The notes below the pieces were generated by a model. The model worked only from the letters and a program-made list of their open reading frames with translations. It was not told where the DNA came from and ran no database searches. A stretch of 64,000 bases of DNA, taken from NCBI GenBank assembly GCA_008360955.1, contig LUCM01004389.1, forward strand, positions 76,214-140,213. The letters run 5' to 3'. Shown piece by piece: positions 1 through 64,000 of this stretch. The position numbers and the translations under genes were made by a program. The DNA comes from Fasciolopsis buskii. Its lineage: Eukaryota; Platyhelminthes; Trematoda; Plagiorchiida; Fasciolidae. Position 1 is the first letter of the stretch. Every line of letters starts with the position of its first letter.

Positions 1-1040
1 CTAACGCATGGTCCGATTTGACGTAAGTGGTCCAGCATGATCTACAGTTCTGGACAGAACCGCGCCAACGGTAGCTAACTGCGATATGGTCAATCTGACT
101 CAGTGTACCTGTCGAGTTAGAACGCCACGTCGCTGTGCGACGCGAACTGTGTTGGAAATTCGTACTAGATAGGAATGAATGATAATCTGCACAGAATTAG
201 AGAAGTCTTTCTCCGTTGTCTGTTCGCTATGCAGGCGAGGCGCATCGCCCGCCTAACACAGGACTCCGATGCACTCAGTTCTCCAACTTGTCCATTAAAA
301 TCACCTGCTACTACTACAATGTCAGAGCGTTTGCTCTTCCGAACAAGAGTAACGAGGTTATCGTAAAACTCGTCTTTCTCCATGTCAGTGCTGCAGTCTG
401 TTGGAGGGTATGCCGAGATAACAAATAAACTACGCTTAACACTACTATCCTTCCGGATGCCGACTGATCCCTGCAGTCTCATGGCACACAAGCGACTGTT
501 GACTGGGATCCAGTCTAGGAGGGCTGCTTTAGCCTTCTCACTCAAGACTATTACCACACCACGCTGACCCACAGCTTGAGCTGCTTCGTCTCCTGAAGTG
601 CGAAGAAAATATCTTGACGAGACGTTTGGCGCAGTTAGCTGAATTACTCTACTCTACTCGAATCCTGAATTCGTGTTTCACTCACGCAGCAGACATCATT
701 CGAAAGTGAGTCCGTAGACTGTCAGAGCCAAACACGCCTGTTGGCCAGCCTGCATTAAAGTGTGCACATTGAAGGAACCGAGATTTAGAGTCTAACGACG
801 CTTGAGAAAATGTGAGCTAACAGATTGAAAACCACCTACCACACTATCTGATAACGAACCGTTGCGAGTATCGCGCCTGTTATCAATGGAGATACTACGG
901 GTAGGCAGAAGGGGCAGACAGATTGGGTTGGAGACAGAAGAGACAGGTTGAATAAAAGAGAGGGAACTCTGAGTGGTGGCATACTTATCACTACCCACCC
1001 CGCCAGCGCTCGATGCAATGGGCAGCGCGGTCCTGATTAT
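1..1040 (-). mobile_element. RTE-like LINE fragment, 5' region plus endonuclease domain, broken
   Basis: Read on the minus strand, this holds the 5' half of a non-LTR retrotransposon. From about 1018 down to 790 there is a Ser/Thr-rich leader. Near 780 comes the endonuclease start (LGSFNVHTLMQAGQQ), then SRYFLRTSGDEA, LLDWIPVNSRLCAMRLQG, LFVISAYPPTDC and SDIVVVAGDFNGQVG. Near 100 a final piece reads IDHIAVSYRWRGSVQNCRS. These are the conserved blocks of the apurinic-like endonuclease that nicks target DNA; GDFN is part of its active-site region. The longest open stretch is 165-572. Stops near 660-700 and frameshifts near 165 break the domain. The rest of the element would lie left of the window. 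The same family recurs at 37950-40425 and 57640-57960. Confidence 0.9.
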
Positions 1041-1104
1041 CCTGCGCGACGACGGATGACGTTGATATTTCCTCTATTCTGAGAAAGTAGATAATATAAG
1101 TAAA

Positions 1105-2491
1105 CGTCAGGTCTCCGAAAGTGTCTTTGTGTTACACTCAGAATAGAGCAGTTTTCTTCCAGTTTGACGTGAATCAAGTGAGAACACACTTGATTCTTGG
1201 GTACGCTTCATGCACAAACATACCACTATCGAAATCTTGATTCTATCCAAAATGCGTTGCATGCCCTGACGTGATAATTTAATGAGCTGCCTAATCAGCA
1301 GATAACAATGCAGAATTTCTAAAACTTTTTCGAGTATGGAGAAAAGGTCTCCCTTCTCGGAGTTGCTGGAAGCTACATGAAAATGATCAAAACATTATTG
1401 GCCATCCCATGGATTGTCAGTGTTTATTAGTACTTGTTGTCAGAAAAATTTACCAGTTGTCTATGAATAAAAGGAATACAAATTGAAGCATTTGGACTGC
1501 TTTAGTGTTGCCTATTTGAAGAGAATGTGTTCACATGATGCAGGTTCCCTAATTTTCGGCATGACCTGTGGATAGATTTTCAAAATCTCCGAGTCATTCT
1601 GATTTGGAAATTGTGAAAATGAACAAACGTTGTATTTTGCCTGATTCATTGTCCCTTCAAAATCTCGGTCGATTGATAAATTCGGGCGCGTTTTCTTTTA
1701 TTCGAGTGGCCATCCGAAAATATGCCGAAAATTGCCAAGGTTACTTACAAACTACTTATTTCATTTATACTGACTTCCGATGGACCACAAACAACAGCTT
1801 ATTTCCAACTCGACGGTTACGTTGCAATTTTTACGTGCCATTATCTGGACTAGAGGTAACGATGCACTTGATCATAACGACCGAAATGTTAGTCCATAAA
1901 TGATAGGCGTAGTTTCATACTGTTGGAAATAAATTAATATAATTTTGGTAGACGAGAACCGGCGGTGAACGATATTACATCACCAGTCTTATACCTCATC
2001 CAGGCTTAAAAAAATTCTTGATCTACCTGCAGTCCATTGGTTAAGTAATCCTTTCTGAGGTTAGATCGCAGTGTTCTTTGTGACACATCAAATGCAGCGA
2101 CCGTTTGCTTGCTGAATTTTAGAATTAGTTTAAATACTACTGAAATCATTGTAAGTTTAACGTCCCTTCGTGCTTTATTACAGCCCATCCGGGAGTTAGT
2201 AACAAGTAGTTGATGATTCCTAAAGTGACGTTTTTGTCGTTTCCGGAAAACGACTGAGAATGCCATTTTTAAACGAATCATCATTTTCCGAATTTGGAAC
2301 TATGCTCAAAGATTTGTTTATTGAAACCGAACTGCTGTGTAAAGACAGATGAGGCAAAATTAAAAAAAAAACATGCAATGCGGAATTTTAACATCCAACC
2401 ACTCAGAGCGCACAGTTCAATTTAATGTGAATGAACAATTTCCCGAAAAATGAATAATATTAGCAATTTTCAAAATTGTTTTATTTTTCAG
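1105..2491. other. Non-coding stretch upstream of first recognised exon
   Basis: Nothing here could be tied to a known element. A 111-codon open stretch at 1568-1903 (+) has no recognisable domain and no good splice borders. It is treated as chance. Earlier exons of the main gene could lie here or before the window. Confidence 0.4.
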
Positions 2492-2566
2492 GATACTCTA
2501 AGACGATACTGCGAAAGTTTGTGGTATTCGGGACTCGAGTATATTCGACCGTCGGACGAGGAAATT
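2492..2566 (+). CDS. Exon, phase 0-0, main gene
   Basis: 75 nt between a pyrimidine tract ending TTTTTCAG and the donor GTAAGT. Reads DTLRRYCESLWYSGL and then EYIRPSDEEI. One other frame is also open, but this one joins in phase with the later exons and has protein-like composition. First recognised exon of the main gene. Confidence 0.65.
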
Positions 2567-5500
2567 GTAAGTTTGCATTTATCCGATGTTTGTTCCAATC
2601 TGTTTGACCGTGCTAACAACAAACAGTAAAGTCAAAGCCGAATTGTACGTGTTTTGAGATCATCTGGACGCGTTTTGCAAAACCTGAGATGTAGGTATTC
2701 ATGACAACGGTTGGATAGAGATTGGACTATTATTGCTTTTGTATTTCATCTTTTTCTCGCATTTTTTCACCCAGGCAACATCGATTCCAATCACGAGTGC
2801 GTACTTTTTATTCTTATGTGATGATTTTGCCCTCGCATATTAATTATTATCGTGACTTCATCCGTTTACACTAGGTTTAAACTCAGTATTCTATCTTGCT
2901 TTTAAGTGGTTAGTCCGTTTGTCCTATTCTATTCGAACGGATTGTTGGCACTAAGATACAGTTTAGCTCGATCCGACTCCACTTGGCTGACATTGTGCTG
3001 AAGTGTACAGGCATGATCAGTCGAGTACAAAAATGAACTAAACATACGACACCTTCTTCATTAATCAGGCTAAGAACAAGCATGGGTGAGGTTATACCAT
3101 TGATAACAATATTAACTATACTAATCAATGGTAATAACACTATTAAATCAAAAAAATTGGAGTTTTCTGTTGACCTTCGGGCCACGTTGTGCCGCAAAAG
3201 TTATGGTATTCAAATGACGGTGAAATAACTCATCAAGGCGACTTTGTGCTATTTCAATCGCCGAGTGGGTCGATCTTCAACCGACAGCCAATAAAACGCA
3301 GCCAACACCAAATCTGTTCAAAGCGGAACCGGTAAAATTCCAGGTGACTAAAACTCGGTTGTCAACACATGCATATACTCAATTTGGTTCAATTTTTTCC
3401 AAGGCTGGTTTAACGGGAAGAAAAGGTTTTTAACCAACCTTTCAAATAAACAGGAATATATTAAGTTCATTGCCAGAAAGCAAACCAAGTGCCAACGCCA
3501 AAACATATAAATGGAATTATACCGAAATCTAGTGATAGTAAAATAATCACTTTACTAATTGAATCAGTGGGAGCTAAGTTGCCGTGGCAAGTGATCTGAT
3601 GTTTGGCTAGGTCGAGTTGAATGAGGATCTAATAACATTGAGAAAATTCATTGGGAGATGGTAAAGTTCTTCGACTCGGGAGCCTTAAGTCAACAACGGA
3701 AAGGTATTGACTTTTATTTTTGTTTTGAATCGTTTAATGTACAAGATTACCATATTTTGCTTCATTTTAAGGAGAGATGAAGAATCAGCTTTGGACACGA
3801 ATAAGCAATTTCAAGCAAGATCATGAAATGCCATGGAACTAGACAAAAAGTCTCTTTAGATTGCTAAACCCCTTCGTACGGGGACCTGCGCCAAACCAGG
3901 ACAGTAAAAATCTGAGACAACCAACGCAGAGTTCACACTTTACCGCCTGAAGGGGAATGGTTTGGGCAATAACCCATTGTGGCCGTAAGTAGTTGGTTTT
4001 GTGCTCGACAAATGACAAGCGTCCAAAGTCGTGGCACATGGACGTAAATACACCCGTTCGAATTGAACTTCTGTCGATCATTCTTTCAAATGGTGTGTAT
4101 TTGCTGACGTTGGCCATTTTCTCGAATTTTCTTATAATTATAAAATTGTAAATCAAAAGAGAAAGCAGAATAACAGTAGAAAGGGAAGAATGTCTCACAT
4201 TAGATCATGCATCTAACACTGGATTGAAAATGGTGACAGTTCGTTGCTGGTGGGCCACTCGATTCAAACTGGTTGAGCAAATACAAATCTACTTTTTGGA
4301 GCTTTGGCGGTATGAAACGACGAACGCGAAAAAATGCTTTTGAAAACTATGCGATTGTGATAAAAACACATTTTTGTTTTAAAAGCTCTAATCTAGCCCC
4401 TCAGATGGGAGGAAGATACCACCACCATTTGTATTTGACTAACGTTTCTGAGCTTTTCCTTCCTAGTGTCATTCTTGAAGATGTTTCATCGGTAATTTCT
4501 AACAAGAAATTTCCATGCCAGCGAACCTCTGATTCTTCATTTTTAAAAAAACTTCTCTCGCGTTTTGCGAAAGTGATTTCGAACAGAACTAACATTTCTA
4601 CAAATGGTTATCACACCCGCATCACCTAAGCGAAGTTCAAGTAGAAAAGTATATTTAAGTCTCTCTCATGAAACGACTACTCACAACGCCAAGTGCAGTC
4701 ATTTGGCAACTTCGTACATAGAAGTGTTGATGACAGTAAGATACGGATCAAAAGGCAAACATTCACTCCAACTGAGTGGGATGCGAGTATGTAACTACGT
4801 CGTGTTGTATAATTCTTTTGTGTAATTTTATCTACAAAATCCTTGACAGTCATGTCGATGCCCTGGACCGATAATTTGATCTTCCGTATCAAGCCTTCGC
4901 TGTAAGTTACATTGAAGGAATCTAAAGCGAACGATGAGTGTTATTCTAACTTGAACCAAACTGTTTTGCGTGAACTGGTACCCTTAGGGGTTGTGTGGCC
5001 TCGTTAAGTGGAACGATGCTGCTAATCTGCGAACGTTGCTTAGTGTCTTACTGTCCGCCATAAAACAGAATCCGCACCTCGGTGGTTGAACTATGCACCC
5101 CATCTTTTCATCAGCCAGTCCCCAGACAAAGGCGTTCCGTTGGATCCTTCTTTTATCATTCAGTCTAAGGACTCCGCTAATGCATCTTTGTAGATCTAAT
5201 TAGGCCAGTGTAGCTAAGTGATGTAAAACAGATCTGTGATGTTCAATTAGCTTAACGGATCACCCTGTCGTTGTCAGTTCGGTGACTGAACGGGCGGTTG
5301 ATCTACCCTATACGCATGACTACACACAAACACATGCGCACCACACACATGGCTTAAGTGCACGAAAGTAGCATTTGATTGTCCGGCCGTTTGTTATGTG
5401 GAAACCTAGTTTGTTGTATCGATTGATTCCTAACGATCACAATCACCTCATGTGGTTCAAGTATAAACGATCTGCTCAGTGAAAGGTTGTCCTTACTCCC

Positions 5501-7036
5501 AGTTTTGTGAGTTAGCAACAATCACCTAATACCATTCCCAAATATGTACTCAAGAAAATCCAATTTTCAGGTCAGTACCTTCTAAGAATGATTCATATAT
5601 ACCGAAACTTATGTAGCAAAACATTATATTCACACTTGTTTGGCTCTGAACGTGACAAAATCAACAAACACCTAGCATGGGTTTGCATCCCCACTATACA
5701 GTGAGCGCGGATACCGAAAGCACAGGGCCACTTTGCTTCGGTGTGATAACTCACACAGAAAGGAAGCCCAGTTGTACCCAAAATATCTGGACTGACTGAC
5801 GAACTCTTTTGAGCAGAGCCCAAAATGGCGCGGAGCTAATACTGAATCGTTTGTAAGTTCGAAGGCAGGTATGGAACCATTCGGGCGCCCTAGCTTGCGG
5901 ACCCACTGGAAGCGACCGAGGGCAACCTTCGATGCGATGACCACAGAAGAGACAATAAACCTGTTAGACGAGAACGGTTGATCAGTGAGCCCTATGCTAT
6001 TTGGACTCACATAAACCGTTTGTTTATGACAAAAAGATGAAACGGTAGTATCGAACTGTCTCAGGCCATTTTAATCGTTCCCGCTTGATTAAGTGGAATA
6101 GGACTGAATTGCGCGAGAGTTATCGACCGTGGTAAGCAGCAAGAAATGACCTTGTCCTTTTTCGTTACGTATGGAGTATATGCACTAGAAATTCGGTTAT
6201 CATCTTTTTTGACCCCATCTGTAAATCCGATTTTCGTTGAATTACGGACTTTCTAGAGAGACAAAAAGTGAGGTTTTTTCGTGAGAGATGAAACATTTTT
6301 TGGTATCAATAAAGTTTCTCTGCACACCGGTAATCGATGAATCCGACATTGTTCTTCAACTTATTTTGTAATCATTATCACGCGGTGTGAAGTCTATTCA
6401 TCTCGTGTGCCACGACGCGCTAACAGTTCCACGTCAGTACCTAAAGTATGGATAGCCTATTAAGGTAAAGCGTTAGAACATGAAGTACTGAAATTGTGTT
6501 ATGCTTTCTTTATGTGAACCATAACTTTGAGTCGTTTGTGCACTCCCGTTAGTTTAATTAAATTAAAAGAAAACTAATTTACTCAAGGTTACGTAATTGC
6601 CGAATTCTGGTGAGAATCTACACAGAGCTGCCTTTGAAAAGACTAGTACTTTCCTATAATGCCTAGCTTTGTAGAATTTGGCAGGTATTTCCTTCACCAT
6701 CGCAGCTAATTTCCACCCGTTCTTGGTATCTCCTAATTTGAACCATTGCCAAGAATTACCCTTAATTTAATCTTGTGAAGTAGAGAACTCGGGAGGAAGT
6801 AAGAGATGGGAACACCTTTTCCTTGTCAAATCGATCTTGAAAAACATTTTAAGGATCATCGTTCGTTATGAATCAATCAATAAACCAATCGATTGACGCA
6901 CTCATATGCGTCAATGGCTTGCTTTTTTACGCGAATAACCCGTACCCCAAATCCTTTGATATTTGGAATACTTCAGCGAATTTCCTGTTCATCAGCACAA
7001 AGAAGCGTTGTAAATAGCAAGAATATTTCATTACAG
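2567..7036. other. Intron with no clear element; one possible 20-nt exon and minus-strand ORFs
   Basis: Mostly featureless. A candidate 20-nt micro-exon at 6706-6725 (CGCAG before, GTATCT after, reads LISTRSW) would supply exactly the phase needed to join the 2492 and 7037 exons, but it is short enough to be chance. Minus-strand open stretches at 3839-4198 and 5672-6010 have no recognised domain. The 5672-6010 one (112 codons) has even, protein-like composition and may be an old unclassified repeat. Confidence 0.3.
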
Positions 7037-7144
7037 GATTAGAAAAGCAGATCTTAGTTCGTGGTTTTTGACAACATCAAAACTATTCCGGCTCTCAGTT
7101 TTTGATGGAATCGGTCTCCTGCCACCGGAATTGCGCTTCATGAA
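7037..7144 (+). CDS. Exon, main gene
   Basis: 108 nt after ATTTCATTACAG, ending at donor GTAGGT. Reads IRKADLSSWFLTTSKLFRL then SVFDGIGLLPPELRFM. It enters with one base of a split codon and leaves with two (AA). The ordered hydrophobic pattern and the FDGIGLLPPELRFM stretch look like a conserved globular domain, though I cannot name it. Confidence 0.75.
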
Positions 7145-7469
7145 GTAGGTTCATGCATTATCATACAAACGGTAGACTAGTTCAAAACAGCGGAAACAGG
7201 CCAAGGTGAAAATTGGTCTCACCGAAGTTATTTTGCTTAAGCAACTACTCCGTGTGCAATTGCAAAACCAGGAAACCTGGTTCGCTTCCCAGAACATTGT
7301 CATACTGTCATGAAAACAGCCGAAGGGATTGATGTAATGCACTCGGATGGCTTTGACGTCGAGACCAAGTTTTACGCGAACTGAAATTCTTCACGAGTAA
7401 AATTTCTTCGGTTAAGGTTCAAAGATAATTATCAAACCATTGTTACTAATATAATTCCTTAATTCCCAG

Positions 7470-7558
7470 AGGTCTTCCTTCGATAAAGATGCATCTTCTG
7501 TTGGACACTGAAGAAAGGGAATTTAGCCTAGGGAAAATATTAACGTCTTCCCAAACAA
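7470..7558 (+). CDS. Exon, main gene
   Basis: 89 nt after TTCCTTAATTCCCAG. Its first base A completes the AA carried from the 7037 exon (Lys). Reads GLPSIKMHLLLDTEEREF then SLGKILTSSQT, ending at a weak donor GTTTGT with one base left over. The phase match with the preceding exon supports it; the donor is the uncertain part. Confidence 0.55.
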
Positions 7559-7664
7559 GTTTGTGAAATTTCATATTTCGTTTGGTACTCACATTTCACA
7601 GGCAATTGAGGTCGTTCACGTTCAACTGGTCATAATGCAGTCATAATGCAGATCCAATGAATGT

Positions 7665-8470
7665 TTGAACCTTCTATGTACTTCCGTAAACTCTGGGGCT
7701 TTTGGAATATTATATATATATATATTTATGTATATGTATATATGTATATATATATATTTTGAGACAACCGTCTGCAGAAAACGAACAACGACGAACCTAA
7801 TACTCAAATTCAAGAGTAGCCATCCAACCTGTCATTTAAAGAGGTACGTGCGTATTCTGTTCCGTTGGGTTGAAACAGCATCCACGGAAACAAGGTTGTT
7901 CAAGTTATTAGCGGCCAACCGACATCCAATACCTTTCATCAAAGCATATATTCACAGAGAACAGAGGACAATTACAAACAGGACCAAATCGGTTGTGAAG
8001 TGTCTGAGTGGTGGAAGGCACCTGGATATCACAATCGTACAGAATACAGCCGGAACCCTAAGATTCGGTCTATTCAACGGAGAGGATCGCGACGACCAGC
8101 CCGATTAGTCATGGGAAATTTACGCCCTCCCATGCCTCGGGTGTGACAAACAATGTCCGTGAGACAAGGAAACAGTTATGCACACTTGCACGAACACAAC
8201 CTAGCCCTACGACGCGCTGACACATATTCACAGATATGGGACCAATGTGGACCAACAGGTCATGAGGTGAACATAACCAATGCAAACATCGTCAGTCGGG
8301 TAAACAGAAGGGGGAGCGACTCATTCTCGAAACCCTCCACTCGAATAACTCGTTCAATCGGCATGTCGAGATTGATAAATGGAACTAGCAATCCCATCCA
8401 ATCACTTATTCACGTGTGGCAACGAGTCCTAGTTTGGATCAAAGCATCACAGTGAACGTCATAACTCACT
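7665..8470 (+). mobile_element. Penelope-like element (PLE), RT C-terminus and GIY-YIG endonuclease, broken
   Basis: From about 7767 the plus strand reads RKRTTTNLILKFKSSHPTCH, then KRYVRILFRWVETAS, the pattern seen at the end of Penelope-type reverse transcriptases. Next, 8175-8400 reads LHEHNLALRRADTYSQIW, GPTGHEVNITNANIVSRVNR and RGSDSFSKPSTRIT, matching the distal half of the GIY-YIG endonuclease that PLEs carry after the RT. An AT-repeat interrupts the RT part at 7708-7760. The frame breaks near 8108, and the GIY-YIG catalytic start is not intact. The ORF runs directly into the terminal repeat at 8419. It is a 5'-truncated dead copy inside an intron of the main gene. Confidence 0.85.
7708..7760. 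repeat. AT-rich microsatellite
   Basis: Imperfect TA/TATG repeat of about 50 bp lying inside the PLE coding remnant. Confidence 0.9.
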
Positions 8471-8570
8471 GTGCAACTTCTAAAGCATATATATATGTTG
8501 GAGGTGAGAAGGCGCACACTGAGTTATAACGTTTACTGTGGCGTTTCAATCAAAACAAGGACTCGTGATA

Positions 8571-8572
<2 letters not shown>
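8419..8572. repeat. Inverted pair of PLE terminal-repeat segments with hammerhead-like motif
   Basis: The left arm (8419-8480) begins with AACGAGTCCTAGTTTGGATC and the right arm (8493-8570) is its imperfect reverse complement, separated by a short TA run. The same 20-base motif is present in the 21.9 kb palindrome. It follows directly on the PLE ORF, so it is best read as the element's terminal repeat. The GAGTCC/GGATC pair followed by GAAAC resembles stem II and the 3' core of the hammerhead ribozymes known from PLEs; here the core itself has decayed (ATCAAAG). Confidence 0.7.

Positions 8573-8610
<38 letters not shown>
8573..8610. repeat. (AT)n microsatellite
   Basis: Perfect AT dinucleotide run at the end of the PLE remnant. 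Confidence 0.95.
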
Positions 8611-8614
<4 letters not shown>

Positions 8615-9224
8615 TCATGAGGCAGGCCGAAATTCTGTGAACCATCACAGAATAAACAGCAAAGTGTCAATAAAAGTGATCACAAAGGTCTTAAGATCGT
8701 AATAACTCAATACTTATGCCAGTCTTTCCATAAGCCTAACTTAACTGAGTCACTTCTCTCCCGCGATCTACTTGGTCCCCTGAAATGTCTTAACTCGTTC
8801 AGTCAAATCAAAATGGTTCAAATTCAATGCAACACTGTCATGAATGAACGGAGGTTACGCCCTATCCAAAAATGGATCTTTAACCAGGGATATAACTAAA
8901 TCGAGGATTTGTGAACCTGAGAGCCATTATCGTTCATTGGTATTTCACTCAACTGTTCCACCAGCATTCGGTTTACGTCACCCACGAACTGGCGGACGGT
9001 TAGCAAAGCGTACGCACAGGATAACGCATTATGCACAACATATTGTGACGGGATGTTAACGATAGTGGAACCGTCGTCCGAAAGAGACAGATGCCTATAA
9101 ATGGCCGGTACATTTGCATAATTCTGGATTGGTTGGAGTGCCATTATCAACCGGTGGAGAATCGGCATGCGCTTACCTTGTGGTACTGAGTAGATTTTAG
9201 ATTGAATTGTGTTGAACTTTTACG

Positions 9225-9450
9225 ATTCTTAAATGGACTTATCAACCATTCACGCTGCTAACAATTCAGATGAGATCCTAGTGAAAAACTAATAAAGGAG
9301 CGCAGCACAATAATATAGCGATGGTTGGACAGGAGATTACGGGGTAAGCATAACTGAAGAGCGGCAATAACTGCGAAACCAGTAGTACGTTTCTGGGGAA
9401 ATCTGGTTCATCCATCAGTATTCGGAACATACTTCTGAGAAGGAAGACTT
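9225..9450. repeat. Dispersed direct repeat, copy 1
   Basis: Shares ordered blocks with 11075-11280, for example AACTGCRAAACC, TTCTGGGGAAAT and the TTCRTCCATC that follows. Its first 65 bases also match 11337-11402. Family unknown. Confidence 0.65.
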
Positions 9451-11074
9451 CGACACGTTTGGCAAACTAGGATTTCAACTAGGGCGAAGAGTAAAATCAT
9501 GAATGAGAATCAAATTGTTGGAAAAGTTCAGCAAGTCTTCAGCTTCAGATGCAGAGTGACAGGGAGCAACGTCATGAGCGTATCTGAATAATTGACCAGA
9601 GGGACGAGCATGTACTACCCCGATGTATGCTGAAAACAGATAAGAGAAAAGAATAACTCTTTGAAGGAATCCAGAATTATATACTAACGGGTAGACTTTG
9701 GTCGTCTTAGTCTTGTGCACTGAAATGTGTTGATGAATTGGCCTGATAGCCATGCATAGAGGCAAGTGGGACAGCAGAAATGTTCAAGTTTGCGAACTAG
9801 TGAAGACTGTGGAACAGATTTGAATGCAAAGAAAAATATCTGAGAAAGCTTATCGGACAGATGTGGTGGATGCATCCGGACATGTTGTGATATTATGAAC
9901 CAGGGAAGCCACAGGATCCAAAGTAGACCTGTTTGGTTTGTACGCTAATTAAAGACGTTGGAAGTCATAGCAAAACACTTTTCGTCAGCCTAAGTCAGCA
10001 AGATTTAAGGAGATTTGCATAACAACATTTGTCTGGAATGTTTTAATTATGAAGTTCTGGGTTGGACCCATTAGTGACAAGTCTTCATCGTTCGGAAAGG
10101 ATATATATATGTATGAGGATATATAAAGAAGAGAAGCAGATGCATCCTCCATAGTCACTGGGACGTTTTGTAGATATAATGAAGGCATACCATCTACACC
10201 TAGAATTGTGGTTATTTCGGTCAAACGAAGGAGGTTGAGCGCCTACTTAGAAAACGGTGTAATATCAGCGCATTCACAAGGGAACTGTGAAAGTCCAGTG
10301 TCATTGCGCGGATGATAAAACGCTTGGTACAGCTTATTCGTTTCGTTTTCTTTCCACAAAAAATCAAAATTGCTCGACAGAAGCCTCTACTGTTGCACCT
10401 GGTCAGAATTTAGCTTGCATTCAACGGGCGGATTATTCTTATTTCATTTGATATTAGTGATGAAAATTCTCAGACTTTCTGGGAATTCCATAATTTGCAG
10501 GAATGTTCCTTTCGTCACTCTTATGCCTACACGTGTTTGATGTGATACAGCAGACAACGAGAAAAAATGTTTTTCGGGCACAATGAATACAGAACTAGAG
10601 TGAACGTATCGACATAACGGTTGATATTAGTGTTTAGAGGTTCAAAATAAAACTGCAAACTCACATTAAAAATTGATCTTTGAAGAAGAAAAATGTTTTT
10701 CCGAGGAAAATTACGGTTGTGTTTTGCTTTGGTTAGACTCCTTGAAAGATTGAAAAGCGGTCCGGGAATAAATGTTGTTTTTCAAAGTTACAGGCAATGA
10801 TAATTGGTTGAAATTGGAGCACTTAGGATGACTGATAGTAATTCTATCTAGGATAGAGTTACTCCTGGTTGGAGAAATGATAAAATAATCAAATCAGTGT
10901 AGTAAGGGGAGGTGTCAAGACGTGATTAAAACCACTTACGACGATGTTTACGTTATCATCCAGCAACGGGACGAGAAAAAACAAAGAAGAATGAAAAAGA
11001 CGAAATAACATTTTGCGTACAGAAGGAGGCTGCCTAAGTATTTGGTTCGTAAATAGATTTGTCATCTGGTCACT

Positions 11075-11402
11075 TTCCGAACAATTCATACGAGATCGCA
11101 GTGAGAAACTCACAAAGGAGTGCACTAGTGCATGAATGCTTGAGCAGAAGAGTACCGGGTAAGCATACCTGACAAGCGGCAACAACTGCAAAACCGTTCG
11201 CGTGATTCTGGGGAAATTTTCTTCGTCCATCTCTATGCAAAACACGCTATTGTGAAGAAAGACAAGCGCTTTCAGGCTTTGCGTCCCCTTTCTGAAGATT
11301 AGCCTTTCCTGACCGATGGAAAACCTTCGACGAAACACCATGTAATTCTTGAATGGACTTGCCATCAATTCACGCTCCTAATGATTCAGCTGAGATTCTA
11401 AT
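11075..11402. repeat. Dispersed direct repeat, copy 2 plus partial third copy
   Basis: 11075-11280 repeats most of 9225-9450 in the same order and orientation. 11337-11402 repeats the first part again (AATGGACTTGCCATCAATTC against AATGGACTTATCAACCATTC). This is a partly tandem arrangement of an unclassified repeat. Confidence 0.65.
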
Positions 11403-12016
11403 GAGACTAAGCAAATGCCTGTTAATATTGTGCTCCTATGTCGAGAAAACTTAGGATGCCACTGAATAGCTAGGTAGTCAATACCAAAAAAATGATTATG
11501 AATCAATTGGTCAAGACTTGCTCGATCAGGTAGAGTTAAGACGTCTGATTGCAACACCTCCGGTTTTCGTAGTGCTGGATTTTATGTCCGGTCGATGTGC
11601 ATTAAAGTCTTTGAATGGTACTAGCACATTCGCGACATGTGAGTTCCTGAATGCATATCACACGAGTGTGAATGTACATCCGGGAACGAACAGTGATCCG
11701 GTAATTTTGTGAACAGATGGATTAAACATTTGGGGTTGGTAGAGTGCACTTAGGAATCGTTTGCCAACCAGTACCAATATGTCTTTTCGGTTTAGTGGAA
11801 AATCTGTGCTGCGCATACGTAGTTACATTAAAAAAAACGAAGAGACAATTCAATGGGGTACTTGAATAGGAGTAAACCCGACCGTATCTGTTAGCAAGCA
11901 GTGCCGAGAACCTTCTTTTTATTGATTTTAGCTCTGATGTTAATTTGGGACTATGTCAAAATCATTCAGAAACATGCAAGGATTATTCACAACTTAATGA
12001 AATCTTTTCTTTATAG

Positions 12017-12064
12017 GGGGATATGGTGAATCCTCCTAAATGGACAATTCGCTACGTGCCTATT
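12017..12064 (+). CDS. Exon, phase 0-0, main gene
   Basis: 48 nt after TTTTCTTTATAG, donor GTAAGA. Only one frame is open: GDMVNPPKWTIRYVPI. Phase 0 on both sides, continuing directly into the 12457 exon. Confidence 0.75.
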
Positions 12065-12456
12065 GTAAGATCCACCGGTCGTCTGTGTACTGCTCCACAG
12101 TTTGCCGGCATTAGTACGCTCCCCAGATTTTATCAAAAAAGACGTGATCTCACCTCATTCCAGAGGGTTTTAGCAGAATCTCGAATTATTTTGAAATAAT
12201 TGCCAAATAATGTATAAAATGGTCTAGCAAGTGTCATCATTTTTGCGGTAGATCCAACTATTGGAACCTTTTTGCAAGATACTTTTGTCCACATATCACT
12301 GTCGTGTTTCCTATGCATTTTTTTAATTAACTCAACTTATGTCAGCATTTACTGGGCACGTGGGAATTAGCGTGGCCACAAAACAGTTGATTTGATGAAA
12401 ATGACAATTACATTGATTCCCGTTAGATGATTGGTGTCAATTCATTTCTTTTTCAG

Positions 12457-12555
12457 TTTGCCAAATGTGGAATTCTATTCACGAAACGACAGATACCATC
12501 GGATATCTTGTTTGCGTTCTTCTATCAAATGGATAACTTATTTTCAATGAGCAAG
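12457..12555 (+). CDS. Exon, phase 0-0, main gene
   Basis: 99 nt after TTTCTTTTTCAG, donor GTAAGC. Reads FAKCGILFTKRQIPSDI then LFAFFYQMDNLFSMSK. Strong splice signals at both ends, and a hydrophobic-helix pattern consistent with a folded domain. Confidence 0.85.
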
Positions 12556-12658
12556 GTAAGCACATGATCGACATGACTGTTGCCAAGTTATGGTCGTAGA
12601 TCGGAGGCTGTAAAACGTCATTTATCTCTCTTTGGTATCTGCGCTGTTTTTCGCCCAG

Positions 12659-13051
12659 AAATGTATCCAGGGGTACAGGTTGGTGAAATTTGAAGCTATC
12701 CAGGTTAGTTATCCAGGACAAATCATGTAACAACGCAGTTGTTAGACGAACGCCTGTTATTCTAAACAGAACAGCATTAAATAGCGCACAAGAAACCAGT
12801 AATAAACGGTGCGATTATCGATAGTCTTACTGTCTTGTATGGTCGTATCACGGGTTGTGCAGAAAACATTCCATAAAATCCAAGTCCATTGATTCCTACC
12901 TTATGAAATTGGTTTTTTCGCTGCTTCTTTCTTGTCCAGTTACCGTATATTCGTGAATCTTGATTGTGTTGGCAAAAATATATTATGTGCTAATGGTGGA
13001 TACGTCATGACCAATAATTACATGCTTATGTGGACTGAAAATTCAATTAGG
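12659..13051 (+). CDS. Tentative pair of exons (12659-12678 and 12940-13051), main gene
   Basis: A 20-nt segment (KCIQGY plus two bases) lies between TTTTTCGCCCAG and GTTGGT. A 112-nt segment (YRIFVNLDCVGKNILCANGG onward) follows a very strong pyrimidine tract, CTTCTTTCTTGTCCAG, and ends at GTGTCA. The phases fit each other and both neighbours (12457 and 15772 exons). The composition is less convincing than for the main exons, so they may be chance or alternative exons. Confidence 0.3.
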
Positions 13052-15544
13052 GTGTCAGTTTATATCTCGCAGTAGATCTAAACTACATCCAGCCGTTGTT
13101 AACTGATCGAATGACTACGTAATTAGGTTACTGCAGATAAATTTGCAAATCTTTGCAAGGTAGACATTCCGAAAGAAGTCGTTTGTCAGCGAAAACTTTT
13201 CTCCCATTCGGTAAAATATTATGACAGTACATTATTTTAGTGACGTGGTTTGCATAGTGGTTATAGATTGCGTTGCTTATTGGAGGTAAATAGCTAAATC
13301 TGCCTGGACTAGGATAAATGAATCAGGGTGAAACAAGAATGTCCATAGAACGATGAAGCTGCCTTGGCCAGAGAGAAGCAGAAGCTCATCAGTACCAAAG
13401 TTAACAAAACTTTAATAGTTTACGGTTCAATGGAACGTATTAAAATTGCCGAGATTTCAGACAGTCAATAAAATGGACCACAAAAATCGTCCTAGAGATC
13501 GGTTACCACATTTACCGAAGATAGCAGAAAAAAGGACAAGATGAGCACGTGAGAACTCCTCTGATATTTTGATCAGTCCACTGTCACGCTCGATGGTTTC
13601 AAGATTAGCCATATTTAGATGGATTGTCTTCGCAGACATTCATAATCGCTTTTAAGATCGAGCAACATACTCATTCATTTTGCTTTAGGAATGTGAACCA
13701 AATTATGTGCATTAACACGCCCTAGACATGAGGATGAATATTCCCACAAGAAGTGCCAATAGACAATGGAATTGGGCATATTGATAGCTTCAAGGCACGC
13801 GGGAGAAGGCGACAGACAGACAAAAAACTGAGTATTACGGCCACCGTTCTGCGGCAGGGACAGTGGCATAGAAATTGTGGAAGGTGCAGAGAAGCGAACT
13901 ATCGGAGATAATGACGGTAAGAAATAAAATGATCAGTTTTATCCCGGAGATCAGATGGAAGAGGTGGATGACATTACTGGTAACGAAGAACCGGGTGAGG
14001 GGTAGGGTTTGGGTAGTAGAACGAGAAGAAAACGGATAAACGGCAGGTCAACTCGAAGAGATATGGTAGCACATCGCACAGTAAGTGGTAGCGGAAGCAG
14101 TAAGCGAAGGTAGGATGATAACACGGACAAGTGTGAATTTATTTCTATTACAGACGGAACGTTCCTGGACCGCAGAAGGACGATGACAGAAGGTGCGAAG
14201 GCAGCTGTGAACGACGAAAGTCTAGATGAAGGTAAATGTCAACAGCATCGGGTTAGTTAAATTGGAGATAGAATTCGGGCATGGAATACAGAAGCCTTCT
14301 GACGGAGGCGACAAATAGGTAACTCAAAGTTGGGGGATGGAGTAGACAAGTAAACCGCGTGAAGGCTCACAAGTCACCAAGAATCATCCATAGAATCCGA
14401 TCAAGGAAAGGAAGATAACGACTTTTGTTTACAAAGGAGATGCAAGGACGAAGCATATGCGCGAGGGAAGCGTAGTTACCCCAAGTAGTCCGGAATTATT
14501 ATAGGGTGTAAAAGAATGGCTTATTATGGGTAAAAAGTAACATTGAATATAGTAGGTCAGAGTCCTGTGATTTCCGGTAATAAATACCAAATGGGGAATA
14601 CTATTCGATATTTGAACGTAATCAAGATTTTTTTGCTTCTTCAGTGAGTATCATTCAATTAATATTTTCACGCATTGATCTACGTCTCGGGTGCCGTTAA
14701 TTTGCCAATAAATATGGGCACTTATGCTGGATCCGGCTGCATTTAAATCGGTAAGCTAGCGGCTCGACCTCACATGCCATGTGAGAATAACCAGGGTAAG
14801 GCTCCAATCTCCATATTCTGAATCCTGGTGGGAAGTAAAAAGAAAACAAAGACTATCCAGGTTTTGTATCCCGTAGTTTTTATCACCTGACCCAGTAAAC
14901 TAGATTGAAGAGCTTCGGAAATTTCGTTTATCGGGTCCCTGATTGAATTTACTCAGCACATTACCCTTGTAAAACATGCCAGTAATTTCTACTCATGGAT
15001 GTATGCAAATGAAGTTTGTTGTATACGGAAGTTTTTCGAATCAGTGAATCAAAATCTTTCTGACACCTTCACCATAACGTCGCACTTCACGTGATTGTAT
15101 GGCAGAACCTTGTAGACTTTTCAGTACAAATCTTAGCGCAATCAATAACGTCTCCATTGTGACCTGAGAAAATCTTTATATCTGCCACACCGAGAAGTTG
15201 GCTAAAAGTATTTACCAGGTTTTAGGAAAATTCGATTGAAATGAAAACGAAAAAAGGCTTGTGATGTGGGTTAACATTCACGTATTCACCCGAGAAATGT
15301 TTGGTGAAAATCACAAAATATCTTGTTCCATTTATATAGAACCAACTTTTAATATGCTAAATGGTTTTTGGTCATATAATCTGGTCCAGAATAAACTCTA
15401 ATTTAAAGAAGCTATTTTCTGAAAATCTGCCGGCATAACCTAAACATTTCGTGTGGTGCTATACATTTGGGTACCACCTGTGCATGAAACAGACGGGAAG
15501 CAAGATGGAAACTTTAAAATACATAGAATCAATTTTATGACAAA
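13052..15544. other. Intron, purine-rich in the middle, no clear element
   Basis: 13800-14500 is rich in GA on the plus strand. A 78-nt exon-like segment at 14154-14231 (TTCTATTACAG before, GTAAAT after) is open, but its phase does not fit the neighbouring exons. No recognised repeat. Confidence 0.3.
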
Positions 15545-15730
15545 GATTGACCGTCGCTGACCAAACGGCTAAAGTCGTGGCGTTTGGATGTGAAGCTCTC
15601 GAGTTCGGATCCTCCCGCCGCCTGTCAACTTCCCCACTTGGCAGCCTTCTTCTAGCCTCGGCTCCCTTCCTGAAAAGTGTTGCACACTGTTATTTAATTA
15701 ATAAAGGGAGTAAAAATAAAAGATGTATTA
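15545..15730 (+). mobile_element. tRNA-derived SINE, copy A
   Basis: Has a pol III A-box-like TGACCAAACGGCTAAAGTCG and a B-box-like GAGTTCGGATCCTCC. These are followed by a body starting CAACTTCCCCACTTGGCAGC and an A-rich tail (AATAAAGGGAGTAAAAATAA). The same layout is found reversed at 20235-20425 and 17085-17245. It ends about 40 bases before the 15772 exon. Confidence 0.8.
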
Positions 15731-15771
15731 GCGTTTTGTTAATGGAATTCTCTTCGCCTGTTTGTGTGTAG

Positions 15772-15870
15772 GTAATTCATACAATACGCAGTATTATGGA
15801 CTGGTTGGACGCATCGGAGAACAGAGCTACTCAAGAAACTTCGATTTACGACATGCATTTACAAATACCG
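15772..15870 (+). CDS. Exon, phase 0-0, main gene
   Basis: 99 nt, donor GTGAGT. Reads VIHTIRSIMDWLDASE then NRATQETSIYDMHLQIP. Acceptor is TTTGTGTGTAG. Same 0-0 phase and length as the 12457 exon; continues in phase into 17686. Confidence 0.8.
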
Positions 15871-17084
15871 GTGAGTTGTCTCGCATTTTACACTTTCAAA
15901 TGTATACGTTGTTCAGAACTTCATGATGGAGATTAAATACCACTCATAATATTCTAGGTGTATAATGGACTTAACCTGTATGGTTTGTTACAGAGAAAAT
16001 GTCAAGCTTAACGAGTTGCCTTGGGCTGGTTCCCGCGACTAACGGCGTGGCGCTTGAAAGTGAAAGCCAAGTGTTCGTCTACTCGTTCATCATCCATCCA
16101 TTCAAAATGTGGTAGAAGTATTGCAAATTTTGCTGTGAAACACTTTGATGGATTGAAGGATTATCACTAATGCTGTCATGCACTTATCACAGTCACGCAA
16201 TCATGAGCATTAGTCCTGGGGAACTGAAGACTTTCACCTGATTCAGGTTACCTAGTTTCTAACATTTCTTCCTGCATTAGTGAGTCAAGAACTAGAACTA
16301 CTAATGTATTATACTTCTAATAGCCGTGTATTAGTGTTTGTGCATAGTATAAAGAAAACGAGAACGATTTGTCCTGACTGTCAGGGGCACCATAGCAGTG
16401 ACGGGGTTGGTGGATTGGGTCATGTAGCTCCCAGCTGATATCGTCAATGTTTAGTTCCGATGTTTAGTAACCGCCCGGCTGTGACTAACTCCAGGCCAAA
16501 TATTTTGGTTCCTATGAACACCATGCGTTGATTTTTTGTGCTTAACAGCTATTTTATTTTGCATTTTCATTCTTGTCTGCGATTGTCTATACATTTTGAA
16601 AAGTAATGAATGCAGCCATGGGATAATCTAAAGTCATTGCTGAGCCCCATGATTAAAATGAACGCTGTGAGACGAATGTTTGCCTACCGCTGCAAGACCG
16701 AGGTGAAGAACAAAGCAATGAAGCAGTATGCGCTCCTGAATCTCCGACTGGTGATATCGAGACGCAATCATAATTGTGCGCAAGTAAACTACAAAAGAAA
16801 TGATCTGAGCTATGCAGAAGTGCATGGGAATTCGTTACTTCACAGAATCAAATAATTTCCAAGCCCACGGATCTATGGATTTACGACTACGGGCCGAATC
16901 AAACTGTTACATATTTACCCATATGCTTGGGCATACATCAGGTGGTAAACCGTTTTGTGAATTTGGATGAATCTGGATCAGACAGTGGGAGACTGAAATC
17001 ACACAAGAAATACGTGAAGAGGCTGGGTAGAGGCAACCAAGCTAGCATTAAAACCACGGCACTATTATCTTCTGCTTCCTTTGT
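15871..17084. other. Intron, no recognisable content
   Basis: No exon-like segment with acceptable borders and no repeat I can name. The plus-strand open stretch 16610-16855 has a minus-strand shadow and no domain. Confidence 0.4.
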
Positions 17085-17245
17085 TAATTAGACGAAAGTG
17101 TACATCGTTTTTCAAGAAGTCGGCGACCGCTAACAGAGGGCTACCAAATGAGGAAGTTGACCAACGATGAGAGGACTCGAACCCATGATCGCCACTGACG
17201 AACGCCACTACCTTATCCGTTTGACCACGGCCGGTCGTAAACTGT
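17085..17245 (-). mobile_element. tRNA-derived SINE, copy B
   Basis: On the minus strand: GTGGTCAAACGGATAAGG-like A box (here GTCAAACGGATAAGGTAG) and B box ATGGGTTCGAGTCCTCTC, then the TCAACTTCCTCATTTGGTAG body shared with the 15545 and 20235 copies. The A-rich tail is lost or decayed. Confidence 0.75.
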
Positions 17246-17685
17246 TAACCGTCACAGAAAATCCAGTGTTCTTATCAAGAAACTGTAATCACAAAACTCT
17301 AGAGGTAGAATTGAACGGCAAGGCAAAACTGTCAGGCTTCAATGGCATCTTGGTTTGTTACACAGTACCTCAAGCGAACGGTTTTTCGCTATTCGCTTTT
17401 ACCAAAACAACACATAGACCAGTAATTAGTCAATATAAATTTCACATTAATTATACCTGATCATAGAGTTCGCGAAAACCAGACCCACAGGAGTTGCCAT
17501 TTGCACGTTATTCGTGTGGAACGAGAATTCTGGAAAGAAAATTCTTCGAACCCCTCATTCCATTATCGTTTTCAGACGAGCATGTTGAACGAGCAGATGG
17601 AAAGAAAGTTGTTTCGATAGTATCACGGTAGTCCATGCACATTCTTTCCTAGTAACGACATCACATATTTGCTTTCTGCTGTCAG

Positions 17686-17814
17686 CGAAAATGCCCTGAA
17701 ATCATTGTTTATCGGGGACAGTTCAAAGCCCCATTGCTAGAAAATTTTACCAATTTTGTAATGACTTTGCGTCGTAAGCCAATGGATTTGGTCTCGAAAT
17801 TGGTGTCACTGCAA
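17686..17814 (+). CDS. Exon, phase 0-0, main gene
   Basis: 129 nt after TTTCTGCTGTCAG, donor GTACTC. Reads RKCPEIIVYRGQFKAP, LLENFTNFVMTLRRKP and MDLVSKLVSLQ. One long amphipathic, clearly protein-like frame in phase with both neighbours. The donor is non-consensus after GTA. Confidence 0.85.
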
Positions 17815-20234
17815 GTACTCTGTTAGAGACGAATGCGCAAAGCACTACCTATTATTGCTGTCGGTTTGTAGATAACATGGCTGGGCGAATCATATGCATA
17901 TTTGATTTTGTAGAGTTCATCAGCCGAAGTGCATGCGTAAAATTCCTGTCTGTATCGATTGCTATCAGTGCGAACGCTATGTGAGATTTCGTCCTATTGA
18001 GAGTTTCTTCTAAGGAATTCTCCCGAGTTAATGGTCAAAATCGGAAGCCATAATAAGAATTCACCAACCTAAAAGGATATCCCGTGACACCGCTTGTAAG
18101 TAGTAGCCTTTCAGTCAAAATGTATCATTGGGGTAGCTCATGCTAATCGTTTACCGTAGATATACCTAGAGGCAGAGGCTTTAATCAAAAAATCAAAGAT
18201 GCAATAAAAATTGGTGAATTGATGCTACTTCTCAATTACTCCGATAAATGTTATCATTATTAAGCAAAGTGTGATTTTTATTTCTGGTCTGTCTTCGGTG
18301 CACCGTCACCGAAAACTGCATCACAATATATCGTTGATAGTTCATAAAACTACTCTCCCTTGATCAAACAGGGGAGATGACTTTCACGAAGAAAATCACG
18401 CGCTTCGTGAAGCCGCATCACAATTCTATGGATCCACCTTTTTGGAATCACATTCTTCAAGTTTCTTTCCATACATATTACACGGTTAAAAAATACCTAT
18501 CGATTTCAACCGACTCCGGGTTGATTGGTCACGTTACTCGATATTCATTTTCTCATCCGCGTGATCATTTGGCTACTGTTTTGTTTATTCTCCCCTATGG
18601 TCACGTTATCAGGTATGATTTAGAAGATATATTATATTTCTTTACCGATTTTCTTAAATGATTCAGCCAAAAAATTTGGTTTCCTAATAATTCCACGGAT
18701 CACACTGATGAGCAATACGGTGAGACGAAGCTCGTTGTCACTTATTTGTAATCATACCAATAAATAAAACTAAAAGGATTAACAGCAAATGATTGGGAGA
18801 ATGATAGATTGCACTTCACTTTTTTAAAAAGTTCCCTGTGTGTGGGTATGTAAAACAGGTTTGGTCGAGGTTGAGTTGCGGGATGCATTTCACACCCTTG
18901 ACCCAGATCTGTATTGGGTTCCGGAGATTTCCGGTCGTCGTGAGTGATCCAGGGAGCATTCAGCGCTTTCATGAACGGGGGGTCATAGCGACGAATGCTT
19001 AAGGCCTCTGCTGCATACACGACCCGAGACTTCACCAGTCTTGATAACTTACTGCGGACACATCACTACAAGTCCTGCATGTTCATACCTGATTGAGTCA
19101 ATTGCCTTAATGAATATGAACGAAACCCTTATAATAATCTATGAAGACGGGAGCAGAGGAAACTCACAACGTTCAGCTATGGATGCTATCGTTACTGACA
19201 CTTAACTGCTCTTCGATTGCAAAGAGCTTAGTAGCGCTGTCATTCCAGGATCATATTACTGAAAATATTTGAACGTCATATGACTCGCAGATGTCGAGGT
19301 CAAACTTGTAATTAGGTAAACTACAAATGCCGTCGATCACAAAGATGCCTGACTGTGCACGGACCACTTAAGTTATCCCGGTTGTTTATGCAACGGCTTC
19401 AACCCAAACGCCGAATTCGGTAACCATAAGAATTCTAAAATGGTTTAATGATTGATTATCCTTGATCATCCTATGGCTCAGTGATCAGGATTTGAGTGCT
19501 TGTCCAGTCAACTACAAAGCAAACAGTTGAATCCAATTCAAAGTAGGTCATGCAAAATGCGCATGCAGTTGATAAAACACGTGGTGTCAAACGACGATCT
19601 ACGCGGCAACCGGTTCTGCATTATCAACCCCAAAGTTTTCGCAATCTACTGGGGGGGGGTCTCCACAAGCACAATACCAGCAGTAGCACCAATAACAGTT
19701 GCATCAGCCGAAGCGATGACTCGGTTGTGTTGAATTTCTGGCTGACCTTTCACGTATTCTGTTGTGAATCCTGCTGGGTTTTCTCCATACCCGCATTCAA
19801 CGTCGGCGGGATTGGCAATACTAACACTGACTATACTCATTCCGGGTGTCATGTTGTTGTGGTTGTTGTTTTTGTTGTTATTGTGGTTAATGTCTCACTG
19901 ACTTGAGTTTATTGATTAACCTGAGATAATTTAGCCGCAAATTCAGGTCACATAGGTGTAGACAGCAGGACTGAGAAAGAGTGGTGTAAGAGAGGGGTGT
20001 GAGAGCCAAACAAAGACTTAGTTGGATGCAGTAACTGGAAAACGAATGTGTGGACATAAGCAGGAATTCGGGGTCGAAATGTGATGTGTGACGACAAATG
20101 CAACTGAGCGACAGAAACTACGGATCGGATTTTGTTTCACGATTGAGAGGTCATGAAATTCTCAGTCTGATCATCATTTTGACAGTCTGTTTTGACTATC
20201 ATCCAGGAGACAGATTTAGGACTGAAAAGTATTA
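17815..20234. other. Intron; two open segments of unknown meaning
   Basis: 18377-18661 (+) is 94 codons open with no domain recognised. 19545-19852 is open on both strands with protein-like composition (see findings). A GTT-rich microsatellite sits at 19852-19890. Confidence 0.3.
19852..19890. repeat. Imperfect (GTT)n microsatellite
   Basis: TGTTGTTGTGGTTGTTGTTT followed by more GTT/ATT units. Confidence 0.85.
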
Positions 20235-20425
20235 TTCTTTTATCTTTTACTTTCTTTACTAATGAAGCAGCAATATACGTCGATTTTCAGCAAGGGGGCT
20301 ACGACCAGCAGAGGGCTGCTAAGTGGGGAAGTTGACCGGCGGTGGGGGGATTTGAATCCGCGACCTTCACGTCCAAATGCCACGACCTTATCCGTTTGAC
20401 CACCACCGACTGAGTCCATCATAAC
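20235..20425 (-). mobile_element. tRNA-derived SINE, copy C (best preserved)
   Basis: On the minus strand: GTGGTCAAACGGATAAGGTC (A box), GGTCGCGGATTCAAATCC (B box), the CAACTTCCCCACTTAGCAGC body and an A/G-rich tail GTAAAGAAAGTAAAAGATAA. It preserves the family layout best of the three copies and could serve as the reference. The tRNA part resembles a Leu- or Ser-like head; this is inferred from box sequence only. Confidence 0.85.
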
Positions 20426-21520
20426 GAGTGGCGTCAAGAATCAGTATGAAAAGTTTGAGTTGTCGTAAACACCCATGCGAGGCAGGTCTCTATAGCCTGG
20501 GTAACTCACTGAGTTTCTGGTTGCGTATGGAGGTTCTATTGCGAGACCGACTGCAGATACGCCGATTAATCCAGGTTACTTGAACTCGTGACCCGTGATC
20601 TACTAAGTAATTATTCACGATACTATTCCCTGAGATCAAGGACTACTGGGGTGGTCAACTTATCTAGAAATTGGTAATGGAACGTAGACTGGTACTAAAA
20701 AGCAAACGAAATGCTAAGCGAGGATTGTAAATGAGATGAAGTTCGGCGCTTATCAGAATGTCAGTAGTAGACTATATCTATCCGCTGGATAGAATTGTAC
20801 GAACTACCAGCCAGAAGCGAGTGGAGCGCACTGAAATGGCGAGGGTGCATACCTGTGTATGTGCATCCATACGTCCATGGACGAGTTGATCGGTCGTGCA
20901 GGGCTAATCGGGAAGGAGCATCGAGCTGCCGTACGCTTGGGCCGTGATAAGCACAAAATCACGGAGAACGGTGTCATTTATGATATCAGGAGACGCACGG
21001 AGTAGTCGGAGTCACAACTAAAATTATGAAACTAAGGTCAGCCAGCCGCATATGTGATTACAAGGTCATATCTGCGAATACCGCAAGCGTTGACTTGCGC
21101 GTGTTTGTGAACACACAAACAGCGTCTGAGATTGCGTTTTAATTTTATGTTTGCCAAGGATAGGGTTATTAAATATGTTAAGGGATAAATTATTCAGTTA
21201 GTCAATTAAAAGTTCAATTATTCACTCGTTCCCTTGATTGACTGGTCTTGCTAGAACAGAAAGCAGTATGCTGGAGCGAATACAGACCAACAAAAACGAT
21301 CATGGGCAACTTTGCATTTTACACGGATTCTTCTAATTTATCGTGTATTAGGTCGCGAACCGCCAGTGAACACCATCAATAAAAGCGCGAATCACATGTG
21401 TAAATCGCACCACCTGGTTCAAACGACTTCGTGACCGCATGGGGAAACACTACTCGAGTTTGAAGGAACCAAGACCGGTATGCATCTTGCAACCTGCAAT
21501 CACAAGCCATGCAATTGATT

Positions 21521-21535
21521 TCGATCGATCGATCG
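21521..21535. repeat. Short (TCGA)n run
   Basis: TCGATCGATCGATCGA, just under four perfect units in otherwise ordinary intron sequence. Confidence 0.9.
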
Positions 21536-21871
21536 AAGATAGCCTCTATCGACGACTGACGATACTGAATCAACTCATCTACTGTGCAGCTTTCACAAAG
21601 GGTGCATTTCCTAATAAGCTACCAAACTCGTTCCACTTAATAATTTGATTTTGCTTTATTTGCTTTAACACTGCCAACGAGGCTTCTTATTATTTAAAAG
21701 AAAGGCTTCTGTGATCCTTTGTGAAACCAATGAGATAATGATTGTCATTTGACAGAATTCGATTCATGTCGAACATACTCACACGTACACACACACAACG
21801 ACGTGCAAGTATACGAATATATATATATATATATTGATGAGTGAAAATATCTGCAGCTCAGGTTGCATATT

Positions 21872-22034
21872 TTTAGAGTTGAGAAGACGTACACTGAGTT
21901 AATACGTTTATCGTGACGTTTCGATCCAAACTAGGACTCGTTGTCAAACTCATTCACGTTTGATAACGAGTCCTAGTTTGGATCGAAACGTCACGATAAA
22001 CGTATTAACTCAGTTTACGCCTTCTCAACTCTAA
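21872..22034. repeat. Near-perfect palindrome of two inverted PLE terminal repeats
   Basis: The left arm (about 21872-21948) and right arm (about 21958-22034) are almost exact reverse complements around a loop of under 10 bases. The right arm carries AACGAGTCCTAGTTTGGATC, identical to the PLE end at 8421. It is then followed by GAAACGTCACG, the hammerhead-like 3' core. AT-microsatellite flanks both sides (21817-21835 and 22035-22052). In RNA this would fold into a hairpin of about 75 bp. Confidence 0.85.
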
Positions 22035-22584
22035 ATATATACATATATATATTACAGAACTCATCTATTAGATCACTGATTCCTGCTTAGGAAGTATCCT
22101 ACATAGTGGAAGTCAACTGGAGGTTTTAATTCTACCATTTTGCTACAAGTTTGTTTACATCCTTTGGTTTGCACATTCATATAATTACGGATTTCGGCGG
22201 TCTTATTTTACACACTTATTTTGCAACAACAACAGTGTTGGGGTGCCTACGCGAACGGACAGACAAAACGATTTGCAACACGTTCATGAGTCTCCGGCCT
22301 CGCTGTAACTGTCTGAAGTCTACTTGAAACCATTTGAGGGGCTAGGCATTTTTGGGTGAAATTTCCCGAATAAACGTTGGTTAAGAACTTTGTTTCATAA
22401 ATTCGTCTTTCTTTCTTACTGGAACATGGGTGCAGAGTTTCCGAGTTCTGTTGCAGAGAGTCCGAACTAATCTCCGCCACTGGTGGGAAACTGGGGAATT
22501 GTAGACGACATCCTCCTCGGTGGCTTCAAGGAAATAATTATTCATTCTTCTATGGCACCTATTTTTTCAGTAACCTTTATCAGA

Positions 22585-22740
22585 CGTTAAGGTCCAAAAA
22601 GCCGTTGGGAACCTGTCCGCTGGCATAATGCCTCAAGTAGTAGATCTGCAATCGGACGTCGCCGGTTCGTATTACATTTCAAACGTGATGGATGAACCGC
22701 GCTGATAATTCGTATCAGGGATGCGACGAATGTGAGCTGA
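22585..22740 (+). mobile_element. Probable tRNA-like SINE remnant
   Basis: CCGCTGGCATAATGCCTCAA, then a spacer, then ACGTCGCCGGTTCGTATTAC, which resembles a B box, at normal A-B spacing. Not the same family as 20235-20425. The tail is not recognisable. Confidence 0.45.
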
Positions 22741-23199
22741 ATTTCGATGCTGCGTCAAGAACAATTTACAAAATCCAGAGAAAAATGACCATCTTGTAGA
22801 ACTTTGCTGTCTTTAAGTCACTGCTAAAGGGGTAGGACAATTAGGGGTAAGTTGGTAACTACCAGTAATCATCTCATTGCCTAGAGCGTAAGAATATCTG
22901 TGTTTACATCGGACGGAAGTTTCACTTTTTTGGACGTTCTAGACATTAAAAATAGCAGAGAAGCTCGTTTGCTAGGTTGTCAAATGAAATGAAATCTACT
23001 TGTTTTGAAACTTTCAAATTTCTGATGTTATCCTTTTTTGCCTGGCAATAAGCAGATGTGTATTTAGTTAACCACTCTCATATCATTCTGGCATGAATCC
23101 GAGTACTAAGAGTGAATAGGTTTCTCCTAAAACGTTTGTCGAAATCACAATAAGTTGCATGACCATTTATTACATTATTGTCACACAAGCATATCCCTG

Positions 23200-23202
<3 letters not shown>

Positions 23203-23232
<30 letters not shown>
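23203..23232. repeat. (GT)n microsatellite
   Basis: About 15 GT units, 280 bases upstream of the 23510 exon. Confidence 0.95.
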
Positions 23233-23235
<3 letters not shown>

Positions 23236-23509
23236 AATTTATTTAAAGAAAGCAAGAGAGAAGAAAACCCGATTCATCTTTATGAGTCTAATAAGCTTCA
23301 TCAGGTAAACTAACATGAAATCTCCATTCCACTGGCACAAATTTCTTCACCAAATCACCTTAAGGTTACACACATGGTGGAAGCTTCGTATTTCCATCAG
23401 TTGTTTGAAGAGGTTTCCTACGACCAGTCTTTTGTTCCCCCTACTCGTCAAACATACGTGCATGAATATGTGATGGATACTCTTCGTTTCTTGCACTTTG
23501 CCAGAACAG

Positions 23510-23662
23510 AACTTCATCGAAGCACTTTCGGATCATTTGAAAGCCCTCAGACTGTGCGAAGAACTTCTTCGACATTTGGGTTCTGTTTACCACCGAGTTC
23601 GCCCGGAGAGTGGATTCCAACGGTTCTCTGCCCGGGCCATTGTGGATTACAGCACTGAGCAG
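23510..23662 (+). CDS. Exon, phase 0-0, main gene, with GC donor
   Basis: 153 nt. Reads NFIEALSDHLKALRLCEELL, RHLGSVYHRVRPESGF and QRFSARAIVDYSTEQ. The acceptor is CTTTGCCAGAACAG; an alternative AG five bases earlier gives a frame that does not join. The donor is GCAAGT, so the next intron is of the rare GC-AG class. A strong amphipathic helix makes up the first half. The ARAIVDY string recalls the start of SH3 domains, but the rest does not follow. Confidence 0.85.
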
Positions 23663-25724
23663 GCAAGTGTCATAATGCTTCTTAGTACGGGATTGTACAA
23701 AACAAGAGGTCTTGACCTGGGTTGTCTACCATGTTAACCGTTCGACATTTGTCGCCAAACTGTTCTTCGGTTAGTCAATTTTAAATGATGTGACTAATCC
23801 AACAGAATATTAGTCACCAAAATTTTCCGCCTAAATTTCTATTACAATACCTTACTTAAACGTGTGAAAAGATGGATGACCGTGACTTAATCAAACAAGA
23901 TGCGTACTATCCAGCCTATGCCAAACACGTGGACAAACAAACTGACACGATTGATTCTCCAATAGCCGTCATCGGCGACATCCAAAGGGATTTGATTTTC
24001 AAGGGAGGCCGTCACTTTTCGTTGAACACGTATTAGTAACTGTACCAGTTGCGAGAGAAATCGTGGGAAAATAAACCAAAGTCCCGTGGCTCAACTCAGC
24101 ATTGGGCTAACTCAAATCAGATTATTTCGAAGAGTACATAAAACAAATTCAAGAAAATTGGTGCGCACTTGCCGGCCTTTCACAGTCATCTTCTTTAAAA
24201 TTGAAACGAAATCGCTTGTCGAAACAGGCACAGATAAGTGTTGTTCAGCAATATGTAAAAAAAGTATTCCGACAGACAAACAGTTCCCGCCTAGACGGAA
24301 AAATGTACATTCTATGATCAGGTTAACTTACCATCTATTTGGTATGACATTAGAGTTCCAATTAATAGAATAGACATCGTGGGAAATCATGCGTGGCGTG
24401 GATTCTTGCGTTGGAATCGTTTCAGGATTAGTAAACTTTGAAGGTGAATAAATTTAACATTTACAAATATTGACTGAAAGACAGTCATTATAAGATCTTG
24501 TAAAACTTCGCAATTTAGGGGACCGTGCTGAGCTAAGCTCACTGCAATTAGACTGCAGGTGCCTTACATATGTATTTTGGATCCATTGTTTACGTTTTCA
24601 CTAGTGGAACTCAAACTCACGTTATGAACATGTGCAAGCTTTCCAAATTCTTAATTCCGCATGTGTGATGAAAACGCAAATACTGGTAGAACTTACCGAT
24701 AACCAAAGAGCACATACTTTGTTCGGCTGACCCTAGGAATGGGCTGTGAATCGACAAGATCGACAGTGAAACGTGTTTTACAAATGGATCAATAGGGAAA
24801 ATCGTGTTTAGACATTCAGTCAGTTTACTTGTAGTCGTTCCAATTCGAGGACATTTTTTCTTAATATTATTAATGATTATCACTGATATTTGACAAATCC
24901 ACATGATACGGTTCAATTTCGGTAAATGATTCGGAAGGGGCAACGATCGGCTGTATCAAAGACGATCGAGCGCAATGCGTTCCGTAAGCTAGCAGGAAAT
25001 CAAGATCAGTTGAGTCAATGTATTTTCAATCTTACCTACTTTTGACTGGAATTGTAAAATGACTAATCATAACTCAAGCATGTAATTATGATAACCAACG
25101 AACGCAATGTTCTTATTGTGTAGTTTAACAACGGTTGAACGACGATGGTTAGGCGGTTGACATTTTGACGATTCGAATTGAGGGTCGAGAGTTTAAATCT
25201 TTATGTCTTCAGTGAACGTCCCTATTTGACAGTTGTAGCATGCACTGGGACACTAATCACTAAAGGACTTGTCTGATCGGCGTAAAAACACGCAGCCAAG
25301 TTGACCCAAAACCCGGTTATTTTACCAGCCAAGTTCAGCACTTATTCGCGACACGCCACATGGTCTTCCGTTGGTCGCAATCTTCGTCTTGGAAACGATG
25401 CAGTTTTGCTGGATTTTTGACTAAAGAAGTAGAAAGCTAACGTAAAACAAAATCGACCGCTATCGGAGAGCTCGTGTCTACCTTAGATCCAACACCGATT
25501 TGATCAATCGCGGAAAAAATTGCAAACAGCAATACAGCCATTCTTAAGTTGCTTTATTCAATTCGCCTTTTTCTCAAAATGTCATTTTTGTCAATTTGAA
25601 CTGGTTCTTTTTTAAATTCTTTGCAAAATCGGGTACTATTGTCTGTGATAAGTTCAGTCTAATACTCTCAATGATTCCTTTCTTACCATCTTTTAATGCA
25701 AAATACATCTTGTGCCTCTCCTAG
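23663..25724. other. GC-AG intron, holds one SINE-like remnant
   Basis: 25145-25290 has a tRNA-like GATGGTTAGGCGGTTGACAT head and a GAGAGTTTAAATC B-box-like segment; it is a weak SINE candidate. The remainder has nothing I can name. Confidence 0.35.
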
Positions 25725-25793
25725 AATACAACGAAAATTCGGGCGAATCAGTGGTATCGTGTACAAAACAATTCAAATCCTCATATATGGAAG
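25725..25793 (+). CDS. Exon, phase 0-0, main gene
   Basis: 69 nt after TGTGCCTCTCCTAG, donor GTGAGT. Reads NTTKIRANQWYRVQ then NNSNPHIWK. Good borders and phase match to both neighbours. Confidence 0.75.
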
Positions 25794-28776
25794 GTGAGTA
25801 GTCAAGTGTTCATAGTTTCTTGTCATCAGAAATGTACTTAATGATAGTCTGTGGGAAAACTACAAGTAAATGCCTGGGCGTATTCTCTGGTCTATATCAA
25901 ATTCGAGGATAGTCACGGCGATTACTTCTCCACTACCTGAACGAGGAGGAATCGAGATTGATTTTCAACCATGAATATTGAGACTCTCAATAAAAGTCGA
26001 TGGTATAAATAGTGTCTATGCCAAAACACGAAAATTGTTAAGTACTGTGTTTTTGTTCTCATTTTGTCCGTTTTTCTCTACGTTACCTGTGCGCATCCAG
26101 TTTGAAATTGGAAGTTCGAGGCTAAGTCACTGAACCTATTTGGGGATAAGATGAAAATACGGCTCACAGTTAAGATCACAAGTGATAACGAATCGAGGCA
26201 TTTGAGGAATTCAGCTTCATTTTCGTTGGTGGAATATATTACCCCAAAAACAAGTAAGTTCTGCATCAAATAATTCACCATGTCATGATATCAGCGTTCA
26301 ACCAACCAGTAAGAAAGCATGGAAGCATTGTACGACTATTTCATCCTTGTTAGAAATCATCAGCAAGTCCGCACTGAGATGCGAACCCGGGGCGGACGAT
26401 TTTGAGTTGAACGCTTTAGCAATTACGCTGCTAGGCAGCTGTAGTGCTTCCATGGTTTCTTATTGGTGAGTTGAACGTTGATAACACAGAATGAATTATT
26501 TCATCAAAATATATGAGCTCCTACTAAGAATACCTGCCAGATTGGATTCTCACGTAACAAGAGCCCAATTTACTGCTCACTCTAAGGGCTGATGCTCTTA
26601 CTAAGGATGACATGTTCGCTGTTAAAAGTAAAATTCAAGTCGAGACAAGAACACTGCTCATTCGGCGTGGATGACTGTCCAGTCAGAGTTATCCTTATGA
26701 TATAATAATTGTGTTGATAAGTTAATAGTACATTAAACTACCGTTAACCCAGTGCTTTCTGTGCCGTTGTTATGCACTTTGGCGATGACAGTAGGCTAGG
26801 TTACTAGTGACCGGTGTAATCTTTGCCGAATTCTACTGGCTGGATTCTGCAAAAATGGAGAATTCAGAAAGCAACCGTTTCAATTCAATGTTTTTTAACT
26901 TACGTTCCTCTGGAAAAATCCATGAAAGAAGCAAAACATAGGGGACAGCTCCTGAAGTGACTCGCTCTGCAAGCATATGTGCGGGAAATCAACGAGATGG
27001 CATATTTGTGATCTAACTTCCAAAGATAAAAAGACAAACCAACAGGGAGAAAAGAGGAGGCTGACAGAGACTGAGTTCAAGAAGCGAACGTGTCTCGTTC
27101 ACAATTCAAGACCGTGGGTGGACCAACAAACCGGACTCTATGAGTACAGAAAGTCAAACGCAAATAAGACTGCGCGCCGATTATGTCATCTCGATGGTTT
27201 TTGAAACGATCGCATCATCATCAACGTCGGCTAGAATGTCTATCAGTGCTAAACATTTTTGTGCACACATAAATTCGACAAAAGATGCTTTTCCTGTCCA
27301 AAGTGTAAAGTTTAGTTCAATCAGAGGTAGATTCCGTTTCTCCTGAAATTAACAGGAAACAATTAGCGTTGCTTTCAGATTCAGGCACGAACAATCCATT
27401 ATGGTTGGACAAGTTTGCTAACTGTGACAGTTTTATGTAGTGAGTCCCACTAATAGATATTCGGAATAATTATGAATACAGATGCCGTTAGGCTACACGG
27501 ATTGTGTTGATCGGTGATCTGGGAGAAGAAGCCATATGCGGAAGTCCATGTTTCGTGTTTAAACAGAAAACCGATACATTCGTGTACTCCGTGGGCCCTC
27601 GGTTCTGTCAGTCTGACATGGTTGGTTTTGGAAGAACCAGTGACAACAGACAATTCGAAATCCAAGGTATATTTACTAGTGATTTACGAACTGGTAACAA
27701 AGATCACATGGGTATTCAAAAGTGATCGTAACTTTCACTATCCGTGATTTATTTGAAGCATAAAATATTGTTGAATTAGGTGGCGCATTTGACATGAGGT
27801 TGTGGCAAGTTGAATAAGTGCTTTTGACGGGATACACCTGGTGGTCTTTGGTAATTTCGCATTGAAGCTCATGCTGTACCGAACAAGTCATAAAATGTTC
27901 CCGGTGTCAAAGTCGCATGATTGTGAAATCTGACTGGGCAATCAGTAACTCTCCCAGAAGAAATGTTCGAACACTAACTGTCCTGGCCTCGCACTTCAAT
28001 TGATAGAACACACGCGGCATTGTAACACCGATGGTGATCGGGTACGAGTTTGAACACTATAGTCCTCAAAGATATTTTCCGATTTGTCTAAACGTAAAAG
28101 TGATCAAGTCAGCTAAGACGAATTAAATACATCATGCTCAAAAAGTCCATTCATGCATTGATGCAAATGTCTTCTTTCATTTTGTCATATTCTCCAACTG
28201 AAATGTACAACTGGATCATTTAGCATGGATGTAGATTGATGTTCTCGGTCGCGTCTCTCAACTATACGTGAAACGGCAATTTTTAAACCCGGCATATGCG
28301 AAATATTCCAGTGAACGTTCACTAGCTGCACTGGGCGAATTCAGTTGTGCTATCTTCACGTATGGACATGTGATTTTCCGTTTCATTTTCAGAAAAAAAC
28401 TAAGTGAATTCAAAGTCATTACCTTGCTATTAAGTAGTATTAGTAATTAATTAAGCCGATCGGTGTTGCGTATCAGCTAATAGAATAACTAGTTTTCTAG
28501 TCACTGTCTAGAAAATGTCAGGTGTGAGTTAGATATCTTCCAAGCCTATGCCAATTGATAATGGACATTACAAATGAAGTAAGAATAGAGGTAAAGTAGA
28601 CGTACTCCCTGTTGTTGGGATCAGTGTTGCCTTAGTTACGACAATGTAAATCACAGTATCAGCAGTAAACCAAAATGTTAGCTACAATGTGTTCTCATAG
28701 ATGGATAGGGGCTGCATTAGGGAGATTCACTTGTGTTGGCAATAATACTCGACTTTTTCCTTCATTCTTTGTCTAG
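25794..28776. other. Intron with an inverted-arm SINE; otherwise no recognised content
   Basis: Apart from the element at 26264-26506, overlapping open stretches near 26977-27346 and 27504-27747 show no domain and no supported splice sites. Confidence 0.4.
26264..26506 (-). mobile_element. SINE-like tRNA core flanked by about 60-bp inverted arms
   Basis: Left arm 26264-26327 and right arm 26445-26506 are imperfect reverse complements; the inner 38 bases (26290-26327 against 26445-26482) differ at only five positions. The minus strand of the centre has a tRNA-like CCTAGCAGCGTAATTGCTAA (A box) and CCGGGTTCGCATCTC (B box). The same core and one arm recur at 40925-41130. The element is 243 bp long. 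Confidence 0.75.
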
Positions 28777-28856
28777 TTGAGAGATCCTGTCCAGAAGGTT
28801 CCCTCACTATTTTTGGAAGCTTCTACCGAGTGCGGTGAAGAACTAATGCTTCGACG
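28777..28856 (+). CDS. Exon, main gene
   Basis: 80 nt after TTCATTCTTTGTCTAG, donor GTAAGC. Reads LRDPVQKVPSLFLEAST then ECGEELMLR, leaving two bases (CG) that are completed by the first G of the 31256 exon (Arg). The non-trivial phase match is good evidence for both exons. Confidence 0.85.
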
Positions 28857-31255
28857 GTAAGCGTAAACTCCCGTGATTAATCATTCGATCCATTTTTGCC
28901 TGTGATCTGGAGTATTTCACTCTTGTTGGGCGAATGATCGGACTGGCAACATTTTTGATCTCAGTTTTGCAGATCGTTCGACCTCTAGGACTCAAAATGT
29001 ACTGGTTTCCATATAGTTAGGTGATCATTTTTAACGTAGCTTGTATATTCTATTTACACGTGGCGTAACCAAAAACGCTGGTGAACAATCGCATACGAAG
29101 TACAGAATTCTGATAAGTGGAGGATAAAGGAGAACAAATGATAGGATGTTACTAACAGCAACACAAATTCCAGGTACTTAGTGTCTCCAAACATCCAGTG
29201 AAAGGATCTCTTGTGAAAGGAAGTATATAATTGTTGTGAGATAAACGTTACTCTAAAAGTCGGACGTGCCGACTAAAGGTCCTAATCAATAAAGAACGAT
29301 GAAATGGCCTCTAGCCGCTCAGCATTACAGTTTCTTATCGCCACAATCAAATTGTTCGTATGGGTTACTTAGTTGATTACCCTTCGCCTAACGGACCAAT
29401 TATCTATTCTTTAGTCCTCACAGCGAATACTGCTCTTGCTCTCCTCTGAACGTGCCACAAATTAGACCACCTTCAATTGGTCCGTGGTCTAGGGGGCCTC
29501 TTTACTCACCCTCGGGCTTGTGTTTTCTGTCCGATTCCGAGCCCGTGTGCCCTGCTCAGCTGACGTCACAGGAGTTTGGTCATCAGTCTTGTTCTTCTGT
29601 TTATGGACCTGCATCCCGTCTGTATGAATCATGACATCGAAGCCAAGTGACCTTGTAGTCTTGACATCTGCACGTAGCCCCCTCGCACAGATGGGTCGAA
29701 AGAACAAACGGAATTCCGTCATTCACTTAAATTCTATCTACTACTATGACAATTTAGATGCCTGTACACCAATAAGCTCAGTGTGATTTTTAGAATCCGC
29801 CAAAACAGTGATCGCTTAATGCATGTATGGATTTACAATTCAACTGTAGGCAGAATTTCAGGACCAAAACGTTCAACCCCATTTTACCAATCTAGTTCCT
29901 GAGTCGGCAAGTAAAGTAGACTGGCCTAGAGCCACCATAATGAACCTTTGCTACCAATATCACGAATATGCCGCACGCAGAAACGGGATGATAGCTCAGT
30001 AGTATTCAAATAAGATTAAGTAGGTACAAAGAAGTGAGCACGTTCATAGCAGGCAAACCTGCTTGACAGAAAACGTGGAGTACTAACCAAAAATTAAAGT
30101 GGTCAGATCAAGCGAAAAACGTTTAGCGAGTCAGCATTTTATGTACCGAGCAGCTCCCAGTCCCGACAAACATCCATGCGTACGCAAAATTAGAGAATCA
30201 ATTCGTATGCTGTTTTTCGCACCTGAATTTTCCACACACAAAAAACTTGTCCGCGACCGAGAATTGCGAGGACTACAACAGGACCACTATAACCCGTCCG
30301 ACTCAAACGGAGACGGAGGTCTTATCGATCTAAAAAATACGTAGTGCAAATATTAGTCCAATCCACATAGCCGTCGACCTGTCTTGATGCGAAAGGTTTC
30401 AGTATGACATGTAAAGCAAGATGTACGAACAATCTGAATCCGTATGCTGCCTATGAATTCATGTTTCCATTGTCACAAGAGATACATTTTACAACTTATT
30501 GGTTTGCCGTTGCAATCATTTGGAAGAGAGTGAAAATCCATGAAAGAAATGAATCTTTTTGCGGCCACCTACTTGTGGTCTGTGTACTCGTCTCATCTAA
30601 CGTAATGCTGTTGCTAAATTCCTGACCAACTTAATTTAACAGTGTCTAGTGATGCAACCAACTAGCACCTTTCGGCCAGAAAGAAGCACAGAGGAAAACC
30701 TGCCCGGAACTTGCCGGTACTTTGCACACTTTTAATGGATGCTATTTTTGAATTGCTTACCATTCCCTAATATTCCATACACATTGCAAACCTTATTTCT
30801 ATGGACAGAATCCGCACCTTGATCGACCCACGGTAATCAGGTTGTTCTTGTTTTTGAAGCTTGACAGAATCAAGGCTAAACCCGAGACAGGGGGATGAAC
30901 GTGAAAGTTCCAATGGGCATCCATTAGACATTCGGAAACCCGCAACGCCACACAGAAAATGGACAAAGAGTTATGCTAAACTGTTTATTTTGAGGCACCA
31001 AGAAAGAATAAATGGAATAAAAAGTGAATCGTTCCACTATACTTTGAAATAAACCTTGGCATCGTTTTTCAAGCTCGAAGTTGCTTCTCACCTGCCAAGT
31101 GGTCCCACTTTCGCCCATCAATTGAATAAACTGACCGTTCGTTGTTTGTGATTTGCAATTCTTTCTGTAAAACTGATCATCAATAGCTCTTGTAACACAA
31201 TCGAAGTTTTCCACCAATTACAGATGTGCATTTTGTACGTACGAATAATTTCTAG
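28857..31255. other. Intron, no recognised content
   Basis: Open stretches at 29452-29722 (both strands) and 30099-30344 show no domain. No clear repeats. Confidence 0.4.
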
Positions 31256-31355
31256 GTTACGAGAGAGATTTGATGAATTTCTTATCATGTGTCACGGTCG
31301 ATCTCGGCGTCAACTGTTCTCCCGTATAACGAGACATTTGCAAAAAGATGGCAAA
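31256..31355 (+). CDS. Exon, main gene
   Basis: 100 nt after AATAATTTCTAG, donor GTGAGT. Reads LRERFDEFLIMCHGRSRRQL then FSRITRHLQKDGK after the split Arg codon; leaves in phase 0. Among the most protein-like exons, with basic and amphipathic character. Confidence 0.9.
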
Positions 31356-34300
31356 GTGAGTCCTTTCAGTTCGCTGGACGAAATTTCCCCTTCTATTTTT
31401 ATGTTCGCTCGATAGGAAATTGAATATACGAAAAGAAGCATGCAATTTATCCATTGCACTCGGTCAATCTCTGAATTTGTTCGAACACAGCTCAGTGGGT
31501 GGTTTTTCACTTAATGATTTATCATTATGCCCCCACGACGTTTGGGGTCTGGTAATTTAAAGCCCATTCTGGATCCTGTGTTCCGACGGTCATTTTTCTC
31601 ACGCATTATACTTAATATTAATTGGCCAAATAAAGAAGATAACCATAACCAGCGCATCATAATTAAATGGTCATTAATTTAACTATTCATCATTTTAAGA
31701 TCAATTTCGATTCGCATACGTTCAGTAACTTCATGGACTGTATTGTTTAGCACTAGGCATCACTACAATCAAAAATTTGGGGTCAGCAGCACTGTTCGAA
31801 GAATGAGAAAACTGGAGAGATTCCTTCGAGCGCATCGAAAATATCTCGTCAGAGTTTCGAGATCGCTCGGGCCCTAAATGACATTCAAACTGCGAATCAC
31901 TGATTTGATTCGCCTCTCTCAGTCAACAGCCTTAGTAGCTTAGTCAAGATTCAAAAAATAGTTAACTTTAGATAAACTCAAACCAATCATAACGGATAAT
32001 TTGATGGGTTAAACAGGTGCTTTTTGTCGTGAAAGTTTCACATGTTTAGGCACATGCAGGATCATATTAGACCAGTTTAAAGGAATCATGTGAAGAACCT
32101 CATCAAATCAATTGCTTGTCATTAGTCTATCCGTTGATTAATAGCCATTTTCTACCATCAGACTTACGTTAAATGAATTTCCGTTCAATGACCATCAAAG
32201 GAAATAACCAACTAGATAAAGTGAGTTCATCTACGACCGTTGGTCTCCAAGCAAGAAAATCTCATACACTCTGTAAGCATTAGGTAGTAAAAGAAATCTG
32301 ATGAGGAAATTTGCAAGAATGGGGCAACTGATCAACAGGCCGGTCGAAACGTGCGCCGAGTCCGTTTAAGGTTGAATGAATCAAATACAATTGGATTATT
32401 GACAAGTTATCTATCAACGTTTCGAACTGGTCATTTCATCTTCTTTCTTCAAGCTCCCGATCTTCAGGTCAACGTCCATTTCTGTCAGTCTTCAAAATTG
32501 GTTTCATAAGCATACTTGTTTAACATTTCAGCTGGAAGTGTCAGTTTGCCCGAGAGGGCTTTGAACTGCTCCCGTGTCAGACACTTTGTTGCTGAATGAT
32601 AATCCAGTCTGGTCAACCCAATGTCACATCTACAGAATGGGCTCTTGATGTGGCCCACTACTGTTTCAACATAACGTCTATTGCTTCTCCTTATCCCTAG
32701 CAAGTCAATGAGATTACGACGTTGTGAGTTAATCATTTGTTAGTTTACTTGGGCAAAATATGCGCAATAAAGAAAACCACGCAGAACTAAAAACATGATC
32801 GTCAGTTGCAACAACGGCTGGGGAGAGTGAAAAGAGAATGCGAGTCTAAGCTACGCCTGTTCAAACAGCTACATAAGCGTGAATACAACTGCAAATCAGT
32901 CAAATCGGTTATCCATTATTACCAAAATGTTTCTTTGGTGGGTAGAGGCAAGCAAATAGTTGATGAAAGGTATTCAGTGTAGTAGAAGAAAAAGTAAAAT
33001 ATGGTCACCTTAGTCGACGTTGGAATGATCTCTTCTTGACTGGAGCGGGTACGCTTCATATGTGTCGGCGATGGAAAAGTATTTTTCAGTACAACCCGAT
33101 ATGGAAGGTGTAACAAGATTTAGGTTTTCACGACAGACAGATCAGACAGGCCATTTATGAATGAGCAGCTGATTTCGGGTTCAAAATCAATATTCTTTCC
33201 TCTCCGTTTACTGTCTTGGGAACCATAGGATGGCAATGGTTTATCACCACACATGGGCGTAAATTGATTGCATTGTATTGTATAGACTTTTGCGTAGAAC
33301 AAATTACGTTGCATTTCCGTCAAAATCGTGAGAATAAAAAATAAAATATATAAAAAACTACATTCATCACCTTGTAAAAATGTAAAAACATCTAGAAATA
33401 ATCACAGCACATTATGATAGGTTGCTCAATAATTCCACTAAAACACGGTCACGGTTTGTCGGACTGACTGCTAAAATTTGTAATCTGTTACACAAAAGAT
33501 ATCCAGTTCTTTCATGTGAGTTGGTCACTAATCGTCCGCCTCCTCCACTGAATTCCAATCGTACTTCCAAAGTGTATGGGATCATTTTATCTGTGGGATA
33601 GTTCGACAAAAATTGAGCGCTATTCAATCAAATTCCAACCTGTTTAGGGAAAATGTTCAGCGAATCATTTACTTTAGCATCAGTCACAAACGAGCCTCTT
33701 TGATGTGTGACAACCGATTCTTCATTTTTCTCTATCTTTCTTGTTTACACAGATAGAGCTTTTAAATAGTGACTAAAACCAGAGCACATTGGTGCAATTT
33801 TAACGGTTGTGAAACAATTTCGGTTCACGTACTCGTCATCCATAGAAGCATCCAAAACATGTCCCACGTTTGCGCTTATCTAATTAAAAGAACGATAGTT
33901 TTAGTGCATTCATTTACAAAAAAACTGGAATAGGTTACAGGACCGACGAATAATTTCGAGTGCAATTGTCACGTGATCAACAGTATGAATTTTACCTGCC
34001 ACATGACTAAAGTTTTCGGCTCATCTGAGCACACTCACAGAATTTTCGTGCACCTCGCATTCCCTTGACTAGAGTCCTTGGTTTGACAAAAAATGCTTGC
34101 TTGTGTGTCATTTTCTTCAGTCTTTTTTCTCTTGTTTTCCTATTTTAGCGAGAAACAAATTTTCGGTTTGATGAAACACAAATTTTCAATTTTCTAACTG
34201 TTTGCTTTTTTCCTGTTTTTTTTGACAAAAATTGCTTGTTCGCCAATCTGTTGCCTCATCCTACCGTCCAGTCTTAAATTTTCAATTGGGATGTTAAATC

Positions 34301-36235
34301 CCTGTGGTTTATAATATGGTAACCTCATATACATGATCTTTGAACGGTTCACTATGCCCTGGCAACAATTATCCTTTGACTGTTGAATTACTCAATCATG
34401 ACTGGTCGATCTGAACTTATTTCACCACACTGCAGCCACCTGCAAGGTAGAAGATCTTGGGAAAATAAATAGACGGATCAGATTAGAGATTTTGTTTAAC
34501 ATGAGTGAAAATATCACCAAGTTTATATACAAAAATGGAAGGTTTTATACTCTTCGAACTAGGTAGAGGCTAAACGAGAGCCCTGGGAATATGAAATCAT
34601 CTAGGGCCTCATCTTAATACATGCCTTTTTCATACAACGAGGAATGAAGTCTATGGAATTCCTTACTTGGGTGTGTTCCATTTGATCCAGAAGAACACTG
34701 CGGTTGGGCGATGCATTGTTTATCGCTTACACTCCAGTCAAGGCCATCCCGCGCTTTGGTCATACGTCACTTCATAACCACTCCAAATTGTATTGGTCCC
34801 GGTATCGTTGTTCACGAAAAATATCTTAGAATTATAAGCAGCAGTCGCTTTGCCAATCAGAATTAACATGGATCTTAACGTTATTTACTCATAGTATATA
34901 GCACTGCGTGGGAGCTATTCGTATCCACAATTCTCACATCTTTCCACCAAACTTACTATCGGCCAGTGTGAGACTCAAGATTTGGTCACACTAGAGCTCA
35001 TCAGTAGTGCGTACCCACCAACGCACCTATCGTTTGAATCCGGACCTCTTATCCTCTCGTCATCAGCAACCATGCAGGATAGTCAGAATTACCGAGTTAC
35101 GTCTGCTCAGCCAGTGTGCTTGAAATGTGTAGTTTGAAGGGCAAATAGTCAAGCTTAGAATCAGAAATCAGTTGAAAGAATTTGCTGCTATACTGAGCTA
35201 CTTGGAATGGCCACAAACAATACGAGAAAGATTTGATATCAGAATTGGGCAGAATAATTTAGACAAAAACTGTCTGCATCCAAGGCAGTGAAAATTTTCC
35301 TAAAACGTGGAAAAGCCCCATCCCAGTGCAAGTAGCAATCGGTGAAATCACAGAAGAGGCATTCTAATCGCTTCATTTAGACGAATTATAAGCCGTTCTC
35401 TTACAAGCAGGATAGATTAGCTGTTATGTATTTGTGTTGGGACTAATGTTAGCGAAAACAAACTGGCACTACTTAAACGAGAAAAAATTATCATGGAAAA
35501 TCTTGCACGTTTAGTATCACTTTATCACTGAAGTAAATACTCAATTGAGTCCTGACTATGGAACCACTGAAAGTTTATGAAAACAGTTAGTACGATGTTT
35601 AAAAGACATGTATCACTTCTCAACCAACCACTAGCAACTAAGTTACCGCTAAGTTTGCTGTTGTTAGTAATAATCAGAGCTGACTATCTTAGTTTCATGA
35701 ATTCAATGAAGACAGCAATAACACCATAACCACTTCTTTCAATTGATTATAGTCAAAAACATTGTTCAAATAAAGGTTCAATTCAAAAGATCATTTGTCT
35801 TCGATAGCCGTATTCTGAACAACAGTTTGTGGTCGTTCATGACGGACTGAATGACGTCTGGGCAGATTAACAGAGTGTTTACTATATTTGACTTATAGTT
35901 TTTCCTCCCAACCTTATATCTCACTTCAGGCATGAAAAATGTACAATGCTCCCTAATCGCAACAGATTGAACAGGTGTTTACTGTTTCCTTGGCTGTCCC
36001 CAGTAGGCTGCACACTGACAATACATGATGAGTCGCGTTATCAAGTAAATGTCTCTGGCCACTTTGTGTTTCATGAGAGCATTTCTGTGAAACGGTGATG
36101 CATATTTGCAGCCAAATAAGTGCTCAACAAAGGCAGTTTTTATACCACGTGCTTTTGGTGGAATTTGGGTAACCGTGAGCATAACAACAATCCTGCATTA
36201 CATTTCTTGTCATATTGTATTTGTTATGGTTTTAG
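31356..36235. other. Intron with PLE-like motifs and minus-strand open stretches
   Basis: 32297-32480 carries PLE-type motifs, listed separately. On the minus strand, 33627 down to 32485 holds four consecutive open stretches with stops between them (see findings). 34980-35120 has a GAATCCGGACC B-box-like string on the minus strand, too weak to call. Confidence 0.35.
32290..32475. repeat. PLE-like terminal-repeat remnants, two hammerhead-like motifs in opposite orientation
   Basis: Plus strand 32327-32356 reads ACTGATCAACAGGCCGGTCG then AAACGTGCGC. Minus strand 32475-32415 reads AAGATGAAATGACCAGTTCG then AAACGTTGATAG. Both have the order TGAT or GATGA, short stem, CGAAACGT, as in the PLE end at 8419 and 21960. 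Confidence 0.5.
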
Positions 36236-36614
36236 TATGCAACGCTTCCCAATATGAGGCTGTCCGAACCCCATGGACCGTCATCTCCTATGGAAGGTTT
36301 ATATTTTGCCCGTTCTCCAAATCCATCCAAGAGATGGCGATCATTCTTCAATCCTAAAATTGTCGGTCGACAACCTTCTTACTACTCTTTCACCACCCCG
36401 GAAGAGTTCTACTGTCCAGAAACTGTCAGACGAATGCTAACAGAGTTGCGTCGCTGGGTGCATGACTTACCGCCACCTACAGCTTTAATGAATGGAACTG
36501 ACGATTCCCGTTTGTCACTGACTCGAAAGAAGTCACTGGATACAGAAGATCGGTGGCAGGACGATGACACTGTTGATCATTTACAACGATGGTGGAGTAT
36601 GGCTTATCCTTTAG
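36236..36614 (+). CDS. Largest exon of main gene
   Basis: 379 nt after TTTGTTATGGTTTTAG, donor GTGAGT. Opens YATLPNMRLSEPHGPSSP, a Ser/Pro-rich linker. Then SKRWRSFFNPKIVGRQPSYY, FTTPEEFYCPETVRRML, TELRRWVHDLPPP, an acidic/basic linker (SLDTEDRWQDDD) and HLQRWWSMAYPL. It enters in phase 0 and leaves one base (G) that is completed by TT of the 43915 exon (Val). The unbroken 126-codon frame and clean borders make it the best-supported coding exon in the window. The Trp/Tyr-rich block looks like a conserved domain, family unknown. Confidence 0.95.
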
Positions 36615-37949
36615 GTGAGTCCACATCAAGATGTGTGTATGTGCGTGCACGTTCCGCATCGAGAAAAATGAGTGCAACTATTTTGTGATTATAACTCCAT
36701 GAAACACATTTTTGTTGGCGACATCCTCCGGTTACAATAATAGGTTGTCATCTTTGAGTAGATGGACGAACCAAGAAGGTAGTTCCCGCTTAACCAGGCA
36801 CGACGGCTGAGAACAGCGAAATTTCAGTCTCGTCACACATCATACAGGAAGATTCTTCTCGGCTATGGACTCGTTGGTCGCTAATAGATTCCATCTCCAG
36901 TTCTCACTGACTCCAAAGAAAATATTCAAATTGATACAAATTTCTGTCTTTTGGGGAAAACAAGCTGTCCATTTTGATTGTTTGTGATCATCATTCATTG
37001 CTCAAATACCTGATTTACTAATCGCAGTTATCACTACTTATTTACCGTATCACGCGACGTTTTTCTTCCGTTCATTTACTGACACATTTAGTGCAATGTC
37101 CTGTCGGTTGCGTTGACATGTGACCTGGGCAATGTACATTCAGGTCCATCACAAGTATCAAACTGCCCACTTGAACTCCTGGTATAAGGCAAAGAAATTT
37201 TGGCTCATTCTACGAAGTCACTTACACAGACGACAGTGGGGAATACCTTTCATGAGCTAGGCTCTATAGCCAAATATTTGGCTAAGATCATTTCACAGAA
37301 AAACTCTCTAGAGTTGTCAGGTTTAGCGAAGTGTTGATTTCCACACTGTACCAAATATAAACACCATAAGCAATATAGTAATCAATTTAGAGATGTTTTG
37401 TCCCTTTCAAAGTTCAAAAATCTACAAAACCTTTGGAAGGATTTGATAACGCATTTCACGAGATCTTCATCTGATGGGAATTCATTTTAGAGCCAAGGAC
37501 AACAAGTACTAGATGACCAAATTACAAACATGGTTAAACATCCGTAACGAGGTCAGTTGAATTTTCTTTTACCAAGATAGAGATGGAGAAGTAAAACGTT
37601 CACTAGATAAAATTTTCAATAAATGCTACTCGAACGATGTACAAATTACAGCTTGCAAACGTATCTATGATGTTTACCGAGCAAACATTTTTCACGTATT
37701 ATGCGGCATAACTGTTGTTCTCTAATGGAAACACTTTGTTTTAATGCGACTAAGATAGTATGCGGGTGTGAAACGAAAGGTAGGAAAGCATACACCAGTT
37801 TTACATCCCGGGAAAAATGAAGATCGAACGGTGAACGTACAAAATCTAGTTACAGAAGTGTGATGAAAATGCAAAACCGTTTGTGTTTAGCGTGAGTTGG
37901 TTAAAGTTATAGGACGAGCAGATGTCGAAGGAAGTTTCAAAGAACGGAA
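36615..37949. other. Intron, no recognised content
   Basis: Ordinary AT-rich intron sequence before the LINE insertion. Confidence 0.4.
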
Positions 37950-40425
37950 GCCGAAATAGTATGGGAAGAAGAAAAATAAACTGCAGTACTCCTCTGGGCG
38001 AGTACCGCTGATCAGGGATGGGATGTTGAGGAGAGATCGTCGATCAGCCCGACGGCCTTTAGCTGAAGTGATTTGATGGCTTGAGTGCCTCCAAGACCCA
38101 AACACCAATACACGATGGCTTATCTCAAGCCAAAGATTCAAGCAAGTCTGGAAGGAAAATGCTTAGGAGCTTAACCAAGTAATTTCCTGTATCTTCGGGT
38201 TCGGGCTTAGGTCGATCTCAGCTGGCCATCCCATCAGCAAATTGAGTGAGAGAATAATTGATCTAGGTCGAAGGACTTCCAGTTAGCCACATGTCGCTGC
38301 CTTGCGATCGGCTTCTTCGTAGAACCAAGGGTTTCGATCTGCATCCTGATTAGTCTCCTATTTAGTGGCTGGGCTCCCTGGAAGTCTTCGGCCAACCTCA
38401 GTGAATGGTACAAACACTGTAGATGTCACACTGCATCGGCCGTCAAGCAGGGTAATCTAGACTGAGATACTTACTGCTTCGAGCAAGGTGGGCGATTATA
38501 GGTGTACCTCTGCTCCAAGTCCCTACGCTGGGCTAAAGCCTCACTACATGACTTTTTGAGTCAAAGGATTTGGTTAGGGTTCCAATAGAAAAGCTCCTTC
38601 TGCAGTGTGGGGAGCCACGAAGTGCCGATAGCTCGAATTCCTCCAGGACCCTTTCTACAGGGAACTTTTCTAGTTTCTGTTCTTCCGATGCTGACACCAT
38701 GCATGTCGTCACCAAAACCTATGGCTCGGCGGATTTATTTAATGGTACCATCAGAGGAAGGGAAAGAAATAATTTGAACGCATTACTCAAACCTATGCGT
38801 TCACGTTAATTAGCTGCTTTCAACGTCCGCGTGCTCAAGCAAATAGGGCAACAAACTTCTCTAGCTAGAACTCCTGAAACGTTGAAGACAAATATAGGTA
38901 TGCTGTGTCTTCGAAACGTGCATATAAGATCCCACTTCCGCGATCACTTTTGGTAGCCCAGGTGTGACCTCACTCTCTCGCTTCAAAAATGGTGGCGAAG
39001 TGCTAATATCGGAGTTAGCAACACTCATGAGATCAATTTGGGTAAAGAAAGGAATGATGTGAATCGGTGAGTGCACCCAAATATAAGAATCATGACAGAT
39101 CCTCATGTGATGACCACAGAGGAATTAGTTTAGTAAGCACTGCAATCAAAATTGCTCTTGAGCATTATTCTCTTTCGATTATCTAGTACTCGTGAAAGGT
39201 TTATCCGCGTAAAAAGAGCCGGTTTCCAACTCGGTTGGGATGGTGTTGACCAACTTTTCACTTCGCCACAACTCTCAGTATACAGCCACATTCCGTAGAT
39301 CCAAGATTTTGGTCTTTATCATATGAAATCAGCATTCGACTTTGTCGATTATTCAGTTCTTTAGCACTGTCTCCGATTGAAGGATATACCAGAGAAATTC
39401 ATGCCACTCATACAATCACTGCATACGAACAGCCAAAGCCGAATTCGTGCTTACGGCCATGTCTCTCTCGAATTCACCGGAAGAACTAATGTTCGTCAGG
39501 GTTGTCCTTTTCCACCGTACCTACTTACATTTTACTGAAATGATTATGGAGATTGCGGTATCCTCATGTAAGACTAATGACATTGCTATTTACTCAGAGA
39601 GGAATCTGTCCGATTTGCAATATACGGACGATGTTCCGCTAGTGAGTGACCATTCAAATTAGTTGCAGGTTTTTCTCATCCGACTGAAAGATAGCGTGGG
39701 AATGTTTGAGATTTGGTTTGCACCTTCGAAGTGCAAAAGACTGTTACAGGACTGGACTGGCTTGGAGCCGAACCTTGTTCTTGCAAGGGAGTAATTGGGT
39801 GAGGTTGACTGATTTGGCTTCTTGGATAGCCGCATCTCACCTGGTTGTATTATTTCGGGCGAATTGTCGTCGAGCATATAGAAGGCACGACTTGTATGTG
39901 CTAGTTTGGGACACTTCTGGCATCGGTGTGAAACCGTTATCGATAAAAGGTTGCGGCGCATGGTCATTTAGGGCAAAAGGTGTGCGAAGAATTTGGTGTT
40001 TGGACATCGCTGTTTTCGTACTATTCACAGAATATGGTGGCAGACTTTTGTGAGTAACTCAGAATTCAGGATTAAGGTCCTGCATCTTAGGGTATGTTAT
40101 TTCAAACAGACAATGATTCAGAATAGGTTGATGTGGTTGGAACATATTTTGCGCATGCCCACAGAACGCTTCGCTCGTTGTGTGCTGTTCCGCGACATAG
40201 GTACTGGCTGGAATATGATTCGGGGTGGCCAGTGGATGATATGGATAAAAAGTATGAAAATTTAACCAGTGGACTGGCTTGTGTAGGTGCAATTGGGCTA
40301 CCGGGTTGTGATTCATGCAACCTCTCGAAACAGCGGTTGGAGACAATAGGTTATGTAGCTCAAGGTCACAGTCAAAGGATTTCGTGCATTCGAACTCTTT
40401 TTTCTTCTGCGTAATATATAAGCTT
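37950..40425 (+). mobile_element. RTE-like LINE copy with internal deletion: 5' region, start of endonuclease, reverse transcriptase, 3' end
   Basis: Parts in order: 5' region 37950-38560; leader segment 38570-38809 (RTLSTGNFSSFCSSDADTM); endonuclease start near 38818 (FNVRVLKQIGQQTSLART). The element then jumps within about 200 bases to the RT at about 39095 (CDDHRGISLVSTAIKI). RT blocks follow: AFDFVDYSVL (39331), RIRAYGHVSLEFTGR, NVRQGCPF (39489) and the catalytic box YTDD at 39621 in place of YADD. The C-terminal region is RLMWLEHILRMPTERFARC and GWNMIRGGQWMIW. Most of the endonuclease and the linker are missing. Many stops and frameshifts; inactive. It lies in the intron after the 36236 exon, in the same orientation as the gene. 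Confidence 0.92.
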
Positions 40426-40920
40426 ACTATTCCTCAGTCCATATGTCGTTATTTCCGGTTATTTTTAGTTTGAGATGATGATACTGTAAGGCGCAAAGTT
40501 TGTGGTTGTCCCAAATGAACAGACCTGAATTTTCGTTGAACCGTTCAAGCGTAGCAGAAAAAGTAAACAAAGCCCCAACCCACCCATGTTTGCAGTACTA
40601 AAGTGTAGATCGATGTACGCCTTGTTTCAAGCAGGAGATGATTCGGAGAGCAACAACTTCTGTTGTGAAAAAATAGAACAAACTTTGCGTTCGTCGTGAG
40701 AAGCAAGTTAGTTTATGAAGGATGGCCAGAATAATGAAAAAAATTGTCCTACTACTAAAATGTGCCAAGTAATCAAGCTCTGTAGGTCATATCCAAAGCC
40801 TTCGTCGTACTTAGGCTACCTGCAGAGAAGTCCTCTATCAGTAGGGGTCGATTGCTGTGAGCTAACGGACAGTGACCGTGCAAATCAGTGACGGATAGGT
40901 GCAATATCATGTGGTGAAGT
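40426..40920. other. Intron between LINE and SINE, no recognised content
   Basis: Nothing supported beyond neighbouring repeats. Confidence 0.4.
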
Positions 40921-40924
40921 TCAG

Positions 40925-41130
40925 CAAACCGTTGAGAGCCTGCCTGGTAGCGTATTGGCTAAGGCGTTCGACTCACAATCGTTCGTCCTTGTATGGGTTC
41001 GTGTCCCAGTTGGGGCGCGGTGGATATGCACTGCTCATGATTCCTAACAAGCTGGATGAAACAGCTGTACAGTGCTTCCATAGTTTCCCAATGGTGAGTT
41101 GAGCGATGATATCACATGGTGAATTATTTC
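40925..41130 (+). mobile_element. SINE-like element related to 26264-26506
   Basis: CCTGGTAGCGTATTGGCTAA (A box), ATGGGTTCGTGTCCCAG (B box), then the shared tail ATGATTCCTAACAAG, AGTGCTTCCATAGTTTCC and GGTGAATTATTTCGTGAAAA. The tail corresponds to one inverted arm of the 26.3 kb copy; the opposite arm is not clear here. Confidence 0.7.
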
Positions 41131-43914
41131 GTGAAAAACTTATCTATCAACAGAAAAGATAATAGGAGTCTATGAAAGCCAAAGCAATTGAATGGTAAGG
41201 TAAATATGAAGAGAACATAATGTTAGATCGAAAGTGAACAAAGGTGGGTCTTACAAACAATGAATACAACATGCGCGTTGAAATCTCATACGGGGATTAA
41301 TTCAAGATCAGAGTTGAAAGATAGAATAGCGATCCACCGGCCGTGATAGGTGCTGACGTCTGCATGACTTGGAATGTGATAGGAAAGATGACAGTAAAAA
41401 CTTGCGAAATTCTGGGTGCTTCAAAGGTACAGCACGGTCATGTGGATGGTTAAAACTTTGGGAGATTTCGGTTCGCTTGGACTGACAAGTATATAACAAA
41501 AGGATTCGTGTCTTGACGGAAGTGAAACAACATTTGTTCCAAGACAGAAAACAACAAGTTCACGAGACAAATGGAGAGGGTAAAGATACCCTAGAAGAAG
41601 GAACAGACGGAATTGCGAATGTGCTCAACCGTGTGAGCACAGTCACCAGGTGCACTGAGGACACATTTGGGGGAATTATTTAGTTGACATAAGTTATTGA
41701 CCACAACAAACTTATCAGTTTTGCGCCGCCAAGCTGAAATGGCAGATGTGTGAATTGTTTACTCATGATTTTGAACATTAAATCCCTCGAGAACGGTCAA
41801 ATAACAGTCCGGGGTCGGCTACCACCAATTGCTCATGTTTTGAAGGTAAGAATTATAAGATGGATAAGTTGCCATTGTAAAGTGAACTATAGACAGGGTA
41901 AGAGAACAAACTCCCGAGCAAACATATCAAGCTGCGGAGTGAACTTGGAAACTGATTATGAACAAAGGCACTGACATTGTCTTTGGATGAAGGGACAAAA
42001 ATGATCGATATGCTTAGGTAAGAACGGGTGATATATTATGTGGAACAAACCCGAATTCCCATCGAGATTGGAAAAACTGAAGCGAAACATTGGATAATCT
42101 GGCTAGCTGAATTTGTGTTGCGGTTAACTCCGTGGCTGTTAGCTAGGATGGTGAGTTTTTCGTTGCAATGGGAATAGACAAGAGACGAGAAAGTGCAAAG
42201 GCGAGTTCGATTTTAAGTTTTTATGATTCGTTGAGAAATAGTAAACGGAAAACGGTAAATCAGGACGTAATATAGTGAAACACACACAGTGAACCAATTG
42301 ATCAGGCATGATGGTAATTAGGCCGGCAGGAATAGTGTCTATCACGTGGTTTTTCCAACTCCGCTTTGTTTTTACATTCTTAAGTATTGTTTTTCTTCGA
42401 CTAGTTAAGACAGAACAAAACGCTTTTTCCGTTTCTATTTATTGACTTGTCTGGATATGACTCGCGGTTACTTGACTCATGTTTCGTAAACGTGATATCT
42501 ATCAAATGAGTAACATATCTGCGTTCTGACCAATAGAAAACAATCATCCTCAAGGATTATTGGCTTGATTATTAGTGTTTGATATATAAAAAGTTGTGCA
42601 AATCGCGACTGTTGTTCGTGTTCGTTTTTTTTGGGTGACGCTGAATTGATCGGAACGCGTATTTAGATTAGTGAAAAAGAAATACATCCCGAGTGTTACA
42701 AATTCACAGTTGTCAGAAAAGACTGTGTAAAGAAGAAATACGTGTGTTGTTCTAGAATCCCCAAAGTAATGATATTTTTTTCTATGGACAGTGGAGACTT
42801 GAATGTGAGACGACAAATGCTTTGAAATAAGTCCAGGTTAACAGTTACCCCCCACTAAGCTAAGTATCTCGTAGGCTTAAATTGCATTTAAACCTCGTTA
42901 GGGACGAAAAATTTGGAATCAGTCAGATTTGATCACTCCGGTGAAGTGTCAGATCATGAGATCGAAAAGTTTTACAGTGAAATGTAAATCTTACCAGAGC
43001 TACTTTATTCTCCTGAAAGGGTTGACTGCAATTCAAATATATGATTTATCAGAAACATTCTGTTGATAAGGCTCAGCATTTTAAGAGGACTGACAGTTTG
43101 TCATGCTCTGCGTGATCAGTGGTAGTAAACTTGCACGTGAAGGCTACGAATCCTACGACCCGTCGTCACTCGCGGTCAGAAGTAATTCGCGTTCGGCCGT
43201 CCAGTTACTTAGCCTGATTCGGGGGTAACGTGGTTCTCTACTTGACTGAATCTTAGGATAATATTTTCAGTTCTGAGGTAATGCCAAAGAAAAATGTATC
43301 CTTCACAGCATGCCTCCTCGAAAAGAATAAGACGTAATCAGTTTAATGGTATGCTAAATAGTGAGGAGAATGATGGATAGCAATGTTTTCTTTAGTTTGT
43401 GTATGAACAATGGTTACTACACATATTGTCGGAATTAAGGTTGAACGGTAAGAAATGCAAATGACAAGTGATATTTATCTGTTATGTTACCTCTGTCGTC
43501 TCCACTTACCCTGATCACCGTCATTTCGTACGCTTACGACTCCCGCGGTGCACATAACGCTATAAGAATCGCAACCATGTTTCATGAATTGCGATGAATG
43601 TCATGAAGTACATATGCTAGGATGAATGGAATACAATTCTATCGTATGTGCATGGATATAATTATGTGCTTTGATTACACTGAACAGTTATGTGTTGTGT
43701 ATTATTTTACAACCAACGCTATAAGGTAATAAGGGAATTGTTTTGTTTTGCCTGAATAAGTATCCGTAAAAGACAATGAGAGCTTGGTGAAACTTGTAGC
43801 TTATTTCTTCTTCAAGAGGATTAATAGGTAATTTTTGTAATAATAGGTAACACGAAATTCGATTAATGATTTTTGGTGTTGTTAACGTTATCCATTGCTT
43901 TTTGTCCCTATCAG
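41131..43914. other. Intron, no recognised content
   Basis: Purine-rich in parts (41500-42100). Open stretches are short and lack domains. Confidence 0.4.
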
Positions 43915-43967
43915 TTCCAGATCAAACACAACTAGATCGAATCGTGAGTGAGGCATGTTTCCTAAAG
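43915..43967 (+). CDS. Exon, main gene
   Basis: 53 nt after TTTTTGTCCCTATCAG, donor GTGAGT. Starts with TT completing the G of the 36236 exon, then PDQTQLDRIVSEACFLK, leaving in phase 0. Strong splice sites and phase match despite its small size. Confidence 0.85.
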
Positions 43968-46087
43968 GTGAGTGCGTCCATTAGACAAGCAAATGCATTT
44001 ATGATTTTCCATTTTTGCTAAGTAGCGCGGTACTTCTGTAGAGTCAGTTGCATTAGGCATGCAATTCGTGCCCATATAGAAAACGGTCAAATCACAGATT
44101 GACTTTCGAAGATGCGAGATGAAAGACAGCCATGTGACTACAGAAAAAAGAGCAGCAATTTTTCAAATCAAGTCGTTTTGCCTATTACCAGTAGTGGCAT
44201 CTCAAGAATGTGCAAGAAAACGGCTATTTTGAATGGAGAAGTTTTTAAGTACAATTTAAGAATTGTCAGGTTGAATAAAAAACAAAAAAAACCGCCGTTG
44301 ATTTAGCTCTGGAATGATGCCACTTCTCTGATGAGCTGCTCATGCGATGCAAGAACAGCGTTTCAGCTTCCCTAGATTTACCCTAAGCATGAAGGTTGTA
44401 GGAAAATAAGACCAGCCACTGTTATAATTTGGTCGAGGCTCAAAGAAGTGGGATTACGAATCACTCGGAGTCGAGTTTAGCTGTTGAGCAAGTTTTGGTT
44501 CCTAGTGTTTCATTCTCTCATCATTCTCCTTTGTGATGCAACGATCTACCGGGCAGACCATTTTATCATGTTGAACTACTATTTACATTTGAATTGTACC
44601 GATTTTTTAGCTAACCTACATCTTAGATGCAGAGTCGGTTGCTATACCCCAAACTACCTTTCCCATTTCTGACCGTTGTACAAGAAAGCTTTCCGCGGAT
44701 TCGGTGAATTCAGTGAAATAGAGAATCTAAAACTTGATCAACGGGTACTCGTTTGCCGGCTGCTTTATCGATCACCAATACGAGTTCCTCCTGAATCGTG
44801 ACACTTTTAAGTTGCGAGTCCTGATACTTTGACCCGCTTCTATTCTCAATGAACCAGTGAAAACGTTTCCGGCACAGACTATCTCGTTAATGAAGCATCT
44901 ATCATATCCACTATTTCACTGTTCGCATCAGTTTGAACCTTAATGTTTGAGTAGGAGGAACACTTCGAGTGAATCTGCAATTTAAACCTACGCAGAACTG
45001 TTAGAGAGCAATACCAAAAATGGAAATTTTAAAATAAAACTAAAATTTCAATTAAACTAACAGCGTATTAGGTGGGAGCAAGATAGACGGAGTGCAAATT
45101 TGTCACGGCAAAATCGTTGAATTTGTGATTTGGTTGCATTCCAACTGGTTAACGATTACCAATGTGCTTGGCTAAATCATCGCATCCCAATTGAGTTGTA
45201 TCATGCTGAATCAAAGGCATAAGTTACAAACAGACAAACTGGCATAAGAAAGATCAACGAATCGTCATCAAATCTGTATCGTTATTGAAATTTTGCAGTC
45301 AATGTGGTGACAGAATAACGAAATTTTAGGTTTGATTTTGAAATGGCGACAGCTAGTCACGATTAATCGCAATCATTCTCATTCATTTTTGGTCGAGGAT
45401 TTCTCCCATTGTTGTCGCCTATATGTTCTTCGTTTGAAACGAGAGAAGATCACAGAATCACTATTGTACCAACCAGTGTTTTACAGGTATTTCTCTACAC
45501 ACGTGATTGACACACATATATGAGAATGCTATTGATAAATCAATGAGAAACCAGATGTTGGTTTGTCATAAGTTGGTCATAAGTTGGACTGTCCGTTGAA
45601 ACTCTGTTTATACAAACCACTGTGAACTCAGTCCGATTAGGAGCTTTCCGAGATACATGTAATGGGATTTTTTTTACCAAATCCCCAGCCTACTTCCTTT
45701 CGATATTGTTATGGCCTAACTTCGGTTTCCGTTGTATACCATAAAGCCTGGCTTGTTGTTGAGTCATTTAAATTAGGGTTGTCCAGACACGTGTTACGGG
45801 CTCATACTTGAGTTGCATGCACTCTAACTCGTATGTCTGATACCAAAAAATAGTTAGCGGGATAAGGACAAGTGTGAACTATGAACTATTGCTCCATCTC
45901 TACAGCAATGATTTCTAAAAACGATAATTTGATGACATTAAACGTGTGTAATGTCATTCAAAATAGTGGATATTACTTTCCTAACCTTAGACTACATTTA
46001 GTATAGCGGAATCATTTTGGCGACACAAATCACCTGACCACGGGAAATCATACTTTATTTCACAGTTCATGCGACGGGTAATTTCAG
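43968..46087. other. Intron, no recognised content
   Basis: A short tandem duplication (GGTCATAAGTT twice) at 45565-45587 is the only visible structure. Confidence 0.4.
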
Positions 46088-46252
46088 GCTTCTGAATCCA
46101 TGCAGGGCAACTCTATGATGTTAGAAAATCTAGTGGCCCAATCATTTTGGTTTTATATGCTTCAGTTCACAATCAGCGTTGTGTTATTTATAAACGTTTT
46201 AGACCGCGTGAATTATGAAATGAGAAAATGCACTATTAACTTAGCTAAACAG
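46088..46252 (+). CDS. Exon with first C-terminal hydrophobic segment, main gene
   Basis: 165 nt after GGGTAATTTCAG, donor GTGTCA. Reads ASESMQGNSMMLENLVAQ, then the hydrophobic run SFWFYMLQFTISVVLFINVL, then DRVNYEMRKCTINLAKQ. Phase 0-0. The hydrophobic run is about 20 residues, long enough for a membrane span or a re-entrant helix. The donor is weaker than in other exons; the frame stays open another 20 codons past it. Confidence 0.75.
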
Positions 46253-47249
46253 GTGTCACACCTCTCCGTGGATGAAGTTCAAGTGCTTCTTCAGTCAGTC
46301 GGTCGGAAACATTGACAGACATGACAGCGGTCCGAACACAGAAGATCGTGATGTCATCTGTCGAGTCGGAATGATTGAGAAAGTGTGTGTACAAAGGGAA
46401 CGTATTCCGCGGATTGGCTACTGCGAGGGTTGTTTCTTTCCTCGCCCCTGTAGGTCCATTCGTTGTTCCTCATGCACATTCACTCTTCTATTGTAACCTG
46501 TGACTCGGGAAGGGAGTCAACGATTGATGGGATCCGTTTTGACGTCTATAGCTGAGCGATGGTTATGATGATGGTAGGTACAATCAGCTCAACCAGAGTT
46601 CTCCCGTTTCGAGAGCGTCGCAAGATCTTAGGTTTGTTTGATCTGTTGAAACCTGAAAGTGCACGCAGGCATGAGGACGGTTTGGCGTATAATTTCGGAC
46701 AAATCTGATGTCTGGCCGGTCTATAGGAATAGAGTCAAAAAACGGCAAGCATTTCTGTTGCGGCGAAATTTACAAGTAGAGACACAGAGCCGGTTCCGAA
46801 AGAACAACTCGTAAATGAGTGTTGTTACTTTCCGTTTTTGGTCACCGATCGTGATAGCCGTTTCTGTGGAAATAGCAAAAGCTTTGTTCTCTTGGCCCAG
46901 TCAGTTATATCATGTGGTCTTGCTGGTCGAAATATTTCGGACGTGAGCGTGATCTACTGACTTTGTTATCATGTCCGGCTGTGTAGTGATGCTTGCATAC
47001 GTCATCGATATAGAGTTGTTTGTCGTTATGGGGAAACCAAATTACTTGTTTGTAAGTTCTTGTATGGCTAATGGACTCAAACTTATAGATGATGAATCCG
47101 GATCGTACAACATTCCGATGTCGAAGCACGACAGCGCTGTTATTTTTTCGACGACCTTGGTCATTGCACGCTTAGAGTTAGACAAAAATGTAGCATTCAA
47201 CCACACACCGAGGTTTTGCATCTTTAAGGAGTTGAAAATTCTTTTTCAG

Positions 47250-47280
47250 ATACTCGAATTTCTGTACAGCTATTTGGTAG
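47250..47280 (+). CDS. 31-nt exon, main gene
   Basis: After AAAATTCTTTTTCAG, donor GTATAA. Reads ILEFLYSYLV plus one base, which pairs with the two-base start of the 56700 exon (Gly). Small, but its phase is exactly what joins the two membrane-segment exons. Confidence 0.6.
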
Positions 47281-50200
47281 GTATAATGAGCAACCACTCT
47301 TCATGGATTAAAATAATTACCTCATTATATTGTTCGCCTCAGATACGTTTTGGTAAGCCATACACAATACCTCATTTTCTTGGGAGCAAAAAAAGACATT
47401 CGTACTAAAGAAATGATTTCCCTGGTTAAATCCCAATCGGGATTGGAATAGTGTGCTGTTTGCTTGCTGATATGTTGAAAGTATGATAAATGTTTTTATA
47501 AAGCACACTCTAGGAGCGCTAATGTATCCCGATTTATGCGTTGTTGACAGACGCATTCGTGTTCGTCCTCCCTCGGTGAGCATTGGCCTTTTGCTACCCT
47601 GCTGTTTTGCAAGCTTGAACTAACCAAATTCTGTCACGATGGCTCACTTTCATCACCAATCTCTCGGGTATGACAAGCCTCAAGTTCCATTTGTACTGAG
47701 TTCCACTTGAATCGTATGGAGATAGCTTTGAATCAAATTCACGTATTTGTTGAAGTATATCACAATGACATTGTGTCGAAATCTCGCACGATGCCTTGGT
47801 TGAAAATCCAAACTACGAAATAGCTCTCCAAAGCAGTTATAAAACTTTGATGCTTCAATCTGGGGCATGTGAGATTGATGGAAATGATTATTATATTTTG
47901 TGTGAGATTTCCTATAGTGTTATTGATGTAGCCTACACTCCACTGACTGAGTAGATTCGGGATCATTGATTTACAGATCTCTGAAGAACGATATTCAATC
48001 ACACCAAAGTGATCATTATTGTGAAATTTTACATAACCCACATCCTGACCCTCGTCCCCTGTGTTCGAAAATTTGACCCATTTTCTTTGCTTGTTTTCAT
48101 GGTCAGCCATTGTAAATTGTTCGTTTTGCTCCAGATTTGATGCTGGTTTTGAGTGAATTCGTTTCGTTCTCCGTACAACTCGGCTAATCCAAACAGGGGA
48201 GTAGCAATCATTGTCATTTTGTTATCTAATCGCAATCAGTCCATTTCCAATAGGCGTCTACTGAATCCTAACGAACACTTGGTACATGAGCAGTTCAGAT
48301 GCTTAAACAAAACCTAAAGAGGTTAAGATTGTTTTTCGAAGCAATTATATCACACACGGCTACATTATGTTTAAATTTCTGGGCTCAATGGAAAGTGATC
48401 ACTTTTCTACCAGATACAATAATATCGAGAGAGTGACATCTTTTCAATGGTTTCTTCAATTAAGTGTCCCAATTACGAAGCAACCGTTTGTGTTAAGATG
48501 CTGCTAAACGGTCTTGGTGGATGCAGCTACTAATGGTTTGTTCAAATAAATTTTCTTATCGCAGATCTAATCGCTATCAGATAATTATCGATCACATTAG
48601 GAAAAAAGCCAGAATGGAACGTTAAAGTAAAATGAGGCTTGGATCAGGATATGGTCTTCAGGCAGATGTACTAAGTTCAGTTTTCTAATTTTACAAACCG
48701 TAAGGTGGAGACCACATTAATAAACGGGTCTTGCTAACTAACGTCAAACTAAATATGTGATACTCTATTCCTCTGAGCTCTGGGTGAATGTGTACCACAA
48801 CGGATGTATGGGTTCGTTCGATCCCAACATTCATTCGTTCTACCTGGCACACTTCTCAACTAGTCATTTGTGGTGCAGTGTCATGGGGTGAAACTGAATC
48901 TCCAATGTTACATCTAAGTTTTTATAGTTTCTTTTTTGGATCAACAGTGCATTTCATTGCTATCCTGAATAACTATTGACTAAATATAAGTTGGTTGGAT
49001 ATAGGATGCCTAGGGAGCGAGAAAAGTGTTCTAATCGCAATTGTATAGCTCATGTTCACAGTATCGTTGTCCTGTTTTTCTCTCGAAATATGGACACACT
49101 CAAAAGTGTTTCCCATATTCTAACTTACGCACTCAACTAGGGACGTGCGTGCTAACATTAGTCATATCTGTAGATTCGAACTCGAGCCTCTTAAGGAAGC
49201 CATGTTCAAGCTCAAATTTTCCACCCCACCTAATGACTGAGTTTGATTTCCGATCGGGAGAGTTTTCTATTATGAACTTCCATAGTTCACAGTCGGAGTA
49301 CACTGATCCCGGTGAAACTAACCTGACCAAACAATCTAATTCAGTCGTGAGGTGTAATTTGATCCCCGAAAAACCTTGGACTGGAAATGCACTCTTACAA
49401 GTCGTCGATAAATACCCTCAAACAGTGGGTTGTTTTATGCCAAATTGCATTGTATGTCACACAGTAGCAAAGATACAAACACGGCACTGAAATGAGATCT
49501 GCAATTTGTATGCACATGACAGAATGAAGGAATCGAAACCATGGTAACAACAATTCTTAGATCTACCAGTCAGCTGCTCAGCAATTGCTGCAATAGATAA
49601 CCAGTCATATCAACCGGGGTAGCTTGGCGCATACCACTCTGGAACCTCCAGTAGGTTTCCTTTGTGTGTTCGCAGTTTGATATTCTCCCCGTTTCGGTCT
49701 TCGCCACATTGATTGTGTTCCAGGATCTGCGCATTTTGTGAAGCAATCTTTTGATTTGCTTTCTAATTGCCCCCTTTACAACCGTCTATGGTTTTGCTGT
49801 TTCTTATGCTAACTAGGTGGTTAACGGCAATACTGCTTCATACTACTTGGGGTACAAAATTAATGACGACGATTTAAGGGATGATGATTTATCAGACAGA
49901 TAAAGACAAAATGCACATTTTAGAAAGAGGAGATCTGAACTTAAACGATTTTGCAATTTGCCGGGGATTCCAATGATCTGCACTGGTTCTCAAAACGGAT
50001 TGCAATTTTGTGGTCTGCACGAGCCAAGGGTTACGGGGTTTATTTGACAAGACGCCTAAGTATGCCAACGATTTTCTAACATTTATGAGCTCTGCACTAA
50101 CCAAGTTCAAGTATGTTGCGGAATTTGTTGAAAAGTACCCGAATGAACTGCAGATGCTACGTACTTTTCGAGCGGTTTTGAAGTGATGCGAGGATTGATT

Positions 50201-53200
50201 AACCTCTGTGATGACAGGACGAAGTGCAACTTGTGTGAGGTCAAATTGACCTTGAATTTCTCCTGATTGGAGACACTGAGCCAGCGTGCATATCGATCAG
50301 CTTAGTTTCGGTTTCTACGCCACAAATGTTTTTCTTTGCATTCGTCGAAGTCATATCAGCATCCGCAATCATGCATTTTCATCAAAAAATTGGACATAAT
50401 TAGAGATAATTAGACAAAATTTACGAATTACAATTTGGAGCTCAATGCTTTCCTATTTAATATGAGTACCAAAGTCGGGGTTAGAAAGACACGCGAGACC
50501 TATTCACCAACTTATACGCTTCATAGATTTTCAGATATGCTCAGATTTCTTGCATACGTCTCAGGAATCGTGGGTACACATCGCCTTTGGTACCTAGTAC
50601 AACTTTTGGTCTGTTATTCTTTGAGTAAATCCTGTATCGGCACTTTGGAGCGTACGCTATGGTACTAGGTAATGATAAATCACCGGGAAACACGAAGTAT
50701 GTTGTAATGAAAAATTCTGCTCCAATTACATCTCCAATCACTCCGAAAGTCGTACATTTTCCCACCTCTATTTCGAACTGGGTTGTTGGGAGCAAATCAC
50801 GCCAGTTGGATTTTCACGGGTTGCTATTAATTAACATCCTGTATCGATGAATAATATCTACCTGGTCCGTTACGAAGAACTTTCATCAAAGTTAATTAGT
50901 ACGTATTTTCAACTCAGTACCGCGGAATCTTGTGGTTTTGCTGAGTATCGTTTGGATGCTGCAACTGTTCCACAAATGTTCATAAAAACGCATATCTAGT
51001 TACCGTCAAAATGCTGTGCTGCCTGTTTTCGGCTAGGGTCCGTGTATATGTTCCATCATAATAAGTTGAGACCAAGAATTTCCTTTTGCTCTGAATACAT
51101 CTTTCCCCGTTTGTTGCACGAATACATGACAATCATGATTTGCTAACAGTCGAAATTGTTGCAATGGAGGCCCTGTCCGTTTTCATTGTCATACTATTCG
51201 CGAAGTGGGGAGTCATGAATGGCAGTCGTAATCTTTTTTTTCGGGAATTTCATCCCTCTCCTGTCCATCCGCTTAAGTGACGGTTTTTGTTAGTGGTCAT
51301 TAATGCTTCTTCTTTCGGTTATTTGATTACGGAATTCTTTTTACAAGTACCAGGTGGTAGATAGTAGAAAACCAGAAAAAAATCATACTAAACTATACTG
51401 TTTGGCCGTCTGTCATTTCATGAAATGACAGATATTTATTTTAGACTAGTTTCTGTAACACAATGTTTGGTCATAAATGTGGCTATTCGGATGACAGTCA
51501 ATAATATGTTTGGTCGGAATGCGCTGTTTTCAGTGCATTTGAAATCCACTGCCCCTTAGAATCAAAAGGCATGAGGAGGTAACAGAAGTGTCAAGTAAAA
51601 TAAAACTTTAGTTCTTGGTTAATGATGTGCTAGTGTGCGACAGTAAAATGCCAATAACGTAAGACAGGTGAATTGCTGTTCCCACATTTAGTAGTACTGG
51701 CATTGATAAAACGAGGCGTTGGTAAAACTATTTCCTGTATCAGTTTGCAAAATGACACCTATTCTTACGGAAAACAGTCCCAGTCCAAATGCCATCAGTG
51801 CAAACAAACGGCAAATTCACCTCGGAGGCTAACTGCTACCCAATTTTATTGCAACAAATAAACCCAGACAGTGCATTCAATGGAAGAAATTTCACTTGGA
51901 CAGGACAAGGGTTGAAATTCGGTCTTGCCATACGCTTCCTGTTGGTAAAGTGGGACTTTGTTGCTATTGACTCGGTAACATTTTGTGATTTAGTCTCCTT
52001 ATATATTGTGAATATCACCATTAAGAACGAACTATTCTTGGTAGGTTTAATTTGCTAATGTTCGGGCTACCGCAGATGAACAGTCTCGAGACAAGTTGAC
52101 GGCGATATCCAAAGTTTGCCACTAAAGTCGAATCTCTTTTCAGACATGTGTGAGAAGATGTTGACTTTTTGACATTTGGTACGCAGTTCACGAACATCAT
52201 TAGTTGTATCCGAATCGAAATTTCGTGTAACAGAATAGTGCCACGATCAAATTACGTACTGTAGTAGGGGATTTTGAATGAAAATTCGTGTAAGACCCAC
52301 CTTGTTGATCCTGTTTCAATAAGCGAAAGATGGTGTGAATGCTTAAACATCAGACAAAAACTGAAGATGGAAAGATTGAATCGCGGCATTTGGTTACAAG
52401 AACGTGATGAATACCTGCTTTTGTACAGGAAGGTTCGATGAAAGTTACGACAGCAGTACCTAGGTGAGGCAAAGACTAAAATAACAAATGTAAAATAGCG
52501 TCGCCAGTAAACAGGAGGGAAGCGGTTCCTTAAAGATGGGCCGATGCAGGAAGTGGGTACGTCAATCAGCTTGTCGCCTTTTCTTCGGACCGATCAAGAA
52601 GACGGACAGTTCCATAGGAAGCCGCAACTCAAAAATGTTTGCAGTAATCTGAAGTGGGGTAAATTTGAACTATGTACAAAGCAAGGCGTGTGAAAGTGGA
52701 GATACATCTCGTGTGCTCATCACGAGAAGCAAATTGGGTGTTTAGGACGGTAGAATATCGACGAGCCAATTTATAAGCCAAGAGGAGAGTCATTATTTAC
52801 TCCAGGCAAAACAAAGGAATATGGAGGTACTAAATGATTTTGTAATGATATTAAACGTAGGATAGTTCTGAAAACAAGAAACATAGAGAGAATAATGGCA
52901 TCCTATGCGAAAATGTGTTAAAGACCGTTGTTTACAGATACTCCGAGGGCACAACAATCACAGACGTTGTTAATCTTTCCATATGCCGAATCTGGAAAGC
53001 GATGAATCCCATCAACTGGGGTAACCTTGATTTGGTTGCTGAAGTAAAAATGCTATTCACGAGATGGCACTTGAGAAGAACCGGTATTTAGCCATTTCAG
53101 CAGAAATATCGAGCTAATTGATTTGATTTCTCACCGTGATTATAGAAGGTAATCGATCCGGACTGTGAGATGAAATCTAACAAATCACCCGTTGAAGGAT

Positions 53201-56200
53201 AGTGTAATAGTCGCTGTTGAATGTCGTTCGGCTGACCTTTGTGTTTGCAAATCACAATGACGGTTTTGGATATTTTCGTAAAAACAGTTTATAGGGAAGT
53301 TGAAGAATCGTTGTTCGGGTCTGAATGGTTACTGCTTTTGGGAATAGGAGGAATCCCAGGGTTTTCCTTTGAAATTAGAAAAGCGGAAATTTTGATAAAA
53401 GGACAAGAGATAACGCAACAGAAGGGTCAGTTCACGGTTATAAATTTTCAGGACAACGGATTTTGTACCGTCTGGCCCGCGTAGTTTGCAAATGAATAGC
53501 AACTGCATCTTTTGGTTGATTTTTTAAAATTTTGATATTAAATAGAGACTGGAGACAGTTGACAGCAAAAACGGGTGTAGTTGGATTTGATAGCGAAATT
53601 TAAGGCAAACTGGAAACAAAAGTCCTCAGCCACATCGTGTTATTTCCAAACAAAATCACCAGGTGTGACGGAAATTAGAGAATTGTAAATAGTGCGAGAG
53701 ATTGCCTTGTCAAGAGATCAAACTGCTCTAGCTACTGCTGGCCTAAAGGATTAAGCTTTCTGTATAGCAGCCATCGAAGCGTTCTTAGCTGTCTGTATGC
53801 TTTATGACTACCTGTTTTTGTTCGCCTTAGTCGATTTTGGGAGATGGGTACGAGCGATTGGTGCCATTGTCGAAATGCTGAGCGTTTTAGCCGAACAGTA
53901 TAATCATTTGTGTGAGTGAACAGCTGAACACTTTGTACAACAAACTCGATAAATATAGAAACATTTATGGATACCTCCGGTGTGAAACTGCAATTGTTCA
54001 ACAGATAGAATGATAGGTATTCACGAAAATTGTCGCAACTAACTAAACCGTAGCTCTAAGGTGTTTGTCTCGAGGTTGGGTAGTGGATCGGGACGAGCAA
54101 CATCCATGGTCCAAGAAAGGATGCAGTGGTCAGATGAAAAAATGGAAGGACATGGAGAATGCCTGAAAACAGGAAATTAACCGAGTTGTTTATCAGACTG
54201 GTGTCATCATCCTGATTAGGAACGTGCACAACAATGGAATGATCGAATTCACGTCCTAGAACCAAAGTGTCACATGAGTGAATTCACTGCTCTGATTTGT
54301 AAATGTCAAAATCCTTGTCACCAGTGACGTCTGTTCTATCCACGTGCACGATTTTTGAAGATGAGGAACCCAAGATGAATAACCGAGAAAACGAATTTAG
54401 AGATCAGATAGAAGATGGGGTTGCAGAAAAACTAACTGAGATTCAGGTGTAGAGTAGTCAAGATTTTATATTCCGGATGTGCTGACTGTCTGGCGGACAA
54501 CAGAATAGACGGCAAATTTGAGTAGAAGAAGAAAAATGAAGGGTATGATTGGGAAACTAAAAGTGCCTCTGGTTTGATGAAAAGGGACTTGGACCCTGGT
54601 CAGGAATCGAGGAAGAGGATAAACAATTTGGAGAAAATGGCGAATGTAGTGGTTATTGTTTCTAATTTGTGTCACGACCAGTCGTATTTGCTGTTCATTG
54701 CTAATAATCCATGTGGATCTATTTACCTTGCCCAGAATTTCAATGATATACTCCGCTCCAGAGTCAATCTGAAGTTAGAACGTAGTCTGTCCGAGAAGCA
54801 GTTTCAACGTTCACAAACAACGCAAAGGTGAAGTCGCAAAAATGTTTTTATGCCATTTTGATCTGTTCCTTTTGATCATCAGTGAATTTTTATCTATGAT
54901 ATGCTTCGAAAGCGACATCTTTAGGTACAGTGACATCCTTTAAAAACGATATGTTTTATACCTGTGGAGAATGGCTATTTGTCTGCATCTTGGCAGTAGG
55001 AACGGAGATTTAACGCCCAACCCTACACCTCACAAAAAACATAAAGGTAAGCAGATGCACACACACATACATATAGACAAACACGAATGCACCTTATTTA
55101 ACACCCAATTGCTATAGGTTGCCATTCCAGCTTCATTCGTTTGCAAGCCAGTCGTGAGCATGTTTGTCTGCGATAACCGAAGCTTTGACGAGTCAACAGC
55201 TGCTTCGATCACGCTGTTACTAGCCAATAAAAGTCTACATAAAATCGGTTTCGCTCTTTTCTCCCAATCGATATGAATATACGATGATCGTTAAAGTCCT
55301 GATAGAATAGCTTGGCAAAAGTTATTTTGATGCCATGGGGTTTTATGGCCGGAAGTTCAACTCCACGAAGGATATATGTTAGGGTCGAGGTAAGTAAAGA
55401 CCTACTCACGTATTATTACCAGTTTATGGGCCAATTACTTTTAATTTATCAGTAGTTAAGTATGAGTTGCATCCATGAAATTCATGCATAACGTGGGTTT
55501 GGCACTCGCATGCACTCTGTGGGACCACCCATGCTAGCAGTAAACCGAGGTTTCCGTACCGTAGGAACAGCCTTCCAGATTCATAATATCGAATCTAGGT
55601 ATTGACCAAATGATTCAGTTTAACAGTTTGAACTTTGGTACATGTGACACTCAAGCCTTCGTTCACGTAAATCGTTTGACGCACAGCAGCGTTGTTTATC
55701 CTATTTCATCTCGATTGACACACGATCCAAACATTCGGCGCGCTTCGTGTCAGATTCTGTTCCAGATCAGAATATGGATTGAGGACTAAAACATAAACGT
55801 AATAGAATGTCGAGTCACAAACTAGCACCAAACAAAAGAAGTGATTCCTAAAAACTTAGATCTAAAAATCAAGTCAGTTTTTGTGCAGCTTTGTTGCCGG
55901 ACTGCCCACTTCCCAGTTAGTCTGGAGATTTTGGTGAACAGTGAAAGACCTAAAACTAATTATCTGCCGATTTTTTCCCAGCTTTCCCTCGCTTGAAAAG
56001 CACGACTGCAGATTTCTAACTGGGATGACAGCGGTAAACATTCCGCATTTTGTTTCTCGATCGAGGGACCGATTGATCAACTGCATAATTGTTTTACGGC
56101 CAGTTTGATTGATTCGTTGACAGTTTACAAATACCACTGGGCACATTGAGAAAACATAAGTTGGCGAACAAGCTCGTTTTCAGTGATTCGTACTCATGCC

Positions 56201-56699
56201 AAGATATATAGTGATGTAATGACATCAGTACGAATCACTGAAAACGAGCTTGTTCGCCAAATTGTGTTTTCTCAGTTTACAAATAACCCTAGATTTATTT
56301 ACTTTATCCTCTATGCGATTTTTGCGTTTAATTGAAATCACCGGAAGCAGTCTTACACTCGCATCGTCCTGTCTGGTAGAAATATCTTGGAATGACAATC
56401 GAAAGAGCCGGTTTGATCTTCCATGGCCAAAAATTTGGCCTACAGAAAAAACAATGGAAAAATAAAAGTAATTACAAATAGAGAAGAAACACTGAATTCG
56501 GTTAGAACTGGTTTATACGTAATGTTCCCACCGTACTTACTGTCATCGTTGTGTTGTTTTAGTAACCAAGAGATCTTTGTTCAGTTTATTTATCATAGAC
56601 CACTTGTGTCAATTGAGTATGAAAAATCGACTCTGAATCAATTCCCCGTGCTCGACATTCACCAGGTTTTGTGCAACCATTGATATTCTCTCATCGTAG
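47281..56699. other. Longest intron of the model (9.4 kb)
   Basis: No element could be named in 47281-56100 despite several open stretches (for example 49041-49490 and 53239-53484), none with a domain. The only clear structure is the foldback at 56147-56274. Confidence 0.4.
56121..56285. mobile_element. Foldback (hairpin) element with 13-bp flanking direct repeat
   Basis: Arms 56147-56194 and 56227-56274 are 48 bases each and match at 46 positions as reverse complements, with a 32-base spacer. CAGTTTACAAATA occurs at 56121-56133 and again at 56273-56285, like a target-site duplication, though the right copy overlaps the arm end by two bases. No ORF; MITE-like. Confidence 0.8.
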
Positions 56700-56763
56700 G
56701 TCTTACAAAGCAATGGAAGATGACATGGATTTTACTATTTGTTTTGTTAATTTACCTTTACAA
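56700..56763 (+). CDS. Exon with second C-terminal hydrophobic segment, main gene
   Basis: 64 nt after TCTCATCGTAG, donor GTGCGT. In the phase set by the 47250 exon it reads LTKQWK followed by MTWILLFVLLIYLY, a likely membrane helix, and leaves AA, completed to Asn by the T of the 56810 exon. A second frame is open but does not join on either side. Confidence 0.8.
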
Positions 56764-56809
56764 GTGCGTTTGAAATCGTATTTGATGTTGTGTGTATGTT
56801 AACTTTCAG

Positions 56810-56903
56810 TTATTACGATCACCAACCTACGCATACGCAAGTATTGGTGGATGAACTATTAGCACGGCTAAGTGAACCGTTTTATCATCCTCGAGCTGGA
56901 GTG
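56810..56903 (+). CDS. Exon, main gene, post-membrane tail
   Basis: 94 nt after ATGTTAACTTTCAG, donor GTAAGT. Only one frame is open: YYDHQPTHTQVLVDELL then ARLSEPFYHPRAGV. Leaves in phase 0. The intron before it is only 46 nt, in contrast to the kilobase introns elsewhere. Confidence 0.85.
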
Positions 56904-57094
56904 GTAAGTATTGACACTCTATTTCTGTTGTCTATGCCCTTGCAGAACTTTGAATTTTCATCTCGTTTATATTTTTGCGACTATATCATTCCCCGAGTCC
57001 TGACGGAGTAACATCAATTTTCAGGACCAAATGACGCAGGGAGTGTTTTGGAAAATCGATGTGCCATGTATTAGTTTTAATTGTGCATGATATA
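56904..57094. other. Intron, no recognised content
   Basis: Short unique stretch before the repeat at 57095. Confidence 0.4.
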
Positions 57095-57200
57095 ATGCAT
57101 TTGACTGTAAGGCTTGCCTTGAGCAGGACTACCCATGGTAGTCGAAACGTTGGCGCATTATATCTACCAACGGCGCTGTATTATTAAAATTATGTCATTC
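57095..57200 (+). repeat. PLE-like terminal-repeat remnant with hairpin and GAAAC core
   Basis: A perfect 7-bp stem, GACTACC/GGTAGTC (57127-57133 with 57137-57143), is followed at once by GAAAC (57144-57148). Next come GTTGG and, 13 bases on, CCAAC (57167-57171). This is the stem II, GAAAC, stem III order of a hammerhead ribozyme. The upstream CTGATGA core is absent or decayed (CTTGAGCAG). Confidence 0.5.
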
Positions 57201-57639
57201 ACAATTTGTATCAACTCTGTTCGAATTTATGTCAAAAGTATTCGGAAAGGAGCAAAAACATGACTCGCTTTTGCAAGACTTGTAGAGAGTGCATTTGCTT
57301 GCACGTTGTGGAGCAGTGCGTAAACAGTCAGGGAATCTCGCGGGACATACACGCAAATGTATTCATGCAAGATGGACCACGTTCCAAATCTACGCAGAAG
57401 AGATATCAAAAATTCACTTGGACGGAATAACAAAACAGTTTTGGGGTAAATCCAAATTATTTGGACAGAGTCCTGAAATAAGTTGGGAAGTGGTAGTGTA
57501 CTTGAGAAAGGGGTTACAGCCGACGGCATGGAATAAAATCGACGGTTATTGATGGAGATTATTTTGAATTTGTAAGCGGCTGAAAGCGTTTTTTCTGTGT
57601 ACGGAAAGATGATGACAAACGTTTGTCAGTAACTCGGGG

Positions 57640-57960
57640 TTTAAGCCTATAACTCTGGACCCTAAAACCTTGTCTTTAGAAGAGGCCTTGAGACAGAATA
57701 GGTGGAGATGACTAGGAAATGTTTGCGCATGTTCATAGAAAAACTGTCATACTGTAGGCCGTTCTCTGAAGCAGAAAGTGATTAAAAGATGAGTCGAGGT
57801 GAACAGATATGGAAAAAGTGAAGAATAATCTAACCAGTTAACTGGCTCGTCTAGATACAATTAATCTACCAGGTTGGAGTCTAAGAGATTCCTCGAATGC
57901 GCTTAGTGAAGACAATATGTGACATGGCCCAGTGGCGCTGTCCTTAATCTACCTGTACTC
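57640..57960 (+). mobile_element. RTE-like LINE 3' tail
   Basis: Reads in shifting frames ALRQNRWRW, LTSxLARLDTINLPGWS, LRDSSNA and a DMAQWRC-like end, matching the last ~100 codons of the same LINE family as 37950-40425. Stops interrupt it; it is a 5'-truncated insertion. Confidence 0.85.
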
Positions 57961-60567
57961 GAAATCTTTTCTTTTTTGTGCAGCTGCTTATTTTATCACC
58001 TCTTGGTTGATCTTTCATTATCTCTGATTCGGTTTTGCCACCCTTGAGAAGACGGTGTTCTGAATTGCGGAATCAAAACCAACGCGTATTAGAACGAAGT
58101 TACTGATTGTAGTAACTGAATGAAAAACTGGTATGGAAATGGGTGTTTATTGATAATACTGCATTGCCGGCGAAATACTAATGGTCTGATGTCCCGATCA
58201 GCAAGCATAACCTCCGATGAGGCAAATAGTTTAGTTGAAACAGTGATGAATGAATCGACCGAATCTCAACCTTGAGATCTTACATTTTCTTTTGTTTTAG
58301 CCCCATTGATTGCTAGCATCCTGGCTTTTCATTGTCTCGCTTGATTTGCATTCGCTGTCTGTAGCGCAGGATTCCATGTAACAACACCTTCAGGTGTGTA
58401 ACTTAAGGGCTTGTTTCTAAAACATTTGCATCACTACTCCATGCGAAACTTCACAAGCGAAGCTGAATTAGTCTTTGATTGATCGAGTTATGTTATGAAG
58501 ATGATATTCCTGAAACAATGATAGCTTCCACTAAGACGTTCCATTTCACGCTGGTACGACAACATTTAATCCGACAAGAGAGGAGAACTGCTCACCCCTT
58601 AATTGGTTATTCTGTGCGACTTTCAACCATTAAAGTGAATTCTAAACACTTCTCGTATTTTTCAAACGCAAGCTTTACAAACACCGTCATTAAAATCAAA
58701 AATAATCGGTCCGTCAAGCTATGCGACGTTTGTTGAGAGTTCCAGTGGTAACATCTTCTATATGTTATACGGAAACAACGGCAATGATTGATGTTTCCTT
58801 TCCCGTCGGTCATATTTTTGTTATTATATGGTCATTTATGATGAAGCTGTTACTAAGACAATCGTATAACCAGGCCTGTTTGTGGAACACCCATTCGGAG
58901 TTTGACTTCTACCTGCAGAACCAAGGATTTCAAGAGGCGTTGTATACGACCAAATAGAGAAAGTTGCCTTCGGTCCGTTTACTGTCAGGACTGGGTGATC
59001 TCGGCGTAGCCATGGTGGTTTACTATAACCAGGAATGTCACCACTGTTGCTGAGACCGGTCGCAACCATTGAACTCTTGTTTTGTGGTCGTTATATTTCC
59101 GGCGAACTGTCACGTGCTTTGTATTGTGATGGGACATTTTTAGCTTTTACCTATTTTGGTTTATGATATCCATTCGAAGGCATCATAGTATCACCGTAAA
59201 TCACAGTTGGAACCAGCGGAACATACGGGCATTAGCTGATGTGCGAAGAATTTAACGTTTCGCTCAGTTTATTCATCCAGTCAATTACATACAAGAATCG
59301 ATAACATGTTAAATTCACTAAACATGAGAATAGCATACGTAATCTGAATGTTAGACAACATCTTTACAGCTTAACAAAACAACACATAAACGATTGGTGT
59401 CTCTCAAGTTTTTCAGTAATTGTTCAATCTGTGTTTGACGATTAGTGGCCCAAGACGCAATCTTTACACTGAACGTGTGTGACTCTGGTCATATTCGTCA
59501 GTCCGTTATCATATGGAAGTTGTGACCACTAACGACAGTTAATTGTGACATTAGGCTGGGCATTAGGATGGTAGTTTCGTTATAAACTTTAGAACCCAAT
59601 AGACAAAACCAAAAAAGGGGACCGTGAAACCTTAAGTTACAAAGAACCTCATGTGGTCTTAAAAGATCATCCGTAAGAGCACGCCGATGGACTGTGGATT
59701 GTCGCTCGCGAGCAAAATGGCCGAAAGAACTGGGGTTTGGTAACTCAGTACTCGGGGTACCGAATGCTTAGGCCACTCAACCGCGAATGGAAATAGCAGT
59801 ATCTGCTTTAGTTGTTTATTTTGTTTTAAATACGCTATATTTTTTGTTTAAAATTTGATCGTCAGTCTCACTCGGAGTGTAACGGCGTGTACAAAAATCG
59901 ATGTTTACTTGACTGTGGTTGGCTTAGTGGTTAATGATTGGGCACAATGAGATGCATAAGTGATTAATTATTGATAGTTTTCCAGTTGAAATTATTAAGA
60001 AGAAAATTTATAAATCATAAGCAAATGAAAACAAAAAGCACATATGATCAAATTAACCAAATTCATCTACTTGGAAATATCTTTTGAGCTCAGTGGCCAT
60101 AGTAGCCTACCGTCGGATCATTAATTTTCGCACTCGAATTTCGTTTGAATCACTAGAGGTGTGCATAGATGCTGAGTCCATTTTAGCAACACAACGGCGA
60201 TTTGTGGACAGTTTTCGGCAGTTAGCCAACGGTAACCTTCACAAAAGATATACGTGGTTCTAAAAATTTGATTCTGATGGTAGGTATTGTAACATATGAA
60301 TGGGAGAACGAAACTGACCTATTTTGCGATTATTGTCGCTCGTGCCCGTCGCTTTCCTGTCCAGTCCTTTCCGTGTCTGTTTATGAAACAACTGTATACA
60401 GTCCCGACTTTTGGCAATGATGTAACTATGGAACTCATTACTCGAGCGACCGTTAGACCCTAACAACCTCACTTTAGAGCTTCATTCTTTTTTTGACAAC
60501 TTTCTGAATTTCTGTACGACTGAGAAATTGTGATTTTATTGTTTGTTCCCTCACCGTCCAATTTCAG
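57961..60567. other. Intron, no recognised content
   Basis: No exon-like or repeat segment that could be supported. 59930-59960 has a GGCTTAGTGGTTAATGATTG tRNA-like string without a convincing B box. Confidence 0.4.
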
Positions 60568-60690
60568 TACAGCTATCGATGGGTTCATCGCACCCTGAGT
60601 CGTTCAACTTCTCCGGCTCTTCCTTCTTCTATACCCGGCAGTCCACTAGTGTTCAACTTTCTAACCAAATCCAGGGACACGAGTATTTAG
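60568..60690 (+). CDS. Probable C-terminal exon (or penultimate group), main gene
   Basis: After CGTCCAATTTCAG. In the required phase 0 it reads YSYRWVHRTLSRSTSPAL, PSSIPGSPLVFNFLTKSR and DTSI, then stops at TAG 60688-60690. A weak donor (GTATTT at 60683) just before the stop would leave one base that fits the two-base start of the 62230 exon, giving a longer tail. A second frame is open further (to 60761) but is out of phase. Confidence 0.6.
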   Translation, partial: YSYRWVHRTLSRSTSPALPSSIPGSPLVFNFLTKSRDTSI

Positions 60691-62229
60691 ACGTTCGGAT
60701 TTCGAATCGGTTTGATCGAGACCGCAATGCAGTGTATACCAGACATGTTCGTGTATCTTAGATCCGATGCTATTCTTATTTAAACTTATAAATATTGCTT
60801 TTATTTCCATTAGCTGATGGCCTAAATGAATAAGGGACAGATTGTGAAATGTTCTACCATCGATTCCCCTGATAATCAGGACAGATTCATTTCATGCAAT
60901 CATTTTCTGTCCCGAAACAAAAATGGAATGGGATTTTTCGTAACCTTTCACATTGCTTCGATTCTATTCAAATAAGCCTACTTGTCTTTGTTTTACTAGT
61001 GTGAACATTTTTGTTCCATTTATCAGATTGCTACTTCCAGATTCCGAAGGCCTTCGCAACCTTTATCATTTAAATATCAATAATAACATTGAGAATAATG
61101 AGTAATAGAAATTTTGATAACAATAATACTAAAATCATTTAGCATTTTTAACAATCACAGTTTTTACTAAATCCATGAATACCAGAATTGACCAGAATGG
61201 AGAATGACAGCTGAGAATCATATGCGCGAAATTGACTGATTAACGATCATGGGTGCCATTAGGCTAAAAATGCAATGCACATGCCCAAACCCACTTGATT
61301 TGGTATTGTGTATTCAACAGTTGATAGTCAACAACCACAGACCGTGAGTTAAATTCGACTGTAAGCAATTGTTTGGTGCAGTGGTTAATCGTTGCCTCCT
61401 AGCGTCTGCTCTGTCATTCAATAACCCCGGGGCATTTTGAGCATCCATGGTCTACAGTGAAAGAAAATTTCTTGGGAACCGCGTACCACAAGATCAAATA
61501 TCATGTGTCCCACTCTGTTTATTTCAGCGCAAATCGGGCAACTGACCTATATCGAGAATATCGTGGAACAGAGAGTACCCGTCGTGAGGGATTTCACTGA
61601 AGAAATATGCGCGAATTCGGGCTCATGTTTGCTATGTGATATGCAGTTCAAGGTCATCAAAAGGTGATCACTGGTTGCCAAACAATATTAGGTGCTTAAT
61701 ATACGACCGATAAATTCCAAGATGAGGAATGAGTGGTTCTAAGCTCATTTGGGGCGATTGTCAAAACTGGCGGTAGCCAAGTAATTAAAGTGTTGTTATT
61801 TCAAAATATTACTTTGGATTCGAAATCTTTCGTTACTGGCCACTTTTCTGATTTGGCAGTCTGGAACTAATCATACCACCTTCTTGAAGACCATACGTAG
61901 TGCCGATTCGATGATACGAAGATGAGCTCACGACTGACATCATTACTTAACTCTCAGCAATATAATAAAACAAAAAAATGTGTTATTAAAAACACGGAAC
62001 GCGGGTATGGGAAGCCAGATGAGATGGCTGAGCTTCATGGCGATCATAGAAAGCAAAATCAGGAGAGTTCATTACTTAGACATAGCCGAGCTTGCCTCCA
62101 AATTGAAAAATACTGAATAGTGCCGGTGAGAAGTAGACATTGGATAATGTGAACTTCTGTCTATATTTTAGGCGCCAAGAAACGATATTCAGTGATCTGT
62201 TAATGAGCCTGCATCTTTTCTTCATCTAG
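60691..62229. other. Intron or 3' flank; SINE-like remnant
   Basis: 61370-61440 has GTGCAGTGGTTAATCGTTGC and CATTCAATAACCCC, resembling tRNA A and B boxes. 61070-61140 is AAT-rich. Nothing else. Confidence 0.35.
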
Positions 62230-62254
62230 GCGTTCAAACCGCTGAACTCCAAAG
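62230..62254 (+). CDS. Tentative 25-nt exon, main gene
   Basis: After TTTTCTTCATCTAG, donor GTACAC. Reads VQTAELQ between two split codons. It joins the alternative end of the 60568 exon and the 63053 exon in phase. A longer version using GTAATC at 62303 is open in another frame but then does not join. Confidence 0.35.
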
Positions 62255-63052
62255 GTACACAAGATGTGCCACTCAGCTTCAGTAGTTACTTTCCAAATGA
62301 AGGTAATCCAAATCAATTTATGTATGCTGGACTTCATAGAGATACTTGATGGAGCGGAATTTCGTTGATTAACTATGATAGATTTATTCGATGTTCACAT
62401 CGAGAGAAAGGTAAGCAGCAGTGAACATTCCACGATCTCTGCCCACGTGCGCTGTAAGACATTCATGGTTGATTGTTCACCGGAGTGTACATTAGACAAA
62501 GTAGACATCTGCGACATACCATGTTTCCAGTTTTTTCTTCTCATAGCCGCATACTTGAATGCAGACAATGGTAGCCTGCACACCTAACGATCGCACGGTT
62601 GGTGGTTGCATGAAGATAGTAAGTGAAAATGAACCGGGATCGATATCGTGTGTGGAGACGAAATTATCGGTCACCGCCCATGACAGCTATGGTGACCGAA
62701 CATAACCCTGTTGAGCGGAATTCGGGCATCAACGTCAGTATGTCGACTAGCGAGGTTTCGTCCGATGGGGCTCTGCAGGGAAACTGTCACGTTTTTTTCC
62801 TATCAGCTGATGTTTAAATGATCACCTTGTCTGGAATCAGTCAAACACAATATTGTTTAGAGTGACATCTTAAGCGCTGTTAATTTTGTTAGTTGAACAT
62901 TACTTTTTGGTCGATACCATCTAATGACTTGCAGCCGTGTTCACACCTAGATCTCCGAACTCGAGTATTTGGACTGGCCATGTAAAGCGCAGGTTTTCGA
63001 TTCTGCATGGCAAATTCTTTTCATTTGAATTTGTTTAAATACATTTTTTCAG

Positions 63053-63242
63053 GTCGAAAAATAATTATCTATCATTTCGAAGTGCACCAGATTATTATTA
63101 CGATATACCATGTGGTTGCTACTGCTGTATCACAAAAAGGGAGGAAGAAGTAATTAAACGTATTGGATACAACGGCCGGCTGGATTTGATTCTTGAATGC
63201 ATTAATCAGCGTATGCATTGTACATCATTATTCCGGGTTTAA
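63053..63242 (+). CDS. Possible terminal exon with stop codon
   Basis: 190 nt after ACATTTTTTCAG, open for 62 codons to TAA at 63240. Reads SKNNYLSFRSAPDYYYDIP, CGCYCCITKREEEVIKRIGY and NGRLDLILECINQRMHC. Protein-like, with a Cys cluster CGCYCC. Either the extended C-terminus of the main gene or the last exon of another transcript. No AATAAA was seen closely downstream. Confidence 0.5.
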
Positions 63243-63299
63243 GACGGAAGAAATAGTTATTTTCAAGGTTCATTTTGTTTTTATTTTCACAAAGGAAAT

Positions 63300-63425
63300 G
63301 CACAGTAATTCCGGCGGCAAGCCAGGGCCATTATAAAGCTGCTAACGATGGAAGAACTCGAACTCACAGCCTTTATATCCACATGTCAAGTTGCTAATTG
63401 CTTGGCAACCTCCGCTTAAGAAAGC
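63300..63425 (-). mobile_element. Probable tRNA-derived SINE remnant
   Basis: On the minus strand: GCGGAGGTTGCCAAGCAATT (A-box region) and GGCTGTGAGTTCGAGTTCTT (B box) at tRNA-like spacing. It may be a distant relative of the 15545/17085/20235 family. Confidence 0.5.
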
Positions 63426-64000
63426 TTCTCTGTTGTTTAGTTATCTTATGATATTCCATCCGCAACTACTTGCTAACCATTTGTGCTGATTTATCCGATT
63501 TCGTTATGAATTCAGTGGTCCCTTACGGTAATCCAAGAAGTCTGCGCCAACAACTTTGTGCAACTAAATTCTGACTCATTAGACAAATGAGGATTGGTTG
63601 CGTCATCGCTTATCAGCTATCAGCAAAAGCAATGGAGATAACCGTACTGCCCGTTCTAAGTTGCCTTTGCACAGGCGTATGGAGCGTTAGATCCATCTGT
63701 TATCGTGGTCAAGAGCATATCCTTGAATGCTGGCCAATTCGCCGTATCCATTTCCATAATGGCTTCTAATGCGATGTAGGTGTTGTTGAATTCCTGTAGA
63801 ATGCTGGTAGTGTTAAAGCTTTATTTAGCAACTTCGAATGTCATCTAACAATCGGATGCAATATACATTGGACCCAACGATTAATTACAGGTGGTATTCT
63901 GCAGTTCATTTGAAAGGCATCTGCTAGAACTTACCAGACGGTGAACCCCTTCAGATAGTCATTTCGTGACAACTGCCGATTAAGAAGCAAATGTTCCGTG
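63426..64000. other. Right end of window, no recognised content
   Basis: No gene or repeat identified. Confidence 0.4.

Follow-up and report, generated by a model that had tools for sequence, protein, structure and literature searches.

The window analysed, 64,000 nucleotides of DNA from the giant intestinal fluke Fasciolopsis buskii, a fasciolid trematode (contig LUCM01004389.1, positions 76,214 to 140,213 of the forward strand), is crossed by a multi-exon gene on the plus strand. The homology-supported model has 13 exons, 12 of which lie inside the window, and the gene extends over about 68 kb, from contig position 69237 to 136903 (window -6976 to 60690). Joined, the 13 exons run for 1503 nt from ATG to TAG and encode 500 residues. 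Exons 1 to 11 were placed on the contig by tblastn of the F. buskii protein and exons 12 and 13 by other fluke proteins; for exons 3 to 11, tblastn is joined by the splice sites and phase of the joined model. Eleven of the 12 introns start with GT, the one after exon 5 starts with GC, and all 12 end with AG. The features are listed below, in window coordinates unless stated.

Exon 1, contig 69237-69323, plus strand: outside the window, 6,977 bases before window base 1; residues 1-29, with the ATG
Exon 2, 2492-2566, plus strand: residues 30-54; tblastn of P0003 and orthologues; splice sites ttttcag and gtaagt
Exon 3, 12457-12555, plus strand: residues 55-87
Exon 4, 15772-15870, plus strand: residues 88-120
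Exon 5, 23510-23662, plus strand: residues 121-171; GC donor (gcaagt)
Exon 6, 25725-25793, plus strand: residues 172-194, inside the SH3 fold
Exon 7, 28777-28856, plus strand: residues 195-221, end of the SH3 (VPSLFLEAS)
Exon 8, 31256-31355, plus strand: residues 221-254, long helix after the SH3
Exon 9, 36236-36614, plus strand: residues 255-381, Trp/Tyr-rich exon
Exon 10, 43915-43967, plus strand: residues 381-398
Exon 11, 54736-54827, plus strand: residues 399-429
Exon 12 (as taken here), 56810-56903, plus strand: residues 429-460; tblastn; phases 2 and 0 fit; not in the deposited F. buskii model
Exon 13 (as taken here), 60568-60690, plus strand: residues 461-500 and TAG stop; tblastn, acceptor and stop, phase fits; not in the deposited model
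SH3-like domain coding span, 23618-28830, plus strand: residues 157-212; parts of exons 5 and 7 and all of exon 6

A search with several exons returned F. buskii itself and five relatives, and a query with the exon at 36236 alone found a protein fragment of 105 aa from Echinostoma caproni, the match covering 73% of the query at 67% identity. The gene model is thus backed by proteins from six fluke species besides F. buskii, and the homologue in other flatworms that the initial annotation had asked for exists. The five relatives are as follows.

Fasciola hepatica D915_007328, 429 aa
Schistosoma intercalatum, 506 aa, in a cluster of 47 sequences
Clonorchis sinensis CSKR_110753, 499 aa
Opisthorchis viverrini T265_01025, 462 aa
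Calicophoron daubneyi, 489 aa

In the genome (703 Mb, 6974 contigs), all 11 matches of P0003 at E<=10 fell on this contig. The gene is the F. buskii representative of a family that flukes share, and one copy of it was found. Other queries were less informative: single exons or exon concatenations gave nothing useful against Pfam, PDB and NCBIfam, and none of the 708 candidates from a protein search with out-of-order exons padded to 1046 letters reached E<=1.

The deposited F. buskii model is FBUS_04656, 429 aa. Its first 428 residues agree with the joined model, and at its C-terminus the frame runs one codon past exon 11 into the intron and then meets a stop. The deposited F. hepatica protein has the same ending, suggesting that its model likewise reads into the intron after exon 11. 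The S. intercalatum, C. sinensis and C. daubneyi proteins continue, and share a conserved block, L(V/L).EL..R....FYHPRSG.(F/Y)S(F/Y)R. In the window this block is divided between 56810-56903 and 60568-60690, in the right order, phase and splice context. By tblastn, the first segment is matched at E 4e-5 (S. intercalatum), 1e-4 (C. sinensis) and 0.012 (C. daubneyi), and the second at 0.005 (C. daubneyi), 0.047 (C. sinensis) and 42 (S. intercalatum). On these alignments we take the two segments as exons 12 and 13, exon 13 being the weakest supported exon of the model, and propose correcting the deposited model at its 3' end.

The initial annotation, made from the letters of the window, had proposed an unnamed large gene of 18 phase-compatible exons between 2492 and 63242. 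A large, coherent fluke gene is indeed present, and three of the positions named are exact: 2492 and 36236 are exon starts and 56903 is an exon end. Other details have to be revised. There are 13 exons, 12 in the window, rather than 18; exon 3 occupies 12457-12555 in place of an exon at 12017; and the last exon ends in a stop at 60690, short of 63242. Five matching non-zero-phase junctions had been counted and called unlikely by chance. Only three such junctions occur in the model, those that follow exons 7, 9 and 11, and the argument itself carries no force. Chaining the best splice-bounded open frames gave phase-compatible chains of 28 exons for the plus strand, 27 for the minus strand and 32 for the reversed sequence, and all 12 third-order Markov simulations produced chains of 12-22 exons with 5-15 non-zero-phase ends. 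The plus-strand score (70.5) exceeds those of the 12 simulations (29.4-45.7) but is lower than the scores of the minus strand (92.2) and of the reversed sequence (74.5), and therefore does not single out the plus strand. In the 28-exon plus-strand chain, five exons match exons of the gene at both edges, four of these also in frame, and one further exon corresponds to part of the 36236 exon. Phase-compatible exon chains thus arise easily by chance in a long DNA window, and a self-trained exon finder with exon chaining is good for candidates and worthless as proof.

The same annotation had read the product as a membrane protein with a C-terminal hairpin of two hydrophobic segments. Hydrophobic open frames do occur near the 3' end, for example at 53755-53916 and 51095-51277, but these are not exons of the homology-supported model. 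The best 19-residue Kyte-Doolittle mean in the 500-residue model is 1.07, at residue 71, and does not exceed 1.29 in the deposited relatives checked; the C-termini of the orthologues are hydrophilic. The hairpin is absent, and we reject an 18-exon membrane protein as highly improbable. ERMARD, a human membrane protein, gave a best E of 1.0 by tblastn against the window and six flanking pieces.

No family had been recognised from the letters; we find a plakin-domain match, made by fold more than by profile. According to the annotation, a match by profile to some unrelated soluble family would have counted against it, and as regards the membrane part the plakin match is a result of this sort. 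The charged helical modules noted at the outset are present in the gene product. In the predicted structure, a plakin-type module spans residues 19-254, where an SH3-like domain sits within spectrin-like helices, an arrangement that plakin-family proteins show. After residue 254 the prediction shows a less ordered Trp/Arg-rich linker and then more helices; the exon at 36236, described before as Trp/Tyr-rich, does carry a conserved Trp/Tyr/Arg-rich block. The order helices-SH3-long helix is shared with the central region of the plectin plakin domain with its inserted SH3 (PDB 3pe0). Two models, each led by a different species, superpose on it at 3.8 A over 203 and 201 residues, with 11-12% identity. 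The desmoplakin plakin domain (PDB 3r6n) is the top Foldseek match for both models, at 9-10% identity; its rmsd values of 7.9 and 4.5 indicate that the match past residue 254 is loose. The predicted module looks like SR4-SR5/SH3 of plectin and desmoplakin, the force-bearing central part of plakins, which are very large proteins linking the cytoskeleton to cell junctions.

The SH3 motifs point in the same direction. In all six fluke proteins the third-place Tyr of ALYDY is lost at the sequence level and PSNY reads PSLF; plectin has likewise altered motifs, with PSVC, and desmoplakin has PSVG. Pfam SH3_10 is reported at E<=10 in five of the six proteins and passes its cut-off in one, and canonical SH3s match SH3_10 too, their SH3_1 match being far stronger. 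None of the six matches SH3_1 or Spectrin. Among Pfam SH3 models the pattern is SH3_10 only, as in desmoplakin. Nor did Pfam at E<=10 report an actin-binding CH domain, plakin repeat, GAS2 or spectrin rod in any of the six, with HMMER filters dropping most matches above about 0.1; exons 12 and 13 were covered through the S. intercalatum, C. sinensis and C. daubneyi proteins, and exon 13 also through O. viverrini. Two other families gave matches below cut-off over the helices, PF17784 (sulfotransferase; five of six proteins, best 17.1 against 22.8 bits) and PF13374 (TPR_10; one match), and both are taken as chance.

Sequence comparison of the SH3 is ambiguous between plakin and ITK. The ITK SH3 is the best match in a PDB sequence search (E 0.0045). 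In a profile comparison the two plakin-type SH3s of flukes score 32.2 (the nearer) and 28.6 and ITK 31.2, followed by desmoplakin (19.9), plectin (19.1), other fluke SH3s (18.7 and 12.5) and fluke alpha-spectrin (15.1); with a shorter profile, ITK scores 31.2, STAM 30.2, a two-sequence plakin alignment 25.2 and alpha-spectrin 16.1. An HMM search ranks ITK first (21.2 bits), then the SH3 exon L032 (12.1), another fluke SH3 (11.4), plectin (8.8), alpha-spectrin (7.4), L034 (5.7), an NCK-like fluke SH3 (4.3) and, last, desmoplakin (1.9). Given these scores, it is the fold and the embedding among spectrin-like helices, more than SH3 sequence, that carry the plakin assignment. A Tec- or STAM-type SH3 protein unrelated to plakins, flanked by helical bundles that became spectrin-like by convergence, would account for the ITK matches, with a profile score as high as that of the nearest plakin-type SH3. 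We find this unlikely: in two models, single alignments to plectin extend to either side of the SH3 and take in about 200 residues, ALYDY and PSNY are changed as in plakins, and SH3_1 has no match.

A genome search with SH3_10 gave 14 matches, four over the cut-off; the window gene is absent among them because its SH3 is split over three exons. Six of the 14 (L032-L037) were translated and labelled by eye. Two look like plakin-type SH3 exons, L032 on contig C6354 (31.8 bits) and L034 on C314 (26.4 bits); L036 on C6766 (21.6 bits) is an alpha-spectrin exon, and the remaining three resemble SH3 proteins of other kinds. A stretch of the type NNS..PH.WK....VPS in L032 also occurs in the short fluke protein. 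By eye, L032 and L034 have a VVP[VI]HLRL segment before the SH3, which the short protein lacks. We know of no solved alpha-spectrin repeat-SH3-repeat piece for comparison. Descent from alpha-spectrin, as a divergent relative, would explain the layout, since alpha-spectrin likewise carries an SH3 inserted among spectrin repeats (PMC5601466). This origin seems quite improbable. The genome has a separate alpha-spectrin gene with a canonical SH3 (L036), in contrast to the non-canonical SH3 of the short protein; the alpha-spectrin profile score of 15.1 compares with 32.2 and 28.6 for the two plakin-type SH3s; and SH3_1 and Spectrin match none of the six proteins.

Plectin repeats are reported for Platyhelminthes spectraplakins (PMC9145010). 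Together with the plakin-like SH3 exons elsewhere in the genome, this suggests that the short protein probably exists beside ordinary plakins in F. buskii. Its size, short for a plakin, and the truncated deposited model could indicate a pseudogene or a fragment of a longer plakin. We give this almost no credence: start and end regions are common to several species, the proteins of S. intercalatum, C. sinensis and C. daubneyi have 506, 499 and 489 aa, and both plakin-type SH3 exons found sit on other contigs. The locus is a real fluke-conserved gene with unusual domain architecture.

Gene structure, orthology, absence of membrane segments and the predicted fold were established by computation. 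This gene of 13 small exons and very large introns likely encodes a soluble 500-residue plakin-module protein, with a putative adaptor role. In plakins, junction proteins, BPAG2 and beta-4 integrin among them, use the plakin domain as a platform, and plectin has plakin repeats, a rod and an actin-binding domain as well (PMC5979291). Pfam finds no actin-, microtubule- or intermediate-filament-binding module in the short fluke protein. With the plakin module kept and filament-binding parts absent by Pfam, we infer a putative soluble adaptor or regulator at force-bearing sites, which would not itself cross-link filaments. As a rigid adaptor, its plakin module may dock junction or membrane partners. 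The SH3 would pack against the preceding repeat and possibly be exposed under load; in plakins, simulations suggest that force frees the SH3 from its place against SR4 (PMC5601466). The protein might recruit or regulate other proteins, perhaps beside or against the larger fluke plakins. More speculatively, and doubtful as a whole, a free-standing plakin domain of flukes could have evolved to regulate, as a soluble protein, the larger plakins of the parasite or adhesion at tegument and junctions, docking junction partners, carrying a load-released SH3, and competing with or bridging to full-length spectraplakin.

In the mostly open-access literature searched, neither the review passages cited nor the papers listed showed a free-standing plakin domain of flukes; none of the papers listed dealt with a fluke plakin, and none was found to name these locus tags. 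A 'hypothetical protein' of human and livestock flukes becomes a testable plakin-domain adaptor, and a small soluble plakin module offers a way to ask what the plakin domain does without filament-binding parts. Precedent for a short form comes from the truncated spectraplakins of early-branching animals. Those of sponge and Placozoa are said to lack CH and plakin domains (PMC9145010); the fluke protein is the reverse, having little but the plakin domain.

The intron after exon 5 of the FBUS_04656 gene (intron 5) opens with a non-GT donor, which is backed by the deposited F. buskii protein and by its orthologues in other flukes. This site and the features around the gene are listed below, with contig coordinates referring to C2638, the contig that holds the window.

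Window 23663: splice donor of intron 5, GC (gcaagt) in place of GT
Window 165-653, minus: open frame with likeness to a LINE endonuclease remnant (PF14529)
Contig 23506-23828 and 42590-43282, plus, upstream of the window: strong exon candidates of another gene
Contig 158675-159138 and 144645-144766, minus, downstream of the window: exon candidates
Window 20291-20341, contig 163396-163442 and contig 190741-190791: short open frames with similar terminal letters

Pfam detects an EGF domain in the downstream candidates (5.1e-7), which also contain a hydrophobic segment and probably represent a separate membrane or secreted gene, convergent with FBUS_04656. A Pfam search of the upstream candidates returned no match above any cut-off; they may resemble the SUN-domain protein SUCO. 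The PF14529 match of the frame at window 165-653 (E 0.025) lies below the cut-off of that family. The short frames, which end in GLLSGEVDR, QLPSGETDR, and GLPNGEIDR, are probably members of a repeat family.

Elsewhere in the assembly, one translated exon was read as plakin-type SH3 by its letters, and a long additional stretch lies in the middle of its SH3.

C314:74583-75044, minus: SH3 exon L034
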